64,000 bases of DNA. It comes from Flagellimonas sp. CMM7 (lineage in GTDB: Bacteria > Bacteroidota > Bacteroidia > Flavobacteriales > Flavobacteriaceae). The DNA is taken from contig NZ_CP090003.1 of NCBI RefSeq assembly GCF_021390195.1, forward strand, positions 4,299,501-4,363,500, in the 5' to 3' direction. The notes under the pieces were generated by a model that did no database searches, was not told where the DNA came from, and worked only from the letters and a program-made list of their open reading frames with translations. Below are positions 1 to 64,000 of the stretch, one piece after another. Positions within the stretch are counted from its first letter, which is position 1. Every line of letters begins with the position of its first letter. The position numbers and the translations under genes are program-made.

Positions 1-137
1 ATCTTTTTAATCACCTTATTTCTATGGATGATCTTTAAAACATAACTACCATCCTTTAAATGGTTGATATTTAAATAAATCTGTTTTTCGGGGAAACTAT
101 CAAGTGTGCCTTTAAGGCTATTATGCTTTTGCTCCAT
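1..137 (-). CDS. small conserved-looking protein, 3' end outside window
   Basis: A minus-strand frame opens at an ATG whose complement is at 135-137 and is still open at the window edge, so only the first 45 residues or so are seen. They begin MEQKHNSLKGTLDSF and continue with LNINHLKDGSYVLKI and then HRNKVIKK. The second half resembles the last strands of a T9SS sorting domain (a GxYxLKI core followed by K-I-K), but the frame starts only about 20 residues before it, with no signal peptide. It could be a short free-standing protein or the start of a longer one. No function can be assigned. The 143 bases between it and the regulator end show nothing else. Confidence 0.4.
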   Translation of the reverse strand, partial: MEQKHNSLKGTLDSFPEKQIYLNINHLKDGSYVLKIIHRNKVIKK

Positions 138-280
138 GGCCAACTTGACTTTGAGAAATGCGATTCATAATCACATTCAAAAGCGAATGTAGTTTGTGGT
201 TTTAGAAAGGACTATAAAATATGTAACAAGAGCTATGAGTCATGTAACAAAGCCCTAAATAGTGGTATTTGTAGCGTTGT

Positions 281-3211
281 TCAAGTAGATTTTCTTGCTG
301 CTAAGAATTCTGAAGGAGTACAGTTATAGGCTTCTTTAAAGCATTTACTAAAATAGGCGTGGTCATTAAACCCCACCGTGTAGCCTACTTCTGATATATT
401 GATATCAGAGTTTTTTAGAATTTGAACAGCTAATTTTAGTCGTTGTGATTTTATGAATTCTGAAGCCGAGAGCCCTGTTAAGGCTTTTAGTTTTCTGTGC
501 AATTGCATACGACTCATGTTCATTATTTTACTAAAATCCTCAATCGTAAAAGTTGATGCTTTGAGCTTTTCATCAAGAATAATTTGTACCCGCTCAAGAA
601 AGTTTTCATCAACGGATGTAATTGCGATATCCTTAGGTTTTAAAATAACTTCTTGACTATATCTTGATTGTAACTTTTTTCTTAGTGCAACCAATGAAGC
701 CGTTTTCGATTTTAGAATTTTTTGGTTAAAAGGTTTGGTTATGTAATCATCCGCGCCTGTTTCAATACCTGTCAACTCATTTTCATCACCCGCTTTTGCT
801 GTTAAAAGAATAACGGGAATATGACTGGTGCGCTCATCATTTTTAAGCGTATCGGTAAGCGCAATACCATCCTTTATGGGCATCATTAAATCAGAAATGA
901 TGATATCCGGTATGATATCCAAAGCTTTTAAAACACCTTCTTCTCCATTTACTGCTCGTACAACCTCGTATTCTTTTTTAAAGGTATCGGTTAACAAGGT
1001 TCTTACGTCCGCATTATCTTCAACAATAAGAAGAATTGGAAGTTCATTGTCTTGCCCTGTTATTTCTTCCTCCAGTTCTTTTGTTTCTTGATCAAGGGAA
1101 GTAACAATAGGTAAAGGGTCAATAGTTTCTCTAATCTCAGCATTTTTAAGTTTTTCTTTCTCTAGGCATAACGAAACTTCAAATAATGACCACTTATTTA
1201 TTTCGCTGGTAACGCTTATCTTCCCTCCATGTAATTCTGTCAACTCTTTTACTAGAGACAATCCAATTCCAGCACCTTCATTTTGGCCATCAGTTTGATA
1301 AAATCGATTGAAAATTGTTTTAATTTGCTTATTCCCAAGGCCTTGTCCTGAATTTCTAACCTTAATCCACAAAAAATTATTTTCAATAGTAACCTGAAGA
1401 AGAATCTCACCCTTCTCTGGTGTGTATTTTATAGCATTTCCCAGCAGATTGACAACAATGTTTTCAAGAGCTTCCCGGTCAAACCAAACTTTTTCTCCCT
1501 TATTTTGAATATCTGTTTTAAAGTTGATATTTTTTTGTTTGGCGAGATATAAAAATGATTCACACCACGCAGCTATCATTTGGGTTGGACTATTCTTCTG
1601 CAATAGCAGTTTTCGATTTCCACTATCAATTTTTGAAAGCTCTAAAAGTTGGTCTACTAAAGATGAGAGTCTTTTCGTATTTCTCTGAGCTATTTCAAAA
1701 TGTTTTCTTTTTTCACCTGATAAATCCGGTTCTTCCAGAGTTTCCTGTATGGGAGAGGAAATCAACGTTAGCGGAGTTCTAAATTCATGTGAAATGTTGG
1801 TGAAAAAGTTAGTTTTTAGGGCATCAATTTCACGAAGCTTTATATTTGTTTTTTGACGGTTTCGGTAAAAAAACAAAGTAAGAACCAAAATAGCCCCTAC
1901 TAAAAAGAGAGAGAAAATATATTGCGTCCTATTCTTGTTTAATATCTGATTCTTTAGTTCAACAATTTGTAACCTTTCCTGATTTTCTTTGTTTTCTTGC
2001 TGGCTCTCAATAAAAGCGATATTATTTTTTTTTGCTTCTAAAGTTGTCTTAATTTCATTTAATTCTTTCAATAAATTGTATGCTTTATCTTTATCTCCAA
2101 TGGCCATATAAGATTCTGCCAACTTGTCTAGAAGAATTAATTTTCTAGCCTTAAAAAGGTTTTTGTTTTCTATAATCTTTAATGCAGTCTCTCCGCTTTG
2201 AATGGCGCTTTCATACTGTTCATATTTATTGTAGTAATGCGTAAAATAGGTATACGGTAAGCATAAAAATATGCTGTCCCCAGTTTTTTCAAAAAAATCT
2301 TTCGATTTTTTTAGATAGCGAAGGGCTTCTTCTTGCTTATTAGTTAACACATAGGCATATCCAATAGTACCATACAGCACACCTTCTTGATATTTATTCG
2401 AATTCTTGTATTCTTCTTCAAGCTGTTTGTATTCTTCCAAAGCCTTGTCCGGGTTGTTCAGATTAAACAACTCTATATGCGCTAACTTTAATTTACAAAA
2501 GTTAAAAAACCTTTTGGCCTCTATTTTTTTTGCAACATTAAATGCTTTTAAATAGTATATTTTCGCCCGCTCCGGATAGCTTAAATGCTCATAAATCCAT
2601 CCTATATTGGTCAAGGCATTACAATGAATAGATGTTTCGCGAGTAAGCTCAATCTTGCTTATGTGCAAAAGTTGGGTTAAAGCACTCTGGTAATCTTCTT
2701 TCTTTATATAGTATTCCGCCTGCCTGCGTAAATAAATTGCCTTGTAATAATTATTATCCGTTCTATCTATAAACTCTTTTGCCTTTGCCATATATAGTTT
2801 GATAGAATCTTCTTTCTGAGTTTTATAATGGTAATGCATTAAACTCGTATATGCCAAAAATTCGTTGTCCACATCTTTCTCTGCTTTGGAAAGAGACAGC
2901 AGCTTGTGATAGTTTGTAAATGACTCTTTAAGGTTTTCTATCCCTAAAAAAATTTCTCCTCTAAGAAATTGTACAAAAAGTAAATGAGAGGTATTGTTTT
3001 CTTTTTTTGCAACAAACTCATAGTTGTTGAGGAAGGTTGTCTTTTCTTCAATGTTTGTTAATAGCTCTAATTGATTATATAATTCAATTTTTGATTCCAC
3101 GCCCCCTAATTTAAACTCAGAAACCTGTAATACGCTATCAATCTTCTTTTGCGTCTGCGCTTGGGATGACAGCACAATAAGAATATGAAAAAGCAGAACA
3201 TGGCATTTCAT
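281..3211 (-). CDS. hybrid two-component sensor kinase/response regulator, TPR-HisKA-HATPase-REC-AraC
   Basis: A complete one-protein phosphorelay of 976 residues. A signal peptide (about 1-19) leads into a predicted periplasmic helical repeat region with TPR character (about 95-400) and one membrane segment (YIFSLFLVGAILVLTLFFY). Then come a HisKA domain with the phospho-acceptor in TNISHEFRTPLTLI, an HATPase with N box NIVVNLLGNAIKYTP and G boxes GQGLG and GAGIGLSLV, a receiver (EDNADVR, acceptor Asp in IISDLMMP, Lys in ITKPFN) and a C-terminal AraC-type helix-turn-helix. The TPR sensor replaces the beta-propeller/Y_Y_Y sensor of the classical SusCD-linked regulators, so a link to the distant PUL is not evident. 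All catalytic residues are present. It is divergent from the downstream plus-strand gene. Confidence 0.93.
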   Translation of the reverse strand: MKCHVLLFHILIVLSSQAQTQKKIDSVLQVSEFKLGGVESKIELYNQLELLTNIEEKTTFLNNYEFVAKKENNTSHLLFVQFLRGEIFLGIENLKESFTNYHKLLSLSKAEKDVDNEFLAYTSLMHYHYKTQKEDSIKLYMAKAKEFIDRTDNNYYKAIYLRRQAEYYIKKEDYQSALTQLLHISKIELTRETSIHCNALTNIGWIYEHLSYPERAKIYYLKAFNVAKKIEAKRFFNFCKLKLAHIELFNLNNPDKALEEYKQLEEEYKNSNKYQEGVLYGTIGYAYVLTNKQEEALRYLKKSKDFFEKTGDSIFLCLPYTYFTHYYNKYEQYESAIQSGETALKIIENKNLFKARKLILLDKLAESYMAIGDKDKAYNLLKELNEIKTTLEAKKNNIAFIESQQENKENQERLQIVELKNQILNKNRTQYIFSLFLVGAILVLTLFFYRNRQKTNIKLREIDALKTNFFTNISHEFRTPLTLISSPIQETLEEPDLSGEKRKHFEIAQRNTKRLSSLVDQLLELSKIDSGNRKLLLQKNSPTQMIAAWCESFLYLAKQKNINFKTDIQNKGEKVWFDREALENIVVNLLGNAIKYTPEKGEILLQVTIENNFLWIKVRNSGQGLGNKQIKTIFNRFYQTDGQNEGAGIGLSLVKELTELHGGKISVTSEINKWSLFEVSLCLEKEKLKNAEIRETIDPLPIVTSLDQETKELEEEITGQDNELPILLIVEDNADVRTLLTDTFKKEYEVVRAVNGEEGVLKALDIIPDIIISDLMMPIKDGIALTDTLKNDERTSHIPVILLTAKAGDENELTGIETGADDYITKPFNQKILKSKTASLVALRKKLQSRYSQEVILKPKDIAITSVDENFLERVQIILDEKLKASTFTIEDFSKIMNMSRMQLHRKLKALTGLSASEFIKSQRLKLAVQILKNSDINISEVGYTVGFNDHAYFSKCFKEAYNCTPSEFLAARKST

Positions 3212-3298
3212 TATATTAACTTTAGGTAACTAAAAATAGTAAAATAATGGAGCATCACTATTTATGCCTCTCTTCTTGGCTTTTTTCTTTTCACATAA

Positions 3299-3328
3299 AC
3301 TTGGCAATTGGTTTTAGGCCTAAATTTG
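3299..3328 (+). promoter_or_regulatory. Bacteroidota-type promoter for the CBS/DUF294 gene
   Basis: The sequence TAAATTTG (3321-3328) matches the Bacteroidota -7 consensus TAnnTTTG. A CTTGG at 3299-3303 sits about 18-19 bases upstream, where the -33 TTG element is expected. The ATG at 3333 is only 5 bases after the box, so transcription would start at or next to the start codon. Confidence 0.6.
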
Positions 3329-3332
3329 TGGT

Positions 3333-5252
3333 ATGAAGAATACCATTTCTGAACGGGTTGCAGATTTTCTTAAAAATTTCCCCCCTTTTAATATTCTGGA
3401 GGAAGGTCAGTTACAAAGGCTTTCCTACGAAGTATCCATTGTCTACAAAGAAAACAACAGTATAATTTTTACAGAAAATGAAGCACCACATGAGTACTTT
3501 TATGTGGTCCATAAAGGAGCTATAGCCCTTGCAAAAAAAGACACAACCAATATTCTGGATATTTGTGATGAAGGTGATATTTTTGGTTTGCGACCTTTAA
3601 TGGCAAAGGAGAACTACAAATTAGAGGCAAAGGCACATGAAGAAACCATATTATACGCTATCCCAATCAAGGAGTTTAAGCCCATTGCCCTTGAAAATAA
3701 ACGAGTAGGTGATTTTTTGATTGAAAGCTTTGCTTCCAATACTCGCAACCCATATTCCCTAAAACATAGTGGAAAACTATACGGTGTTTCTAATAGTACT
3801 GATACCAACCCGGAAAGTAAGCTTCTAGATCTTCAGCCAGTTCGTTATTCCACAAATTTAGTCACCTGTACGGAAAGCACCAAAATAAAGGTTGTTGCCA
3901 ATACCATGACCATTAATAATGTTGGCTGCATTCTGGTGGTAAAAGAGGGACTTCCTGTTGGTATCATAACGGATAGGGATATTAGGAATAAAATTTTTAC
4001 TGGCCTTGTACCTATTACCGGAACCGCTAAAGAAGTTATGACATCCCCCGTTATCACGTATCCAAAGGAACTTACCATTACACAGGCACAAATGGCCATG
4101 ATGAAAAGTAACATAAGCCATTTGTGCTTAACAGAAGACGGGACTCCTGAAACCCCTGCCGTTGGAATACTGTCCAAACATGATGTAATGGTAGCAATAG
4201 GCAATAACCCTGCGGTATTGATGCGAGCCATTAAAAGATGTAACAATACCAAAAGGTTACGTTCCATCAGGCATGGTGTAATGAACTTACTCAGGGGCTA
4301 TTTAGATGAAAATATTCCCATCGAGTTAATTTCAAAAATTATTTCTGAGTTAAATGATGCGACCATAAAACAAGTCATTAAAATTGTCATCAAAAATATG
4401 GATGCCGAACCTCCTGTCAGGTTTGCATGGTTAACCATGGGCAGTCAAGGAAGGAGCGAACAGTTATTGAATACAGATCAGGACAACGCAATTATTTTTG
4501 AAGATGTTCCGAAAAACAGACACAAAGAAACTACCGATTACTTTTTGAAACTTGGGGCCATCATAACCAAAGAACTTAACACTATAGGTTATGAATATTG
4601 CCCTGCAGAAATGATGGCTTCCAATCCATTATGGTGCCATAGTCTAGGTGAATGGAAAGAGGTGACCACCCATTGGATCAGTAACCCAGGGCCAGACGAA
4701 GTGCTTCTGTCCTCTATCTTTTTTGATTACAATGTTACGTATGGAGTTAAAAAACTTACCGATGAGCTTTCCAAGCACATTTTTGAAAGTGTGAAAAAGC
4801 ATCCCTTGTTCTTAACACATTTAGCTAGCGGAGCTTTACAGAACCCCTCGCCTACCGGGTTCTTTAGAGATTTTTTAGTAGAACAAGATGGGGCTCACAA
4901 AGATTTTTTTGACCTTAAATTACGTGCATTAATGCCACTCATAGATGCGGCAAGAGTATTGATTCTTTCCCATTCCGTAAAGTCTATCAACAACACAGCA
5001 GAACGCTACAAGAAACTGGCAGAATTAGAACCTCAAAACAAAGAATTTTATTTAGCGTGTTCCTATGCCAGCAAGGCATTGTTAAAATTTAGAACCATTC
5101 AAGGTTTGCTGCATAATGATTCAGGTAGGTTTATAGCTTTGGACAAGCTCAACAAAGAAGAAAAAATAAAACTTAAGAGGACTTTTAAGACTATTAAAGA
5201 AATTCAAGATCTATTGCAGATACGGTTCCAAATCAAGAATATTTTAGGGTAA
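3333..5252 (+). CDS. cNMP-binding/CBS/DUF294 nucleotidyltransferase-like regulatory protein
   Basis: 639 residues in four parts. An N-terminal cyclic-nucleotide-binding (cupin-like) domain covers about 15-135. A pair of CBS domains (about 165-285) includes VGIITDRDIR and VGILSKHDVM. A DUF294 nucleotidyltransferase-like domain carries MGSQGRSEQLLNTDQDNAI, which preserves the G-S-x-G-R and D-x-D pattern. A DUF294 C-terminal helical domain follows. Proteins of this build usually sit beside acetate uptake genes, as here, where acs, a symporter and DUF4212 follow on the other strand. A regulatory nucleotidyl-transfer role in response to cAMP or adenylate charge is inferred from the domains; the substrate is unknown. 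The stop overlaps the start of the exonuclease gene by one base, so the two are co-transcribed. Confidence 0.88.
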   Translation: MKNTISERVADFLKNFPPFNILEEGQLQRLSYEVSIVYKENNSIIFTENEAPHEYFYVVHKGAIALAKKDTTNILDICDEGDIFGLRPLMAKENYKLEAKAHEETILYAIPIKEFKPIALENKRVGDFLIESFASNTRNPYSLKHSGKLYGVSNSTDTNPESKLLDLQPVRYSTNLVTCTESTKIKVVANTMTINNVGCILVVKEGLPVGIITDRDIRNKIFTGLVPITGTAKEVMTSPVITYPKELTITQAQMAMMKSNISHLCLTEDGTPETPAVGILSKHDVMVAIGNNPAVLMRAIKRCNNTKRLRSIRHGVMNLLRGYLDENIPIELISKIISELNDATIKQVIKIVIKNMDAEPPVRFAWLTMGSQGRSEQLLNTDQDNAIIFEDVPKNRHKETTDYFLKLGAIITKELNTIGYEYCPAEMMASNPLWCHSLGEWKEVTTHWISNPGPDEVLLSSIFFDYNVTYGVKKLTDELSKHIFESVKKHPLFLTHLASGALQNPSPTGFFRDFLVEQDGAHKDFFDLKLRALMPLIDAARVLILSHSVKSINNTAERYKKLAELEPQNKEFYLACSYASKALLKFRTIQGLLHNDSGRFIALDKLNKEEKIKLKRTFKTIKEIQDLLQIRFQIKNILG

Positions 5253-5929
5253 TGAGACTTTTTCAAAAGAAAAAACAAAAAGATTTACCCAGTTTCTGGA
5301 ATCACTATTCCAATCAATTCAAGGGTAAACTTCCTGTCAATGTCAATGAAAATAAGTTTGTGATTTTTGATACTGAAACCACGGGTTTTAGTTTTGATAA
5401 AGATAGAATTCTTAGTATTGGGGCTTTAAAACTCATCAATAAAAGCATTTTAGTTAAAGAGAGTTTTGAGGTCTATATTTCCCAAACTCATTATGATGCC
5501 GATAGTGCTGAGATTCATGGTATTCTTAAAAAAGGGAGGAAAGAATGTATTGCTGAAGTCGAAGCCTTGGAACGGTTCTTATCCTACATTAAAAACCATG
5601 TTTTGGTTGGGCATCATGTCATGTTTGACGTTACCATGATCAATGAGGTTCTAAAAAGAAATGGGCTGCCCAAATTGAAGAATCAGACACTTGATACCGG
5701 ATTACTTTACAAAAGAACCTTACTTACTGCAACTGTACTTCAGAAAAAAGAACAGTATTCTTTGGATGACTTAGCGGAAAAATTCAGTATTTCTAAAAAA
5801 GATAGGCATACCGCTTTGGGAGATGCCTATATCACTGTAATAGCTTTACTTGCCATTTTGGATAAACTCAAACCAAAAAATCTTAGTGATCTTATCAAAA
5901 GACAAAAACCCTCAAAATTTGGCCTTTGA
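5252..5929 (+). CDS. DnaQ/PolC-type 3'-5' exonuclease
   Basis: 225 residues of the DEDD exonuclease superfamily. Exo I is FVIFDTETTGFSF (Asp and Glu), Exo II lies around VLVGHHVMFDVTMINEVL, and Exo III is KKDRHTALGDAYIT with the His and Asp of the DEDDh subtype. The length fits a free-standing exonuclease domain. No polymerase gene is nearby, so it may be an accessory proofreading-like or RNA/DNA trimming enzyme rather than the replicative epsilon subunit. It starts inside the stop of the DUF294 gene (TAATG), a pairing common in this acetate module. It ends 3 bases from the convergent end of acs, with no room for a terminator between them. Confidence 0.88.
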   Translation: MRLFQKKKQKDLPSFWNHYSNQFKGKLPVNVNENKFVIFDTETTGFSFDKDRILSIGALKLINKSILVKESFEVYISQTHYDADSAEIHGILKKGRKECIAEVEALERFLSYIKNHVLVGHHVMFDVTMINEVLKRNGLPKLKNQTLDTGLLYKRTLLTATVLQKKEQYSLDDLAEKFSISKKDRHTALGDAYITVIALLAILDKLKPKNLSDLIKRQKPSKFGL

Positions 5930-5932
5930 GAT

Positions 5933-7840
5933 TTATAAGCTCTCTTCTATGATTTTGTCAACAACTTCGGGGTTCAATAAGGTTGAAATATCCCCTAAAT
6001 TGCCCGTTTCTTTTGAGGCTATTTTTCTAAGAATACGTCGCATAATCTTTCCACTACGGGTTTTAGGCAATCCCGGCACAAATTGAATTTTATTCAATTT
6101 AGCTATGGGGCCAATATGCTCCGTAATCATCTGGTTGATCTCCTTTTTCAAGTTATCACGATCTCTAGATTCCCCAGTTTCTTTTAGAATAACGTAACCA
6201 TACAAGGCATTTCCTTTAATGTCATGTGGGAATCCAACGATAGCAGATTCTGCAACGGCGGGGTGTTCGTTTATAGCATCTTCAATGGGTGCAGTGCCTA
6301 AATTATGGCCAGAAACAATAATAACATCATCAACTCTTCCAGTTATTCTATAATACCCCACTTCATCCCTTAAAGCACCATCTCCCGTGAAATATTTGCC
6401 TTCATAAGCAGAAAAATAGGTGTCCTTGTAACGCTGATGGTCTCCCCAAATAGTTCTTGCAATAGAAGGCCATGGAAACTTGATGCACAACCGGCCATCG
6501 ACCTGATTTCCTTTGATTTCTTTACCATTCTCATCCATCAAGGCTGGCTGAATTCCAGGCATTGGTAATGTGGCATACGTGGGCTTGGTAGGTGTTGAAA
6601 ATGGAATTGGCGAAATGAGCACACCTCCTGTTTCTGTTTGCCACCATGTATCTACAATAGGGCATTTCTTCTCCCCAACGTGGTCATTATACCAGTGCCA
6701 AGCTTCTTCATTTATTGGTTCACCCACAGTACCTAAAACCTTCAAACTGGAGAGATTGTATTTGGTAACAAAGTCCAAGTTCTCTTTTGCCAAAGCTCTA
6801 ATTGCGGTAGGAGCGGTATAGAATTGAGTAACCTTATGCTTTTGAATAATATCCCAAAACCGGCCAAAATCCGGGTACGAGGGAACACCTTCAAACATAA
6901 CTGTGGTAGCTCCATTGGTTAATGGACCATAGACAATATAAGAATGCCCTGTAATCCAACCAATATCTGCAGTACACCAGTATATATCTTCTTCTCGATA
7001 TTGGAACACATTTTTAAAAGTGTATGCCGTGTAGACCATATAACCTCCCGTACTATGCATCATTCCTTTAGGGCGACCAGTAGATCCAGAAGTATATAAT
7101 ATAAAAAGAGGGTCTTCTGCTTCCATAATTTCTGGGACACAATCAGAATACGCTTTATCCAATAATGGCTGTAACCATTGATCGCGTCCTTTTTCCATAG
7201 AAATATCTGCATTGGTGCGCTTAGCAACCAAAACGGTTTCCACGCCGGGGCACTGTGTTAGGGCATCATCTACAATCCCTTTTAAATCGATGGTTTTATT
7301 TCCCCTATAAGAACCATCAGAAGTAAGTACCATTTTTGCTTCGCAATCATTAATTCTTGTCGCCAAAGCAGTAGAAGAAAACCCGGCAAAAACCACGGAG
7401 TGAACCGCACCAATTCTAGCACATGCCAGAAGCGAAACGGCCAATTCGGGAATCATGGGTAGATAAATGACCACCCTATCCCCTTTTTGAATGCCTTTGT
7501 CTTTTAAAACATTGGCAAACTTGCATACACGTTCATGTAATTCGGTATATGTAATATGTTGTGCTTCTTCCTTTGGATCATTGGGCTCAAAAAGAATGGC
7601 CGTTTTATCTCCTCGAATTCGCAAATGTCTATCAATACAATTTTCGGTAATGTTTAACTGAGCACCATCAAACCACTTAATTTCAGGTTTAGAGAAATCC
7701 CAATCTAAAACGGTATTCCATTTCTTGCGCCAAACAAAATGTTCTTCTGCTACTTCTTCCCAAAAATCTTCAGGATTACGTACCGATTTTCGATATACTT
7801 GAAAATATTCTTCTAAATGTTTGATGTGGTAATTGCTCAT
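5933..7840 (-). CDS. acs: acetate--CoA ligase (acetyl-CoA synthetase)
   Basis: This AMP-forming enzyme makes acetyl-CoA from acetate, ATP and CoA. About 635 residues, the usual length, with the P-loop-like YTSGSTGRPKGMMHS, the acyl-adenylate motif WWQTETGG, and the C-terminal Lys region TRSGKIMRRILRK, where the family is regulated by acetylation. The frame is open 30 codons further upstream (to 7930), but that extension reads like non-coding sequence. The start at 7840 (MSNYHIKHLEEYF) gives the normal N-terminus. The acetate symporter lies upstream on the same strand across a 205-base gap holding no other gene. Confidence 0.95.
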   Translation of the reverse strand: MSNYHIKHLEEYFQVYRKSVRNPEDFWEEVAEEHFVWRKKWNTVLDWDFSKPEIKWFDGAQLNITENCIDRHLRIRGDKTAILFEPNDPKEEAQHITYTELHERVCKFANVLKDKGIQKGDRVVIYLPMIPELAVSLLACARIGAVHSVVFAGFSSTALATRINDCEAKMVLTSDGSYRGNKTIDLKGIVDDALTQCPGVETVLVAKRTNADISMEKGRDQWLQPLLDKAYSDCVPEIMEAEDPLFILYTSGSTGRPKGMMHSTGGYMVYTAYTFKNVFQYREEDIYWCTADIGWITGHSYIVYGPLTNGATTVMFEGVPSYPDFGRFWDIIQKHKVTQFYTAPTAIRALAKENLDFVTKYNLSSLKVLGTVGEPINEEAWHWYNDHVGEKKCPIVDTWWQTETGGVLISPIPFSTPTKPTYATLPMPGIQPALMDENGKEIKGNQVDGRLCIKFPWPSIARTIWGDHQRYKDTYFSAYEGKYFTGDGALRDEVGYYRITGRVDDVIIVSGHNLGTAPIEDAINEHPAVAESAIVGFPHDIKGNALYGYVILKETGESRDRDNLKKEINQMITEHIGPIAKLNKIQFVPGLPKTRSGKIMRRILRKIASKETGNLGDISTLLNPEVVDKIIEESL

Positions 7841-8045
7841 AGGTAACTCGAAAATTTTGAGCTTTAAAAATAACAAAAAAGTAACAGCGCTATCATTATT
7901 ACTTGATTTATCGACAGAAGCATTGCCCATGACCTCAACTTACAAAACAGCATCGACTAATGACTATCCAAAAGAAAGGTACAATAGAAAAACGATTGAA
8001 AATCAGAAAGGGTTTGGTGCGATAAAAAGTAAAGTTGTTATTGTT

Positions 8046-9821
8046 TTAATGCTCAATTGCGTCTCCCGCCCCACTAGGAATTCTTATATTTTCCACAATT
8101 TCTTGAACTTTCTCAGGTGGTGGAGAAGTAAATCGAGAAATTACGAGTGCTACTGCAAAGTTGACCAACATCCCCATGGTGCCAAAACCTTCTGGTGAAA
8201 TACCAAACCACCAATTGTCCGTACCACTAGTTTCTGGATTTCCAATCCATCCCAGCTTAAAACGGGCAATATAATAGGTTGTAATGGCCAAACCAGCTAC
8301 CATACCAGAGATGGCTCCTTCCCTATTCATCCGTTTACTAAAAATACCCATCACAATTGCCGGAAAAAAGGAAGAAGCCGCCAAACCAAATGCCAATGCT
8401 ACTACCGACGCAACAAAACCAGGCGGATTAATACCAAAATAACCTGCAACTATCACTGCTAGAACCGCAGAGAGACGTGCAATCAACAACTCTCTTTTAT
8501 CTGATATATCCCTTGCGAACTGCTTTTTAATTAAATCATGCGAAATGGAAGTTGAAATGACCAACAACAATCCTGCTGCTGTTGAAAGTGCCGCCGCCAG
8601 ACCACCAGCTGCAACCAATGCAATAATCCAATTGGGCAATCCCGCAATTTCAGGATTTGCCAATACGGTAATATCCCTATCCACGTACAACTCATTTGCT
8701 GTCGTGCTAGGGTTGGTTATTTTTCGTTGTCCATAATTAGCTCTGCCTTCAATAAATTGAGGTTTTTTGCCTTCAATAGCTGAACCGGGCAAGTATTGTA
8801 TTTTCCCATCACCATTTTTATCTGTCCAAGCGATAAGACCTGTATCTTCCCATTTGGTGAACCAAGAGGGAATTTCTTTGTACGGGGTGTCTTGAACGGT
8901 TTCCATTAGATTGGTGCGTGCAAAAACAGCTATAGCAGGAGCTGTAGTGTAGAGAATAGCTATAAACAATAGTGCATAGCCCGCGGATTTTCGTGCATCT
9001 TTTACTTTGGGAACAGTAAAAAACCTGATAATTACATGTGGAAGTCCCGCTGTACCCATCATCAATGCCGCTGTAATAAAAAACACATCTGTTTTGGATT
9101 TGGTACCATCCGTATATGCCGTAAAACCAAGTTCGGTCATCAATCCGTCTAATTTGTCTAGAAGGTATACTCCGTCTTCACCGGCTGAACCAAAACCCAA
9201 TTGTGGAATTGGATTCCCCGTAGCCATAAGGGATATAAAAATAGCGGGGACCATAAAGGCAAAAATGAGCACGCAATACTGTGCCACCTGCGTATAGGTA
9301 ATCCCCTTCATTCCACCCAAAAAGGCATAGAACAATACTACCGCCATTCCAATATAGACTCCTGTATTGACCTCCACATCTAAAAAACGAGAGAAAACAA
9401 CTCCTACTCCACGCATTTGGCCTGCCACATAGGTGAATGAAACAAATAGAGCGGCCACAACTGCCACGGTTCGGGCAACGTTAGAATAATATCTGTCGCC
9501 TATAAAATCAGGAACGGTAAACTTTCCAAATTTTCGTAAATATGGGGCAAGTAACAATGCCAAAAGCACATATCCTCCCGTCCATCCCATTAAATACACA
9601 GAACCATCATAACCTGAAAAGGCAATAATGCCCGCCATTCCTAAAAAAGAGGCTGCCGACATCCAATCCGCAGCAGTAGCCAAACCATTGGCTAAGGGTG
9701 AAACTCCACCCCCAGCTATATAAAATTCTTTGGTCGACCCAGCTCTAGACCATATGGCAATTCCAATATATAGGGCAAAAGTAAGTCCGACAATGATAAA
9801 CGTCCACGTTTGAATCTCCAT
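8046..9821 (-). CDS. sodium:solute symporter, acetate/small-monocarboxylate type
   Basis: 591 residues, highly hydrophobic, with about 13 membrane segments of the SSS (SLC5-like) fold. Family features include the N-terminal TKEFYIAGGGVSPLANGLA and WMSAASFLGMAG. Together with the DUF4212 protein (3 bases upstream) and acs it forms the standard acetate uptake and activation module, so acetate is the most likely substrate. A long hydrophilic insertion of about 80 residues lies between two membrane segments. It contains DKNGDGKIQYLPGS, which has the spacing of an EF-hand-like calcium loop. ActP proteins of proteobacteria lack this loop as far as I know; many Bacteroidota versions may have it. Confidence 0.9.
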   Translation of the reverse strand: MEIQTWTFIIVGLTFALYIGIAIWSRAGSTKEFYIAGGGVSPLANGLATAADWMSAASFLGMAGIIAFSGYDGSVYLMGWTGGYVLLALLLAPYLRKFGKFTVPDFIGDRYYSNVARTVAVVAALFVSFTYVAGQMRGVGVVFSRFLDVEVNTGVYIGMAVVLFYAFLGGMKGITYTQVAQYCVLIFAFMVPAIFISLMATGNPIPQLGFGSAGEDGVYLLDKLDGLMTELGFTAYTDGTKSKTDVFFITAALMMGTAGLPHVIIRFFTVPKVKDARKSAGYALLFIAILYTTAPAIAVFARTNLMETVQDTPYKEIPSWFTKWEDTGLIAWTDKNGDGKIQYLPGSAIEGKKPQFIEGRANYGQRKITNPSTTANELYVDRDITVLANPEIAGLPNWIIALVAAGGLAAALSTAAGLLLVISTSISHDLIKKQFARDISDKRELLIARLSAVLAVIVAGYFGINPPGFVASVVALAFGLAASSFFPAIVMGIFSKRMNREGAISGMVAGLAITTYYIARFKLGWIGNPETSGTDNWWFGISPEGFGTMGMLVNFAVALVISRFTSPPPEKVQEIVENIRIPSGAGDAIEH

Positions 9822-9824
9822 AGT

Positions 9825-10079
9825 TTATTCGTTTACCTTGTATTTTTTGTCCAACTTGTTCATTAAGCGGACATAGACAAAAATGAGCAGTACAAAAACA
9901 TAAATGGAACCTTGTTGAGCAAACCAAAAGCCCAACTTAAACCCACCCAAACGGATGGTGTTCAATTCATCTACCAATAAAATACCAAAGCCATAGGAAA
10001 CCAAGAACCAGATGGTTAAAAGAATAGAGAGATACTTTAGGTTTTCCTTCCAGTATTTCTTGCGTTGTGAAAGTTCCAT
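9825..10079 (-). CDS. DUF4212 membrane protein, symporter small subunit
   Basis: 84 residues with two membrane helices (about 20-40 and 50-72), starting MELSQRKKYWKENLK and ending with a basic tail. The layout is the one known for DUF4212 (sodium/substrate symporter small subunit) proteins. It is translated just ahead of the large symporter with 3 bases between the genes. It probably forms a two-subunit transporter with it, comparable to YhdT-PanF pairs. Family and context both agree; the function is inferred. Confidence 0.88.
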   Translation of the reverse strand: MELSQRKKYWKENLKYLSILLTIWFLVSYGFGILLVDELNTIRLGGFKLGFWFAQQGSIYVFVLLIFVYVRLMNKLDKKYKVNE

Positions 10080-10103
10080 TTCAAAATTTGAAATGGTAAG
10101 ATA

Positions 10104-11057
10104 TTAAATTGAATTGAGATACGAAGAAACGTTTTGTCCTATGCGTTCTTGAATATTGGAAACATCCGCTTTTTCAAAAGCCTCGCCCATAATACTCTCA
10201 TACAGTTCAATGTATCGTTCCGAAACGGATTCTACGTATTCATCACTCATTTCAGGGACAGATTGTCCTTCCAATCCTTGAAATCCATTGGAAATGAGCC
10301 ACTGGCGCACAAATTCTTTCGATAGTTGCTTTTGAGCATCTCCCCTGGCCTGACGTTCCTCATAGCCATCAGCATAAAAATAACGGGATGAGTCCGGTGT
10401 ATGAATTTCGTCTATCAAGACAATCTGGCCGTCTTTGGTTTTTCCAAACTCGTATTTGGTGTCTACTAAAATTAACCCTCGTTTGACCGCAATTTCTGTA
10501 CCTCTTTGGAATAATGCTTGGGTGTATTTTTCCAAAACTTCATAATCAGCTTTGGAAACAATTCCTCTGTTCAGGATTTCAACTTTGGAAATATCCTCAT
10601 CATGATCTCCTTTTTCGGCCTTTGTTGCAGGCGTTATAATAGGTTCTGGAAACTTATCGTTTTCCTTCATCCCTTCTGCCATCGGTTCTCCACATAGCAT
10701 TCGTTTTCCAGCTTTATATTCTCGAGCGGCATGTCCTGACATATACCCACGAATGACCATTTCAACTTTAAAAGGTTCACAGGCTTCACCCACTGCTACA
10801 TTTGGGTCTGGTGTTGCCATTAACCAATTTGGAACAATATCCTCCGTAGCTTGCATCATTTTAGTGGCAATCTGATTTAGAATCTGTCCCTTGTATGGAA
10901 TTCCTTTGGGCATGACCACATCAAAAGCGGATAGTCGATCTGTGGCAATCATGACCAAAACATCATTTTCTAAAGTATAAACTTCCCTAACTTTTCCTTT
11001 GTAGATGGATTTTTGACCAGTAAAGTGAAAATTGGTATCCATTAAAGTGTTTAACAT
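10104..11057 (-). CDS. purC: phosphoribosylaminoimidazole-succinocarboxamide synthase
   Basis: SAICAR synthetase, the ATP-dependent ligase that joins aspartate to CAIR in purine synthesis. 317 residues of the longer PurC form, with the N-terminal [10 protein letters not shown], the ATP-binding [25 protein letters not shown] and the aspartate-site region DTKYEFG. A second ATG five codons in (MDTNFHFTG) is an equally good start and would give 312 residues. It follows phoH on the same strand with a 6-base gap, so the two are probably co-transcribed. Confidence 0.95.
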
Positions 11058-11063
11058 GCGCTG

Positions 11064-12017
11064 CTAATTATGGTGCTCAATATTCTTGTAAGCGTCAATG
11101 ACTTTTTTGACCAATTTATGACGAATTACATCTTTATCATCCAAATAAATCATGCTGATTCCAGATACATTTTGCAAAATTAAAAGAGCTTCTTTTAAAC
11201 CTGAAGTTACCCTCCGGGGAAGATCTATTTGCCCTGGGTCACCTGTTAATAAAAATTTGGCGTTTTTACCCATGCGTGTCAGAAACATTTTCATTTGGGC
11301 ATGAGTCGTATTCTGAGCTTCATCCAAAATAACAAAGGCATTGTCCAAAGTTCTACCGCGCATAAAGGCCATAGGCGCAATTTGAATGGTACCATCCTCA
11401 ATGTACTTATCCAATCTTTCTGGAGCAATCATATCGCGTAGTGCATCATAAAGCGGCTGCATATAAGGATCTAATTTTTCTTTTAAATCTCCAGGAAGAA
11501 AACCGAGGTTCTCCCCTGCTTCAACAGCCGGGCGCGTTAAAATAATTCGTCTTACCTGCTTTTCTTTTAATGCTTTTACAGCCAAGGCAACACCTGTATA
11601 GGTTTTTCCCGTACCCGCAGGGCCAATGGCAAAAACCATATCATTTGTTTTACAAGCATCAACAAGACGTCTTTGGTTTGCTGTTTGAGCCTTTATGAGT
11701 TTACCACTGACACCGTGCACCAAAACATCACCACTGCTTTTAGAAGACGCATAGTCTTCTTGCCCATTGCTGGTAAGCACACGCTCAATCATGTTCTCAT
11801 CCAACTTATTGTATTTGGCAAAGTGGGTAGTGAGCATATCAAAGCGCTTGTCAAACTCTTCCAACAGCTCTTCATCCCCATAAACTTTAATTTTACTGCC
11901 ACGTGCAACAATCTTAAGCTTAGGGAAATATTTTTTTAATAATTCTATATTTTCATTCCTTTGCCCAAAAAAATCCTGTGGGCTAATCTCTGTAAGTTCT
12001 ATGATTAATTCGTTCAA
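11064..12017 (-). CDS. PhoH family P-loop NTPase
   Basis: 317 residues. An N-terminal KH-like region (about 20-90, with GSKIKVYGDEELLEEF) precedes the PhoH ATPase domain. The Walker A is GPAGTGKTYTGVALA, Walker B is AFVILDEAQNTT, and an arginine-rich LTRPAVEAGENLGFLPGD follows the usual order. PhoH proteins are cytosolic ATPases linked to RNA metabolism in many bacteria; the exact substrate is not settled. It is transcribed with purC. The 123-base divergent gap to the SAM hydrolase gene carries a minus-strand TAACTTTG (complement near 12090-12097) that could serve as its -7 box. Confidence 0.93.
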   Translation of the reverse strand: MNELIIELTEISPQDFFGQRNENIELLKKYFPKLKIVARGSKIKVYGDEELLEEFDKRFDMLTTHFAKYNKLDENMIERVLTSNGQEDYASSKSSGDVLVHGVSGKLIKAQTANQRRLVDACKTNDMVFAIGPAGTGKTYTGVALAVKALKEKQVRRIILTRPAVEAGENLGFLPGDLKEKLDPYMQPLYDALRDMIAPERLDKYIEDGTIQIAPMAFMRGRTLDNAFVILDEAQNTTHAQMKMFLTRMGKNAKFLLTGDPGQIDLPRRVTSGLKEALLILQNVSGISMIYLDDKDVIRHKLVKKVIDAYKNIEHHN

Positions 12018-12140
12018 AAAATGTGGGATGTTTTAAGGTTATTTTTGAAGAAATTTTATTCTTTCTTTTTTATTTAATTTTACCCCACAAAGTTAACCAA
12101 AAATCAATTTGAGCACGGAAAAACATATCAACAGTATTGC

Positions 12141-12971
12141 ATGGCGATCATAACACTAACTACAGATTTTGGGCATAAGGACCACTTTGTAGGTGCCATT
12201 AAGGGGACAATCTTAAATAATTTGCCAGAAGTCAGTATTGTTGATATTTCGCACGCCATAAGTCCTTTTAACATTCAAGAGTGTGCCTACATCTTAAAAA
12301 ACGCTTATCGTTCTTTTCCAATGGGCACTGTTCATGTGGTTGGAGTGGATTCTGAATTATCTCCCGAAAATCAACATATAGTGGTGCTTGTAGATGGGCA
12401 TTATTTTATAAGTGCCAATAATGGTGTTATTTCTTTGATTACTTCAGAAATAGAACCGGAAAAAGTGATGCAAGTGAACATTCCCAACTTGAATTCCGCT
12501 TCTTTTCCAGTGCTTGATGTGTTTGTTCAGGTTGCCTGCCATATAGCAAGGGGTGGAAAGTTAGAGGTAATAGGAAAACCTTTTGATGCCCTGAGGGAAT
12601 TGAAAGAATTTGAACCAAGAATTACCAATGATGGTAAAACGATAATTGGCAATGTTATTTATATTGATAACTATGGTAATGTAATAACCAATATACAAAG
12701 GAGTCTTTTTGAAGCTTATAGAAACGGAAGGGATTTTGAAATAATTGCAAGGACCAACAAAATAAAGGCCATTCACAATAGCTATAATGGAATCATTAAC
12801 TACAACCTAGAAAAAGGACAACGCAAAGGCCCTGGAGATGCGCTGGCACTATTTAATTCTGCCGCTTATCTAGAGCTGGCCATATACAAAAGTGACCAAA
12901 ATACGGTAGGGGGTGCTTCCACCCTACTTGGACTCAATTACAGGGACACTGTAACCATAAATTTTCTGTAA
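12141..12971 (+). CDS. SAM hydroxide adenosyltransferase/chlorinase-fluorinase family protein
   Basis: 276 residues of the DUF62 family. The N-terminal signature is ITLTTDFGHKDHFVGAIKG, with VGVDSELSPENQ and the second-domain VIYIDNYGNVITNI. Most bacterial members hydrolyse S-adenosylmethionine to adenosine and methionine rather than halogenate it, and nothing here suggests a halogenase cluster. It is the first gene of a tight plus-strand run with the ABM-like gene and gldF-gldG. The next gene starts directly after its stop. Confidence 0.88.
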   Translation: MAIITLTTDFGHKDHFVGAIKGTILNNLPEVSIVDISHAISPFNIQECAYILKNAYRSFPMGTVHVVGVDSELSPENQHIVVLVDGHYFISANNGVISLITSEIEPEKVMQVNIPNLNSASFPVLDVFVQVACHIARGGKLEVIGKPFDALRELKEFEPRITNDGKTIIGNVIYIDNYGNVITNIQRSLFEAYRNGRDFEIIARTNKIKAIHNSYNGIINYNLEKGQRKGPGDALALFNSAAYLELAIYKSDQNTVGGASTLLGLNYRDTVTINFL

Positions 12972-13274
12972 ATGCTCATCCGTATCGTAAAACTCATTTT
13001 TAAACCCGAAAATATTCCTAGTTTTGAACGAATTTTTGAAGAATCAAAACACGGCATATTGGCTTTTGAAGGTTGCTCTTTTGTAGAATTGTATCAAGAT
13101 CTTAAAAATCCATGTATCTTTTTCACATACAGTTTTTGGGATGAAGAATCAGATTTGGAAAATTACAGAACATCAGATTTCTTCAAAGGTGTTTGGTCAC
13201 GCACCAAACCACTGTTTGCAGAAAAACCGGAAGCTTGGAGCGTGGCTAAAATTCAATCCTCAAACCAGTTTTAA
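12972..13274 (+). CDS. antibiotic biosynthesis monooxygenase-like (ABM fold) small protein
   Basis: 100 residues. IRIVKLIFKPENIPSFERIF followed by GCSFVELYQDLKNP and FWDEESDLENYRTSDFF matches the dimeric alpha/beta-barrel ABM fold: a beta strand, a helix that ends before a G-C turn, and a conserved W. Members include quinol monooxygenases and many uncharacterised housekeeping proteins. It starts on the base after the upstream stop, and its stop overlaps the gldF start by one base, so translation is probably coupled with gldFG. Confidence 0.78.
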   Translation: MLIRIVKLIFKPENIPSFERIFEESKHGILAFEGCSFVELYQDLKNPCIFFTYSFWDEESDLENYRTSDFFKGVWSRTKPLFAEKPEAWSVAKIQSSNQF

Positions 13275-14005
13275 TGTTTGCAATTTTTAAAAGGGAGGTC
13301 CAATCTTTTTTCACGTCACCCATTGGGTATATGATTGTAGGCCTATTTTTATTGTTGAATGGTCTTTTTCTATGGGTCTTCAAAGGAGATTTCAACATTT
13401 TCGATTATGGTTTTGCTGATTTAGGAAATCTATTTTTATTGGCTCCATGGATTTTTATTTTTTTGGTTCCTGCGATTACCATGAAAAGTTTTTCTGAAGA
13501 ACGAAAAGTTGGGACCTTGGAACTTTTGTTAATAAAGCCAATATCCATTTGGAAATTGGTTTTGGGAAAATTCTGGGGCGCATTTCTTTTATGTGTAATA
13601 GCAGTTTTACCTACCATTATTTATGTATTCGCAATTTCAAATTTGGGAATAACAGAAGGTAATTTTGATTTAGGCGTTGTTTTGGGCTCCTATTTTGGTC
13701 TTCTATTTTTGATTGGGGCATATACTTCAATAGGGCTTTTTTCTTCAACACTATCAGACAATCAAATTGTATCCTTTATCATAGGTATTCTGATGTGTTT
13801 CCTTCTTTTTAATGGTTTTGATGCAATGTCGTCATTGTTTTCTGATGGAGAAACACAACAATTCATTCAAGAAATAGGTGCTAGGTCACATTTTGATAGT
13901 ATTGCCAGAGGAATAGTTGACACTAGAGATCTAATGTATTTTGTTTCACTAACACTGTTCTTTTTGTATCTCACTTTTCTACGATTAAAACAATTACCAA
14001 GATGA
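13274..14005 (+). CDS. gldF: gliding motility ABC transporter permease GldF
   Basis: 243 residues with six membrane segments, beginning MFAIFKREVQSFFTSPIGYM. It has the ABC-2 permease core SFSEERKVGTLELLLIKPIS and ends in a basic LRLKQLPR. GldF is the permease of the GldAFG transporter needed for gliding in several Flavobacteriaceae. gldG follows with an ATGA overlap, as expected; the ATPase gene gldA is not in the window and is usually encoded elsewhere. Confidence 0.94.
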   Translation: MFAIFKREVQSFFTSPIGYMIVGLFLLLNGLFLWVFKGDFNIFDYGFADLGNLFLLAPWIFIFLVPAITMKSFSEERKVGTLELLLIKPISIWKLVLGKFWGAFLLCVIAVLPTIIYVFAISNLGITEGNFDLGVVLGSYFGLLFLIGAYTSIGLFSSTLSDNQIVSFIIGILMCFLLFNGFDAMSSLFSDGETQQFIQEIGARSHFDSIARGIVDTRDLMYFVSLTLFFLYLTFLRLKQLPR

Positions 14006-15669
14006 TGGCGAAGTTTTTAATTTCTGTTCTTAAAGCACTTGTTGCCGTCATCATTCTAAATGTGATCGGTAGTTTTGTTTCCGCCCGTTTTGATTTGACG
14101 GAAGATAATCGCTTTACCTTATCCAAACCCGCAATTGAAGCAGCCAAAAAGTTTGACTCCCCAGTAGTAATAGACATTCTTTTAGATGGAACTATTCCAC
14201 CAGAGTTTTCCAAGCTAAAAATAGAGACCATTCAACTATTGAAGTCTTTTGCCTCTAAAAACAAAAACATTAAATATAATTTGGTGAATCCCTTAGAGGA
14301 TGAAACCCAAACACAAGAAACCATAGCAAATTTGCAACGTATTGGCTTAACACCGGCCAATGTAACAGTAGAGGAAAATGGAAAAGTTTCCCAAGAACTT
14401 GTTTTTCCATGGGCCATGGTTAATTATAAGAACCAAACCGTTAAAGTTGCACTCCTAAAGAACAAACTTGGCTCATCCACAGAAGAGCGTGTCAATAATT
14501 CTGTGCAACAACTGGAATATGCTTTTGCAGATGCTTTCACCAAATTGAATATTACTGAAAAGAAACGAGTAGCCGTTATTAAAGGTAATGGAGAATTAGA
14601 CGATATTTTCTTGGCTGACTACTTGACAACAATTCAGGAATATTATGACATTGGCGCAATTACTTTAGATTCTGTTATTAAGAATCCTCAGAGAGTTTTA
14701 GAGCAATTAAAGGGTTTTGACCTTGCCATTATTGCAAAACCAACAGAAGCGTTCTCAGATGGAGAAAAATACGTCATGGATCAGTTCATTGTAAATGGAG
14801 GAAAATCCATTTGGTTAATGGATCAAGTGGCCATGGAGGTAGACAGTATTTTTAAGGGCGGCGGAAGTGCCATGGCCATACCACGAGATTTAAACCTCAA
14901 TGACTTTTTCTTCAAGTATGGTGTTAGAATAAATCCTGTTTTAGTAAATGATCTTTACTTCACGCAAATAGTATTGGCTACGGGCGAAGGAAATGATTCT
15001 CAATACAATCCCGTACCATGGTATTATAACCCTATGGTGTTTTCTAGAAACAACCATCCCATCAATACCAATATTGAAGCAGTACGATATCAATTTGCAA
15101 ACGCAATGGATGTTCTAGAGAATGATTATCAAAAAACAGTTTTGTTGAGAAGCTCTCCATTATCTAAAACTGAAGGTACTCCAAAACAAATAGGTCTGAA
15201 TATTTTGGACGCACCACCAAATAAAGAAACTTACAACAACGGTAACCAGGCATTGGCGGTATTAATAGAAGGAAAATTCGCCTCTATGTTTAAAAATCGA
15301 GTGAAGCCAATACAACTGGAAAATACCCTAGAAGAAGGAGAGGCAAACAAAATGATAGTGATTTCTGATGGCGATGTTATCAAAAATCAATTAAGAAATG
15401 GCAGACCTTTGGAATTAGGTTATGATAAATGGACCAATAGTTCTTATGGGAACAAGGAATTTTTGATCAATTGCATTAATTACCTCTTGGATGATACCGG
15501 ACTTATAAACATAAGAAACAAGAAAGTATCCATACCATTATTGGATGTTGAAAAAATTGTTGAGCAAAAAGCAAAGTGGCAGCTTGTAAACATTGGAGTT
15601 CCGGTTCTTTTAACTTTGGTCTTGGGCATTTTCTTTGGTGCTTACCGTAAGCGTAAATATGCAAGTTAA
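14002..15669 (+). CDS. gldG: gliding motility ABC transporter auxiliary protein GldG
   Basis: 555 residues. It has an N-terminal membrane segment (about 9-28), a large extracytoplasmic region of the ABC_transp_aux type (FTLSKPAIEAAKKFDSPVVI, GFDLAIIAKPTEAFSDGE, GGKSIWLMDQV) and one C-terminal membrane segment before a basic tail (RKRKYAS). Gene order and start overlap with gldF identify it. The start overlaps the gldF stop (ATGA at 14002); a second ATG at 14005 is also possible. Confidence 0.94.
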   Translation: MMAKFLISVLKALVAVIILNVIGSFVSARFDLTEDNRFTLSKPAIEAAKKFDSPVVIDILLDGTIPPEFSKLKIETIQLLKSFASKNKNIKYNLVNPLEDETQTQETIANLQRIGLTPANVTVEENGKVSQELVFPWAMVNYKNQTVKVALLKNKLGSSTEERVNNSVQQLEYAFADAFTKLNITEKKRVAVIKGNGELDDIFLADYLTTIQEYYDIGAITLDSVIKNPQRVLEQLKGFDLAIIAKPTEAFSDGEKYVMDQFIVNGGKSIWLMDQVAMEVDSIFKGGGSAMAIPRDLNLNDFFFKYGVRINPVLVNDLYFTQIVLATGEGNDSQYNPVPWYYNPMVFSRNNHPINTNIEAVRYQFANAMDVLENDYQKTVLLRSSPLSKTEGTPKQIGLNILDAPPNKETYNNGNQALAVLIEGKFASMFKNRVKPIQLENTLEEGEANKMIVISDGDVIKNQLRNGRPLELGYDKWTNSSYGNKEFLINCINYLLDDTGLINIRNKKVSIPLLDVEKIVEQKAKWQLVNIGVPVLLTLVLGIFFGAYRKRKYAS

Positions 15670-15684
15670 GTGTTGATAAATTTG

Positions 15685-15716
15685 TTTCTTTACTTAAACG
15701 TTTTAAGATATATTTG
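15685..15716 (+). promoter_or_regulatory. candidate promoter for dnaN
   Basis: TATATTTG at 15709-15716 matches the Bacteroidota -7 box, with a TTTC at 15685-15688 near the -33 distance. A second match, TAAATTTG, lies upstream at 15677-15684. Either would give dnaN a leader of roughly 70-100 bases in the 121-base gap after gldG. Confidence 0.45.
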
Positions 15717-15790
15717 TTTCTATTGATTTTATGAGTTTTGCCGACAAGAATATCGATGGGCAAACACAATGCTAAAAAAGAGTTCTGTTA

Positions 15791-16909
15791 ATGAAATTTA
15801 TCGTATCCAGTACATATTTATTAAAACAACTTCAGGTTTTAGGTGGTGTAATCAACAACAGTAATACACTCCCGATTCTAGACAATTTTCTTTTTGATTT
15901 AAAACAAAGCAAGCTAACTGTTTCTGCTTCGGATTTGGAAACAACCATGAGTTCTGTATTAGAAGTTGATTCTGATGCGGAAGGAACCATAGCTGTTCCA
16001 GCTAGATTGTTGCTAGATACTTTGAAGACATTTCCAGAACAGCCCCTCACATTTGTTGTGGAGGACAACAATACAGTGGAAATTAGTTCTAATCATGGTA
16101 AGTATGCTTTGGCATATGCAGATGGTGCTGAATTCCCAAAAGCAGTGGAAGTGTCCAATCCAAGTTCCACAACATTACTTGGCGATATTTTGGCTACGGC
16201 TATTAACAAAACCATATTTGCCGCTGGAAACGATGATTTACGCCCTGTTATGAGTGGTGTTTTCTTTCAGTTTTCCACTGAAAATTTGACTTTCGTAGCT
16301 ACAGATGCTCACAAATTGGTGAAATATCAACGACATGATATTACTGCATCTGAAGTCGCAGAATTCATCATGCCAAAAAAACCATTGAATCTTTTAAAAG
16401 GTATTTTATCAGGTTCGGAGTCCGAAGTTACCATAGAATATAATGACAGTAACGCAAAATTCATTTTTGATAATTCAGAACTGATTTGCAGATTAATTGA
16501 TGGAAAATATCCTAATTATGAAGCGGTGATTCCAAAAGAGAACCCTAACAAACTATCTATTTCTAGAAATCAATTTTTGAGTTCTGTTCGTAGGGTTTCT
16601 ATATTTTCCAACAAAACCACACACCAAATACGATTAAAGATTGCTGGTGCTGAATTGAATATCTCCGCAGAAGATGTTGATTATAGCAATAAGGCCGAAG
16701 AAAGGCTTTCTTGTTCTTATCAAGGGGACGATATGCAGATAGGATTTAATTCCAGGTTTTTGGTGGAAATGCTCAACAACTTAACATCCGATGAAGTTTC
16801 GGTAGAGATGAGCTTACCAAACAGAGCGGGAATTTTAACACCTGCCGATGGATTGGACGAAGGCGAACATGTTACCATGCTTGTTATGCCAGTTATGCTG
16901 AACAACTAA
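15791..16909 (+). CDS. dnaN: DNA polymerase III beta sliding clamp
   Basis: 372 residues forming the three-domain clamp that tethers the replicative polymerase. Recognised by MKFIVSSTYLLKQLQVLGGV, LPILDNFLFDL, the middle-domain FVATDAHKLVKYQ and the C-terminal HVTMLVMPVMLNN that closes the clamp and forms the partner-binding pocket. Full length, no anomaly. No dnaA or origin is adjacent, as is common in Flavobacteriaceae, where dnaN lies away from oriC. A strong terminator follows. Confidence 0.96.
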   Translation: MKFIVSSTYLLKQLQVLGGVINNSNTLPILDNFLFDLKQSKLTVSASDLETTMSSVLEVDSDAEGTIAVPARLLLDTLKTFPEQPLTFVVEDNNTVEISSNHGKYALAYADGAEFPKAVEVSNPSSTTLLGDILATAINKTIFAAGNDDLRPVMSGVFFQFSTENLTFVATDAHKLVKYQRHDITASEVAEFIMPKKPLNLLKGILSGSESEVTIEYNDSNAKFIFDNSELICRLIDGKYPNYEAVIPKENPNKLSISRNQFLSSVRRVSIFSNKTTHQIRLKIAGAELNISAEDVDYSNKAEERLSCSYQGDDMQIGFNSRFLVEMLNNLTSDEVSVEMSLPNRAGILTPADGLDEGEHVTMLVMPVMLNN

Positions 16910-16930
16910 ATATTCAACCTAAATATTTGG

Positions 16931-16966
16931 AAAGCTAGAGCAATTGTTCTAGCTTTTTTTGTTTTT
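16931..16966. terminator. intrinsic terminator after dnaN
   Basis: A stem of AAAGCTAGA and TCTAGCTTT around a short loop, followed by a run of seven T. It ends dnaN on plus and lies against the stop codon of the convergent DUF4870 gene (which begins at 16965), so it may act in both directions. Confidence 0.8.
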
Positions 16967-17324
16967 ATACAAAGGGGATGGTTAAAAATGTGGACGGGGA
17001 TTCTCCGTTAGCAGCTTTTACCGCATTTATTATAGGTAGTACAAAACCTAAAATGGCAACTCCTATTAGACCTAAAATTCCCAATCCCAACAATAAAATT
17101 GCTGGTATACTTATTATGATATAAAGCAATAAACTCAACTGTAAATTAATTACAGATTTCCCATGTTCATTCATTCCTTCTACGGTTTTCCTAGATGTTA
17201 ACCAGATTATGACAGGGACAATAAAGCCTCCAAAGCCAGTTACATAGTGCAACAATTGCGAAAGATGTGTTATGGCCAACAGTGTGTTGTCCTTCCTAAT
17301 TACATTTTGATTGATGATTTCCAT
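16965..17324 (-). CDS. DUF4870 (Tic20-like) membrane protein
   Basis: 119 residues with three membrane helices. The motif LLHYVTGFGGFIVPVIIWL followed by GKSVINLQLSLLLY is typical of DUF4870, whose members have an interrupted first helix and the Asn-rich segment. A short cytosolic N-terminus comes first. No function is established for the family. It stands alone, convergent with dnaN and divergent from mnmE. Confidence 0.82.
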   Translation of the reverse strand: MEIINQNVIRKDNTLLAITHLSQLLHYVTGFGGFIVPVIIWLTSRKTVEGMNEHGKSVINLQLSLLLYIIISIPAILLLGLGILGLIGVAILGFVLPIINAVKAANGESPSTFLTIPFV

Positions 17325-17397
17325 TTTTGATTGATTTTAATGATGTACTATATCAGTATCACTTCTTTATAAAATGTTACAACATTCTACTAATTCG

Positions 17398-17405
17398 TAT
17401 TTTTG
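17398..17405 (+). promoter_or_regulatory. -7 box next to the mnmE start
   Basis: TATTTTTG fits TAnnTTTG and ends 6 bases before the mnmE ATG at 17412. No good -33 TTG was seen at the matching distance, so the call rests on the -7 box alone. Confidence 0.4.
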
Positions 17406-17411
17406 CTCCCT

Positions 17412-18782
17412 ATGTCATATACCGATACAATTATAGCTATGGCAACTCCCCCTGGGACAGGTGCCATTGCAGTAATCAGAATTTCTGGGCCCAAAGCTAT
17501 TCCTATTTCTGACACTCTTTTTCAATCTATTCGAAACAAAAAATTGATTGATCAAAAAAGTCATACCATTCATTTAGGACATATCATTGAAAATGATAAA
17601 ATTTTGGATAAAGTCTTGGTTTCAATATTCAAAGGACCAAATTCCTATACTTCCGAAGATATCATTGAAGTTTCATGTCATGGTTCACCATATATTCAAC
17701 AACAAATTATTCAACTTTTTTTACGGCACGGCTGTCGTATGGCTACAGCAGGAGAATTTACACTACGCGCTTTTTTAAATGGTAAAATGGATTTAAGTCA
17801 AGCTGAAGCGGTAGCTGATTTAATTGCCAGCGATAGTGAAGCAGCTCATGAAATTGCCATGAAGCAAATGAGAGGTGGTTTTAGTGGAGAAATTGAAAAG
17901 CTAAGGGAAGAGCTTTTAAATTTCGCATCCTTAATTGAGCTTGAACTCGATTTCTCTCAAGAAGATGTGGAGTTTGCAGATAGGACCCAGTTCAATGAGC
18001 TATTAAACAGCATCAGTGAAACTCTTAAAAAATTGATTGATTCTTTTGCTCTGGGCAATGTCATAAAAAATGGAATACCAATAGCAATTGTTGGTGAACC
18101 AAATGTGGGCAAGTCAACACTATTGAATGCATTGCTGAATGAAGAACGTGCAATTGTTAGTGATATACCGGGCACCACACGTGATACCGTTGAAGATCAA
18201 ATTAGCATTAATGGTATCAATTTCAGATTTGTTGATACTGCCGGAATAAGAGAAACAAAAGATGTAGTTGAAAAAATTGGAATTGAACGAACTTTTGAAA
18301 AAATTGATAAAGCCAAACTTATTATTTTCCTTTTTGACAGTCCTGACTTTGACAAAACGGAATTGGAAAATATAAGAAATCGGTATCCGAACAAAAATCT
18401 ACTGCCAATTTGTAATAAAGTAGATCTATTGAGCAACACAGAAATTAATCAGTTAAAATCTGAGATTCCAAACACTCTTTTTATTTCCGCAAAAGCAAAA
18501 AAAGGTATTTCTGAACTAGAAAATAAATTACTGTCATTGATTGATTCTGGTGCGTTGATTGGTGATAAAACCATTGTGACCAATAGCAGACATTACGATA
18601 CTCTATTAAAGGCATTAGAGGAAATTCAGAAGGTAAAAGAAGGTATGGATGTAGGCTTGGCAAGTGACCTTATGGCCATTGACATTCGCCAAGCGCTTTT
18701 TTATTTGGGAGAAATTACCGGGAGTGTGACCAACGATGATTTATTGGGGAATATTTTTTCAAACTTTTGTATCGGAAAATAA
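17412..18782 (+). CDS. mnmE: tRNA-modification GTPase MnmE
   Basis: 456 residues. With MnmG it installs the carboxymethylaminomethyl group at wobble uridine 34. It has the N-terminal tetrahydrofolate-binding domain (DTIIAMATPPGTGAIAVIR), a central G domain with Walker A GEPNVGKSTLLNALL and G2/G3 DIPGTTRDTV and DTAGIRE, G4 CNKVDLL, and the invariant C-terminal FCIGK whose Cys is essential. The frame is open to a TTG at 17403, but the ATG at 17412 gives the canonical N-terminus. Its last codons are a known integration target in other bacteria, and an integrase follows. Confidence 0.96.
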   Translation: MSYTDTIIAMATPPGTGAIAVIRISGPKAIPISDTLFQSIRNKKLIDQKSHTIHLGHIIENDKILDKVLVSIFKGPNSYTSEDIIEVSCHGSPYIQQQIIQLFLRHGCRMATAGEFTLRAFLNGKMDLSQAEAVADLIASDSEAAHEIAMKQMRGGFSGEIEKLREELLNFASLIELELDFSQEDVEFADRTQFNELLNSISETLKKLIDSFALGNVIKNGIPIAIVGEPNVGKSTLLNALLNEERAIVSDIPGTTRDTVEDQISINGINFRFVDTAGIRETKDVVEKIGIERTFEKIDKAKLIIFLFDSPDFDKTELENIRNRYPNKNLLPICNKVDLLSNTEINQLKSEIPNTLFISAKAKKGISELENKLLSLIDSGALIGDKTIVTNSRHYDTLLKALEEIQKVKEGMDVGLASDLMAIDIRQALFYLGEITGSVTNDDLLGNIFSNFCIGK

Positions 18783-18962
18783 ATAAGTTGATTTCTTAAT
18801 TTCATTTGAATTCTTTTTTTTTCATTTAATTGATTATCAATAAGTTGTTTAAAATTATTTCTCTTCTTTATTTCATTTGATAGCCTATTTTCATATATTT
18901 ATTTCACCCAATTTTCACCTCAACGTGTTTTTTGATACTCGAGGTGAAATTTTTTCACCTCG
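18782..18962 (+). repeat. direct repeats and palindrome between mnmE and the integrase (candidate att/arm region)
   Basis: The 182-base gap after mnmE has two copies of AATAAGTTG (18782-18790, 18839-18847), each followed by ATTTCATTTGA (18799-18809, 18870-18880), plus several TTTCACC blocks (18902-18919). A near-perfect palindrome (18940-18962) overlaps the integrase start region. Such repeats next to a tyrosine recombinase are typical of arm-type binding sites. A matching second attachment site was not found in the window by eye. Confidence 0.5.
18940..18962. promoter_or_regulatory. palindromic operator-like site at the integrase start
   Basis: Ten-base arms (CGAGGTGAAA and its exact complement) around three T. 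It ends 2 bases before the integrase ATG at 18965, so a bound protein, or a hairpin in the mRNA, would block initiation. Autoregulation by the integrase or a partner is inferred. Confidence 0.55.
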
Positions 18963-18964
18963 AA

Positions 18965-20095
18965 ATGAAAATAAGTCTAAAAAGCAAAAAGATTAAAAAT
19001 GGAAAGTTGAGCCTTTTTATAGAATACTATAAGGGCCACTTTATTGACAAGAACGGAATCAATAAATACAATAGGGATTTTGAGTATTTGAAAATGTACC
19101 CTTTGGAAAATCCGTCGACGCCAGATGAAAAAAGAAGGAACAAAGAGATCTATGAATTGGCTGAGAAAATCCTTTCGATTCGGAAATCAGAATTCTATCA
19201 AGGTAAGTATAAACTAAAAGACAATAAAAAAGGGAATATCCTTCTTTTTGATTTCTATAAAACATTGCAAGAAGAGCGTTACGAATCCAAAGGAAATTAT
19301 GGAAACTGGGATGCTGCCTTTAAACATCTAAAAAAATACGCTCCAGCACATATTCAATTAAAGGATATCGATACTGATTTTGTGAGAGGCTTTAGGAGAT
19401 ACTTAGATAACAAGGCCAAAACCAAAAGTAATACTCCCCTATCCCAAAATTCGAAATACACCTATTTCAATAAATTGAAAGCTGCGCTCAGAGAAGCTTA
19501 CAATGAGCACTATATTGTTACCAATGTGATCAAATCAGTCAAGGGATTTGAACAATCCGAATCACAACGGGAATATTTGATCTATTCTGAATTGCAAGCT
19601 TTGACCCAAACCGATTGTAAATATCCAATTCTTAAAAATGCCTTTATTTTTAGTTGTCTTACGGGATTGCGATGGAGTGACATAAATAAGCTAACATGGT
19701 CAGAGGTAAGAGATGAGGACGAAGCTTCAAGAATTATCTTTAGACAGAAGAAAACGGACGGCCTTGAATACCTTTACATTTCTAAGCAAGCAAGAGATTT
19801 ATTAGGAAAGAGAACACATAAAAATGAAAGGGTCTTTAAGGGCTTAAAATATGGTGCTGTTTATAATACGGAAATCCTTCGATGGTGTATGAAAGCCGGA
19901 ATAACCAAGCATATCACTTTCCATAGTGCGAGACATACCAATGCCGTACTATTACTTGAAAACGGTGCAGATATTTATACCGTTTCAAAACGCCTAGGGC
20001 ACAGAGAAATCCGGACTACAGAGATTTACACTAAAATTATAGATCGAAAAATGAAGGAAGCTGCGAATATGATTCCTGAATTGGATATGGGATAA
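18965..20095 (+). CDS. tyrosine-type site-specific recombinase (integrase)
   Basis: 376 residues in the Bacteroidota layout: an N-terminal arm-binding domain (about 1-95), a SAM-like core-binding domain (about 100-200) and a catalytic domain. The catalytic set is complete: Arg in TGLRWSDINKL, His-x-x-Arg in FHSARHTNAVLL, and His and Tyr in LGHREIRTTEIYTKI. The frame is open to a TTG at 18932, but that would translate through the palindrome; the ATG at 18965 (MKISLKSKKIKNGKL) is the usual start for this family. It is in the same direction as mnmE and directly behind it, suggesting an element integrated at the mnmE 3' end. No relaxase or transfer gene is in the window. Confidence 0.92.
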   Translation: MKISLKSKKIKNGKLSLFIEYYKGHFIDKNGINKYNRDFEYLKMYPLENPSTPDEKRRNKEIYELAEKILSIRKSEFYQGKYKLKDNKKGNILLFDFYKTLQEERYESKGNYGNWDAAFKHLKKYAPAHIQLKDIDTDFVRGFRRYLDNKAKTKSNTPLSQNSKYTYFNKLKAALREAYNEHYIVTNVIKSVKGFEQSESQREYLIYSELQALTQTDCKYPILKNAFIFSCLTGLRWSDINKLTWSEVRDEDEASRIIFRQKKTDGLEYLYISKQARDLLGKRTHKNERVFKGLKYGAVYNTEILRWCMKAGITKHITFHSARHTNAVLLLENGADIYTVSKRLGHREIRTTEIYTKIIDRKMKEAANMIPELDMG

Positions 20096-20242
20096 ATTCT
20101 TCTTGGAGCAATTCTATAAGTGTCCCATAAAAGGTCAATTAACGGAAATATTAAAAAAGACCAAGAGTGGGACTTCTACCTGTAGAGGATATTCGATTCA
20201 GAATTTTGTCCTTTAAATCGGCCGTTTTTTGAGACTATGAAC

Positions 20243-21316
20243 CTAACACAAAAATTGTCTTTGGGTAGCTAATTGCACTCCATAAAGAGGAAGTTTTTGT
20301 GATTTGCCTTTAAGTTCTATTTCGCCTTTCTCCTTTATAAGATATTCATTTTCTTTTTGCATAAATGGCAATATATTTTTTGAAACCAATAGTTTTTGTT
20401 GCAACTCATTACACTTTCCTTCAATTCTTGCGGTGGTGTTCAAAACATCGCCATGATAGACGATTTCCTTTTTTAGTTTTCCAACGGTCGTCACAATAAC
20501 CTTTCCTGTATGTATGCCCGCTTTAAACTCAGGAATGATGCCATATTTGGTAAGATACTCGTTGTGCTTTTTTTTAATGATTTCCACCATCTTAAAAAAG
20601 CATAGGATGGCATTCAAATTATTCTTTCCGATAGGCCATACCAAGATTATCTCGTCTCCAGCATATTGATAGATTTCTCCTTTGAACAAAATAATGGCAT
20701 CGGAAATATCATAAAAGAAATCCCTTATAAATGCACTGTACATTTTGTTGCCCAACTTTTCAGCTATGGATGTCGAACTTTTAAGGTCTAGAAACATGAA
20801 CAATCTAGAAACTTCACGTGGTTGACGATACATCCCAAAAAATAATCTTAAAAAATTGGCCCTCCCGATGAGGTGTATAATCTGCAGTAAAAAGAGTGTT
20901 ATAGCAATAAACGACAAACTAAATAGAAAATCTCGTCTATACTCAGGGCCAATCAGATATTGAATTACTGCTTCTGAACAACTGGTATTATATTTAAAGA
21001 AATTTTCGATAGCCAATACCAAGGCCAAAATGGTGCTTATAAGCAAAGAGTATAACAATGACCTAATTATGGTTACAGCTAGAGAAGAAATTTTATGAAA
21101 TGCTTTTTTGAAAACAAACTCTTCCAAAACTCCAATAAGCAGACCTAAAATAACACCTATACTACCTGCCTCAAAAAACTCTATAAACGTATGTGAATAG
21201 AAGAAGTAGTTATATGAAAGCCCAAAAACCATGGAAATTCCCATGATTATGTAAATGTTTTGTAGGCTTAGTTTTCTCTCTGGTTTCATCGGTCGGTTGG
21301 TCGGGTTTACAGGCAT
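20243..21316 (-). CDS. membrane-anchored class III adenylate/guanylate cyclase
   Basis: 357 residues. Four or five N-terminal membrane segments (about 20-160) carry a C-terminal class III cyclase domain (about 170-350). The metal-binding aspartates are visible in FMFLDLKSSTSIAEKLG and in QYAGDEIILVWP, and GIHTGKVIVTTVG and GDVLNTTARIE follow in family order. It makes a cyclic nucleotide, most likely cAMP. A possible receiver is the cNMP-binding DUF294 protein at 3.3 kb, but this is only inference. It is preceded by a terminator hairpin for the upstream hypothetical gene, so it has its own promoter. Confidence 0.85.
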   Translation of the reverse strand: MPVNPTNRPMKPERKLSLQNIYIIMGISMVFGLSYNYFFYSHTFIEFFEAGSIGVILGLLIGVLEEFVFKKAFHKISSLAVTIIRSLLYSLLISTILALVLAIENFFKYNTSCSEAVIQYLIGPEYRRDFLFSLSFIAITLFLLQIIHLIGRANFLRLFFGMYRQPREVSRLFMFLDLKSSTSIAEKLGNKMYSAFIRDFFYDISDAIILFKGEIYQYAGDEIILVWPIGKNNLNAILCFFKMVEIIKKKHNEYLTKYGIIPEFKAGIHTGKVIVTTVGKLKKEIVYHGDVLNTTARIEGKCNELQQKLLVSKNILPFMQKENEYLIKEKGEIELKGKSQKLPLYGVQLATQRQFLC

Positions 21317-21322
21317 TCATCA

Positions 21323-21369
21323 AATTAAAAACCAATGAGCTCAATCGTATCCTGTTTGTGCTCATTGGT
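21323..21369 (-). terminator. intrinsic terminator between the hypothetical gene and the cyclase gene
   Basis: Ten-base arms ACCAATGAGC and GCTCATTGGT (21331-21340 and 21360-21369) around a 19-base loop. Read on minus, the stem is followed by a T-rich tract, as needed for termination of the gene ending at 21388. Confidence 0.7.
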
Positions 21370-21387
21370 CTTCGTTTCTTTTTTAAA

Positions 21388-21789
21388 TCAACTCTGATAC
21401 TTTTCCTTCTTTTTGAATACCATGTTAACACGGTACTTGGCCTGACCACCGATGACTTCTACATCCTTTCCTGAACCAAGACTTATATTGTTCTCTTTGC
21501 CATTATAGGCATTGACATACTCAAAGCCAAGTTTGGACATGGCGTTCAATAAATCGGTTTGATTTCTGATTCGAAGTTTCTTCCTGTTTTGAAGTAAGGA
21601 TTCCAGTTCCCTTAAAACCTTTTCATAATCAGATTTTTTATAATCGATGTTTATATTGATTCCCCCAATAAGTTTGGTGTTCTCTGAAGTAACAACCACG
21701 TATTCAGAACTCATATGCATATGGTCCTTCGAAACTACACCTTTCAGGATATGAACGTCCTCGGACTCGCATATCTGTGTAAACAACAT
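21388..21789 (-). CDS. chimeric hypothetical ORF, transposase remnant joined to unknown sequence
   Basis: 133 codons. The first 26 or so (ICESEDVHILKGVVSKDHMHM) are IS200/IS605 TnpA sequence; the next hundred are unrelated and not recognised. The unknown part begins SSEYVVVTSENTKLIGGI and contains RKKLRIRNQTDLLNAMSKLGF and GSGKDVEVIGGQAKYRVNM. It is hydrophilic, with no signal peptide. Its even composition and the terminator behind it suggest it was the C-terminal part of a real gene captured at an insertion or deletion joint. Whether it is translated today is doubtful. Confidence 0.4.
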   Translation of the reverse strand: MLFTQICESEDVHILKGVVSKDHMHMSSEYVVVTSENTKLIGGININIDYKKSDYEKVLRELESLLQNRKKLRIRNQTDLLNAMSKLGFEYVNAYNGKENNISLGSGKDVEVIGGQAKYRVNMVFKKKEKYQS

Positions 21790-21903
21790 TCGGCAACGAA
21801 TCTGGATATCACCCCTTAGAACAGCACACTTTTATTTGTGCTCCAAACTAAATGGGTCCGTAAGCCTTGAAATTGTGTGGCCGTTACTCCTAACCTCTCC
21901 CAT
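21712..21903 (-). pseudogene. IS200/IS605-family transposase TnpA, 5' remnant
   Basis: Reading on minus from an ATG at 21903, the first codons give MGEVRSNGHTISRLT, the usual N-terminus of Bacteroidota IS200-type TnpA. The THLVWST block follows in a shifted frame, then GDIQIRCRMLFTQICESED and KGVVSKDHMHM in a third segment. The HUH motif region begins at DHMHM, and everything after it (the Tyr-containing half) is missing. Frame changes around 21850 and a stop in the first frame show decay. The element is therefore dead and marks an old insertion. Confidence 0.75.
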
Positions 21904-22014
21904 CACGCAAAGGTAGATGTTTTTAGAAGCTAAATGAACTAAAGTACATAGCTTAAACTATTTTTGAGACCAGTTAAATTTTCCTTAACTCTCTCAAAAG
22001 CCATTCAATACTTT

Positions 22015-22044
22015 CTAATGTTTATTAAGTAAGTTGTATATTTG
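22015..22044 (+). promoter_or_regulatory. promoter and shared upstream motif of the first LamG gene
   Basis: TATATTTG (22037-22044) is a perfect Bacteroidota -7 box. Directly upstream (22015-22035) lies a 21-base motif, CTAATGTTTA followed by two A/T, AAGTAA, a purine and TT. It is repeated with 18 of 21 identities upstream of the SusC operon (51611-51631 on minus). Transcription would start near 22051 and give a leader of about 40 bases. Confidence 0.6.
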
Positions 22045-22092
22045 TAAAAAATGGAACCAAAACATTGGAAAATTAATTTACAAATTCATATC

Positions 22093-24846
22093 ATGAACCG
22101 TATTAAACCTTGGATAATCCCAATCTTTTTGTTGTCTCTGTTATCTTGTAATAACAAATCGAACAAAGCTTCAAGCAATGATTTTTATGCCTATCATACC
22201 AGCTTAAAAAATTCTGATAAGGCTCATGAGCGCTATGAGGATCTAGTTGTAAAGCTAGGTATAGGTCAATTAGAATTTAGAATTGATAATGCTTATGCTC
22301 CAATATGGAGAGTGGGCGATAAAACCTATGTTATAGAAGATTTATACCCCAAGCGTGAAAAGGATGTTAAATCTAGATATACATACGTTAGATTACTAGA
22401 AGAATCTGATGACCAGATTGTAGTTCATTACAGGCATATCCCAGTGCTTTCTGGTATTTTTGAGAGTATTGATGAAGACCCACTTTACAAAGGTGGGATT
22501 ACCAATGTAGTGCACGAAGTCTTTACAATTAAGAAAGATTACTCTGTTATTAGAGAGGTAAAGGATGCCACGGGCACAAGATATGAAGATTGGATACACC
22601 CAGATTTTGGATCTACGCAAAAAATTCAATTGACCGCCAATGGTGTTGAGCACAGTAATTTAAGTGAAGGAAAGGCTGCACCTATTTATCCCCGTAAAGC
22701 TTTTGAAGGGAATCCTGTAATTGACCAAAACTTAGAAAATACAGTATTATCATGGAATTTTGATGATGGTATGAAACCACATGAAGATACTATTACAGAA
22801 TCTGTTTCTGGAGCATCTTCTTATATTGATGGGGTTTCTACCCACTATACTAAAGGAATTTCTGGAACAGCTTTAGCTTTTGATGGATATTATACGTCCG
22901 TGTCTTTAACCGCCGGCAAAACTCCTGAAATAAGTCAATCTTTTACCATAACTTCTTGGGTGGCTCCTGATGCCTATCCCTATAATAACGCTCCTATAAT
23001 TCATCAATCCAAAGACTGGGGCAATGAAGGTTTTTATTTTGGGCTAAACCCTTATGGTCATATTATATTCAAAGCTAATGGAGTAGAAACCAAATCCAAG
23101 TCCATAATTGATTTTGGAAAATGGTCATTTGTGTCGGTATCGGTTAATAACAATAAAATTGCATTGTCAATTAATGGAAAGGTTGAAGCTACCAAAACGC
23201 TTAATAATCCTGTTAACTTTATAAATGGTCCAATTCAAATTGGTATGAATAACATATTAGACAGAGGTTCGGACTTCGTGAGAACTAATGCTGAAAATAT
23301 AGATTATTATATTGGTTTTCAAGGTTTAATTGATGAAATACAAGTTCATAACAATGCTTTAAACGAAGCCTCGTTGGCTGATTTATACAACCAAACAAAA
23401 CCAACTGACTTTACCTCAAATCTTCCATTAAGCACTTTACCTGGTGAAAGTGAAACTGGTAAATTTGGAGCATACTATGCCAACTTAACCGTTAGTAACG
23501 CCTTATGGGATAATTTATGGAGAAATGTGGAAAACCCAGATATAGCTGTTGAGTTTGACCAAGTTAAAGGATCTGTTAAATTCTGGCGTGGTACCAACTA
23601 TGCTTCTAACTGGATTAGCGATAACAACATTTGGATGGCTGACCAAAGTACCGAAACTTGGGGACCACATGGGTGTTCTGAGCATATGGCTGATAAACAG
23701 AATCGCCAAAGTTTTGCAAGAATCCTTGAAAATAGCCCCGCTAGAGCAGTTATTCATTGGAAATACCCTTGTGTAGATGTTGGTTATATTAATAATAATG
23801 ATGAAACCAACTGGTCTGATGAATATTATTATATATACCCTGATGGTACTGCCGTTAGAAAAGTAAACTTTAATGGTAGAGGCTTGCCAGAGAATGAAGA
23901 TGGAGAAGATGCCTTCGCTATTGAAGAAGAAGAGGATGAGGAAGCTGAACTTTCTGAATTCTCAATTGCAACGATGGAATGGGGAGAAATGATGGGTGCT
24001 TTTATGGATAAATATTACCATCCTGAAAATGATACTTGGACCGAAGAAAATGTAGGTGCTAGTGGACCAGGTTTTCAAGACATACAAATTTTGGTTACAC
24101 CAGGGGTAAAAGCACTTGATCAAGTAGGGCTAAATGCCATGGATGTGGCCAATTTGAACGGCGATGTCCAACAATTAACGTGGGAGTTGCCGAACAAGTC
24201 GCCTTTTGTACAAATTCATGATGCTTCTATTGAATTAGTTAAAACAAAATCAGAATACAAAACATTCCAAGTTTTCCAGGGCGGGTACATCACGCCTTGG
24301 GGAGAAGCTGAAAATTCTGCATATACCGATGACCCGTTTGCTGGCCCATGGAACCACTGGCCTGCAAACTTATTACCATCTGATGGACGTTATGCTATCG
24401 GTAACGATCGTATAGGTCACTTTGCTATTGGAGCTAATGATTTCTTGCCTGCCGTTGGCGCCATGTCTCTGCATGGTATGACTAATGAGAACATAGAATC
24501 ACTAATCCCATTGGCACGTTCATGGAAATTACCTCCTGCAATAGAAAATGTTTCAGGAGCTGCTTCTGTAACCTATTCAAAAGAACAAAAAGCATTTATG
24601 GTTGAGGCTTCTGAAGACAATATTAGCTTTGAAATAAAAGCTTCTAAAGATCAACCAATGGTAAATCCTGCTTTTGTGATATCTAATTGGGATGGTAACA
24701 TAAACTTAAGTATTAATGGAACATTTGTAAATGGGGACAATATAAAAACAGGTATAGAACGTGATACAAAAGGCAACAAATGTTTAGTGGTTTGGATGAA
24801 ACACCAAGCCAACGAGAATACTACCGTAAGCATATCTAAAGTGTAG
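22093..24846 (+). CDS. PUL lipoprotein, LamG domain flanked by two copies of an uncharacterised WNHWPVA-type module
   Basis: 917 residues from the ATG at 22093, which gives a lipoprotein signal ending LLSLLSCNN; an upstream ATG at 22051 would bury the signal. Layout: a degenerate N-terminal half-module (about 30-180, YEDLVVKLGIGQ, IVVHYRHIP), a LamG/concanavalin-like domain (about 210-440, TITSWVAPDAYPYNNAPI, LIDEIQVHNNALNEASL), then the full module (about 455-917). Module motifs are FGAYYANL, VKFWRGTNY, GCSEHMADKQNRQSFARI, SPARAVIHWKYP, YYYIYPDGTAVRK and WNHWPANLLPSDGRYAIG. An acidic low-complexity insert (IEEEEDEEAELSE) interrupts the module near residue 620. Three paralogues occur in the window. 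Secreted polysaccharide binding or cleavage is inferred; no characterised family was recognised. Confidence 0.85.
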   Translation: MNRIKPWIIPIFLLSLLSCNNKSNKASSNDFYAYHTSLKNSDKAHERYEDLVVKLGIGQLEFRIDNAYAPIWRVGDKTYVIEDLYPKREKDVKSRYTYVRLLEESDDQIVVHYRHIPVLSGIFESIDEDPLYKGGITNVVHEVFTIKKDYSVIREVKDATGTRYEDWIHPDFGSTQKIQLTANGVEHSNLSEGKAAPIYPRKAFEGNPVIDQNLENTVLSWNFDDGMKPHEDTITESVSGASSYIDGVSTHYTKGISGTALAFDGYYTSVSLTAGKTPEISQSFTITSWVAPDAYPYNNAPIIHQSKDWGNEGFYFGLNPYGHIIFKANGVETKSKSIIDFGKWSFVSVSVNNNKIALSINGKVEATKTLNNPVNFINGPIQIGMNNILDRGSDFVRTNAENIDYYIGFQGLIDEIQVHNNALNEASLADLYNQTKPTDFTSNLPLSTLPGESETGKFGAYYANLTVSNALWDNLWRNVENPDIAVEFDQVKGSVKFWRGTNYASNWISDNNIWMADQSTETWGPHGCSEHMADKQNRQSFARILENSPARAVIHWKYPCVDVGYINNNDETNWSDEYYYIYPDGTAVRKVNFNGRGLPENEDGEDAFAIEEEEDEEAELSEFSIATMEWGEMMGAFMDKYYHPENDTWTEENVGASGPGFQDIQILVTPGVKALDQVGLNAMDVANLNGDVQQLTWELPNKSPFVQIHDASIELVKTKSEYKTFQVFQGGYITPWGEAENSAYTDDPFAGPWNHWPANLLPSDGRYAIGNDRIGHFAIGANDFLPAVGAMSLHGMTNENIESLIPLARSWKLPPAIENVSGAASVTYSKEQKAFMVEASEDNISFEIKASKDQPMVNPAFVISNWDGNINLSINGTFVNGDNIKTGIERDTKGNKCLVVWMKHQANENTTVSISKV

Positions 24847-24905
24847 TATACTTTTGCTAAAGGTTAGCATTAAGAGATGATCTTGGTATAAACCACAAAA
24901 ACTAT

Positions 24906-27677
24906 ATGGACATGAGAAGATTAAGTCTGGTAGTAAATATTTGTTTTATTACCACTTTGTTAATTAGTTGTGAATCAGATAGAAATAAAGAAATAGTCCT
25001 CGGAGAGTTTGGTGCATTTTATACCAAGATTAATTCTAATGAACCTTTTGAAGCTTTTTCTAGGGTTGGCAATTACGCCGATATTGTGGTTGACCTTGGG
25101 GATGGGCAATCGTCTTTTGTCTTTTGGAGAGGTAGCAGTTATCTCCCCTATTTAGAAACACCTCAGGGTCGATTTTATGTAGATGAAGTTATTGAGCGTT
25201 CTGGAGATGGCACTGAACAAATGCCAGATAAGGCTAATACTTATTCTAGAATAAAATTGGTAAAAAATACCGACGACGAAATCATTGTACATTGGAGGTA
25301 TTTACCAAAATTCGCGGGTACAAATCCACATACAGGCGTATCTCCCCTAAATTTTGTTGATGAGTATTTTAATATCTATCCTAATAGTAAAGTTACAAGA
25401 ACCATTAAATCTGGTACAGAAAAAGTTGCAGACTGGAGAAGCAACAAATCTCTAAAAAAACAGTCCTTTGAGCTTACTAGTTCTGGTATTGCTAATTCTG
25501 TGCTCGAGGATGTTGAGACCAAACCTAGTACAAACAACACTCATGTTGCAACTATTATAGACAAATCACCTGTGAGGCCTAAATTATGGTTAAGATTTGA
25601 TGAAGGTGAAAATTATTCAACAAAAGAAGAAAGTGCCTCACAAAAAGAGATGCCTATTATTGGAGATGCCTTGTGGCGAACTGGGGTTTCTGGCACATCA
25701 CTACAGTTTGATGGCTATAGAAACGAATTAAAAGTTTCTGCACAAGACGCCCCTGCAATAAACAATCAAATTACTCTAGAAGGCTGGGTAGCACTAGCTG
25801 CATATCCATGGAACGATGTGCCATTAATTCAACAAGTAGATGATAATCCGGAAACGGCACTAATGGTTTTTGAAGGAGATACCATTGTAAAAACTAAAGA
25901 AGTTTTTGACCAGTTCGAAGCTGAAGAGCGTGACTTTGAGGTTATTCTAAAGGAAGAAAACGATAAAGGCTATTTCTTAGGCATAGATGCCTATGGCAAG
26001 CCTAAATTTAAATTACGTATAAATAACAAGACAGAAGAACTAATTGCCGATAATGCATTTGTTGAAAGATACCAATGGCATCAACTTACAGGTACATATG
26101 ATGGCGATAACGGGCTTATGAGTATTTATGTAAATGGTAAACTGACTGAACAAAAAAAGGTGAGCCCTGGAAAGATTATCACATCTTCAAACGATATACG
26201 AATTGGTAGAGGTAAGGATAGAAGGCCAACAAGAACCGTTAGAATGTCTACTTACTTTTCAGACACCTATTGCTTGGATGGTCTCATTGATGAAATTAAA
26301 ATTTACGATATAGCACTCTCAGCTTCACAGGTAGCTGCTACATATCAAAATTATAGTAAAGGGGGTGATGCTTTGGATACTGTAAACATGGATAAAAGGG
26401 TATTACCTGATGGAAAAAACTCAAGTGAATTTGGAGCCTATTATTCTAATCTGGCATTTCATGATGTTTATGATAATTTTTGGCGCTTTAGCGACCATAC
26501 TGATGTTGTTGTGGAGTTTGATGAAATGCCTACCAAATTTGTTTTTTGGAAAGGCACCGGCTATATTCCTATGTTGGTTAACGAATCTGGACAATGGTAC
26601 AGCAATGAGTTTAATGAAACGTGGAATCGTTCTGGTGGCATTGGTTGCCAAGAACCTATGTCTGATAAAACCATATATAGTAACCATGTAAGGATCATAG
26701 AAAACACCCCTGCCAGAACCGTAGTGCATTGGAGATATCCATTATGGGATGTATTCCATTATGTAGCTAACTACAATGAAGATACTGGTTGGGGAGATTG
26801 GAGTGATTGGTACTATTATATATACCCAGACGGTGTTGCAGTTAAAAGTATGACTGTTTGGACCAACGGTATTAGAGACCATGAATTTCAAGAGTCTATG
26901 GCAATTTTTGGTCCAGATCAACACCCCGAAGATATTATACATACCAAAGAAGCACTTTCAATGTATAATTTAAAAGGAGATACAGCTACTTATAATTGGA
27001 TTGGCGGACCTCCAGAGAATGTAGAGAAACCAGATAATAAATCCATTCAATATATCAACTATACTGGAGAATATAAGCCGGTAACCATTGGTGAATTTAT
27101 TGATTCGAATGTTTATGGAGGCGAATTAACCGAATACTCGGTATTCCCATCATGGAATCACTGGCCTGTAGCGCAAATGGCTTCAGATGGTCGTAATTCT
27201 ACGTTTTCAGACAGAACAGCACATAGTTCATTAACACATCTATTCATGCCAATATACAAAGAAGATAAAAAAGGTTCTGTACCTAGTTATCAACAATTAT
27301 TAATGGAAGGCATGATGAATTTAAATTCGGAAGACCTTGTACTGTTAGCTAATTCCTGGCTAAACGCTCCTCAAATATCTGACGTTGAAGGAGGCACAGG
27401 AAAATATGACCCAGCTCAAAGAGCCTATGTTATAGAAGCTAACCCAGAGGGAACCATCAAATTTAGTGTTAATGCATCCGCAGAAAACCCTACTAAAAAC
27501 TTAGCTATTGTTGTAAAGCACTGGGGCAACAGAGGTCAAGCTAAAGCACAATACAACAACAAATCCGTTACACCAAGACAAGGTACTTTTAGAGATACCG
27601 ATGGCACCAAAACTTTAGTTATTTGGATATCTGAAAACTCAAAAGAAAAAATATCCATAACCTTGAACCCAGAATAA
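24906..27677 (+). CDS. PUL lipoprotein, LamG domain flanked by two copies of the WNHWPVA-type module
   Basis: 923 residues with a lipoprotein signal (ITTLLISCESD). The N-terminal module copy (about 35-185) is well preserved: FGAFYTKIN, FVFWRGSSYLPYL, MPDKANTYSRIKL, IIVHWRYLPKF. It is followed by a LamG domain (about 230-490, with a long acidic insert around EAEERDFEVILKEENDKG) and the full C-terminal module (about 510-923). That module shows FGAYYSNL, FVFWKGTGYIPML, CQEPMSDKTIYSNHVRI, TVVHWRYPLWDV, GWGDWSDWYYYIYPDG and SWNHWPVAQMASDGR. It is 59 bases behind the first paralogue and probably in the same transcript, although a TACTTTTG at 24849 could be a separate -7 box. Its closest relative by layout is the preceding gene, suggesting tandem duplication. 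Function unknown. Confidence 0.85.
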   Translation: MDMRRLSLVVNICFITTLLISCESDRNKEIVLGEFGAFYTKINSNEPFEAFSRVGNYADIVVDLGDGQSSFVFWRGSSYLPYLETPQGRFYVDEVIERSGDGTEQMPDKANTYSRIKLVKNTDDEIIVHWRYLPKFAGTNPHTGVSPLNFVDEYFNIYPNSKVTRTIKSGTEKVADWRSNKSLKKQSFELTSSGIANSVLEDVETKPSTNNTHVATIIDKSPVRPKLWLRFDEGENYSTKEESASQKEMPIIGDALWRTGVSGTSLQFDGYRNELKVSAQDAPAINNQITLEGWVALAAYPWNDVPLIQQVDDNPETALMVFEGDTIVKTKEVFDQFEAEERDFEVILKEENDKGYFLGIDAYGKPKFKLRINNKTEELIADNAFVERYQWHQLTGTYDGDNGLMSIYVNGKLTEQKKVSPGKIITSSNDIRIGRGKDRRPTRTVRMSTYFSDTYCLDGLIDEIKIYDIALSASQVAATYQNYSKGGDALDTVNMDKRVLPDGKNSSEFGAYYSNLAFHDVYDNFWRFSDHTDVVVEFDEMPTKFVFWKGTGYIPMLVNESGQWYSNEFNETWNRSGGIGCQEPMSDKTIYSNHVRIIENTPARTVVHWRYPLWDVFHYVANYNEDTGWGDWSDWYYYIYPDGVAVKSMTVWTNGIRDHEFQESMAIFGPDQHPEDIIHTKEALSMYNLKGDTATYNWIGGPPENVEKPDNKSIQYINYTGEYKPVTIGEFIDSNVYGGELTEYSVFPSWNHWPVAQMASDGRNSTFSDRTAHSSLTHLFMPIYKEDKKGSVPSYQQLLMEGMMNLNSEDLVLLANSWLNAPQISDVEGGTGKYDPAQRAYVIEANPEGTIKFSVNASAENPTKNLAIVVKHWGNRGQAKAQYNNKSVTPRQGTFRDTDGTKTLVIWISENSKEKISITLNPE

Positions 27678-27726
27678 AGAGATACTTAATATAGAATGTT
27701 TTTACATACATATTACCCCTTTATTA

Positions 27727-27756
27727 AACTAAAGCAACTTAATAGATGCTTTTTAG
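27727..27756 (+). terminator. possible weak terminator after the LamG pair
   Basis: A short stem (AAAGCA and TGCTTT, extendable to about eight pairs) with a ten-base loop and a run of T lies in the 131-base gap before the DUF2911 gene. Confidence 0.35.
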
Positions 27757-27808
27757 CTAAAATTAAATAAATCACCAAGACTTTATATAATCTTTTAAAA
27801 CTAAAAAA

Positions 27809-28663
27809 ATGAATAAATTTATATTAACTATTATTGCTATTAGTATTTCTTTTTATACAATAGCACAATCAGAACATTTTGGTATAGACATGCCAATTCC
27901 AAGTCCAAAGTCTAAAGTCACGCAAACCGTTGGCTTTACAAACGTCACTATTGAATATTTTAGACCAAGCATTCGTGGAAGAAAAATATTTGGGGGCTTG
28001 GTTCCCTATAATGAAATATGGCGTACTGGCGCTAATGAAGCTTCCAAATTTACCTTTAGCAAAGATATTACTTTAGGGGGAGTTAAACTTGTTGAGGGCA
28101 GCTATATTATAATAACTACACCAAATGCTTCCAAATGGCAAATACATATTCATCAGTTTGATGAAGAAACTTACGATTATTCCGAATTACAACCTTTGGC
28201 TACATTTAATATCGTACCTAAAAAATTAAGTGAACCTATAGAATCATTTTTAATTGATCTTAATAACTTAAGAAGAGCATCTTGCACAATTGACATTTCT
28301 TGGGAAAATACACTAATTTCCATCCCACTTGAAGTTGATACTGAAGAAGTTCTTATGAGTAAAATCATGAACTATCAAAACGATAAAAATGATAGAATGT
28401 TCGAAGATTACTTTTCAGCATCAGCATATCTTCTAGAAAGAGGTATTGAATTAGAAAAAGCACTTAATTTTGCAAATAAAGCATTAGAGATAAACACGGA
28501 TGCCTTTTGGGTTCTTGGAGTAAAAGCTAATATTTTAGCTAAATTAGGAAATCACGACGCTGCAATTTCTATTGCTGAAGAAAGTATTAAAGGTGCCCAC
28601 CCGGAAGATGACGCCGCTTTTGCAAAATCTATGCAAAAATTAATATCCTCTCTAAAAAATTAA
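27809..28663 (+). CDS. DUF2911 secreted protein with C-terminal TPR-like region
   Basis: 284 residues. A signal peptide (about 1-19, ending TIAQ) precedes the DUF2911 domain (about 28-175), with its signature SIRGRKIFGGLVPYNEIWRTG and ANEASKFTFSKDI. This is followed by a helical region with TPR character (NFANKALEINTDAFWVLGVK). The family is common in Bacteroidota and has no established function; in PULs it is thought to be periplasmic. It lies between the LamG pair and the beta-helix gene, all on plus. Confidence 0.85.
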   Translation: MNKFILTIIAISISFYTIAQSEHFGIDMPIPSPKSKVTQTVGFTNVTIEYFRPSIRGRKIFGGLVPYNEIWRTGANEASKFTFSKDITLGGVKLVEGSYIIITTPNASKWQIHIHQFDEETYDYSELQPLATFNIVPKKLSEPIESFLIDLNNLRRASCTIDISWENTLISIPLEVDTEEVLMSKIMNYQNDKNDRMFEDYFSASAYLLERGIELEKALNFANKALEINTDAFWVLGVKANILAKLGNHDAAISIAEESIKGAHPEDDAAFAKSMQKLISSLKN

Positions 28664-28854
28664 ACATGTATAAAAACACACATCTGTTAGAAGCAATATG
28701 CTTTCGCAGTAAAGTTGGGGTATTTACTAATACCAAATCTGATTTAGATTATATTGCTTAGACTGGTTTAAATATGAGTTGAATAACGCACTACATCTTT
28801 ATCTACAATCAAAACCTAATTAATCCTTTAGTAAAATATTTAAAATCAATTGTC

Positions 28855-30114
28855 ATGAAAAATTTAAAATTCAAAAGTGTATTTATTGCAATTATAGTAA
28901 CTATAATCACCATAAACCATTCTTTTTCTCAACAAAGTAATTCTGAGAAAAATATCGTATATGTAAATTCTAATTTAAGCTCTAACGGCGATGGAACGTC
29001 TTGGAAATCTGCATTCAATTCCCTTGAAACTGCTTTGGCAAAAGCAAAAGCTAATACCGAAATATGGGTAACTCAAGGCACTTATGTCCCAGAAAGGAAA
29101 GTTACCGGAAACCAAAAAAGAGATTTTAGTTTTCAATTAAAAAACAACATCAGCTTACTAGGAGGGTTTAAAGGTACTGAGCTTAAAAGTGATGAGAGGA
29201 ACTGGAAAGAAAATAAAACAATACTAAGTGGAGATTTGAATAAAGATGATGAAACAGATCAAAATCTATCGGATAATTGTTTTCACGTTGTAACCGGCAA
29301 TGGCACCAACCGTACAGCAATAATTGATGGTTTCATCATAACTGGAGGGAATGCCAATATGGACGAATGGCCTAACGATGGCGGAGGAGGTATGAATATT
29401 GAAGAAGGCAGTCCAACTATAAAGAACTGTATCGTTACTAATAATAAAGCATTCGCCGATGGTGCTGGCATACGTGTTTGGGGGGACTCTAACCCTACTA
29501 TTAGTTTCTGTTTATTTTCTAAAAACCAATCCGTGCAAGAAGGCGGGGGACTTATGAATGGCCCTGGAAGCCATACAAAGGTATTTAACTGTATCTTTAA
29601 AAATAATAAGGTAGGAGAAGATGGCGCAGGTATGTACAATAATGAAACGACCAATCAAGTCATTGCAAATTGTCTTTTTTACAACAATGAAGCTACTTTA
29701 ACTGGAGGTGGTATGTATAATGTTAATGGTAGTGCTCCACTAATAGTTAACTGCACATTTGTTAACAATGTTGCTAAAGAAGTTGGAGGCGGTATGAGCA
29801 ACAGAGACAGTAATCCAAAACTTAGAAATTGCATCCTATGGGGAAACACAGCTCCAAAAAACATGGAAATAAATGACTTGAGATCTACTCCTGATATTGC
29901 ATATAGTATTGTATCAGGAGGTTATAATGGCACAAATATCATTGATTCTAACCCCAATTTTAAGGGCAATGGTTTTGAACTCACAGATAAATCACCCGCC
30001 ATTAACTCAGGAACCAATAGTGTATTCCCAGAAGACCTTAAGATTGATCTAAATGGAAAAGACAGAATCATAGATGATGCGATAGATTTAGGTGCCTATG
30101 AATTTAAAAAATAA
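28855..30114 (+). CDS. secreted right-handed beta-helix protein (choice-of-anchor Q type)
   Basis: 419 residues with a signal peptide (about 1-25, HSFSQ). The DUF1565-like N-terminus (VYVNSNLSSNGDGTSWKSAF, then AKANTEIWVTQGTYVP) leads into a pectin-lyase-like beta-helix. Regular turns repeat G-G-G-M or D-G-A-G: DGGGGMNIEEGSPTIKNC, DGAGIRVWGDSNPTISFC, EGGGLMNGPG, DGAGMYNN, TGGGMYNV, VGGGMSNRDSNPKLRNC. The end (SPAINSGTNSV, DLGAYEFK) is the choice-of-anchor Q tail. Such proteins bind or cleave polysaccharides, but no lyase catalytic set is evident. It closes the left plus-strand PUL arm and is followed by a strong terminator. Confidence 0.83.
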   Translation: MKNLKFKSVFIAIIVTIITINHSFSQQSNSEKNIVYVNSNLSSNGDGTSWKSAFNSLETALAKAKANTEIWVTQGTYVPERKVTGNQKRDFSFQLKNNISLLGGFKGTELKSDERNWKENKTILSGDLNKDDETDQNLSDNCFHVVTGNGTNRTAIIDGFIITGGNANMDEWPNDGGGGMNIEEGSPTIKNCIVTNNKAFADGAGIRVWGDSNPTISFCLFSKNQSVQEGGGLMNGPGSHTKVFNCIFKNNKVGEDGAGMYNNETTNQVIANCLFYNNEATLTGGGMYNVNGSAPLIVNCTFVNNVAKEVGGGMSNRDSNPKLRNCILWGNTAPKNMEINDLRSTPDIAYSIVSGGYNGTNIIDSNPNFKGNGFELTDKSPAINSGTNSVFPEDLKIDLNGKDRIIDDAIDLGAYEFKK

Positions 30115-30248
30115 TACGTTTTAAGGTGCTAGCTAAAGCAGGCTAACGTTTAAACGACGGTGTGTATACCCTCTATACCCGTACAAAACAAAAAACAATA
30201 ACTAAAATTTCTGTTTGGATTAGTTATCACTATAAACAGTTGTTTTCT

Positions 30249-30293
30249 CTATATGAAAGTCAAAAAACACAAGACTTTCATATAGATTTTTTT
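30249..30293. terminator. strong, probably bidirectional terminator between convergent PUL arms
   Basis: Perfect 13-base arms, CTATATGAAAGTC and its complement, around an 11-base loop, followed by a run of seven T on plus and preceded by T/A-rich sequence. It separates the plus-strand arm ending at 30114 from the minus-strand operon ending at 30368. The rest of the 253-base gap shows no gene. Confidence 0.85.
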
Positions 30294-30367
30294 GGTACTT
30301 AATTAGCTAACGATACCAAAGGCAAAACTAGTTTACCAATAAAAGCAACTATTTTATTGATTAGTTT

Positions 30368-31321
30368 TTAATTAGAATCTACTAATTTAAGACTAACATT
30401 GCGCTTAATGAATTTTAAATCTCGTGTTATAGCTTTTAAAACTAATTTAGGCTCTATTGCTAATTTTTTATCACCATGTTCTGCGCCTCCTAAAGGATAT
30501 TCTAAATGCAACGTAATATTTCCAGGAATCTCTAAAGTCTCAAGAAGTTTTGAATAGGTTTTAAAATCAACATCTCCTTTTCCTAATGGAACATCTTCGA
30601 TATCTGGCCCCTGTTTGGTCGTTTCCCAAACAAAATCTTTTAGGTCTAGCGATTTCACATATTTACAAATAGCCTTTAGGTCTGTAGACCAAGAATTGAA
30701 TCCCTCAACAGAAGCATGGCGTACATCATATCTTACACCTAACCATTTAGGGTTAATACTATTGTAAACTTCTCTGATATCCCAAACCGATGCACCAAAA
30801 CCATTCCCGCTGTGGTTCTGATAATCGGCACGAATATTATAAATACCGCACAATTGATCTAAGGCAGATAATTTTTCTCCAATTTGTATCAAATTCTCCT
30901 CTAAGCCAAGGTGTTCTTCAAAATGATACCAGCCTAATCTTAACTGTTCAACCCCTAGATGAGAAGCTGTTTTGATTATCCTTTCAGAGTATTTATCGCT
31001 GGCATCTGTAATAGCAGTAGTTATTGTATCTATGATTAACCCTTCTGCTCTAATAGCCTTTATTGCCTTTGGCAGCTGTTCTTCAACATCTTGGGGCCCT
31101 ACATGGCCTCCTGGTCTTACGGTGAGATCTACTCCGTCAAACCCTAGGTTTTTTGCAACCTTGGCCATTTCAGAAAAGTCTAACCATTGCAGATGTTTAG
31201 AAAAGATATATACGTTACGCGTTCTTACTTGGCCTGGTACGAAATGTAAGTTAGGCATACCAACAAAAACTAAACCAGAGGCATATGCTGTTTGTTTTAT
31301 AAAATCTCTTCGCCTCATCAT
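30368..31321 (-). CDS. sugar phosphate isomerase/epimerase-like TIM-barrel protein with Tat signal
   Basis: 317 residues. A twin-arginine signal (MRRRDFIKQTAYASGLVFVG) precedes a xylose-isomerase-like TIM barrel (AP endonuclease 2 superfamily). Metal-site residues are visible in LRLGWYHFEEH, YQNHSGNGFGASVWD, LGVRYDVRHASVEG and TLHLEYPLGGAEHGD. Members isomerise or epimerise sugars and related compounds, or act with oxidoreductases on modified sugars. It is the last gene of the 21-kb minus-strand run, 12 bases after the DoxX gene. Its role is likely processing of an oxidised or unusual sugar in the periplasm; the substrate is unknown. Confidence 0.85.
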   Translation of the reverse strand: MMRRRDFIKQTAYASGLVFVGMPNLHFVPGQVRTRNVYIFSKHLQWLDFSEMAKVAKNLGFDGVDLTVRPGGHVGPQDVEEQLPKAIKAIRAEGLIIDTITTAITDASDKYSERIIKTASHLGVEQLRLGWYHFEEHLGLEENLIQIGEKLSALDQLCGIYNIRADYQNHSGNGFGASVWDIREVYNSINPKWLGVRYDVRHASVEGFNSWSTDLKAICKYVKSLDLKDFVWETTKQGPDIEDVPLGKGDVDFKTYSKLLETLEIPGNITLHLEYPLGGAEHGDKKLAIEPKLVLKAITRDLKFIKRNVSLKLVDSN

Positions 31322-31333
31322 TAGTTTAATAAA

Positions 31334-31804
31334 TTACCTATTGTGCTTTATTAAAAATGAGTCTAACCCCGTTTTATAACTTGTGGGAAATAAAATAAGT
31401 ATGCATAGTGCTAGTAACTCTATGACAATTGAATTTATAATATGTGCCGTACCAAGAGAAAAGCTACATAAATAATATAGAAATAATAAAAGTACTCCAA
31501 AATATTTTAATGGTTTTGACAATAACCCTAGAATTAACGAAACGCCAATAATAACTTGCCCCCACTGGTTTACACTATCTGATATTTCCAATAGCATCTC
31601 ATTCTCAGCAATATAATGGAATAGAAAGGAGCATAAATTATTTGATGCTTCTAAAAAAGTCTTAGCAGACCAGTCTGGTTGGTATACTTTATTTAACCCT
31701 TCTTGCAAAAAATGCCATCCAATAGCAATTCTTAACCCGGTAAGCACAATAAGTTGAAGTTTAGAATAGGTTTTGGTTCTATATTCTAAAAAAACGGACT
31801 TCAT
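31334..31804 (-). CDS. DoxX-family membrane protein
   Basis: 156 residues with four membrane segments. The DoxX pattern is visible in IGWHFLQEGLNKVYQPDWSA near the N-terminus and WGQVIIGVSLILGLLSKPLK in the middle. In Bacteroidota PULs such proteins often sit beside Gfo/Idh/MocA oxidoreductases and TIM-barrel isomerases, as here on both sides. A role in passing electrons from periplasmic sugar oxidation to the quinone pool is suspected from that context only. Confidence 0.82.
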   Translation of the reverse strand: MKSVFLEYRTKTYSKLQLIVLTGLRIAIGWHFLQEGLNKVYQPDWSAKTFLEASNNLCSFLFHYIAENEMLLEISDSVNQWGQVIIGVSLILGLLSKPLKYFGVLLLFLYYLCSFSLGTAHIINSIVIELLALCILILFPTSYKTGLDSFLIKHNR

Positions 31805-31874
31805 ACCTGAAAGTGTTTTACAATTAAATCAACACTATTTTTTCATTAACCTCATCCCAATCTACACGTTTGCC

Positions 31875-33158
31875 TTATATACCGTCTACTTGCGCTACCT
31901 CAAATGGAAAAGTATAAATGGGGTCACCTTCTTTCTGTTGTAATTTAATATAAGCTTCATTATATAAATCTGGAAAAATGCGTACCTCTCCTCCTACTTC
32001 CATTTGAGCTTTGGTTCCTAATAAGTGTATGCCACGATCAAATCTACTCTTTAAAGTACAATCGTAAGTAAGTGTTAGACCTTTATCTGGGTAGTTATAT
32101 ATAACGTTATAGGAATCGGGAATATCTCTTGGGTCTTTAAAATAGTAATTACCTCCTAAGGATACAACAGATTTTGGAATGCCTACACCTAAAATCTGAT
32201 TTACACCATCAAATGCATGGGTAAATTGATTTCCTCCTGGCCCTGTACCAAAATCGAAATGCTTCTGCCAATTAAAAAACTTATCCAAATCAAAAGGTAC
32301 ATCACCTGTGTTTCTAATATACTCTTTCCAGTTCACATTTGACATATTGGCCTTTTCATGGATACCTCTTATCCATGCACCAAAATCACTATTACGATCA
32401 GTATACGTTTCTATAGCCGAAATGGTTCCAACAACACCTTTATCTAATAATTGCTTGGCCTTTTTGTAACTCGCCTGTTGTCTATTTTGATGCCCCAACT
32501 GAAAAACCACATTACTTTGCTTTATGGCTTTACGCAAAGCCACAGCTTCCTCAATAGTGCGTGTCATGGGTTTTTCACAATATACATGAACCCCTCGTTT
32601 TGAGGCTTCTATTGCTATTTCTGCATGCCATAAGTCTGCGGTTGCAATCATGATAGCGTCTATCTTACCGCTATCTAACATTTCCTTATAAGTAGGATAA
32701 ATAACTGGAGGCGTTACACTTACTATCTTTCTGCTGATTAACTTCTTACTTGCTATTTTTGCACCACGCTCTGCTCTTATAGAAAATAAATCGCATACCC
32801 CAACAATGTCTATGTTGAGATCTTCTTGCACTTTCATTTCCTCGAGTGTGTAAGGGTCTTCAGCTATGAGTTCATCATCTATATAGCCCAACGAACGCAT
32901 AAGGTCAGGACCTCGCCACCCTAAACCAACCACGCCAATACGAAGTGTATTAGAGTCTGTTATTGGTCTCTCTTGTTTTTCTTTTTCAACCTCTTCAAAA
33001 TCAAGCTCTAGTTCATTAAGCGAGTTTAAATAGTTGTCAGACTTATTTGTGTCCTGAACTTTAGAAAATTGCTGATAAAACAATCCTAAAAAAGGAACTC
33101 CAATAAGTCCCTTTATCAAATTTCTACGCTTGGAATTTCCGATATTATCGTTTGACAT
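31875..33158 (-). CDS. Gfo/Idh/MocA-family oxidoreductase with Tat-like signal
   Basis: 427 residues. The N-terminus KRRNLIKGLIGVPFLGLFYQ is a twin-arginine-type signal. It is followed by an acidic linker (LELDFEEVEKEKQE) and the Rossmann domain (RIGVVGLGWRGPDLMRSLG). VYCEKPMTRTIEEAV holds the Lys of the family, and DFGTGPGGNQFTHAFDGVN holds the His/Asp of the catalytic region. The layout resembles the secreted Gfo/Idh proteins with tightly bound NAD found in marine PULs. It probably oxidises or epimerises a sugar released by the PUL. It is 70 bases upstream of the DoxX gene on the same strand. Confidence 0.9.
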   Translation of the reverse strand: MSNDNIGNSKRRNLIKGLIGVPFLGLFYQQFSKVQDTNKSDNYLNSLNELELDFEEVEKEKQERPITDSNTLRIGVVGLGWRGPDLMRSLGYIDDELIAEDPYTLEEMKVQEDLNIDIVGVCDLFSIRAERGAKIASKKLISRKIVSVTPPVIYPTYKEMLDSGKIDAIMIATADLWHAEIAIEASKRGVHVYCEKPMTRTIEEAVALRKAIKQSNVVFQLGHQNRQQASYKKAKQLLDKGVVGTISAIETYTDRNSDFGAWIRGIHEKANMSNVNWKEYIRNTGDVPFDLDKFFNWQKHFDFGTGPGGNQFTHAFDGVNQILGVGIPKSVVSLGGNYYFKDPRDIPDSYNVIYNYPDKGLTLTYDCTLKSRFDRGIHLLGTKAQMEVGGEVRIFPDLYNEAYIKLQQKEGDPIYTFPFEVAQVDGI

Positions 33159-33244
33159 ATCCTCTTGATTTATCCTATTCTGATTGAGATTGTTCTTTCA
33201 TAAATTCCTAAAATAATTTTAAATGCACTAAAGCTTTAAAAAGA

Positions 33245-34228
33245 CTAATAAACACCATGTATATGTTCGTGTACTTCATTCACGTAAAACGTTTCTAGTG
33301 TTTTCATAAGGTCATTGGGCAGTGGGTCTAACGTGCTAGCCGTAGCATTTCCAATAACTTGTGATGTAGAACTCGCTCCGGGTATTACAGTAGAGACGGC
33401 TTTATGATCCAAAATCCAGCGTAATGCCATTTGTGCCATAGTTAGCTCTGGAGGGCACAATGTTTTAAGGTGTTCTGAAAGTTCTAACCCTTTATCAAAA
33501 AATAGCCCCGAAAATGTCTCTCCTGCATTAAAAAACTTTCCACCTTGATTAAAGTTTCTATGGTCGTTCTCTGCAAACTTGGTATTTTTATTGAATTTCC
33601 CCGTTAATAAGCCACTTGCCAAAGGTAATCTTACAATAATTCCAACACCTTTAGATTGAGCTTGTGGTAATAATTGTTTGGTAAGTTTTTGCCTAAAGAT
33701 ATTATAAATGACTTGTAGTGATTGAAGCCCGTCTTGTTCCATGCATATTAATGCCTCTTCAATACTCTCAACACTAGCGCCAAAGTGAGCAATCTTATCT
33801 TCACGCTGTAATCTCCGCAACCAATCAAAAATGGCACCATCTTCAAGTACATCTTGAGGCACACAATGTAACTGAAGTAAATCTAAGGTTTTTACCCCTA
33901 AACGTTCTGCTGATGCCTCTATAGATTCTCTTAATATGGCCTCATTAAAATTATTACCAACTTTTACAGATTTTCCAAACTTAGTAGCCACTTTAATATC
34001 TGCATCTGTTGTTTTTAGGAAAGCACCTATTAAAGACTCACTTTGCCCTTCACCATATTCATCGGCGGTATCAAAAAAACGAATACCACTATCTACAGCG
34101 GCCTGAAGAATTTCAAAGGCTCTATCATTATTCATATCATCTCCCCAGTTCTTTCCCCCTAATTGCCAACAACCTAGGCCAACTTCAGTAACATTAAACC
34201 CGTTCTTTCCTAATATTCTACTTTTCAT
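33245..34228 (-). CDS. aldo/keto reductase
   Basis: 327 residues, NADPH-dependent barrel. The catalytic set is present: Asp and Tyr in FFDTADEYGEGQSES, Lys in VATKFGKS, and His in LLQLHCVPQ. The C-terminal cofactor site includes STVIPGASSTSQVIGN. Starts MKSRILGKNGFNVTEVGLG. No signal peptide, so it is cytosolic, unlike the neighbouring oxidoreductase. In this setting it could reduce an aldose or a keto-sugar intermediate; substrate unknown. Confidence 0.92.
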   Translation of the reverse strand: MKSRILGKNGFNVTEVGLGCWQLGGKNWGDDMNNDRAFEILQAAVDSGIRFFDTADEYGEGQSESLIGAFLKTTDADIKVATKFGKSVKVGNNFNEAILRESIEASAERLGVKTLDLLQLHCVPQDVLEDGAIFDWLRRLQREDKIAHFGASVESIEEALICMEQDGLQSLQVIYNIFRQKLTKQLLPQAQSKGVGIIVRLPLASGLLTGKFNKNTKFAENDHRNFNQGGKFFNAGETFSGLFFDKGLELSEHLKTLCPPELTMAQMALRWILDHKAVSTVIPGASSTSQVIGNATASTLDPLPNDLMKTLETFYVNEVHEHIHGVY

Positions 34229-34312
34229 TTCTGTATTTTTTATATCGTATTTGTCTGTAAACAGACATTTGCCAAAAGATTGATTTATCCTATTTTCTCT
34301 GTCTATGAATTG

Positions 34313-36394
34313 TTAATTTAAAGTGAGCGTTACTGGTTTTACAACATCCGTTTCAAGCCAAATAATAAGATCCTTAGATTCTAAACTCTTTCGAATAGAA
34401 TACTTATACTTTTTTGACGGCGATTGTTGCAACCCATCTATTTCTAAAACAGGGACTTTACCTCCCCAGTTTTTAATTATGAACGTTGGGTTTACAAGAG
34501 GAGATTTTTCTGAAGCCTGAATGTCCAGAGTTAATGATTCATTGGCATCACTATTTTTAATTAAGTGATAGGCTCTGTCATTTCTATTAAAACCCTGATG
34601 GGTATAATTACCGGCTGTTACTTTTAATTCAGGCGTTTTAAGCCAAAACTTGGCAAAGCCAGTTAAATTTTGAATTGGCTCACCACTGAGTCCAAGTATA
34701 AAGCGACCTTCTAATGGTCCATTTTCAGTTTCACGGTTTATTCCTGCTTCTGGAGAAGTAATCGCAGAACTGGTTACCCTGTCGTTTGCTAATACAAATC
34801 GCCCATCACTAGGTATTTGCGACACTGGCCAATGATTCCTCCAATGAAATTTTGAAAGGCGGTAATCTATTTCCTTTCTTCCGCCCCCATAAGGCCCGAT
34901 ATTTCCATTTTTTTCATAAATAAAAAACGGTTTAGTTTGAGATTTTACATTAATAACAGACAGCACTTCATTATCAACAGCGTTTTTAAATTGTCCTCCT
35001 GCTCCTGCTAGTTGGTCAGATGGCCACGTTTCAAAGGAGTGTTTGCTTGTTTCGCCTTTAAGATTCATAAGTGTTACGGCAACCATGTCAATATTGTCTT
35101 CTGGTCTTTCTCCAGGATTAGACAACAAAGCCGGTTCCGTAATACTATAACCATCGTCATAACCATGAATCTTATAATGCCTAACGGCGATACCATCTGG
35201 GTAGATATAATAATATTCATCAGCCCAGTCGCCCCAATTGGTTACTTCATCTGTATTTGCAATAGAATAATTTATATCCGTTAAGGCATAGCGCCAATGC
35301 ACCACTACCCGTGCCTCATTGTTTTCTACGACACGTATATGACTATATCGGTTTTGCTTATCAGACATGTGCTCCATACAACCAAAATCTCCAAAAGTTT
35401 CAGCACTTTGATCGGCTATCCACCTTCCATTCTCTGTGACCAAATTCATATTATAATTGGTACCCTTCCAAAATACCATAGAATATCTTTTATCATCAAA
35501 GGTGATTACAACATCTGGATAACTATCATCTCTCCATAGTCTATCCCAATCTTCATCATAGTTAAGCTTGGTATAGTGCGCCCCAAATTCTGGATTCTCA
35601 ATATGTATTTCTGGTAGCTTACGCCAGATTAATTGAGGTTCATTTTGAGGTTTCAATTGCTCATAAATACGTTCAAGTTCACCTTGAGATTTAGCTTTTC
35701 CAGTAATCTTTAATTCATCAATAAGACCATCGAAAGAATACTTTGCTGGCACATCCACAAACCCTGCCCGATTTAATGACGAGGGCGCCATAGATTTATG
35801 GTTTCGAGCTATTTGCATAGGAAATTCGCGATCGTATAACAGGTCCCCTTTTACAGGTAGTTCACCAGACAGTTTACCATTTATATAAACCTTCATACCT
35901 GTTTCCGGATGATATGTTGCCGCTATGTAAGACCACTTCATATATGGAATGGTTTCTGTACTTATGCATTCTCGCCATTGCCTAGCAACCGCAGCATGTA
36001 AGCCTACCCTTCCTTCGCCGTCAATACCAAAAAACATACCCCGATGTTTTTTATATTCCTGATTATAAATAGCACACCAATTCCAAGGATAAGCTTGAGG
36101 GGCTACCCAAGCTTCTATAGTAAAAGGCCCTATAATTACTGGTGAAGTTTCTTCATCTCTCTGTATTGAAGTTGTAAAGCCATCGCATTTAATCGCCTTG
36201 CCATTGACACCCTCAACCAATTTATAATACCCGGTTATTTCATCTGAAATATTTCCGCCCTTATCTTTAATGGTATTGTTAGTTACTTCATTAAAATCCC
36301 AATAAGCCAACAAGCTCTTATTGGTCTGACCATGTAATTGCACAGTTAACAGACCTATCACTAATAATAGGTATACTTTGTTTATAAACTTCAT
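34313..36394 (-). CDS. secreted PUL protein, LamG domain plus WNHWPVA-type module
   Basis: 693 residues with an ordinary signal peptide (about 1-22, ending QLHGQ). The LamG domain is N-terminal (about 27-250: FTIEAWVAPQAYPWNWCAIY, YSFDGLIDELKITGKAKS). It is followed by one full module (about 270-693). Module motifs: FGAHYTKL, MVFWKGTNYNMNLV, CMEHMSDKQNRYSHIRVVE, RVVVHWRYAL, WGDWADEYYYIYPDGIAVRH, RNHWPVSQIPSDGRFVL. Unlike the two lipoproteins, it lacks the N-terminal half-module, so this may be the ancestral layout. It lies within the minus-strand operon between aldo/keto reductase and the epimerase. Function unknown. Confidence 0.86.
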   Translation of the reverse strand: MKFINKVYLLLVIGLLTVQLHGQTNKSLLAYWDFNEVTNNTIKDKGGNISDEITGYYKLVEGVNGKAIKCDGFTTSIQRDEETSPVIIGPFTIEAWVAPQAYPWNWCAIYNQEYKKHRGMFFGIDGEGRVGLHAAVARQWRECISTETIPYMKWSYIAATYHPETGMKVYINGKLSGELPVKGDLLYDREFPMQIARNHKSMAPSSLNRAGFVDVPAKYSFDGLIDELKITGKAKSQGELERIYEQLKPQNEPQLIWRKLPEIHIENPEFGAHYTKLNYDEDWDRLWRDDSYPDVVITFDDKRYSMVFWKGTNYNMNLVTENGRWIADQSAETFGDFGCMEHMSDKQNRYSHIRVVENNEARVVVHWRYALTDINYSIANTDEVTNWGDWADEYYYIYPDGIAVRHYKIHGYDDGYSITEPALLSNPGERPEDNIDMVAVTLMNLKGETSKHSFETWPSDQLAGAGGQFKNAVDNEVLSVINVKSQTKPFFIYEKNGNIGPYGGGRKEIDYRLSKFHWRNHWPVSQIPSDGRFVLANDRVTSSAITSPEAGINRETENGPLEGRFILGLSGEPIQNLTGFAKFWLKTPELKVTAGNYTHQGFNRNDRAYHLIKNSDANESLTLDIQASEKSPLVNPTFIIKNWGGKVPVLEIDGLQQSPSKKYKYSIRKSLESKDLIIWLETDVVKPVTLTLN

Positions 36395-36439
36395 AATTAA
36401 ATATTTAACGGTTTATATTAAAATAACTTCCTGTAATTA

Positions 36440-37510
36440 TTACTTTACAGAAAATTTGAAAATGGTTTTAGTTTGGTATGCGTCCTCAGGAGTTAAAATT
36501 ATTTTCGGAAAGTTGGATTGGTTAGGACTATCTGGGAAATGTTGTGTTTCTAAACACAATCCTGCATGTTTTCCATAATCACCATTTAGATAGTTTCCAG
36601 AATAAAATTGAATACCAGGTTGATCTGTAAGTACCTCCATTAATCTACCGCTTTCTTCATGATAAACCTCTGAGACTAAAGCACATTCACCTTTTTGAGC
36701 TTCAGATGTTTTGTCTTCATTAATTACCCAACAATGGTCATAGCCTTGTCCTATCTTTAGTTGTGGGTTATCCAAATTGATATCTTTTCCGATTTTTTTA
36801 AAAGATTTAAAATCGAATGGTGTATTTTCTACCTTCTCAATAGTACCTAAAGGAATGAGTACATCGTTCACTGGAAGATAATTATTGGAATAAATCTTTA
36901 ACTCATGATTCAGTGTGGTTTTTTTTAAGCTTCCTGATAAATTAAAATAAGCGTGTTGAGTAAGGTTAATGATCGTTTTTTTATCTGTATTGGCCTCGTA
37001 ATAAACCTCTAAAGCGTTGTTATCATTCAACTCATAAGTCACAAGAGTATTTAGGTTTCCTGGATACCCTTCTTCGCCATCTTTACTATAATAAGAAAGT
37101 GTAATGGAAACTGAGTCATCTTTGATGATAGTTGAAATGACTTGCCATATTTGTTTATCAAAACCCTTTACACCGCCATGCAAGCTATTAGGAAACTCAT
37201 TTTTTGGTAGTTCATACTTTACCTGATCAATGTAAAATGTTCCGTTCGCAATTCTATTACAGCAACGTCCGGCAACTACTCCGAAATATGGACTATTATC
37301 TTCTACATATTCCTTTAATGAATCATATCCCAGTACAATGTTTTCTATAACACCATTGTTATCAGGAACTTTAATCTTGGTTATAATAGCTCCATAATTA
37401 ATAACCTCAACTTCAATATTGTTTTTATTTTTCAATATAAATCGGTATACTTTTTCACCGTTGGGCATGTAGCCATAAATATCTTTTTTAGCTGTATTTT
37501 TTTCAGTCAA
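36440..37510 (-). CDS. galM: aldose 1-epimerase
   Basis: 356 residues of the galactose-mutarotase fold. The substrate-site residues are in NSLHGGVKGFDKQIW (His), INLTQHAYFNLSG (His) and CLETQHFPDSPNQSNFP (Glu as base). No signal peptide, so it acts in the cytosol on xylose or another aldose brought in by the adjacent symporter. Equilibrating anomers speeds use by xylose isomerase, which fits the gene order epimerase, symporter, isomerase, kinase. Confidence 0.93.
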   Translation of the reverse strand: MTEKNTAKKDIYGYMPNGEKVYRFILKNKNNIEVEVINYGAIITKIKVPDNNGVIENIVLGYDSLKEYVEDNSPYFGVVAGRCCNRIANGTFYIDQVKYELPKNEFPNSLHGGVKGFDKQIWQVISTIIKDDSVSITLSYYSKDGEEGYPGNLNTLVTYELNDNNALEVYYEANTDKKTIINLTQHAYFNLSGSLKKTTLNHELKIYSNNYLPVNDVLIPLGTIEKVENTPFDFKSFKKIGKDINLDNPQLKIGQGYDHCWVINEDKTSEAQKGECALVSEVYHEESGRLMEVLTDQPGIQFYSGNYLNGDYGKHAGLCLETQHFPDSPNQSNFPKIILTPEDAYQTKTIFKFSVK

Positions 37511-37570
37511 ATCTTTTTGTTTTATTTATTAATTTCATCTACCTAGAATATAATTTCAACAAAGAATCCG

Positions 37571-38992
37571 CTATTTGTTTTTCCAAAGAGCTTCCATTGC
37601 TTCCAAAGTTTTTCCTTTCGTTTCTGGAACAAATTTCCAAACAAACCACATAGCCAATATTGACATGATACCATATACCCAATACGCAAAACCATGGTTA
37701 AATTGTTCTGTTAATTGTGTATTATCATTCATCATCGGGAATGTTAAAGACACTAAATAATTAGAAATCCATTGTGCAGCTACTGCTACTGCCATAGCCT
37801 TGCCCCTAATTTTGTTTGGAAAAATTTCTGAAAGTAACACCCATGTAACTGGCCCCCAACTCAAGGCGAAACTTGCTACGTATAGCATCATGCATCCTAA
37901 AGCTAAATATCCCGTAGCTCCAGAGAAAAACACAAACCCAAGTGCTAACATGGCAACTGCCATCCCTAAAGCTCCTATTAGCATCAGAGGTTTTCTACCA
38001 CGCTTATCGACAGTTTTTATAGCTATAATAGTAAATAGGAAGTTTACGATTCCTACAATAATGGTTAACAACAATGCACCATCTGTATTTGGGTCTATAG
38101 ATTTAAAGATTTCTGGTGCGTAATACAATACGACGTTTATTCCAACGAATTGCTGAAAAACAGACAATGCGATACCTATGAGTATGATACCCCAACCATA
38201 GGACAATAACTTTCCTGAAGTTTCAATTACAGAACCTTTAATTTCTGATAAAATCTTTTTTCCTTCTACCTCTCCATTTACTTTTATAAGTACATCTAAT
38301 GCTTCTTCTGGTTTATTTTTTAGCATTAAAGAACGTGGTGTGTCTGGTACAAAAAATAAAAAGGCCAAAAATAATCCTGCTGGAATAATTTCTGACGCAA
38401 ACATCCATCTCCAACCTATTTCATTTAACCAAGCATCTGAACCTCCGCCTCTTGAAATAAAATAGTTAACAAAATACACCACCATAAAACCTCCAACAAT
38501 AGCTAATTGATTAAAGGACACTAACTTGCCTCTGCTCTTGGCAGGTGCAATTTCTGCTATATAAAGTGGTGATAGCATCGATGCTAAACCAACGCCAATA
38601 CCGCCTATAATTCTATAAATAATAAAAATCGTTGAAAAGGTATGATCTAACTCACCAATAGGTGCAATAAACATTTCTGGCATTGCTGAACCGAGAGCAG
38701 AAACTAAAAATAAAATAGCAGCTAAAATTAGCCCCTTTTTCCTACCTAATGTTTTGCTTACAAGTCCGCCAGAAACACCTCCAATAATACAACCTATTAA
38801 AGCACTTGCCACTAAGAAACCTTTAAAAGCATTTGCTGAACCTTCTGATAATCCTTTTGGGTTTACAAAAAAGCTTTCCAATGACCCTACTGTACCTGAA
38901 ATTACGCCTGTATCATACCCAAATAATAACCCTCCAAGTGTTGCGACTAATGTGAGTTTGATCAAGTACTTTGAATTGGTTGACTTTCCCAT
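37571..38992 (-). CDS. xylE: sugar porter MFS transporter, XylE-like D-xylose:H+ symporter
   Basis: 473 residues with 12 membrane segments. Sugar-porter signatures are present: FGYDTGVISGT in helix 1, GRKKGL after helix 2, RIIGGIGVGLASMLSPLYIAE, VPDTPRSLMLKNKPEEAL, the second GRKPLM, and VPETKGKTLEAM at the end. The glutamine pair of helix 7 (FQQFVGINVVLYYAPEIF) is typical of XylE-type carriers. The xylA-xylB neighbours make D-xylose the likely substrate. The symbol is assigned from context and family, not from a tested specificity. Confidence 0.88.
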   Translation of the reverse strand: MGKSTNSKYLIKLTLVATLGGLLFGYDTGVISGTVGSLESFFVNPKGLSEGSANAFKGFLVASALIGCIIGGVSGGLVSKTLGRKKGLILAAILFLVSALGSAMPEMFIAPIGELDHTFSTIFIIYRIIGGIGVGLASMLSPLYIAEIAPAKSRGKLVSFNQLAIVGGFMVVYFVNYFISRGGGSDAWLNEIGWRWMFASEIIPAGLFLAFLFFVPDTPRSLMLKNKPEEALDVLIKVNGEVEGKKILSEIKGSVIETSGKLLSYGWGIILIGIALSVFQQFVGINVVLYYAPEIFKSIDPNTDGALLLTIIVGIVNFLFTIIAIKTVDKRGRKPLMLIGALGMAVAMLALGFVFFSGATGYLALGCMMLYVASFALSWGPVTWVLLSEIFPNKIRGKAMAVAVAAQWISNYLVSLTFPMMNDNTQLTEQFNHGFAYWVYGIMSILAMWFVWKFVPETKGKTLEAMEALWKNK

Positions 38993-39016
38993 AATGCTTA
39001 TTTTCGCTTGGTTAGT

Positions 39017-40341
39017 TTATATATACTGATTAATTATATTTTCAAATAATTCTTGTTTACCACTTTTTAGTTGTAGTTCACCATTTTCTTTGGCTATTTT
39101 GTATAGTGCTTTCAAATTCAATTTCCCTGTTTCAAAATCTTTACCTTTGCCTGTATCGAATGAACTATAGCGTTCTCTTCTAAGTTTTTTATAAGGTGAT
39201 GATGTGATAATTCGATCTGCTATTAATAAGGCTCTTGCAAAGGTGTCAGCACCTCCAATATGTGCATGAAAACATCCTCCTTATCGGTAGAATTTCTTCT
39301 TATTTTAGCATCGAAATTAATACCGCCTCCTTGTAAACCACCTGCATTTAAGAATACTAACATAGCCTCGGTAGTTTCTTGAATGTTATTTGGAAATTGA
39401 TCGGTGTCCCAACCATTTTGGTAATCGCCTCGATTGGCATCTATACTTCCTAGCATTCCAGCTTTGGCTGCAACGGCCAATTCATGTTGCATCGTATGCT
39501 GAGCCAGAGTAGCATGATTTACCTCAATATTTAATTTAAAGTCATAATCTAATCCATATTTTTTTAAAAAACCTATGGTAGTAGCTGAATCAAAATCGTA
39601 TTGATGCTTCATTGGTTCCATAGGCTTAGGTTCAATAAAGAAAGTTCCTTTAAACCCTTGTCCTCTGGCATAATCTCGGCAAATTGTAAGAAACTGTGCC
39701 ATATGGTCTAGCTCCCTACCCATATCTGTATTTAATAAAGACATGTAACCTTCTCGGCCTCCCCAAAATACATAGTTCTCTCCACCTAATTTGATTGTAG
39801 CATCTAAGGCTAACTTTATTTGTCCACCTGCTCTAGCTAACACATTAAAATCAGGGTTAGTCGCTGCACCATTCATATATCGTGGGTTTGAAAAACAGTT
39901 TGCCGTTCCCCATAATAATTTAACACCGCTATCTGCCTGTTTTCCTTTTATATAATCAGTAATGATATCTAATCGTTTTTCTGATTCTGTAAAGGTTGCT
40001 CCCTCTTGAATTAAATCGAAATCATGAAAACAGAAATAATCGAAGCCCATTTTTGAAATAAACTCGAATGCAGCATCAGCCTTATGCTTTGCTGCCTGAA
40101 TAGGGTCTGATGATTGATCCCATTCAAAATTTTGAGTCCCTGGCCCAAACGGATCGGCTCCAACGCCACAAAACGTATGCCAATAGGCTATGGCAAATTT
40201 AAAATGTTCTCGCATGGTCTTTCCAGCTACTACTTTATCTGAATCATACCATTTATAGGCTAATGGGTTGTCTGAGTTTTGCCCTTCGTATCTAATTTCT
40301 CCAATGCCCCTGTAGTATTCTTTTTCTCCTAATAAAATCAT
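39017..40341 (-). pseudogene. xylA: xylose isomerase, frameshifted
   Basis: D-xylose to D-xylulose isomerase. The first frame reads 372 codons from 40341 to a stop at 39223 and holds the active site: [44 protein letters not shown] and GSIDANRGD. The last 84 residues are missing from it but present in the next frame down to 39017 ([47 protein letters not shown]). Restoring one C on minus at 39268/39269 turns VFM-HI into [12 protein letters not shown], the normal family sequence, and gives 441 residues, the standard length. It lies 2 bases after xylB. The missing base may be a sequencing error; if real, the enzyme is truncated. Confidence 0.88.
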
Positions 40342-40343
40342 TC

Positions 40344-41822
40344 TTAATAGTTTAAAAGTCGTTCTAAATTTATTTTCCAGTGTTCATATGCATGGGCATA
40401 TGATTCTATATTCTTTAATGGCATATAGGTTGTTACGTGATCATTTTTTATAATGTTCTCACCAAACTCTATAAAATTACCATTAATTAATCCAGCAGCT
40501 CTTGCTGCTCCAATTGCTCCTGTGGTATTATATATTTCAATCTCATGTCCAATAAGGGTTGCTACTGTATTTGAAAATATTTCTGAGCGAAAAAGATTAT
40601 CGTTACCAGCTCTAATGACGTTAATTGCATCATGGTCGTTTTTTAATATCTCCCCATAAACAAACGAAAAAGCGATTCCTTCAAGTGCTGCACGATACAA
40701 ATGACCATGACTGTGCTTATTTAAATTTAAATTACAGAAATGCGTTCCGATTGTTCGGTTATTAAACATCCTTTCAGCTCCATTTCCAAACGGAATCACG
40801 GAAACACCGTTTGATCCAACATCGATTTTAGATGCCTTGCGATTCATATTTTCGTAGGAATTATCAATGCCATGATTTCGCAACCATCTATACATTATCC
40901 CCGCGCCATTAATACAGAGCAACTTCCCTATAGAAGGTTTTTCTTCGGTGTAGTTAACATGGGCAAACTGATTGATACGCTCAGTCTCCTTAGAGTTAAG
41001 GCTTTCAATAACAGCATAAATGACTCCTGAAGTACCTCCAGTTGCGGCCACCTCTCCGTGATTGAAAATATTTAATGACAAGGCATTATTAGGCTGATCT
41101 CCAGACCGATAAGTCACAGGGATTCCTTTTGGCAACCCTGTTTCTTTTGCTGCGCTATCTGAAACAGTTCCTTGATTGGAGAAGTTATTGACTATTTCAG
41201 GGGTTAGGCCATTATCAATCCCATAATACTCCAATAACCAATCAGCCGAGTTATTGTTTTTATAGTCCCAAAGAATACCTTCCGAAAGTCCGTTCTTCGT
41301 TGTAACTATTTCTTCGGTTAGCTTATGGGCGATGTAATCCCCTGGAAGCATGTACTTATAAATTCTCTCATAAAGTTCTGGTTCATTGTCTCGTACCCAC
41401 TTTAGTTTAGAAGCCGTAAAATTACCAGGTGAATTCATTAAATGCTCCATGCATTTGGCAGTTCCTATCTCATTAAATGCTTTGTTTCCAATTTCCACGG
41501 CCCGACTGTCACACCATAGAATAGCATTTCTAATCGGTTTTCCTTCTTTATCCACAATTACCAAACCATGCATTTGATAAGAAATACCAATAGCCTGAAT
41601 CTTAGAGGCATCTATATTTGCCCCATGAATTGCACGTTTTGTAACTATACAAATGTGCTTCCACCAAACTTCCGGATCTTGTTCCGCCCAATTACTATGA
41701 GGCGATACTATTTCCATTTCTTCATTAGGCTCTTGTAAGGTGATTATTTTTTTCCCGCTTAAAGCCTCTACGGTAGCAACCTTTATTGATGAACTCCCAA
41801 TGTCATATCCTAAATAATACAA
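40344..41822 (-). CDS. xylB: xylulokinase
   Basis: 492 residues of the FGGY kinase family, phosphorylating D-xylulose to xylulose 5-phosphate. Seen: [18 protein letters not shown] at the N-terminus, the substrate-site [18 protein letters not shown] and ILWCDSRA, the ATP-site [13 protein letters not shown] [13 protein letters not shown], and the C-terminal [10 protein letters not shown]. It is full length. With xylA (2 bases downstream), the symporter and the epimerase it makes a complete isomerase-type xylose pathway. Confidence 0.94.
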
Positions 41823-41876
41823 GTGCCTAAATATTAAATAGTTATATGCTTCTCCACCATAATTTCTGATTACCGT

Positions 41877-43232
41877 TTATCTTACTTCGTAACGGTGCAT
41901 TTTGGGCTGATTATTATTATAAATTAAATGGACCATTTCTTTGGATTTGCTCTCAAGCTCTTCAACTACCTTGTAGAATTCTTTCTCTAAGTATTTTTCC
42001 AGACCCATTGTTTTAAATTTTAAATAACGTTGGTAATCTTCATTATCCTCTAAATCTTCATCCTCATCTTCATCCCATCCTACTTCTAAGGTCTTACGCA
42101 GTAACCATTCATCCCTTATCATTACTATAAGCTCCTCATTACGTGCTTTGTTAATTTCTGCCACCCTCAAAGCCTGTTGATATTGAGGCGTCTTCTCATT
42201 ACTTTGTAGTTCTACACCTTGAGCAAATTCTAAATGCGAATAAGTGCCAACTACAGTTCCATCTATCAGCAACTCGTAATCACCATATTCCAAACCAACA
42301 ATTTGTACTAGCTCTTTCCCCATTTTAGTACCTGCTTGTGTTAGCTTGAAGGCCATTTGGGCATCATTAGGCACTACCCATGGCAATGAATTTGCCTTAA
42401 AATTGAATGATATGTTCTTCTCTGTAGAATTACTTATTAATCCATTATCTGCTGAATATATCCAAGTATCGTCTCTTTTATCAATGACAATTTTTGAAAC
42501 CAAGGAATTAGCTTCTATCCCCTTTAAAAAGGAAAGTGCCATTATAAGTTGCCCATCACTTTCAGGATGTACGGCATCAGGAACAAAGGTGAAATCTGGA
42601 CTATCCTTGCGAGCTACGCGTGTATAATGTGTTAAATCTCCATGAAAATCGGCGTAACCATAGCCCTTTAAAGTTGCAACCTCCGCACACCATGCTCCAA
42701 AATATGCCAGTACGGCATCATAATGTAAATCTTTTACATCCTCTTCATCCACCCAATTTTCTCCAATCAAACCTTGCTGTGTGTCATATATTGTTGGTGT
42801 CAGGAGAATGGTCTTAACATTGGCCTTATCCAGCTTATTGGTCAATGTAGTCATATCCCTCTTGTAAGCATTGAAAATAGGATGCTCCCATTTAACATAT
42901 TGACCATCGTTCATTCCAATTAAAATACTTACATATTTTGGCTTATGTTTTAATACATCTTCATCTAACCTAGTAAGCACGTGTTGGGCAAAATCGCCAG
43001 ATACTCCCGCATTAATCAGATTAAGTTTTTTATTTGGGTATCTAGTGTAAAAATAGTCTTCTACATATTGGGTGTAAGCACATTGATGCGTAATGCTATT
43101 ACCAATAAAAACGAATGTATCGCCATCTTCCAAGGATACTTTGCTCAAAGATTTTTTAAATTGCTGTGCCCATAAATAATTAGAAAATATAAGTAAAAAC
43201 AGACCTATTACACGTGTATATTTATTATTCAT
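41877..43232 (-). CDS. secreted SGNH/GDSL-type esterase
   Basis: 451 residues with a signal peptide (about 1-22, NYLWAQ). The SGNH blocks are complete: Ser in FVFIGNSITHQC, Gly in INAGVSGDFA, Asn in ILIGMNDGQY, and Asp/His in FVPDAVHPESDGQL. The C-terminal 200 residues form an extra domain with a beta-rich part (VGLEYGDYELLIDGTVVG) and an acidic stretch (DEDEDEDLEDNEDY). Such proteins in PULs usually remove acetyl or similar esters from polysaccharides. It lies between the GH95-like and xylulokinase genes. Confidence 0.88.
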   Translation of the reverse strand: MNNKYTRVIGLFLLIFSNYLWAQQFKKSLSKVSLEDGDTFVFIGNSITHQCAYTQYVEDYFYTRYPNKKLNLINAGVSGDFAQHVLTRLDEDVLKHKPKYVSILIGMNDGQYVKWEHPIFNAYKRDMTTLTNKLDKANVKTILLTPTIYDTQQGLIGENWVDEEDVKDLHYDAVLAYFGAWCAEVATLKGYGYADFHGDLTHYTRVARKDSPDFTFVPDAVHPESDGQLIMALSFLKGIEANSLVSKIVIDKRDDTWIYSADNGLISNSTEKNISFNFKANSLPWVVPNDAQMAFKLTQAGTKMGKELVQIVGLEYGDYELLIDGTVVGTYSHLEFAQGVELQSNEKTPQYQQALRVAEINKARNEELIVMIRDEWLLRKTLEVGWDEDEDEDLEDNEDYQRYLKFKTMGLEKYLEKEFYKVVEELESKSKEMVHLIYNNNQPKMHRYEVR

Positions 43233-43449
43233 TTTTTTTGTTTTATAAAATATTTAAACCAGCAAGAGAAGATAATTATCCAAGTGACCATTTTTTTCTA
43301 AAGGTTTTAACAGTCTATGCGACCCAATTTCAAAAGTTACACCTTATAATTATTTTAATATTCATCTAACCTAGAGCTATTAAGGCACTTTAATTTTTTC
43401 TTCAGTTTTTAATTATTACTTGGGAATGCAAACCCCTATTTTAAGTCTC

Positions 43450-45849
43450 CTAGATAAAATTTACTTCTTGAGTCCTTCCTTTTTTAACTTGAATTGGAAT
43501 TACTTGATCTCTAAATTTAATCTTAGTAGCTCGTCCGCTTTTTGAAGTTATCAAAACCTTAGACGGTTTGCCATCTTTCCATTCCATATCTACTACAAAG
43601 CCTCCCCTTGCAGGTAAACCTTTTACTTTTCCATTAGGCCAGTTTTTAGGTAATGCCGGTAACAATTCTATTCCATCTAATGTGGATTGAAGTAGCATAT
43701 AAGAAACTACTGCTGGTAGACCGCCACTTATATCCATATTGAATATCTCCTGAGGGTCATGATAAGACACAAATGCTGTAGTCCAGTAAGAGTTTACTAG
43801 CCAATTAACACATTCTTCTGCCAATACTGCATTTTTGAGATGTGCGGAAGCCATTCCCAATTGAACTAAGCCAAAAGCCATAATACCACCATCATTTTCC
43901 CTTCTGGAAAACATTCTAGCTTCTATAGCTTTTCTCGCAGCCTCCAATAATCTTTCATTATTCTTAAAATCAGGGTCAACACCGTCATAAAGCGGGTATA
44001 AATGCGATACATGTCTGTGATCATTATTATTTTCATAACTATCCCAAATCCACTCTTTTAGTTCACCTTTTTTATCAATGGCATATTCTGGTAATGATTT
44101 CAATATATTTTCATATTCAGAAATGCGCTCTTCTGCAATATAGCCTTGCTTTGCAAGAGCAATCAAATTTCTTAACAACTGTTTCATAGCGGCAACATCC
44201 ATAGTTGCGTTAATTGCCACAGGGTGCTTACCAAGAGGCCCTACTTCTGGAGAGTAAGATGGAATAAACATATATTCCCCTTTTCTTGTCTTATATAAAA
44301 TTTGACTTAAAAAGTCGTATGCTTCTAACATAAATGGCAGTGCTCTTTCCTTAAGGTATTGTTCATCCATTGTATATAACCATCTATCATAATGAAAATG
44401 GGCAGCCCAGGCCGTACCGGCGTACCAATATAAATGGGGGAAAAATTCCGCAAAGTGATAGGCACTTCCAAACTCACTTACTCGTGAGGGCACATAAATA
44501 CCCTCCAACCCATACATAGCACTGGCATTATATTTAAAATCATCCATCATACTATCAAGCATGTTTAAATATGCGTCAGTTAATTCCTGATAGTTCGTAT
44601 TGAGTCCCAAAGCAATCGCGGAGGGCACATTACCATTTAGTGTAAAATCACCAGACCATGCCGGTCTCCATGTGCCTCCCCAAATACCTTGTAGCGAGGG
44701 TGGGGTAGCCCCAGTACTGCTTATAACATTATAGCGTCCAGCTTTAACAGATTGAACTATTAAATCTTTATTGGTGTTTTCAAAACTAGATGAAGCCAAC
44801 AATTCATTTGATGTTAAACTTGTGCTCTCATTCTCTCCTAACTCAAAACTAAACCTGTTAAACATTTCACCATGAATCTTTGCGTGTGGTGCCAACAGTT
44901 TATCGTACGACGGCTCTAAAACATCGAGCTCATTCTTCAAAGTTTCTATTTGATTACCTTCTGATTTATCGTAACTCAATTTTATGGTAGAGAGCACTAA
45001 AATTTCATCGGCGTCTATGACTTCTAATGCATTATCCCTTAATCGTATTGAACCTTTTTTATTTATAATCTTCGTAAGAACAGTATAGGACTTTAAAGAT
45101 CCCTGCCATTCTTTTTTAAAGGTCGTTTGGTAAGACAAATAATTCTTCTCAGCCGAAATATTTAAATTAGTATAATCTGTTGGATCAAAAACTTCTTCAT
45201 CTTCTTCTGCTTCCAACTGTGGAAGCTGATTAAGCAAGAACCTATAATTGAGTTTACCTCCGGTAGGGCTCGTAATTTGAAATACGGCAACATTATCCTT
45301 TCTAGAAACGAATGCTTTTCGTGAAATAATATCCTTTTCGGTACCATAATTTACGGTGACTTCTCCAGTTTCATAATTTACCGTACGAGCGTATTGGTCA
45401 TTTTTAATGGGTTGTATCGCTTGAAACTCCAACTGACATGCAGGAATATGAGGGTTCGTCCATACAAACTCGTCTTCAATTCCTATTTGTTTGCCTTCTT
45501 CAACAGCAATCATCGAAGCTTCCTTTTCCTTACCATTAAATATCAAAGTTCTGATTTCATCTAACCGGCTACTTAAATTGGGCGCTTTTAAAGGCTCGTA
45601 TTCGGGCATAAACAATTTCTCATGACTGAGTACAATTCTATCCTTGTGCACGTGGCCCGGAATTAACATACCTACAGTACCATTACCACTAATAGCAGAT
45701 TCCTCCCACTTGGAGGCTGGTTCCCTACTCAGGAAACCGTTCTGTGGAGATAGCTCAAATAGCTCCACTAAATCAACTTTGCCAACGTTTGATTTGCAGC
45801 AGCAAATACTGACAGCCAGTATTAAGCAAATTATATGTTGCTTATTCAT
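43450..45849 (-). CDS. GH95-like glycoside hydrolase lipoprotein
   Basis: 799 residues, lipoprotein signal (VSICCCKSN). The order fits GH95: the N-terminal beta domain starting with GNGTVGMLIPGHVHKDRIVL, the (alpha/alpha)6 barrel with SLQGIWGGTWRPAWSGDFTLNGN holding the Asn-x-Asn pair, YSPEVGPLG with the presumed acid Glu, HVSHLYPLYDG, an Asp in IFNMDISGG, and the C-terminal LLPALPKNWPNGKVKGLPARGGF. GH95 enzymes are alpha-1,2-L-fucosidases or alpha-L-galactosidases. Several positions differ (NGN instead of NIN, and the region after the HxSHLY motif), so the specificity may be new. An acidic insert (LEAEEDEEVFD) lies near residue 215. Confidence 0.85.
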   Translation of the reverse strand: MNKQHIICLILAVSICCCKSNVGKVDLVELFELSPQNGFLSREPASKWEESAISGNGTVGMLIPGHVHKDRIVLSHEKLFMPEYEPLKAPNLSSRLDEIRTLIFNGKEKEASMIAVEEGKQIGIEDEFVWTNPHIPACQLEFQAIQPIKNDQYARTVNYETGEVTVNYGTEKDIISRKAFVSRKDNVAVFQITSPTGGKLNYRFLLNQLPQLEAEEDEEVFDPTDYTNLNISAEKNYLSYQTTFKKEWQGSLKSYTVLTKIINKKGSIRLRDNALEVIDADEILVLSTIKLSYDKSEGNQIETLKNELDVLEPSYDKLLAPHAKIHGEMFNRFSFELGENESTSLTSNELLASSSFENTNKDLIVQSVKAGRYNVISSTGATPPSLQGIWGGTWRPAWSGDFTLNGNVPSAIALGLNTNYQELTDAYLNMLDSMMDDFKYNASAMYGLEGIYVPSRVSEFGSAYHFAEFFPHLYWYAGTAWAAHFHYDRWLYTMDEQYLKERALPFMLEAYDFLSQILYKTRKGEYMFIPSYSPEVGPLGKHPVAINATMDVAAMKQLLRNLIALAKQGYIAEERISEYENILKSLPEYAIDKKGELKEWIWDSYENNNDHRHVSHLYPLYDGVDPDFKNNERLLEAARKAIEARMFSRRENDGGIMAFGLVQLGMASAHLKNAVLAEECVNWLVNSYWTTAFVSYHDPQEIFNMDISGGLPAVVSYMLLQSTLDGIELLPALPKNWPNGKVKGLPARGGFVVDMEWKDGKPSKVLITSKSGRATKIKFRDQVIPIQVKKGRTQEVNFI

Positions 45850-45911
45850 TTTTGAATAATTTTTAACAGCTACATTAATGAATTCGTAATTATTACTTTT
45901 ACTGATTTAAA

Positions 45912-45956
45912 AACACCATACCAGAGAATAGACAAATGTTTCCTAGGTATGGTGTT
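45912..45956 (-). terminator. hairpin after susD (terminator or attenuator)
   Basis: Perfect 11-base arms (AACACCATACC and its complement) around a 23-base loop. Read on minus, the right arm runs into TTTTTAAAT. It lies 91 bases behind the susD stop and 63 bases before the GH95-like gene, so it probably lowers expression of the enzymes relative to SusCD. Confidence 0.7.
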
Positions 45957-46046
45957 AACAAACTAAACTAAAAACTAATGAAATATTCACGCTATTTTTG
46001 TTAAGACTAAAATAGATTTACTCCTTAACAATTTTGACTAACTCGA

Positions 46047-47585
46047 TTAATTTGCTTGATTGGGCAATAGGTTAGCATTCAAGTCCAATTCTCTTTGAGG
46101 AATTGGAGCTACTTCATCTTGACCATCAGTAAAAGATGCGAAATTCTCATCCTCAACCTGCTGTGCGTTATTGTATTTACCATATCGCTTTAGGTCAAAA
46201 AATCTCCAGTTTTCTCCCGATAATTCCAAAATACGTTCTTGCTCTATACGGTCTCTAAAAGCACTTTGACTTCCAGTAAAGGCCGGATATGCAGTTGCTA
46301 CCATAGGTCTTCCTGACCTAGCTCTTACCTGATCAACATATTGCACTGCTTGTGCCGTATTTCCTGCTGCATTTAAAGCTTCCGCATACATTAAAAGAAT
46401 ATCGGCATACCTAATAACAACATAATCCGTACCCCCATCGGCAAGAATAGCCATAAATGTTTGACTACCTGAAACTGGGTCAACATTATTCTCTACATTC
46501 TCTTGCTCAGAGTATTTGTAAAACCCTGTGACCAAATCCTGATTTGGAGCTCCATCAGCCCAGACCTGACCTGAAAGTCCATAGTATGTAAGCGAGGAAC
46601 CAGGATATATAATGGTGTAATCCATTCTTGAGTCCTTACTTCCCGCAGCTGTTTCCTCTCTTTGAAAGGCGTTAAGTATCATATTAGAACACTGTATATC
46701 TCCAAAAGCTCCGCCACCTTCCGAAGGACTAAAAACTTGATGACGTCTATGTGAATCCGTTTCATTAGTTGGTCCATTTTCAATAAAGTTTACAACAAAC
46801 AATGCTTCCGGATTAACCGCCCCCGTTTCTCTAAAATTATCATTAAATACAGGTAATAGGCTGTATTGATTTGAATCTATGATAGCTTTTAGCAAAGGTT
46901 CTGCTTCGGCATATCGTTGTTGTTGAAAATAGGTCTTAGCTAAAAGCGCTTGTGCAGCTCCTTTGGTTACTTTTCCATATTGGTTTTCTGGCCAACTTAG
47001 GGGGAGCTTTTGTATAGCTGATAGCAGCATACTTTCCATCAAAGCGTAAATCTGCCCGTTTTCTGCAGAACTCGGTCTATCAGATGGTTGTTGCACTCTA
47101 TCAACGTATGCTACATTTTCTCCAAACAACCCAACCAAGTTAAAATATCCTAATGCAATTAAAAATTCTGCCTGTCCAGCAATCTCTGGTTTACCAAATC
47201 TGGGTTCATTCTCCAATACCTGGTAAGCCCTACTTATTAAAGCATAGTTATTCACCCAGTGCGGGCCTCCAAATTCATCGCTGTCTGATAGTGTAAACCT
47301 TACCAATGCGTTAAACTCAAAGGGATGCTCATTAGTTCCCTCATCAGAAAGTCCTGAATATAATATATGGAAATTCTGTCCATATGTTTCCCAGAATTGC
47401 AAAACATCATATGCTGCAATTATTCCTTGTTCCAAATCTTGTTCAGTTTGCCAGAAAGCAGATTCAGACAATTCATTTGGATTGATTTGGTCTAACTCGG
47501 AGCAGCCAACCAAACCCAATAACAAGGAAAGCAAACAAATACTTTTTAATTTTCTTTTAAATATATTTTTCATCTTATTTTTCAT
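46047..47585 (-). CDS. susD: SusD/RagB-family surface glycan-binding lipoprotein
   Basis: 512 residues. Lipoprotein signal (LLLGLVGCSELDQ), then the SusD N-terminus (SAFWQTEQDLEQGIIAAYD), TPR-like helices, and the C-terminal RagB/SusD region (YADILLMYAEALNAAGN, YVDQVRARSGRP, ERILELSGENWRFFDLKRYGK). It forms the lid of the SusC transporter, whose gene is 11 bases upstream. Normal length. The product's glycan is unknown. Confidence 0.95.
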   Translation of the reverse strand: MKNKMKNIFKRKLKSICLLSLLLGLVGCSELDQINPNELSESAFWQTEQDLEQGIIAAYDVLQFWETYGQNFHILYSGLSDEGTNEHPFEFNALVRFTLSDSDEFGGPHWVNNYALISRAYQVLENEPRFGKPEIAGQAEFLIALGYFNLVGLFGENVAYVDRVQQPSDRPSSAENGQIYALMESMLLSAIQKLPLSWPENQYGKVTKGAAQALLAKTYFQQQRYAEAEPLLKAIIDSNQYSLLPVFNDNFRETGAVNPEALFVVNFIENGPTNETDSHRRHQVFSPSEGGGAFGDIQCSNMILNAFQREETAAGSKDSRMDYTIIYPGSSLTYYGLSGQVWADGAPNQDLVTGFYKYSEQENVENNVDPVSGSQTFMAILADGGTDYVVIRYADILLMYAEALNAAGNTAQAVQYVDQVRARSGRPMVATAYPAFTGSQSAFRDRIEQERILELSGENWRFFDLKRYGKYNNAQQVEDENFASFTDGQDEVAPIPQRELDLNANLLPNQAN

Positions 47586-47596
47586 CTTTAATCTTT

Positions 47597-50500
47597 TTAT
47601 AAAGAAACATTTAACCCTAAAGAAATAGATCTTACAACTGGATAGCCCAGATCTGCCTCTCCTGCTGTAAAGAAATCGCCTTCAAATTCTGGTTCCAGAC
47701 TTGTAAAATCTGTCCAAGTAAATAGGTTCTGTCCTGAAACAAATACCCTTAAATTATCCACATCATCCCATGGAATGGTGTATCCTATTTGCAAATTTCT
47801 TAGCTTCACGAAACTACCATTTTCCACATATAAAGTACTGGCGGTATAATTACCATGTTCAGCTGAAGTTTGAGGTCTAGGATAAGTTCCTACACCGTTT
47901 ATATAAGGATCATAATTTGCTGGATAATTAGATGATATATCAGAATGTAAGCCCAAAAGAGGCAAATTGAGTACATCTCTGCCCGCTAAACCAGATAAAA
48001 ATGCGGTGAAATCCAAGTTCTTATAGGTAGCAGAAAAGTTAAAGCCAAACTGCACCCTGGGCAAGGTATTACCCACTGCTACCCTATCTTGAGCATCAAT
48101 TCTATTATCTCCATTAACATCTCTATATTTTGCGTCTCCAACTATAGGAGGAAAGTCTCCTACTTGAAAACCTGAGGGTAAATTATCAATTTCTTGTTGT
48201 GTGTACAACCCTTGATAATCTAAAACAAAGAGTCTTGCTCTTGGCTGCCCTACACTGGTTATAGAATTACTTACAATGCCTGTAAATCCTTGTGGAACTT
48301 TTTTTACTTGTGTTTCATTACCTGAAGCATTTGCACTTATTTGAAATTTAAAGTCTCCTTCTGTCTTTCTATACGTTAGGTTAGCTTCCCATCCCTTACG
48401 CTCATTAGTCACGGCATTTAATGTAACTGTTGTGGCTATTGTTGGGCCTGCTGTTCCAGGAACCTCAACATCAGCTAAAACATCTTCTATATCATCAACA
48501 TAATAGTTTCCTTCAAATGCCAATTTTCCATTGAATAATTCAAGGTCAATACCAAAATTATATCCTCTTACCTTGGCCCAAGAAATATCAGGATTGGCTA
48601 AAAGGTTTGATCTTGTAGCACCAGTTACTGGATCACCTGTTGGCCCAAGATTATAATTTGGTCCACCAGCCCCTCTAACAATAGTACTGGTAGCAAAATA
48701 AGGGCTGCTGCCATCACCTGCTTCATTATATCCTACCTCACCATATGCAGCTCTTAATTTCAATCTGGAAATGGCCTCTATATTAAAAAAAGATTCATTG
48801 GATACATTCCATCCTAAATCTAAAGAAGGAAATACATCATCTCTATTGTCGCCAAGAAAAGAAGAGAAAGCATCTCTACGAACAGACGCTTTTAACAAAT
48901 AGCGATCATCATAGTCATAAGTAAATCTTGAAAGTAATGATTGGGTAACCACTGTACCTCTTGAACTACTAATTGCAGGAGCACCTCCACCATTTGGGGT
49001 GGCTGCTACAAGTTCAAAAAGTCCAGATTCAAAAGCGTTGAGCGATTCATCATAAGCAACTCCAGAAGAAAAATCTGTTGTCTCTAAATCGTTATAAGCC
49101 CCCATTAAAGAAAATGTATGCCTTCCGAGTGTTTTTTCAAATGACAAACGATGTTCAAGATAATAATTTCTTGCCTCATTATGATTAACCGATAAACTTG
49201 AACCTATTAAAGTTGATCGGCGCAGTTGGCTTCTTTTGTTAAAGCTTTTTTCATAGCTGGATGATTGCTCCAATCCAAAACTAAAATGGTAATTCAATCC
49301 ATCAATAATCTCAAAATCTGCATAGATGTTACCTAGTATATTATTGGTTTCTGTGGTTGTTTTGTATAGAGCAGCAAAACCTATTGGATTAACCACAAAG
49401 CTTAAATTATTTACATCCCCATGACCATATCCACTAATTTTGGTCGGATCCAAAACTGGTACAACTGGTAAAGCATCTAGGGCTGAAGCGACGACATTCC
49501 CAGAAAACGTAGCGTTATCTTCACTTGCCCCTCCGCTAAGCCTTACTCTATTTAAAGCCAAGTTTTGTCCCACTTTGAGGCGATCTTTGATAATCTCATA
49601 AGAAGTATTAATTCTAATCCCGCTTCTATCAAACTTAGGTCCAGGAACAGTTCCTTCCTGGTAGGTATGATTTACCCCCATTAAAGCCGTAAAACGGTCT
49701 CCTCCACCAGATACGGTCACATTAGCATCTTGAAGTAAGGCGGTTTTGTATACTTCGTCCTGCCAATCGGTATCAATTCCAGGCAAATTAAAAGCATGTG
49801 CCAACTGCAATCCACTTGCGTAGGGAGAATCGTAAGCTGACCTTACAATTCTAGCCCATTGTTCTGCATTAGCCATATCTAATCTAGTGCCTATTTGTTG
49901 AAATCCTGTAGTCACGTTAGCACTTACACTAAGTCTTCCTGGCTTACCTTGCTTTGTGGTGATAACAATAACTCCATTTGCTGCACGCGACCCATAAATG
50001 GCAGCAGAAGAAGCATCCTTTAATATCTGTATATTTTCAACATCACTGGGATTGATTGTTGGTGCCTCGTTGAGGATTACACCATCCACAACATATAAAG
50101 GGTCATTATTTCCAGCAAAAATAGAACCACGAATCCTAATATCTCCAATATCCCCTGGCAAACCATTGCCGGTAACGGCAACCCCAGCCGTTCTGCCTTG
50201 GAGTCTATCCGTAATATTGGTATACTGCATCTTTTCGGTCTCTCCTACGTCAATAATAGAAACAGCCCCCGTTAGAGAACTCTTCTTTTGAGAACCATAA
50301 CCAACCACCACCACTTGCTCCAGCACATTTTGATCAGGTTGCATATTCACCTCGAGATTGGTTCTTCCTGCTAAATCAATTTCTTGAGCAATATACCCAA
50401 CAAAACTAACCACCAGCGAAGCATTGGAGTCAGATACCTCAATACTAAAACGCCCATCAAAATCGGCAGCAACCCCATTGGTAGTAGATTTCTCAATTAC

Positions 50501-50638
50501 TGTAGCACCAGAAAGTGGTAGACCCGTCTCATCATAGATTGTTCCCGTAATTGTAGCCTGAGCAATCACACTAGATTGAATTCCCAAAAAAAGACCTAGA
50601 ACCCAAAGGGCTTTACATATATTATTTTTATATTTCAT
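47597..50638 (-). CDS. susC: SusC/RagA-family TonB-linked outer-membrane transporter
   Basis: 1013 residues. Signal peptide ending SSVIAQ, then a carboxypeptidase-regulatory-like domain (TITGTIYDETGLPLSGATVI, VSFVGYIAQEI). The TonB box region follows with EQVVVVGYGSQKKSSLTGAV, then the plug (QGRTAGVAVTGNGLPGDIGD, NGVIVITTKQG) and a 22-strand barrel ending SLGLNVSL. It imports oligosaccharides with SusD. Full length, no anomaly. It lies between the glycan-binding lipoprotein and SusD in one transcript. Confidence 0.96.
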   Translation of the reverse strand: MKYKNNICKALWVLGLFLGIQSSVIAQATITGTIYDETGLPLSGATVIEKSTTNGVAADFDGRFSIEVSDSNASLVVSFVGYIAQEIDLAGRTNLEVNMQPDQNVLEQVVVVGYGSQKKSSLTGAVSIIDVGETEKMQYTNITDRLQGRTAGVAVTGNGLPGDIGDIRIRGSIFAGNNDPLYVVDGVILNEAPTINPSDVENIQILKDASSAAIYGSRAANGVIVITTKQGKPGRLSVSANVTTGFQQIGTRLDMANAEQWARIVRSAYDSPYASGLQLAHAFNLPGIDTDWQDEVYKTALLQDANVTVSGGGDRFTALMGVNHTYQEGTVPGPKFDRSGIRINTSYEIIKDRLKVGQNLALNRVRLSGGASEDNATFSGNVVASALDALPVVPVLDPTKISGYGHGDVNNLSFVVNPIGFAALYKTTTETNNILGNIYADFEIIDGLNYHFSFGLEQSSSYEKSFNKRSQLRRSTLIGSSLSVNHNEARNYYLEHRLSFEKTLGRHTFSLMGAYNDLETTDFSSGVAYDESLNAFESGLFELVAATPNGGGAPAISSSRGTVVTQSLLSRFTYDYDDRYLLKASVRRDAFSSFLGDNRDDVFPSLDLGWNVSNESFFNIEAISRLKLRAAYGEVGYNEAGDGSSPYFATSTIVRGAGGPNYNLGPTGDPVTGATRSNLLANPDISWAKVRGYNFGIDLELFNGKLAFEGNYYVDDIEDVLADVEVPGTAGPTIATTVTLNAVTNERKGWEANLTYRKTEGDFKFQISANASGNETQVKKVPQGFTGIVSNSITSVGQPRARLFVLDYQGLYTQQEIDNLPSGFQVGDFPPIVGDAKYRDVNGDNRIDAQDRVAVGNTLPRVQFGFNFSATYKNLDFTAFLSGLAGRDVLNLPLLGLHSDISSNYPANYDPYINGVGTYPRPQTSAEHGNYTASTLYVENGSFVKLRNLQIGYTIPWDDVDNLRVFVSGQNLFTWTDFTSLEPEFEGDFFTAGEADLGYPVVRSISLGLNVSL

Positions 50639-50667
50639 TTCTTATATTTCTTTAATTGTAAATTTGA

Positions 50668-51558
50668 TTAACCCTTGATACCTAATTTCAAATCATCTAT
50701 CGAGAAAGAAACCCCTGCTTCTTCAGAATTAAATCCAATACCTGCAAAATTTTCTAAATCGGCTTCAATTCCTAAATCCTCCAGCAACACTTGTAAATCT
50801 TCTACTTGAACAGAGTTGAAGTTCGGGTCGTTTAAAATAATTTCCTGTCCAAGATCAGCAAGGGTAATACTAAATTCCTCTCCTGCCACAAAGAAAATGT
50901 TCACCAAGGCAGGATCACTTACATTAGCATATTTAAATTCAAACTGCGCCACGATTTCAGCTACATTTAAAGGCACCGTAAATATTTCAAATCCTGCCCA
51001 TTCCCCAAGAACAGGACCTACCACGGCAGCTCCTGAAATAATTGACACATTAGAAGGGTCACCAGAAAAGATAAACTCTACGTTATCAAAAACACCAGTC
51101 GTCTGAGTCGCAAATTCACCGTCAGGAACATCAAAATTAATGTCTAACACAAAATCTATGTCAACGCCTGGCTCAACCTCAACATTAACAGCTGTTGCCA
51201 CCTCGTTCCCTGCAGAATCCACAACAACCACATCCACTACTGTTGTCCCAATTCCAACTGATTGCAAAACTAAAGTAGAGCCACTTATACCAGCTTCGAC
51301 AACATTGACATCCCTTGATGTTGCCGTAAATGTTAAAATATCATTTTCCTGATCATTAACATTAACAGCCAAATCAAATTCTTTTGGCAAGCTAATTTCC
51401 TTTAAAAGTTTATCACCAATCTCCGACACTCTTGGCGGTTGATTAACAATTAGCACATCCGGAAACTCAACCTCAAGAGGATTTTCACAGGATGAAAAAC
51501 CGAAAAGGAAAGATATGACAAGAGCCATCCAAATCATTTTCTTATTGTTTTTTTCCAT
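50668..51558 (-). CDS. PUL surface glycan-binding lipoprotein candidate
   Basis: 296 residues with a lipoprotein signal (FLFGFSSCENPLE). An N-terminal Ig/cadherin-like domain (about 40-130: VNVNDQENDILTFTATS, TTVVDVVVVDSAGN) precedes a beta-rich, very acidic C-terminal domain (about 140-296). It is first in the SusCD operon, ahead of SusC, an unusual place for a SusE/F-type protein, which normally follows SusD. It is not recognised at family level; a glycan-binding role is inferred from position, lipidation and the beta-sandwich pattern. Confidence 0.72.
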   Translation of the reverse strand: MEKNNKKMIWMALVISFLFGFSSCENPLEVEFPDVLIVNQPPRVSEIGDKLLKEISLPKEFDLAVNVNDQENDILTFTATSRDVNVVEAGISGSTLVLQSVGIGTTVVDVVVVDSAGNEVATAVNVEVEPGVDIDFVLDINFDVPDGEFATQTTGVFDNVEFIFSGDPSNVSIISGAAVVGPVLGEWAGFEIFTVPLNVAEIVAQFEFKYANVSDPALVNIFFVAGEEFSITLADLGQEIILNDPNFNSVQVEDLQVLLEDLGIEADLENFAGIGFNSEEAGVSFSIDDLKLGIKG

Positions 51559-51594
51559 AATCTTAATTTAGTTAGTTATTTATTGAACATCTCG

Positions 51595-51631
51595 CAAATA
51601 TAGGTATATTAATTTACTTTTTAAACATTAG
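51595..51631 (-). promoter_or_regulatory. promoter and shared motif of the SusCD operon
   Basis: On minus, TATATTTG (complement of 51595-51602) is a perfect -7 box about 35 bases before the first gene. The 21-base motif shared with the LamG promoter (CTAATGTTTA, two A/T, AAGTAA, purine, TT) covers 51611-51631. Its GTTTA lies about where the -33 element is expected. Confidence 0.65.
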
Positions 51632-52337
51632 TAAGTAAGATTTGTTTAAAAAAATCTGAGGAACCAAGCCTTGAAGCTTATAAAACACTGTTACAATAAC
51701 AAAAAACTCATCTAATCATCAAAAATTATTTTGGCAATAGCCGTGGCATGGATATACTAGGAGAAGTATTAGTTAGTAGTTATTCCCATGTCATTATTTA
51801 TAAACAAAATATACCTGAATAACACTCCTATTAGTATTGGAATTGGACAATATGTTCAATATGCTTAATGGTTTTCAATCTTCCAATTAGCACCTAAAGC
51901 TGGTTGACATTTTTATTCTGGATATTGAAGTAATTATTCAAAACAAATACTTACTTTTACACTGTTAATAAGTATATACAACCACACAAAATAATATTGA
52001 CAAAAAGCAATCAAAAACAACTTTTATTAGAAAAGCGAACCCTAAAAACATATTTAATCCCAATCTCTTTTAATGAGCGCTATATATTCTTTGGCAAACC
52101 AAAAATAAAAGATTAAGGGTTGTGAAATTTAGACCAGGATTTGTCTGGGCATAATGGAGGTTACTATTTGTATCCAAACGAAATTGAATCTCTTCTATGT
52201 TTTAGAAATGTAAAAGCATTTGACGGGAAACTTATACAAGTCATAAGGATTAAAAGCAAGAATGTCAAAACAAAACTTTTTAAGCATGCATTTTTTTGAA
52301 AGTAGATTCGCAAATAATTTAAATAAGAACAATAAAA
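51632..52337. other. 706-base divergent intergenic region with one stop-free fragment
   Basis: AT-rich control region between the SusCD operon and a LamG gene. A plus-strand frame is open from 52126 to a stop at 52297-52299 (57 codons) and reads like protein: SGHNGGYYLYPNEIESLLCF, then RNVKAFDGKLIQVIRIKSKN. It has no ATG and no recognised relative, and may be the tail of a deleted gene. The rest shows no gene. Confidence 0.35.
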
Positions 52338-54523
52338 ATGACAACTAAAATGAAAAAAGAACTGATTTGGAGCTTATTACTCCTTTTAACGGGTACGTAC
52401 ATGAAGGCCCAAGAACCAATACAGCATTTTAATTTTGACGATATTAAAGTAGAACGTCAAAAAGCTAATTTAGAACGAGGGGAAACCTATGTCCCAAAAG
52501 AAGTTTTTGCCTATGTTAAAGAAGCTAGTGGCAAAGAACACAGTTTAAACGGAAAATATTACAAGAGTGTGCCAGGCGTAAAGGGAAATGCCATTTTACT
52601 GGATGGCTACACGTCCCATATAGTCATTGAAGAAGAATTTGATGAAGGAATAGATGATTTTGCAAGAGACCAATTAAAGGCGTTTACCATAAAATCTTGG
52701 GTGGCCTTGGGGCCTACCCAAAGAATTTCTGTCCAATTTACAGCCACAGAAGACCCATTTCAGATGGCGCTCATCAAGGTTACAGTTTAGAGCTAGATGA
52801 TTGGGGAAGACCTGTTTTAATGCTGGGCACCTACGAAGGAAAAACAGAAGCGCTCTTGAGTGATGAAAAAATTGAACTTAATAAATGGACCCATGTAGTA
52901 GCCACCTATTCACCAGAAAAAGGAATGGTTCTTTACCTAAATGGAAAGCAAGTTGCCCACAAAACTTTTAAAGGAACCTTCTCTATCGTTCGCCACCATG
53001 AAGAGGTACCTAAATTAATAGGGAAAAGTAGAGAAACACAAAGGCCAACGGGTACCATCCGACCAGAGGGAACGGAAAAATCCCTGACCTATCTAGATGC
53101 CATTTTAGATGAATTAGAATTGTATGATGTAGCTCTGGATGCAAAATCAATCGCCTCTGTGTACCAAAAAGAATCAAAGTCACTTAGCACACCTGCTTTA
53201 CCAAAAAGAAAATTCCCTTCGGGCCCAAAATCTCCAGGTATCTTCAGAGCAGTAAATACTACTTTAAAATATTACCCATCTTGGGATGCGCCATGGGCTG
53301 TAGATAAACATGCCGACGTGGTAGTACAATTTGATGAATCTGACTGTAAATTTGTATTTTGGAGAGGTACCAGTTATATCCCAAGCTGGGTTAGTGAAAA
53401 TGGCATTTTCTTTAACAATGGTTTTAATGAGGGATGGAATGCTCATGGTAGCTGTGAACCTATGTCTGACAAAAAGACAAAATACTCCAGTGTGAAAATT
53501 GTTGAAAGTTCACCGGCAAGGGTTGTGGTACAATGGCGCTATGGCTTGGTAGATGTGGTTGGTAACTTTGCTTTTGAAGACCCGCAAACTGGATGGGGAG
53601 ACTGGACTAACGAAACCTATACTATTTACCCAGATATGAGTGCCGTACGTGAAGATGTATTACTAAGCAATGCTCCTAATGCAGCTCATGAGTGGCAGGA
53701 AAGTATGGTTGTAATGGAACCTGAGCAAAGACCAGAAAGTGTTTTAGAGTATGGTGCTTTAACAGTATCTAACATTGATGGAGAAAGCACTACCTATTCT
53801 TGGGAACATAATGCTCCCAAACTATGGCCAGAATATCCCAAAAACATAACTAACCAAATCGTAAATACTAAAGCAAAATACAAGCCTTTCTCATCATTAA
53901 GACCCCAAGATATCGCAGGAGGCATTGATGGTGGCCAACCCCAGAGCATGGATTTATATGCAGGGGAACAAAGAAGGCATATTAGTGTATTCCCTTGGTG
54001 GAACCACTGGCCGGTGGCACCAAGACCTACAGATGGAAGATACGCTATGGTAGCAGACCGTGGCTCCCATGCCTCTTTATCACATTATTTCTGGAATGCT
54101 TACAAAACAACAGACCGTTCTATGAGCAAGATTATGCTTTGTGGCATGACTAATGATAACATAGAGTCTGTTGTAAACTTAAACAAAAGTTGGTCAAATC
54201 CGGCTAAAATTAGTTTAGGCAACAATACTTCAAAAGCATATTACAAACCAGAAGAAAAAGCCTACATCATAGCACTAAACAAACAGGTCGAATATTTAGA
54301 CATAACATTAGCGGGTACTGAGTCCTCCCCTGTTGTAAACCCCGCTTTCGTAGTTGAAAATTGGGACCAACGTGACGTGACGTCTCTTACGGTTAATGGA
54401 AAACCGCTAAATGACAAGGATGCCCGCTTTGGGTATAAGGATTCCTTAAATGGTGTAGATCTCATTGTCTGGGTTAGAACAAGCTCAAAGGATTCAGTAG
54501 ACATAAAAATCTCGAGCAAGTAA
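52338..54523 (+). pseudogene. secreted LamG plus WNHWPVA-type module protein, frameshifted
   Basis: Fourth paralogue. The first frame (52338-52790) encodes the signal peptide (LLLLLTGTYMKAQ) and half of the LamG domain; the second (from 52697 to 54523) encodes the rest of LamG and the module. At GGGG (52709-52712), one more G would turn SWVALGPTQRI into SWVALGAYPKNFCPIYS, exactly the sequence pattern of the three intact paralogues (WVAPQAYPWNWCAIY). The repaired protein has about 728 residues. Module motifs: KFVFWRGTSYIPSW, SCEPMSDKKTKYSSVKI, RVVVQWRYGLVDV, GWGDWTNETYTIYPD, PWWNHWPVAPRPTDGRYAM. Either a sequence error in a G run, a real null mutation, or slip-strand switching. Confidence 0.85.
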
Positions 54524-54551
54524 CCAACCAAATTTTAACATCCTAACTATT

Positions 54552-54590
54552 AATCTTCGATTGGAACAATTCTGGTCGAAGATTTTTATT
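54552..54590 (+). terminator. intrinsic terminator after the LamG gene
   Basis: Arms AATCTTCGA and TCGAAGATT around a 15-base loop, followed by T-rich sequence, 28 bases after the stop. The remaining gap up to 54842 is very AT-rich and holds the promoter region of the next gene, including GTTTAGTAAG (54748-54757), a partial match to the PUL motif. Confidence 0.75.
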
Positions 54591-54842
54591 TATAATATAA
54601 AATTAATAACATGTTATTGATTACTAAAAAAACATAAATTTAATTTGATATTTTAGCTTATTAATTATAATTAACTAATCAATAAATACAATAAATACAA
54701 TGATTTAAATTTTTAATAGGTAAAATAATTTTAACTTTTTAACTTTTGTTTAGTAAGATAATATTTTATACATTACTCTAATTCAATTTTTGAGGGATTA
54801 AATTGAAGATTTAATAGTTTATTAATTTAATTCTAATCAAAA

Positions 54843-57800
54843 ATGAAAAAAAACTATTTCATTCTTTCTCATTGGTCTAAACTGAGCCTTTTATGCTCCA
54901 TGATCTTATTGGTCATGCTAGTTCCACAAAACATGGAAGCCCAGTTCGGTCAAGGCCAAACACCTGCTCAAGTTGCAGGTACACCAACGGTTACTGCCAT
55001 AGCAAATGGTAATTGGACAGATGCGTCCACATGGAATACACCCAATCTTCCGGGTACAAATGCCCGAGTCCGCATTCCAAGTCAATACACGGTGACTGTA
55101 AATTCAGTGGTTACTACTGAACATAAGTCAATTAACGTTGAAGGCACACTTAGATTTGCAACCAATGTAAATACTGAGCTCAGAGCCGAATATGTGCATA
55201 GTGCCATGGGTAGCGTTATTGAGATCGGTACTGCTGCCAGCCCAATCGCCCCAAACGTAACTGCTTCTTTTGTGGTAGCAGATCTTGGTGGAGGTGGTAG
55301 CGCCGATTGGTGGAGATATGCTCCAGGACTGGTACTGATGGGTAAAGTGGACATGCACGGCGAACAAAAAACTACTTGGATGGAACTTAATCAAGGCATC
55401 ACTGCAGGAGCTACATCAATGACATTAGCCCAAACACCTTTGAATTGGAAGGTAGGGGACAAATTGGTTATTGCGGCTACAACATCACAAAATTTCACAA
55501 GTGATGACGTAGTGACAATTCAGACTATCAACGGCAACAATGTTACTTTTACGCCGGCTACCCAATATGCCCACCAACCGCCATCACAAGCTCCTAACCT
55601 AAAAGTTCATGTGGCCAACTACACACGTAACGTTAAGTTCACATCTGCAAACCCTAGTGTAACTGCTAAACGCAGAGGACATGTGATGTTTATGCACAAT
55701 GCAGATGTAAGGATGAGATATGTAGAAATGAACCAGATGGGACGTACGGACAAGACTCAGCCGGTAAATGATTTTCAGGGCTTTGTAATTGGAGATATAA
55801 ATCAGGTAAATAGAGCCTTCTTACCTGGAGACCCAGGTTCTCCCGAGCTACTTCCCTCTGAAAACGTATGGGGACCGAATACCAATCCAAGAGGGCGATA
55901 CTCGGTACACTTCCATCGTAGCTTGGAAAATGAGACGGCTACTGATGTAAACTCTATTCCTAAAGCAGTGGTAGAAGGCGTAACCGTTTTTGATGATCCG
56001 GGATGGGGCTATGTTAATCACTCTAGTAACGTTGACTTTATCAACAATGCTTCTTACGCAGTGGTGGGAGGAGCATTTAATACCGAAGCAGGTGATGAAC
56101 TTGGGTCATTTGTTGGAAACATTGCTTTAAGAACATGGAACACCTCAGATCCATTTGGTAATCCGCTGGCAGGAGAAGCTGACTTGAACCTAAGAGAAGG
56201 CGGTATGGATTTTGCATTCCAGGGAGATGCCTATTGGTTCCACAGTCACGGTGTAACCATTAGAAACAATATAGCAGCAGGAGTATCGGGTCACTCGTAT
56301 GTTTTCTGGCCAGAAGGCTTGATCGAACTTGGTAAAGGACAAAGACGCGGAAATGTTAACTGGCATTTATCATCTGCTCAAAGAGCATTGGTTGGAGCGC
56401 CTAGTTCACACCCTGAACCTGATTTTAATAATATCCCATGGCAGTTTGATTGCTGGTTGATTCCGGCTAAGCCTTTTGAGAATAATACAGCCTATTCGGC
56501 CAGTAAAGGCGTTTCGTTATTTTACGGACATTCCAGATTCCTAAATAATTTCGAAGGCCCAGGAGAAGCCATAGCTGCTGGCGTACCAGCAGGGACTCCC
56601 GGTCTTTTTAACCATGTTCCTGAAACGTTCAGACAAACACTTGAAATAAAAATAGACGGAACTAAAATCTGGAACATCAGAAACTCGGGCATCTCTTCTC
56701 AATATGCTTCTCATGTAACAATTTCAAACAATGAGGTTTACGGTTACGATACACCACCAACTCTTGCCGGTCGCCCTATTGAAGGTATAGATTTGGACCA
56801 CTGGAGGAACTCTGACAACTGGTTGATTGAAGGAAACACAATCAGAGGTTTTACAAATGGCGCAATTGGCTTAACGCCTCCTACAAATGCTACTTCCGTT
56901 GTTGTTAGAAACAATATTTATGACAACCCAGGTACAGATATCCGAATTAGTTCTAGAACCTATAAAGGTGAGGCTGATGGGCTTGCTGAAGAAGGTATTG
57001 GAAACCCAAAAGCATTCCCGGGCTGGCCTGGTATGGTAACCATGTCTAATAACCAAAGAGTAATGACCCTTACTAATGAAAACTTCATATCTACATCTGC
57101 CAATAACATCGTGATGAGAGCTTCTTTGAGCAACGACTTTGTAGTAGATGCTGAAGATGGATTTGCGGTAAGTGGACAGCCAAGAAACCCTTATTCATTC
57201 TTGTATAGAGATGAGATCACACTCAATTTTGGAGAATTCAGCAATTCTAGATTGTATTTCAATGAACAAGCGGGAAGTTATACACCTATTACAAATCAGA
57301 ACGAAAGGTGGGATGCTGAAGAGGTAGAACCAGGTGGCACGGCTGAATATGTCATTCCTAATGCATGGAGAAATAAAACAAACAATCAACTCCTCTCTGT
57401 CAATTTAACCTATGAAGGCAGTACCACTCAAAACCATTCATTTGGTGGTGAAATCATGCCAGCTGGAGCCAATACACACCCTCAAATTACAGGTGGTCAG
57501 GCTACCAATATTGTTGTAGACCCATGTGCAGGTGTCACACCACCAGCGCCAACTAATGTCACAGCAACTAACAACAACTGTATTTCTGTGGATCTCAGTT
57601 GGACTGCCTCTAACTGCGCAACTTCATATAGAGTGCAGCGCAGAGTAGATGGAGGAACATGGTCTACACTCAATGCTAATTTGGCTGCCACAAATTACAC
57701 AGACAACAGTCCAGCTTCTGGTGACAATGAGTATAGAGTTAGAGCACAAAATAGTGCAGGCAATTCCAGTGACGAACTGGTAACTGGTGCTGTAAGTTGT

Positions 57801-60026
57801 GGTATTCCTACTCAGTACACTTTAACAACAAACACAAATGGTTCAGGATCTATTTCATTGAATCCATCTGGAGGCACTTATAATGACGGAACTGTGGTTA
57901 CTGCGACCGCTACCCCTGCATCGGGATATCAGTTTGATAACTGGAGTGGCTCGTCTACAAGTACAAGTAGCTCTGTAGACATTACTATGGACGCTAACAA
58001 ATCCCTGACTGCTAACTTCAGTTTGATACCACCTCCTGCAGGTCTTACTGCAGAAAGTGGATCTATTTCTGGAATTAGCACAAGCGGTTATACTGCGGTG
58101 AGTCTTACAAAGTCTTTCACCAACCCTGTAGTGGTAGCCACACCAGTACTACCTTCTACTGGTACCGCTTCTGTGGTAACCAGAGTCAGAAATGTGACTG
58201 GCAACAGCTTTGAAGTTAAAGTTCAAAACCCCAGCGGATCAGCTGTTAGCGGTATTGAAGTGAAATATCTGATTGTTGAAGCAGGTACTTATACATTGGC
58301 CTCTGATGGTGTAAAAATGGAAGCGAAAACTGTGACCTCTTCTGTCACTGCCAGAAAGAATGGCTGGACTTTGGAAACGGAAACATACAATCAGTCTTAT
58401 ACTAGCCCTGTTGTATTGGGTCAGATTATGACTGCTAACGATGCAAATTGGAGTGTATTCTATGCCACTTCCAGTTCTAGAACTTCTCCGCCTTCTGCTA
58501 GTGCATTGAGAGCGGGCAAGCATGTTGGTGAAGATAGCAATACAAGTAGAGCAAATGAAACAGTTGGCTTGATTATCGTTGAAGCTGGCTCCGGAATTGT
58601 TGATGATATTTCATTCCAAGCTGGAGTAGGCTCTGACATTGTGAGAGGTCCTGGTAATTCTGCCAGTGGATACTCATACAGCCATAGTGTATCGGATGCT
58701 ACGGGAGCAATCTTGAGTGCTTCCGGTATGGACGGGGGTGATGGTGGATTCCCAGTTTTATTGGGCGCAAGCTCGATATCAGGTTCTAATATCGCAATGA
58801 CCTTTGATGAAGATCAGATTGGGGATAGCGAAAGAAATCATACTACTGAACAGGTTGCCTACATGGTGTTCAATGGCGGAAGTACGCCTCCGGTGCAATA
58901 TACGTTAACCACCAGTACTGATGGAAATGGTTCAGTAACCGCAGGTGGCACCTATAATGCAGGTACGGTAGTGCAAATCTCTCCAACACCTAATGCAGGA
59001 TATGTATTTAGCAACTGGTCTGGTGATGCTTCAGGCGCTTCTGTCCCGCTTTCGGTAACAATGGATGCCAACAAGAATATAGTGGCCAATTTCACGCAAA
59101 GCCCTCCTACTCAGTACATTTTAACTACAAACACGAATGGTTCGGGATCTATTTCATTGAATCCATCTGGAGGCACTTATAATGACGGAACTGTGGTTAC
59201 AGCAACTGCTACTCCAGCATCAGGGTATCAGTTTGATAACTGGAGTGGTGCTTCTACAAGTACAAGTAGCTCTGTAGACATTACTATGGATGCTAACAAA
59301 TCTCTGACTGCAAACTTTAGCCAAGTACAGACTTATCAGTGGAATATGGTCGATAACGCTGATGCTTCTATTTCATACAACGGAAGCTGGGCCTCCTTTA
59401 CTGGTATTAGTGGTTGTGTAGCAGGCACTCACAATGAGTCCAGCTCAAGTGGTGCCAGCGCGTCGTTGACTTTTACAGGGACACAGGTAAGGATATACAT
59501 TTTCGGAGAGTCTGGAGATGGAGGAAATGCTAATGTGCTCATAGATGGAAACCAGGTTGGCACCATAGATTTCACTGCATTCAGTGGTTGTAACCAGTTG
59601 GCATTCACCAGTGCTACATTAAGCGCCGGTTCCCATACAGTTCAGATTCAGAGAACCTCAGGGTTCGTATTCCTTGATGGAATCGAATTTTTTGGACCTG
59701 GTGGTGGTTCTAGTAGCTCTAAAGCTTCTAAAAGTAAAGATGTGGTGCTAAATGATAATGATAACAATAAAGTAATAATATCAATGTATCCTAATCCGGT
59801 GGAGGATGATTATGTAAATATTGGATTTATTAGAGGTATTGAAGGAAATAATGCCAAACTAAACATCTATGACATGGCTGGTAGACAGCTAGTATCAGAA
59901 GCAATTAATAATATTCAAAATAATAAAACACATCAAGTGGATATAAGTAATTTACAATCTGGAAATTATTTATTAATTGTTAAACATTCAAGAGGAACTA
60001 AATCGTTCCAAATGATTAAGAAATAA
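54843..60026 (+). CDS. T9SS-secreted G8-domain/parallel beta-helix protein, CEMIP-like, with FN3, InlB-type repeats and CBM-like domain
   Basis: 1727 residues. Signal peptide (about 1-33, NMEAQ), G8 domain (about 50-180, NGNWTDASTWNTPNLPGTNA, LVLMGKVDMHG), then a long beta-helix (about 220-700) with GRYSVHFHRS and VEGVTVFDDPGWGYVNHSS. The latter is the arrangement of the human CEMIP/TMEM2 hyaluronan-degrading proteins. An FN3 domain (about 898-980) follows, three InlB-type B-repeats (GYQFDNWSGSSTS, GYVFSNWSGDASG, GYQFDNWSGASTS), a beta-rich pair in between (about 1064-1345), a CBM-like domain (about 1500-1625) and a T9SS sorting tail (ISMYPNPVEDDYVNI, LQSGNYLLIVKHSRG, SFQMIKK). Secreted polysaccharide depolymerase or binder is inferred; the catalytic residues are not known to me. 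Confidence 0.85.
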   Translation: MKKNYFILSHWSKLSLLCSMILLVMLVPQNMEAQFGQGQTPAQVAGTPTVTAIANGNWTDASTWNTPNLPGTNARVRIPSQYTVTVNSVVTTEHKSINVEGTLRFATNVNTELRAEYVHSAMGSVIEIGTAASPIAPNVTASFVVADLGGGGSADWWRYAPGLVLMGKVDMHGEQKTTWMELNQGITAGATSMTLAQTPLNWKVGDKLVIAATTSQNFTSDDVVTIQTINGNNVTFTPATQYAHQPPSQAPNLKVHVANYTRNVKFTSANPSVTAKRRGHVMFMHNADVRMRYVEMNQMGRTDKTQPVNDFQGFVIGDINQVNRAFLPGDPGSPELLPSENVWGPNTNPRGRYSVHFHRSLENETATDVNSIPKAVVEGVTVFDDPGWGYVNHSSNVDFINNASYAVVGGAFNTEAGDELGSFVGNIALRTWNTSDPFGNPLAGEADLNLREGGMDFAFQGDAYWFHSHGVTIRNNIAAGVSGHSYVFWPEGLIELGKGQRRGNVNWHLSSAQRALVGAPSSHPEPDFNNIPWQFDCWLIPAKPFENNTAYSASKGVSLFYGHSRFLNNFEGPGEAIAAGVPAGTPGLFNHVPETFRQTLEIKIDGTKIWNIRNSGISSQYASHVTISNNEVYGYDTPPTLAGRPIEGIDLDHWRNSDNWLIEGNTIRGFTNGAIGLTPPTNATSVVVRNNIYDNPGTDIRISSRTYKGEADGLAEEGIGNPKAFPGWPGMVTMSNNQRVMTLTNENFISTSANNIVMRASLSNDFVVDAEDGFAVSGQPRNPYSFLYRDEITLNFGEFSNSRLYFNEQAGSYTPITNQNERWDAEEVEPGGTAEYVIPNAWRNKTNNQLLSVNLTYEGSTTQNHSFGGEIMPAGANTHPQITGGQATNIVVDPCAGVTPPAPTNVTATNNNCISVDLSWTASNCATSYRVQRRVDGGTWSTLNANLAATNYTDNSPASGDNEYRVRAQNSAGNSSDELVTGAVSCGIPTQYTLTTNTNGSGSISLNPSGGTYNDGTVVTATATPASGYQFDNWSGSSTSTSSSVDITMDANKSLTANFSLIPPPAGLTAESGSISGISTSGYTAVSLTKSFTNPVVVATPVLPSTGTASVVTRVRNVTGNSFEVKVQNPSGSAVSGIEVKYLIVEAGTYTLASDGVKMEAKTVTSSVTARKNGWTLETETYNQSYTSPVVLGQIMTANDANWSVFYATSSSRTSPPSASALRAGKHVGEDSNTSRANETVGLIIVEAGSGIVDDISFQAGVGSDIVRGPGNSASGYSYSHSVSDATGAILSASGMDGGDGGFPVLLGASSISGSNIAMTFDEDQIGDSERNHTTEQVAYMVFNGGSTPPVQYTLTTSTDGNGSVTAGGTYNAGTVVQISPTPNAGYVFSNWSGDASGASVPLSVTMDANKNIVANFTQSPPTQYILTTNTNGSGSISLNPSGGTYNDGTVVTATATPASGYQFDNWSGASTSTSSSVDITMDANKSLTANFSQVQTYQWNMVDNADASISYNGSWASFTGISGCVAGTHNESSSSGASASLTFTGTQVRIYIFGESGDGGNANVLIDGNQVGTIDFTAFSGCNQLAFTSATLSAGSHTVQIQRTSGFVFLDGIEFFGPGGGSSSSKASKSKDVVLNDNDNNKVIISMYPNPVEDDYVNIGFIRGIEGNNAKLNIYDMAGRQLVSEAINNIQNNKTHQVDISNLQSGNYLLIVKHSRGTKSFQMIKK
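57811..58020 (+). repeat. coding direct repeat, copy 1 (InlB-type repeat)
   Basis: About 210 bases encoding TNGSGSISLNPSGGTYNDG and GYQFDNWSGSS are repeated 1299 bases downstream with only scattered, mostly silent differences. The high DNA identity points to recent duplication or gene conversion inside the gene. Confidence 0.85.
59110..59319 (+). repeat. coding direct repeat, copy 2 (InlB-type repeat)
   Basis: Second copy of the unit at 57811-58020, offset by 433 codons. A third, diverged InlB-type repeat (GYVFSNWSGDASG) lies just before it and does not share the DNA identity. Confidence 0.85.
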
Positions 60027-60313
60027 AAATAGGCGAAATACAATATTGTCCTAATGCTATTTTTAATAATAAAGACAATTGCTTTTCCATAAGGTAAGTT
60101 TGAGGTCAATTTAATAACCTTCATTTTTTATTTCTTGTTCGATATAGCAAAACATGAAGAGGCTGCCTTTGCTTCTATATATGTATAACGTATGACTTTT
60201 GGTTATCGTGAAAGCTCGGCAAAAATTTATTGTTAAGATCAATTTGGAGATATTATCCCTCAAAGTGTTTAAAATATTAAAGGTAGAAACTCCCGAAATT
60301 ATTCTAATTAATT

Positions 60314-60427
60314 TTAAATTTTATGTACAATAAATTTATCAAGACAGGAGAAGGTCACATCATTTCCTAAATCATTCAAAAGCATATAAGCCTTAGGAAA
60401 TTCATCAACCTTTATTTGTAAAGTTAA
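60314..60427 (-). pseudogene. possible gene-tail remnant behind the SDR gene
   Basis: In the 406-base gap between the G8 gene and the SDR gene, a minus-strand frame of 37 codons reads LTLQIKVDEFPKAYMLLND, then LGNDVTFSCLDKFIV, and ends at 60314. The LxLxKVDEFPKAYELL pattern resembles the last part of zinc-type alcohol dehydrogenases. There is no start codon upstream, so it would be a relic left by a deletion. The rest of the gap shows nothing. Confidence 0.3.
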
Positions 60428-60432
60428 CTATA

Positions 60433-61182
60433 TTAAATTAGAGCACCTCCATCTATTGGTAACGCATGTCCTGTAATAAAAGAGGCCTTTTCTGAACAGA
60501 GCCATAATACAGCATCAACCACTTCATTTGGCTTACCGATACGACCAATAGGGTGCATCTCAATAGCCAGTTTTGTTAATTTATTATCATGAAAAAAGGC
60601 TCTTTCGGCCATTGATGTTTGTATAACGGCAGGGCAAACTGCATTAATTCTAATTCCCTTATCTGCATATTCCAAAGCCGCAGACCTTGTTACACCAACA
60701 ACGCCATGTTTAGAAGCATGGTAAGCAGCTCCTGCCAGGCCACCTCTCAACCCAGCTCCTGATGCATTATTAACAATTGCACCGCTGTTTTTAAGAAGTT
60801 CTGGAATTTGATATTTCATACATAGCCATACGCCTTTCAAGTTTATATCTAAAACTTTATTCCACACTTCTAGGTCATAATCTTGTGCATTCACAAAAGG
60901 AGTACCTTCAATACCCGCATTGTTAAATGCCATATTTAGTTGGCCGTAATGCCTAATGGTGTTCCGAACCATTTTTTGGACTTCATCTGCGTTGGCTACA
61001 TCTGTTTTAACAAAAATGGCTTCTCCCCCTTTTATGTTTATGTTATGTACTGTTTCTTCTCCCTCTGTTGTTCTTCTCGAAGCTACCACAACTTTAGCTC
61101 CGTGTTTAGCAAATGCCAGTGCAGCTTCTTTTCCAATCCCCGCACTTCCTCCTGTTACAATAACTACTTTAGAATCAAACAT
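60433..61182 (-). CDS. short-chain dehydrogenase/reductase
   Basis: 249 residues, classical SDR. Cofactor site VIVTGGSAGIGKEAALAF, the NNAG motif (FNNAGIEGTPF), catalytic Ser in AIVNNASGAGLRGG, and Tyr-x-x-x-Lys in AYHASKHGVVG. The C-terminus SFITGHALPIDGGALI is typical. NAD(P)-dependent oxidation or reduction of a sugar or sugar acid is likely from context; in pentose PULs such enzymes serve in oxidative sugar pathways. It is on the same strand as the TIM-barrel and esterase genes upstream. Confidence 0.92.
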   Translation of the reverse strand: MFDSKVVIVTGGSAGIGKEAALAFAKHGAKVVVASRRTTEGEETVHNINIKGGEAIFVKTDVANADEVQKMVRNTIRHYGQLNMAFNNAGIEGTPFVNAQDYDLEVWNKVLDINLKGVWLCMKYQIPELLKNSGAIVNNASGAGLRGGLAGAAYHASKHGVVGVTRSAALEYADKGIRINAVCPAVIQTSMAERAFFHDNKLTKLAIEMHPIGRIGKPNEVVDAVLWLCSEKASFITGHALPIDGGALI

Positions 61183-61321
61183 TGTATTTCTTTTTAACTT
61201 TAAGCATCTCTTTGACTAAATAAACCATTTCTTTTTCCCTTTTTCTAAGTCTTCGGATAAAATTTGAACTCCCTTTATTAAAATTTAAAAGAGGTTTTGT
61301 GCTAATTTAAAGTTATAATTT

Positions 61322-62265
61322 TTACTTATTGAAACCTGAAAAGATCTCTCTTACATTGTCAATACTAAGACCTATAGCTTCTATGGCACTCATAGTATGC
61401 GGTGTTTCTTCATCTGCAGCTTGTTCTAAAAAAAGCCTCGGTTTTTGATTGTGCTTTAGAAGCGTCTCAGCAATCTTTCCATAATCAATATCACCTGCTC
61501 CGAAAGTTTCGGTCCAAATCCCATTCTGGGTCTGTCTTAAGTGAAGTTCTTCAATGCGTTTTGCGTGCTCATTTATCAGTCCGTAAAGGGCATCTAATGA
61601 ACCTGTGCCTTTGTAAATCCAATCTGAATCAACACAAAGCCCAAGATTTTCAGGTTTTGTATGTGTCACCACATGATTGAACTCTTTGGCGTTATTTTCC
61701 ATTTCTATGGCGTGATTGTGATAAAGCATTCTAATACCAATCTTTCTCAATCCTGCTCCCAGAGAATCCAATGCCTTAGATTGTATTTTAAGTTCGGAAT
61801 CTGTTTTATGCTCTACGGGTTCATTCTCTTTAGCTTCAGGATTAACCACCATGGCATCTATTCCCATCCCTTTTAATTTGCGTCCAACGCCAAGCATTTC
61901 AGCAATATGTTTTTGTGCTATGCTTTCAATGTGCATGGTTGGGTTCACAAACATACATGCACCATTAAAATTATTCTTTTGCAGCCTGGCAAAGGTCTTT
62001 TGGGGAAGCCTTGTTCCATTTCCATTAAAACCTCCATACCACTTAACGACGCTATTGATTGGTTCTTCCAAGATGCTTCCAATTCTTGATACCAACGTTT
62101 ACCTTCTCTTTCAAAAAAAGTCATCCAGGTAAACTCCTGACAGTATACTTGGATTTGATTTTTACAATTATTAATTGATGCAACCACATCAATAGGGTTC
62201 ATCATTAATAAACTGGAGCCCAACAGGCTTTTTTTAATAAAGCCTCTTCTTTCAATGGTCTTCAT
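61322..62265 (-). pseudogene. sugar phosphate isomerase/epimerase-like TIM-barrel protein with Tat signal, frameshifted
   Basis: The first frame (62265 down) gives a twin-arginine signal (ERRGFIKKSLLGSSLL) and FTWMTFFEREGKRWYQELEA up to LSGMEV. The second frame (to 61322) gives NGNGTRLPQKTFARLQK, VNPTMHIESIAQ, IRMLYHNHAIEM, GLCVDSDWIYKGTG, ELHLRQTQNGIWTETFG and LFLEQAA. One extra T in the minus-strand TTTT run (62027-62030) joins them as LSGMEVFNGNGTRLP in a 314-residue protein of the expected length. Residues of a two-histidine, acid-rich barrel active site are visible. It is a different branch from the gene at 30.4 kb. Sequence error or real mutation cannot be told apart here. Confidence 0.82.
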
Positions 62266-62289
62266 AACTTTTATTGAAGATTTTAAAAA

Positions 62290-63027
62290 TTAGTATTTAG
62301 GTAAAATAGCATGGGCAAACCTATCTGCCATTTTCTCACTTCCTTGCTCATTCGGATGACAAACATCTTCCAAGTCATCTACTGTAAAGCCAGCATTACA
62401 GTCCACCAAAACGATTGGGGAGTCCCCTGAATTTAGTTCCGAAGCGAGCAATGCCCAATTAGAGTTAATCTTTGGCACTAACATATTTTGCTTTGGAAAC
62501 TCAGTATTAAGAGGAGTTATTTGAGCTAGATAAATGGCGATTTTCGGGTTCTTTTTACGCAACTCTCTTATTATGGTGCGCATACTCGTGATTACCTGAT
62601 TCAACGTAAGGTGTCCTTCAAAAATAAATTCGGTGTCATTGGTACCTAAATGAATCAAAGCGAGATCGGGGATATCCTTTAGCTCTCGCATCCATGAGTT
62701 TATTTGAGCAGAAGCATCCACCGTTGTAATGCCACTTACGCCTTGATGCCTATTATTAAAAGTATATCCTTTATAAACCGGGTATTCATTAGTACCCCCT
62801 ACTCTGTTTCCAATAAAATTATGTTTGTACCCCGCATCAAGCAGTTTTTTCCATAATAAATAACGGTAATCAGATTCTTCTGTAATAGAATTGCCCAAGG
62901 CCAATATATTTTTAGTTGATGAAACTTGAGGAGACATACACGAAAGACTTTCTTTGTTTTTCAAATGGCCATCTTTATAACCGTTAATTGAAATCACCAC
63001 CAAAATGAGATAAATTAATTTACTCAT
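62290..63027 (-). CDS. secreted SGNH esterase, carbohydrate esterase family 3-like
   Basis: 245 residues with a short N-terminal signal (ILVVISINGY). SGNH blocks: Ser in LALGNSITEES, Gly in RHQGVSGITTV, Asn in LIHLGTNDTEF, and Asp/His in DLEDVCHPNEQGSEKMA. The opening NSITEE...DYRYLLWKKLLDAG...HNFIGN resembles CE3 acetylxylan esterases. Together with xylose genes this points to a deacetylation step on a xylose-containing glycan. It is 24 bases upstream of the frameshifted TIM-barrel gene on the same strand. Confidence 0.85.
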   Translation of the reverse strand: MSKLIYLILVVISINGYKDGHLKNKESLSCMSPQVSSTKNILALGNSITEESDYRYLLWKKLLDAGYKHNFIGNRVGGTNEYPVYKGYTFNNRHQGVSGITTVDASAQINSWMRELKDIPDLALIHLGTNDTEFIFEGHLTLNQVITSMRTIIRELRKKNPKIAIYLAQITPLNTEFPKQNMLVPKINSNWALLASELNSGDSPIVLVDCNAGFTVDDLEDVCHPNEQGSEKMADRFAHAILPKY

Positions 63028-63037
63028 TACTTCAAAT

Positions 63038-63449
63038 TTAGTTATTGGTTGATATTTTTATACTAAAGGGTTCTTTGGTAATATAATTTATAAAAACAAC
63101 CAGATTATCTCTAGACATCTTTTGCTCAATAGCTTTATTAAAAGCCACATTAGGTTTATTAGAGCTGATATTAAAATCTGTCGATTTCACGTTTTCTATA
63201 ATTAATGCTCCATTATTAAATGACTGCTTACTATTTGCACTAAACTTAACGGTATAATCTTCCTTAGCTTCAGTTAGGTTATTAAAAATGTGAGCGCGTT
63301 CTAATTTATCATAACCTATAAATTCAACATTACCGTTTGTGACTGTAACAGGACTAGCTTCATTCCAAGATTTGGATGGAATTATAAAGCTCTTCCTTAC
63401 TTACCGATGCAAAATCAAAACTATCAAGTGCATCTTTTTTATGATTACC
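63038..63449 (-). pseudogene. decayed C-terminal fragment of an unknown protein
   Basis: Between the ROK and esterase genes, a minus-strand frame ending at 63038 reads FIIPSKSWNEASPVTVTNGN, then VEFIGYDKLERAHIFNNL, VKFSANSKQSFNNGALIIEN and FINYITKEPFSIKISTNN. A short frame just upstream (63449 down, KKDALDSFDFASVSKEE) joins it only by a frame change near 63390. There is no start codon and a stop (TAA) precedes the fragment. The composition is that of a secreted beta-rich domain. It looks like the tail of a gene whose front was deleted; the family was not recognised. Confidence 0.55.
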
Positions 63450-63468
63450 TTAGAATCAATCAAGCTTA

Positions 63469-64000
63469 TTAATTAATCTCCAAGTTTAGTACTTTATTTA
63501 AGATTAAAGAAAAAGCGCCCATTAACGCTGCATTTTCCCCAAATGATGATTCCAGTAGTTCTGTTTTAGATGATAGGCTCACCATTGAATGTTTATTAAT
63601 TTCACTTTCTAGCTTATTTATTAGAAACTTCTTGCCCCCTATTAGACCTCCTGAAAACACTATACATTCTGGATTGAAAAGTTTTATTAAAGTATCCAAA
63701 CCAATACCAAGATATTTCATAACCTTATTATAAATACATAATGCAACTTTGTCACCTGCCATTGCTGCAACAGTGATAATTCTTGCGTCTACATTCTCAA
63801 TGTTTGAGTCAATCATTTCTTCTAACAATCCTGAACCCATATCCTCAATAAGCTCTTCTTTGGCAATTTGTATTATCCCATACCCCGATGATAAAGCTTC
63901 AAGTGATCCCTTTAGGCCTGCTCTGTCAATAAAATTGCTATCGCTATCCATTATTAAATGCCCAAATTCACCTGAAAAACCATTAGAACCATAAAAAGGT
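63469..64000 (-). CDS. ROK-family protein, N-terminus beyond window
   Basis: About 177 C-terminal residues; the frame is open to the right edge, so the start and any DNA-binding domain are not visible. YGSNGFSGEFGHLIMDSDS and IVFSGGLIGGKKFL are ROK signatures. The zinc-binding Cys-x-Cys-Gly-x-x-Gly-Cys loop is replaced by DRAGLKGSLEAL, with no cysteine. ROK proteins are sugar kinases or sugar-responsive repressors such as XylR. Next to xylose genes, a regulator of this PUL is plausible but not shown. ATGs inside the visible part are not the true start. Confidence 0.85.
   Translation of the reverse strand, partial: PFYGSNGFSGEFGHLIMDSDSNFIDRAGLKGSLEALSSGYGIIQIAKEELIEDMGSGLLEEMIDSNIENVDARIITVAAMAGDKVALCIYNKVMKYLGIGLDTLIKLFNPECIVFSGGLIGGKKFLINKLESEINKHSMVSLSSKTELLESSFGENAALMGAFSLILNKVLNLEIN

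Follow-up and report, generated by a model that had tools for sequence, protein, structure and literature searches.

Module genes at the locus

The window, i.e., the whole stretch of 64,000 nucleotides analysed here (bases 4299501-4363500 of a single-contig 4.42-Mb genome), contains four genes that each encode a LamG domain (PF13385) and a common module of ~430 residues. PF13385 scored 54-69 bits in all four copies (gathering score 27.6). Pairwise BLASTP between the copies showed 27-37% identity, with best E values per pair of ~1e-64 to ~1e-104, and their resemblance is far beyond chance. These comparisons confirm the four genes with LamG and a shared module that had been proposed from a sequence-only reading of this DNA. 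The six motifs listed in that reading were also present, but with substitutions (e.g., CMEHMSDK, CSEHMADK, CQEPMSDK, and SCEPMSDK). The module copies and their remnants are as follows.

22051-24846 (+): copy 1, lipobox-like signal (by eye); half-module ~22186-22566, LamG 22882-23373, full module 23389-24843
24906-27677 (+): copy 2, lipobox-like signal (by eye); half-module 25002-25424, LamG 25935-26336, full module 26361-27674
34313-36394 (-): copy 3, intact, 693 aa, signal peptide (by eye); LamG 35678-36130, full module 34316-35635
52338-52790 (+): copy 4, N-terminal piece of 150 residues with signal peptide and start of LamG
52697-54523 (+): copy 4, C-terminal piece of 608 residues, in a different frame from the N-terminal piece; rest of LamG 52766-53155, full module 53198-54514
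63044-63391 (-): C-terminal remnant of a fifth module gene (profile positions 574-693)
63402-63440 (-): 39 bp matching (87%) the sulfatase gene of a Seonamhaeicola MAG locus (L110)

Copies 1 and 2 carry an additional N-terminal half-module ahead of LamG, and the frame break of copy 4 sits in a short G run near 52.7 kb. Two further copies lie 8-12.6 kb outside the window (locus L087 of the same genome): the first (866 aa) consists of a half-module, a LamG-like middle part, and a module, and the second (641 aa) is without LamG and has an insertion within the module. Large, related, T9SS-tailed proteins adjoin module genes both in the window (54843-60026, +; also with G8 and InlB-type repeat domains) and outside it (L087:15973-19320, -).

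The remnant of the fifth copy was 58% identical over 110 aa to the C-terminus of the module gene product at L110:1622-3667. In L110, the gene order is a sugar-isomerase-like gene, a GDSL esterase, the module gene, a sulfatase, and a ROK gene. The flanking genes are the same in the window, where they enclose just the C-terminal part of the module gene plus the 39 bp that match the sulfatase. The simplest account is that most of the module gene and the sulfatase gene were deleted in this lineage; the apparent deletion lies at 63377-63469, between the GDSL esterase and ROK genes, when compared with L110:1962-5223. In an Allomuricauda MAG (L113), the ROK, sulfatase, esterase, and isomerase-like genes are present and the module gene is absent. 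A search of the 39 window ORFs with 150 aa or more detected no sulfatase and no known endo-xylanase or lyase. The earlier statement that the PUL has no sulfatase and no evident endo-xylanase thus holds for these ORFs, but the missing sulfatase looks like a deletion. Elsewhere in the genome there are 24 sulfatase matches, and the single GH10 match of the genome is marginal (22.8 bits, cut-off 22.1).

The surrounding PUL

Other genes of the PUL are as follows.

33245-34228 (-): aldo/keto reductase, adjoining copy 3
36440-37510 (-): aldose 1-epimerase
37571-38992 (-): MFS sugar transporter
39223-40341 (-): xylose isomerase, frame-broken near its C-terminus
40344-41822 (-): FGGY kinase, xylulokinase-like
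41877-43232 (-): GDSL esterase
43450-45849 (-): GH95 (alpha-L-fucosidase or alpha-L-galactosidase), candidate exo-partner
46047-47585 (-): SusD-like protein
47597-50638 (-): SusC-like TonB-dependent receptor
50668-51558 (-): small lipoprotein-like protein of the SusCD operon, no Pfam match

The xylose isomerase ORF ends early and its expected C-terminus continues just downstream in another frame; this second frame break of the PUL may be an assembly error or decay. A tyrosine recombinase of the phage-integrase type (18932-20095, +) lies between MnmE and the first genes of the PUL; a mobile island could have its boundary here. SSS symporter, PfkB kinase, Fe-ADH, and Zn-ADH genes are located just to the right of the window.

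GH95 takes in alpha-L-fucosidases and an alpha-L-galactosidase, according to the available text of PMC4491172 and PMC8245568. The window GH95 has Thr at the Thr/His position once proposed to separate galactosidases from fucosidases. We considered this Thr as a marker for L-Fuc vs. L-Gal and dropped it, as the residue does not discriminate the two activities in the available text of PMC8245568.

Library comparison, size, and distribution of the module family

The module region of the four copies matched no Pfam or NCBIfam family; LamG and weak chance matches were the only results. When 74 module sequences were compared with Pfam, no family was matched by more than two members, and the best E value was 0.014, the LamG part of copy 4 aside. 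Copy 3 as a single query retrieved no PDB sequence at E values up to 1. The full-length profile had ten PDB matches, of which nine fell within LamG and the tenth covered residues 258-300 (E = 0.23), and a profile of the module had two unrelated matches only (E ~0.8). Profile comparison (hhalign) of the module with 20 neighbour-gene families (including GH95, GH97, GH2, GH106, GH78, GH29, GH20, sulfatase, aldose epimerase, and SusD) gave probabilities of at most 0.5% in 20/20 cases against 100% for the positive control, with several of the neighbour profiles built from 2-6 sequences only. Thirds of the module showed no relation to each other by hhalign, and a literature search over titles and abstract starts found no published description of the family. 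The suggestion that the module belongs to no recognised family was therefore borne out by the Pfam HMM, NCBIfam, and PDB-sequence searches, which support a new family within these libraries.

With copy 3 as query, 3,176 proteins were found among 8,000 scored, a number that may include LamG-only similarity. A LamG-free relative as query found 2,989 non-redundant proteins among 6,737 candidates, and we take this number as the better estimate of family size. The family of four described earlier stands for the window, but the fifth-copy remnant, the two outside copies, and these 2,989 proteins show it to be far larger. Among the 120 relatives listed for the LamG-free query, 94 had an unbroken full module, and 64 of the 94 were shorter than 530 residues; many family proteins have only ~470 residues (e.g., P0147, a module-only relative of 471 aa with the module at 28-468). 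Other relatives of ~800-815 aa (e.g., P0211, 815 aa) have a full C-terminal module and no LamG; their N-terminal region has no precomputed Pfam domain and looks PA14-like by eye in P0211. A crude test found a hydrophobic N-terminal stretch in 104 of 144 full-module ORFs vs. 0 of 48 cytosolic controls.

A pattern scan with one genome per species gave 335 stretches, 312 of which encode a relative. The best 80 of these 312 were kept as 78 loci, 57 of them at least 10 kb long, with titles that included Bacteroidota, Planctomycetota, Acidobacteria, Aminicenantes, Verrucomicrobia, Deltaproteobacteria, Neomarinimicrobiota, and TA06, among others. Within a Bacteroidota sample, the module was detected in 2/395 genomes (own genome included), which is a lower bound from a fast first look (E <= 1e-20). 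Because a copy from a Sedimentisphaerales MAG is 66% identical to copy 3 and the module is rare in Bacteroidota, spread of the gene by horizontal transfer is suggested. In the 12 genomes behind named loci, which were hand-picked for variety, there were 1 to 38 module matches per genome, with pieces of one gene counted apart. The maximum was found in a Sedimentisphaerales MAG (G402, the genome behind L015), where several of the 38 matches are in tandem.

Genomic neighbourhoods of module genes

Among the 78 loci, sulfatase genes occurred in 20, SSS symporters in 16, Zn-ADH in 12, Fe-ADH in 12, and PfkB in 11. GH95 occurred in 11, GH29 in nine, GH106 in six, and GH78 in four. At least one of these four glycoside hydrolase families adjoins the module in 27/78 loci, and 41/78 have one of them or a sulfatase; the remaining 37 have no listed deoxyhexosidase or sulfatase, in part because contigs are short. 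Family identity was checked for the sulfatase, GH29, GH106, and GH78 neighbours (on representatives) and for the GH95, dehydrogenase, symporter, and kinase neighbours.

Two loci (L030 and L032) have the compact gene order ROK-SSS-PfkB-FeADH-module-ZnADH-GH95, and two others (L028 and L029) have one extra gene ahead of GH95. The SSS, PfkB, Fe-ADH, and Zn-ADH genes are all found in nine loci (L023, L028, L029, L030, L032, L048, L073, L074, and L083). This set recurs beside module genes in several phyla and is possibly an undescribed oxidoreductive sugar pathway. It could provide import of an aldose, its reduction, oxidation of the alditol to a ketose, and phosphorylation. Both dehydrogenases and the kinase have NCBIfam scores well under the curated cut-offs.

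To evaluate the link with GH95, we counted GH95 matches (PF22124) in 13 genomes, three of which are close relatives with the same PUL. Of the 24 matches, eight had a module match no more than 20 kb away (0.97 expected). When the three syntenic relatives were left out, 5/17 were near a module vs. 0.83 expected (binomial 0.001), and when our own genome was left out too, 4/16 vs. 0.81 expected (binomial 0.007). The link between GH95 and the module is real, though few independent cases carry it. Module-linked GH95 was also considered as a divergent type (8/8 below 350 bits vs. 6/16 of the others, Fisher 0.006); this was dropped on values of 0.10 without the three syntenic relatives and 0.23 without our own genome as well.

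Conserved residues and half-modules

Conservation was evaluated from 106 aligned members, six of them from our own genome, and is given in copy 3 numbering. At least 97% conservation was found in 32 of the 417 module columns. Ten of these columns are charged (D294, E332, E341, D345, E357, R362, D400, H521, R532, and D538), compared with two charged columns of 217 at this level for LamG in the same alignment. All ten are located outside region 551-693. All ten are kept in 4/4 window copies, and the LamG-free copy outside the window has Asn at D400. Conserved aromatic residues include F270, W283, F299, F308, W309, W522, W584, and W679. The module has no invariant Ser; C339 is Cys in 92% of the 106 rows and Ser in copy 4 and a few others.

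In 17 half-modules, D345, W367, R368, Y369, E393, and R405 were kept in all and D294 in 94%, vs. 6% of aligned residues for E332, 17% for E341, 18% for R362, and 0% for C339 and W287. The simplest reading is that the half-module retains the fold and has lost the site. E332, E341, R362, H521, R532, and D538 are candidate active-site residues, with E332 and E341 as conservation-based candidates for the acid pair of a glycoside hydrolase. Some of the conserved charged residues may be structural, as D345 and D294 are also kept in half-modules. A half-module used as a query found 39 proteins, many on short contigs, with no named relative among them.

Hydrophobic periodicity and Chou-Fasman averages were helix-like for residues 254-412 and strand-like for 413-693, with overlap between the known controls. 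Mean-field covariation showed hairpin-like pairs at low depth (334 rows, effective 197, 425 columns).

Possible function of the module

We propose, with roughly even confidence, a catalytic role for the module as the core of secreted, glycan-cleaving enzymes that form an unnamed family and are most likely glycoside hydrolases, not lyases. From the shared module, its conservation, the size of the family, the lack of library matches, and the genomic association, we infer catalysis, a hydrolytic mechanism, active-site residues, a substrate, and an order of steps. LamG would be the polysaccharide-binding part, residues ~254-550 would carry the active site, and 551-693 would form an accessory domain. 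Cleavage of the glycan by the module copies would take place on the cell surface or beyond it, followed by import of the fragments through SusCD and removal of terminal alpha-L-fucose or alpha-L-galactose by GH95. The released sugars would be used by the xylose genes and the SSS/PfkB/Fe-ADH/Zn-ADH cassette. The view that the four proteins are leading candidates for the main depolymerising activity therefore stands, as a candidate assignment to which the charged residues, the module-only proteins, and the neighbours point.

It is unlikely, though conceivable, that the module is a non-catalytic glycan-binding domain and that the four surface proteins hold the polysaccharide for SusCD. This would be consistent with the binding-type LamG domain, the lipoprotein-like copies 1 and 2, the many conserved aromatic residues, and the persistence of half-modules that lack the candidate active-site residues. 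However, the ten charged columns and the existence of module-only proteins with no other domain argue against a purely binding role, as do the compact operons of L030 and L032, in which no extracellular glycan enzyme apart from GH95 is recognised beside the module.

Somewhat less probable again is a new polysaccharide lyase family that cleaves glycans containing uronates; here, H521 or a Tyr would serve as the base, and R362 would lie close to the carboxylate. H521 and R362 are invariant and conserved Tyr residues are many. Lyases are often followed by a GH88/GH105 enzyme, and PF07470 (Glyco_hydro_88), which we take to cover both families, is present in 4/13 module-bearing genomes. One of these genomes (G406) carries a GH88-family gene next to its GH95, with a module gene ~20 kb away; this arrangement is as expected of a lyase system and counts against the hydrolase reading. 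However, PF07470 is absent from our own genome and from 8/12 of the others, and no uronate-specific genes were recognised among the 39 window ORFs. The absence of PF07470 is not decisive, since there are lyase pathways that do without GH88/GH105. Of the two readings, a hydrolase agrees better with the deoxyhexosidase neighbours and the xylose genes.

A relation to the PL40 ulvan lyases had also been raised. As here, these are secreted enzymes of marine PULs in the available descriptions. The solved PL40 enzyme Uly1040 (PDB 9VTK) is described as a protein of 856 residues with an (alpha/alpha)6 toroid and a C-terminal beta-sheet domain, and with a site formed by His485/His487, Tyr305, Asp358, Asn245, and Trp246 (PMC12915356, available text). 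By this description, PL40 enzymes differ in architecture from our family: they have ~850 residues, whereas the module is complete in ~440 and forms entire proteins of ~470 aa, such as P0147. In the module, H521 is the single His of the >=97% columns, and these columns include no His-x-His pair. Together with the lack of PF07470 in our own genome, the comparison with the published description does not support kinship with PL40.

Removal of sulfate or acyl substituents, or another non-hydrolase route that leaves the backbone uncut, is improbable: it would suit the many paralogues per genome (up to 38 matches, like sulfatases and esterases) and the sulfatase genes beside the module in 20/78 loci, but known sulfatase and esterase genes nearby already fill those roles, the module has no invariant Ser, and C339 is replaced by Ser in places.

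Comparison with known systems and significance

The closest gene set known to us is the xyloglucan locus of Xanthomonas, which in the available text has TonB-dependent receptors, GH95, an esterase, xylose isomerase, xylulokinase, and an MFS transporter (PMC8245568), i.e., the same kinds of genes as the window PUL. As described there, it cuts with GH74, GH31, and GH35, whereas the window has no known backbone enzyme and has the module in that place. This likeness would not by itself make xyloglucan the substrate here. Laminin_G_3 (PF13385) is found in all four window copies, but it is an accessory N-terminal part only, and the module also occurs without it. By description, the GxGYxYP family is a similar case, in that it was likewise predicted from context as a new class of glycoside hydrolases (PMC4071793, available text).

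Our wider proposal is more tentative than the catalytic assignment, and we give it somewhat less than even weight. In this proposal, the module would found a large new CAZyme family, perhaps with a new fold, of about three thousand non-redundant members in many phyla. On glycans that bear L-fucose, L-galactose, or L-rhamnose and are often sulfated, it would supply the backbone cleavage that is missing beside GH95 and related exo-enzymes. In some lineages, it would share an operon with an undescribed pathway of oxidoreductive sugar use (SSS, PfkB, Fe-ADH, and Zn-ADH).

Degradation is slow for glycans with a high content of fucose, rhamnose, or L-galactose, and a known enzyme for cutting the backbone is often missing from the corresponding gene clusters. 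If our proposal is true, a family of ~3,000 proteins without a Pfam or NCBIfam model would fill this gap. The half-module comparison points to residues for mutation, and the short module-only members should be convenient for expression. Many gene clusters in Planctomycetota, Verrucomicrobiota, Aminicenantes, and Bacteroidota would then become interpretable.
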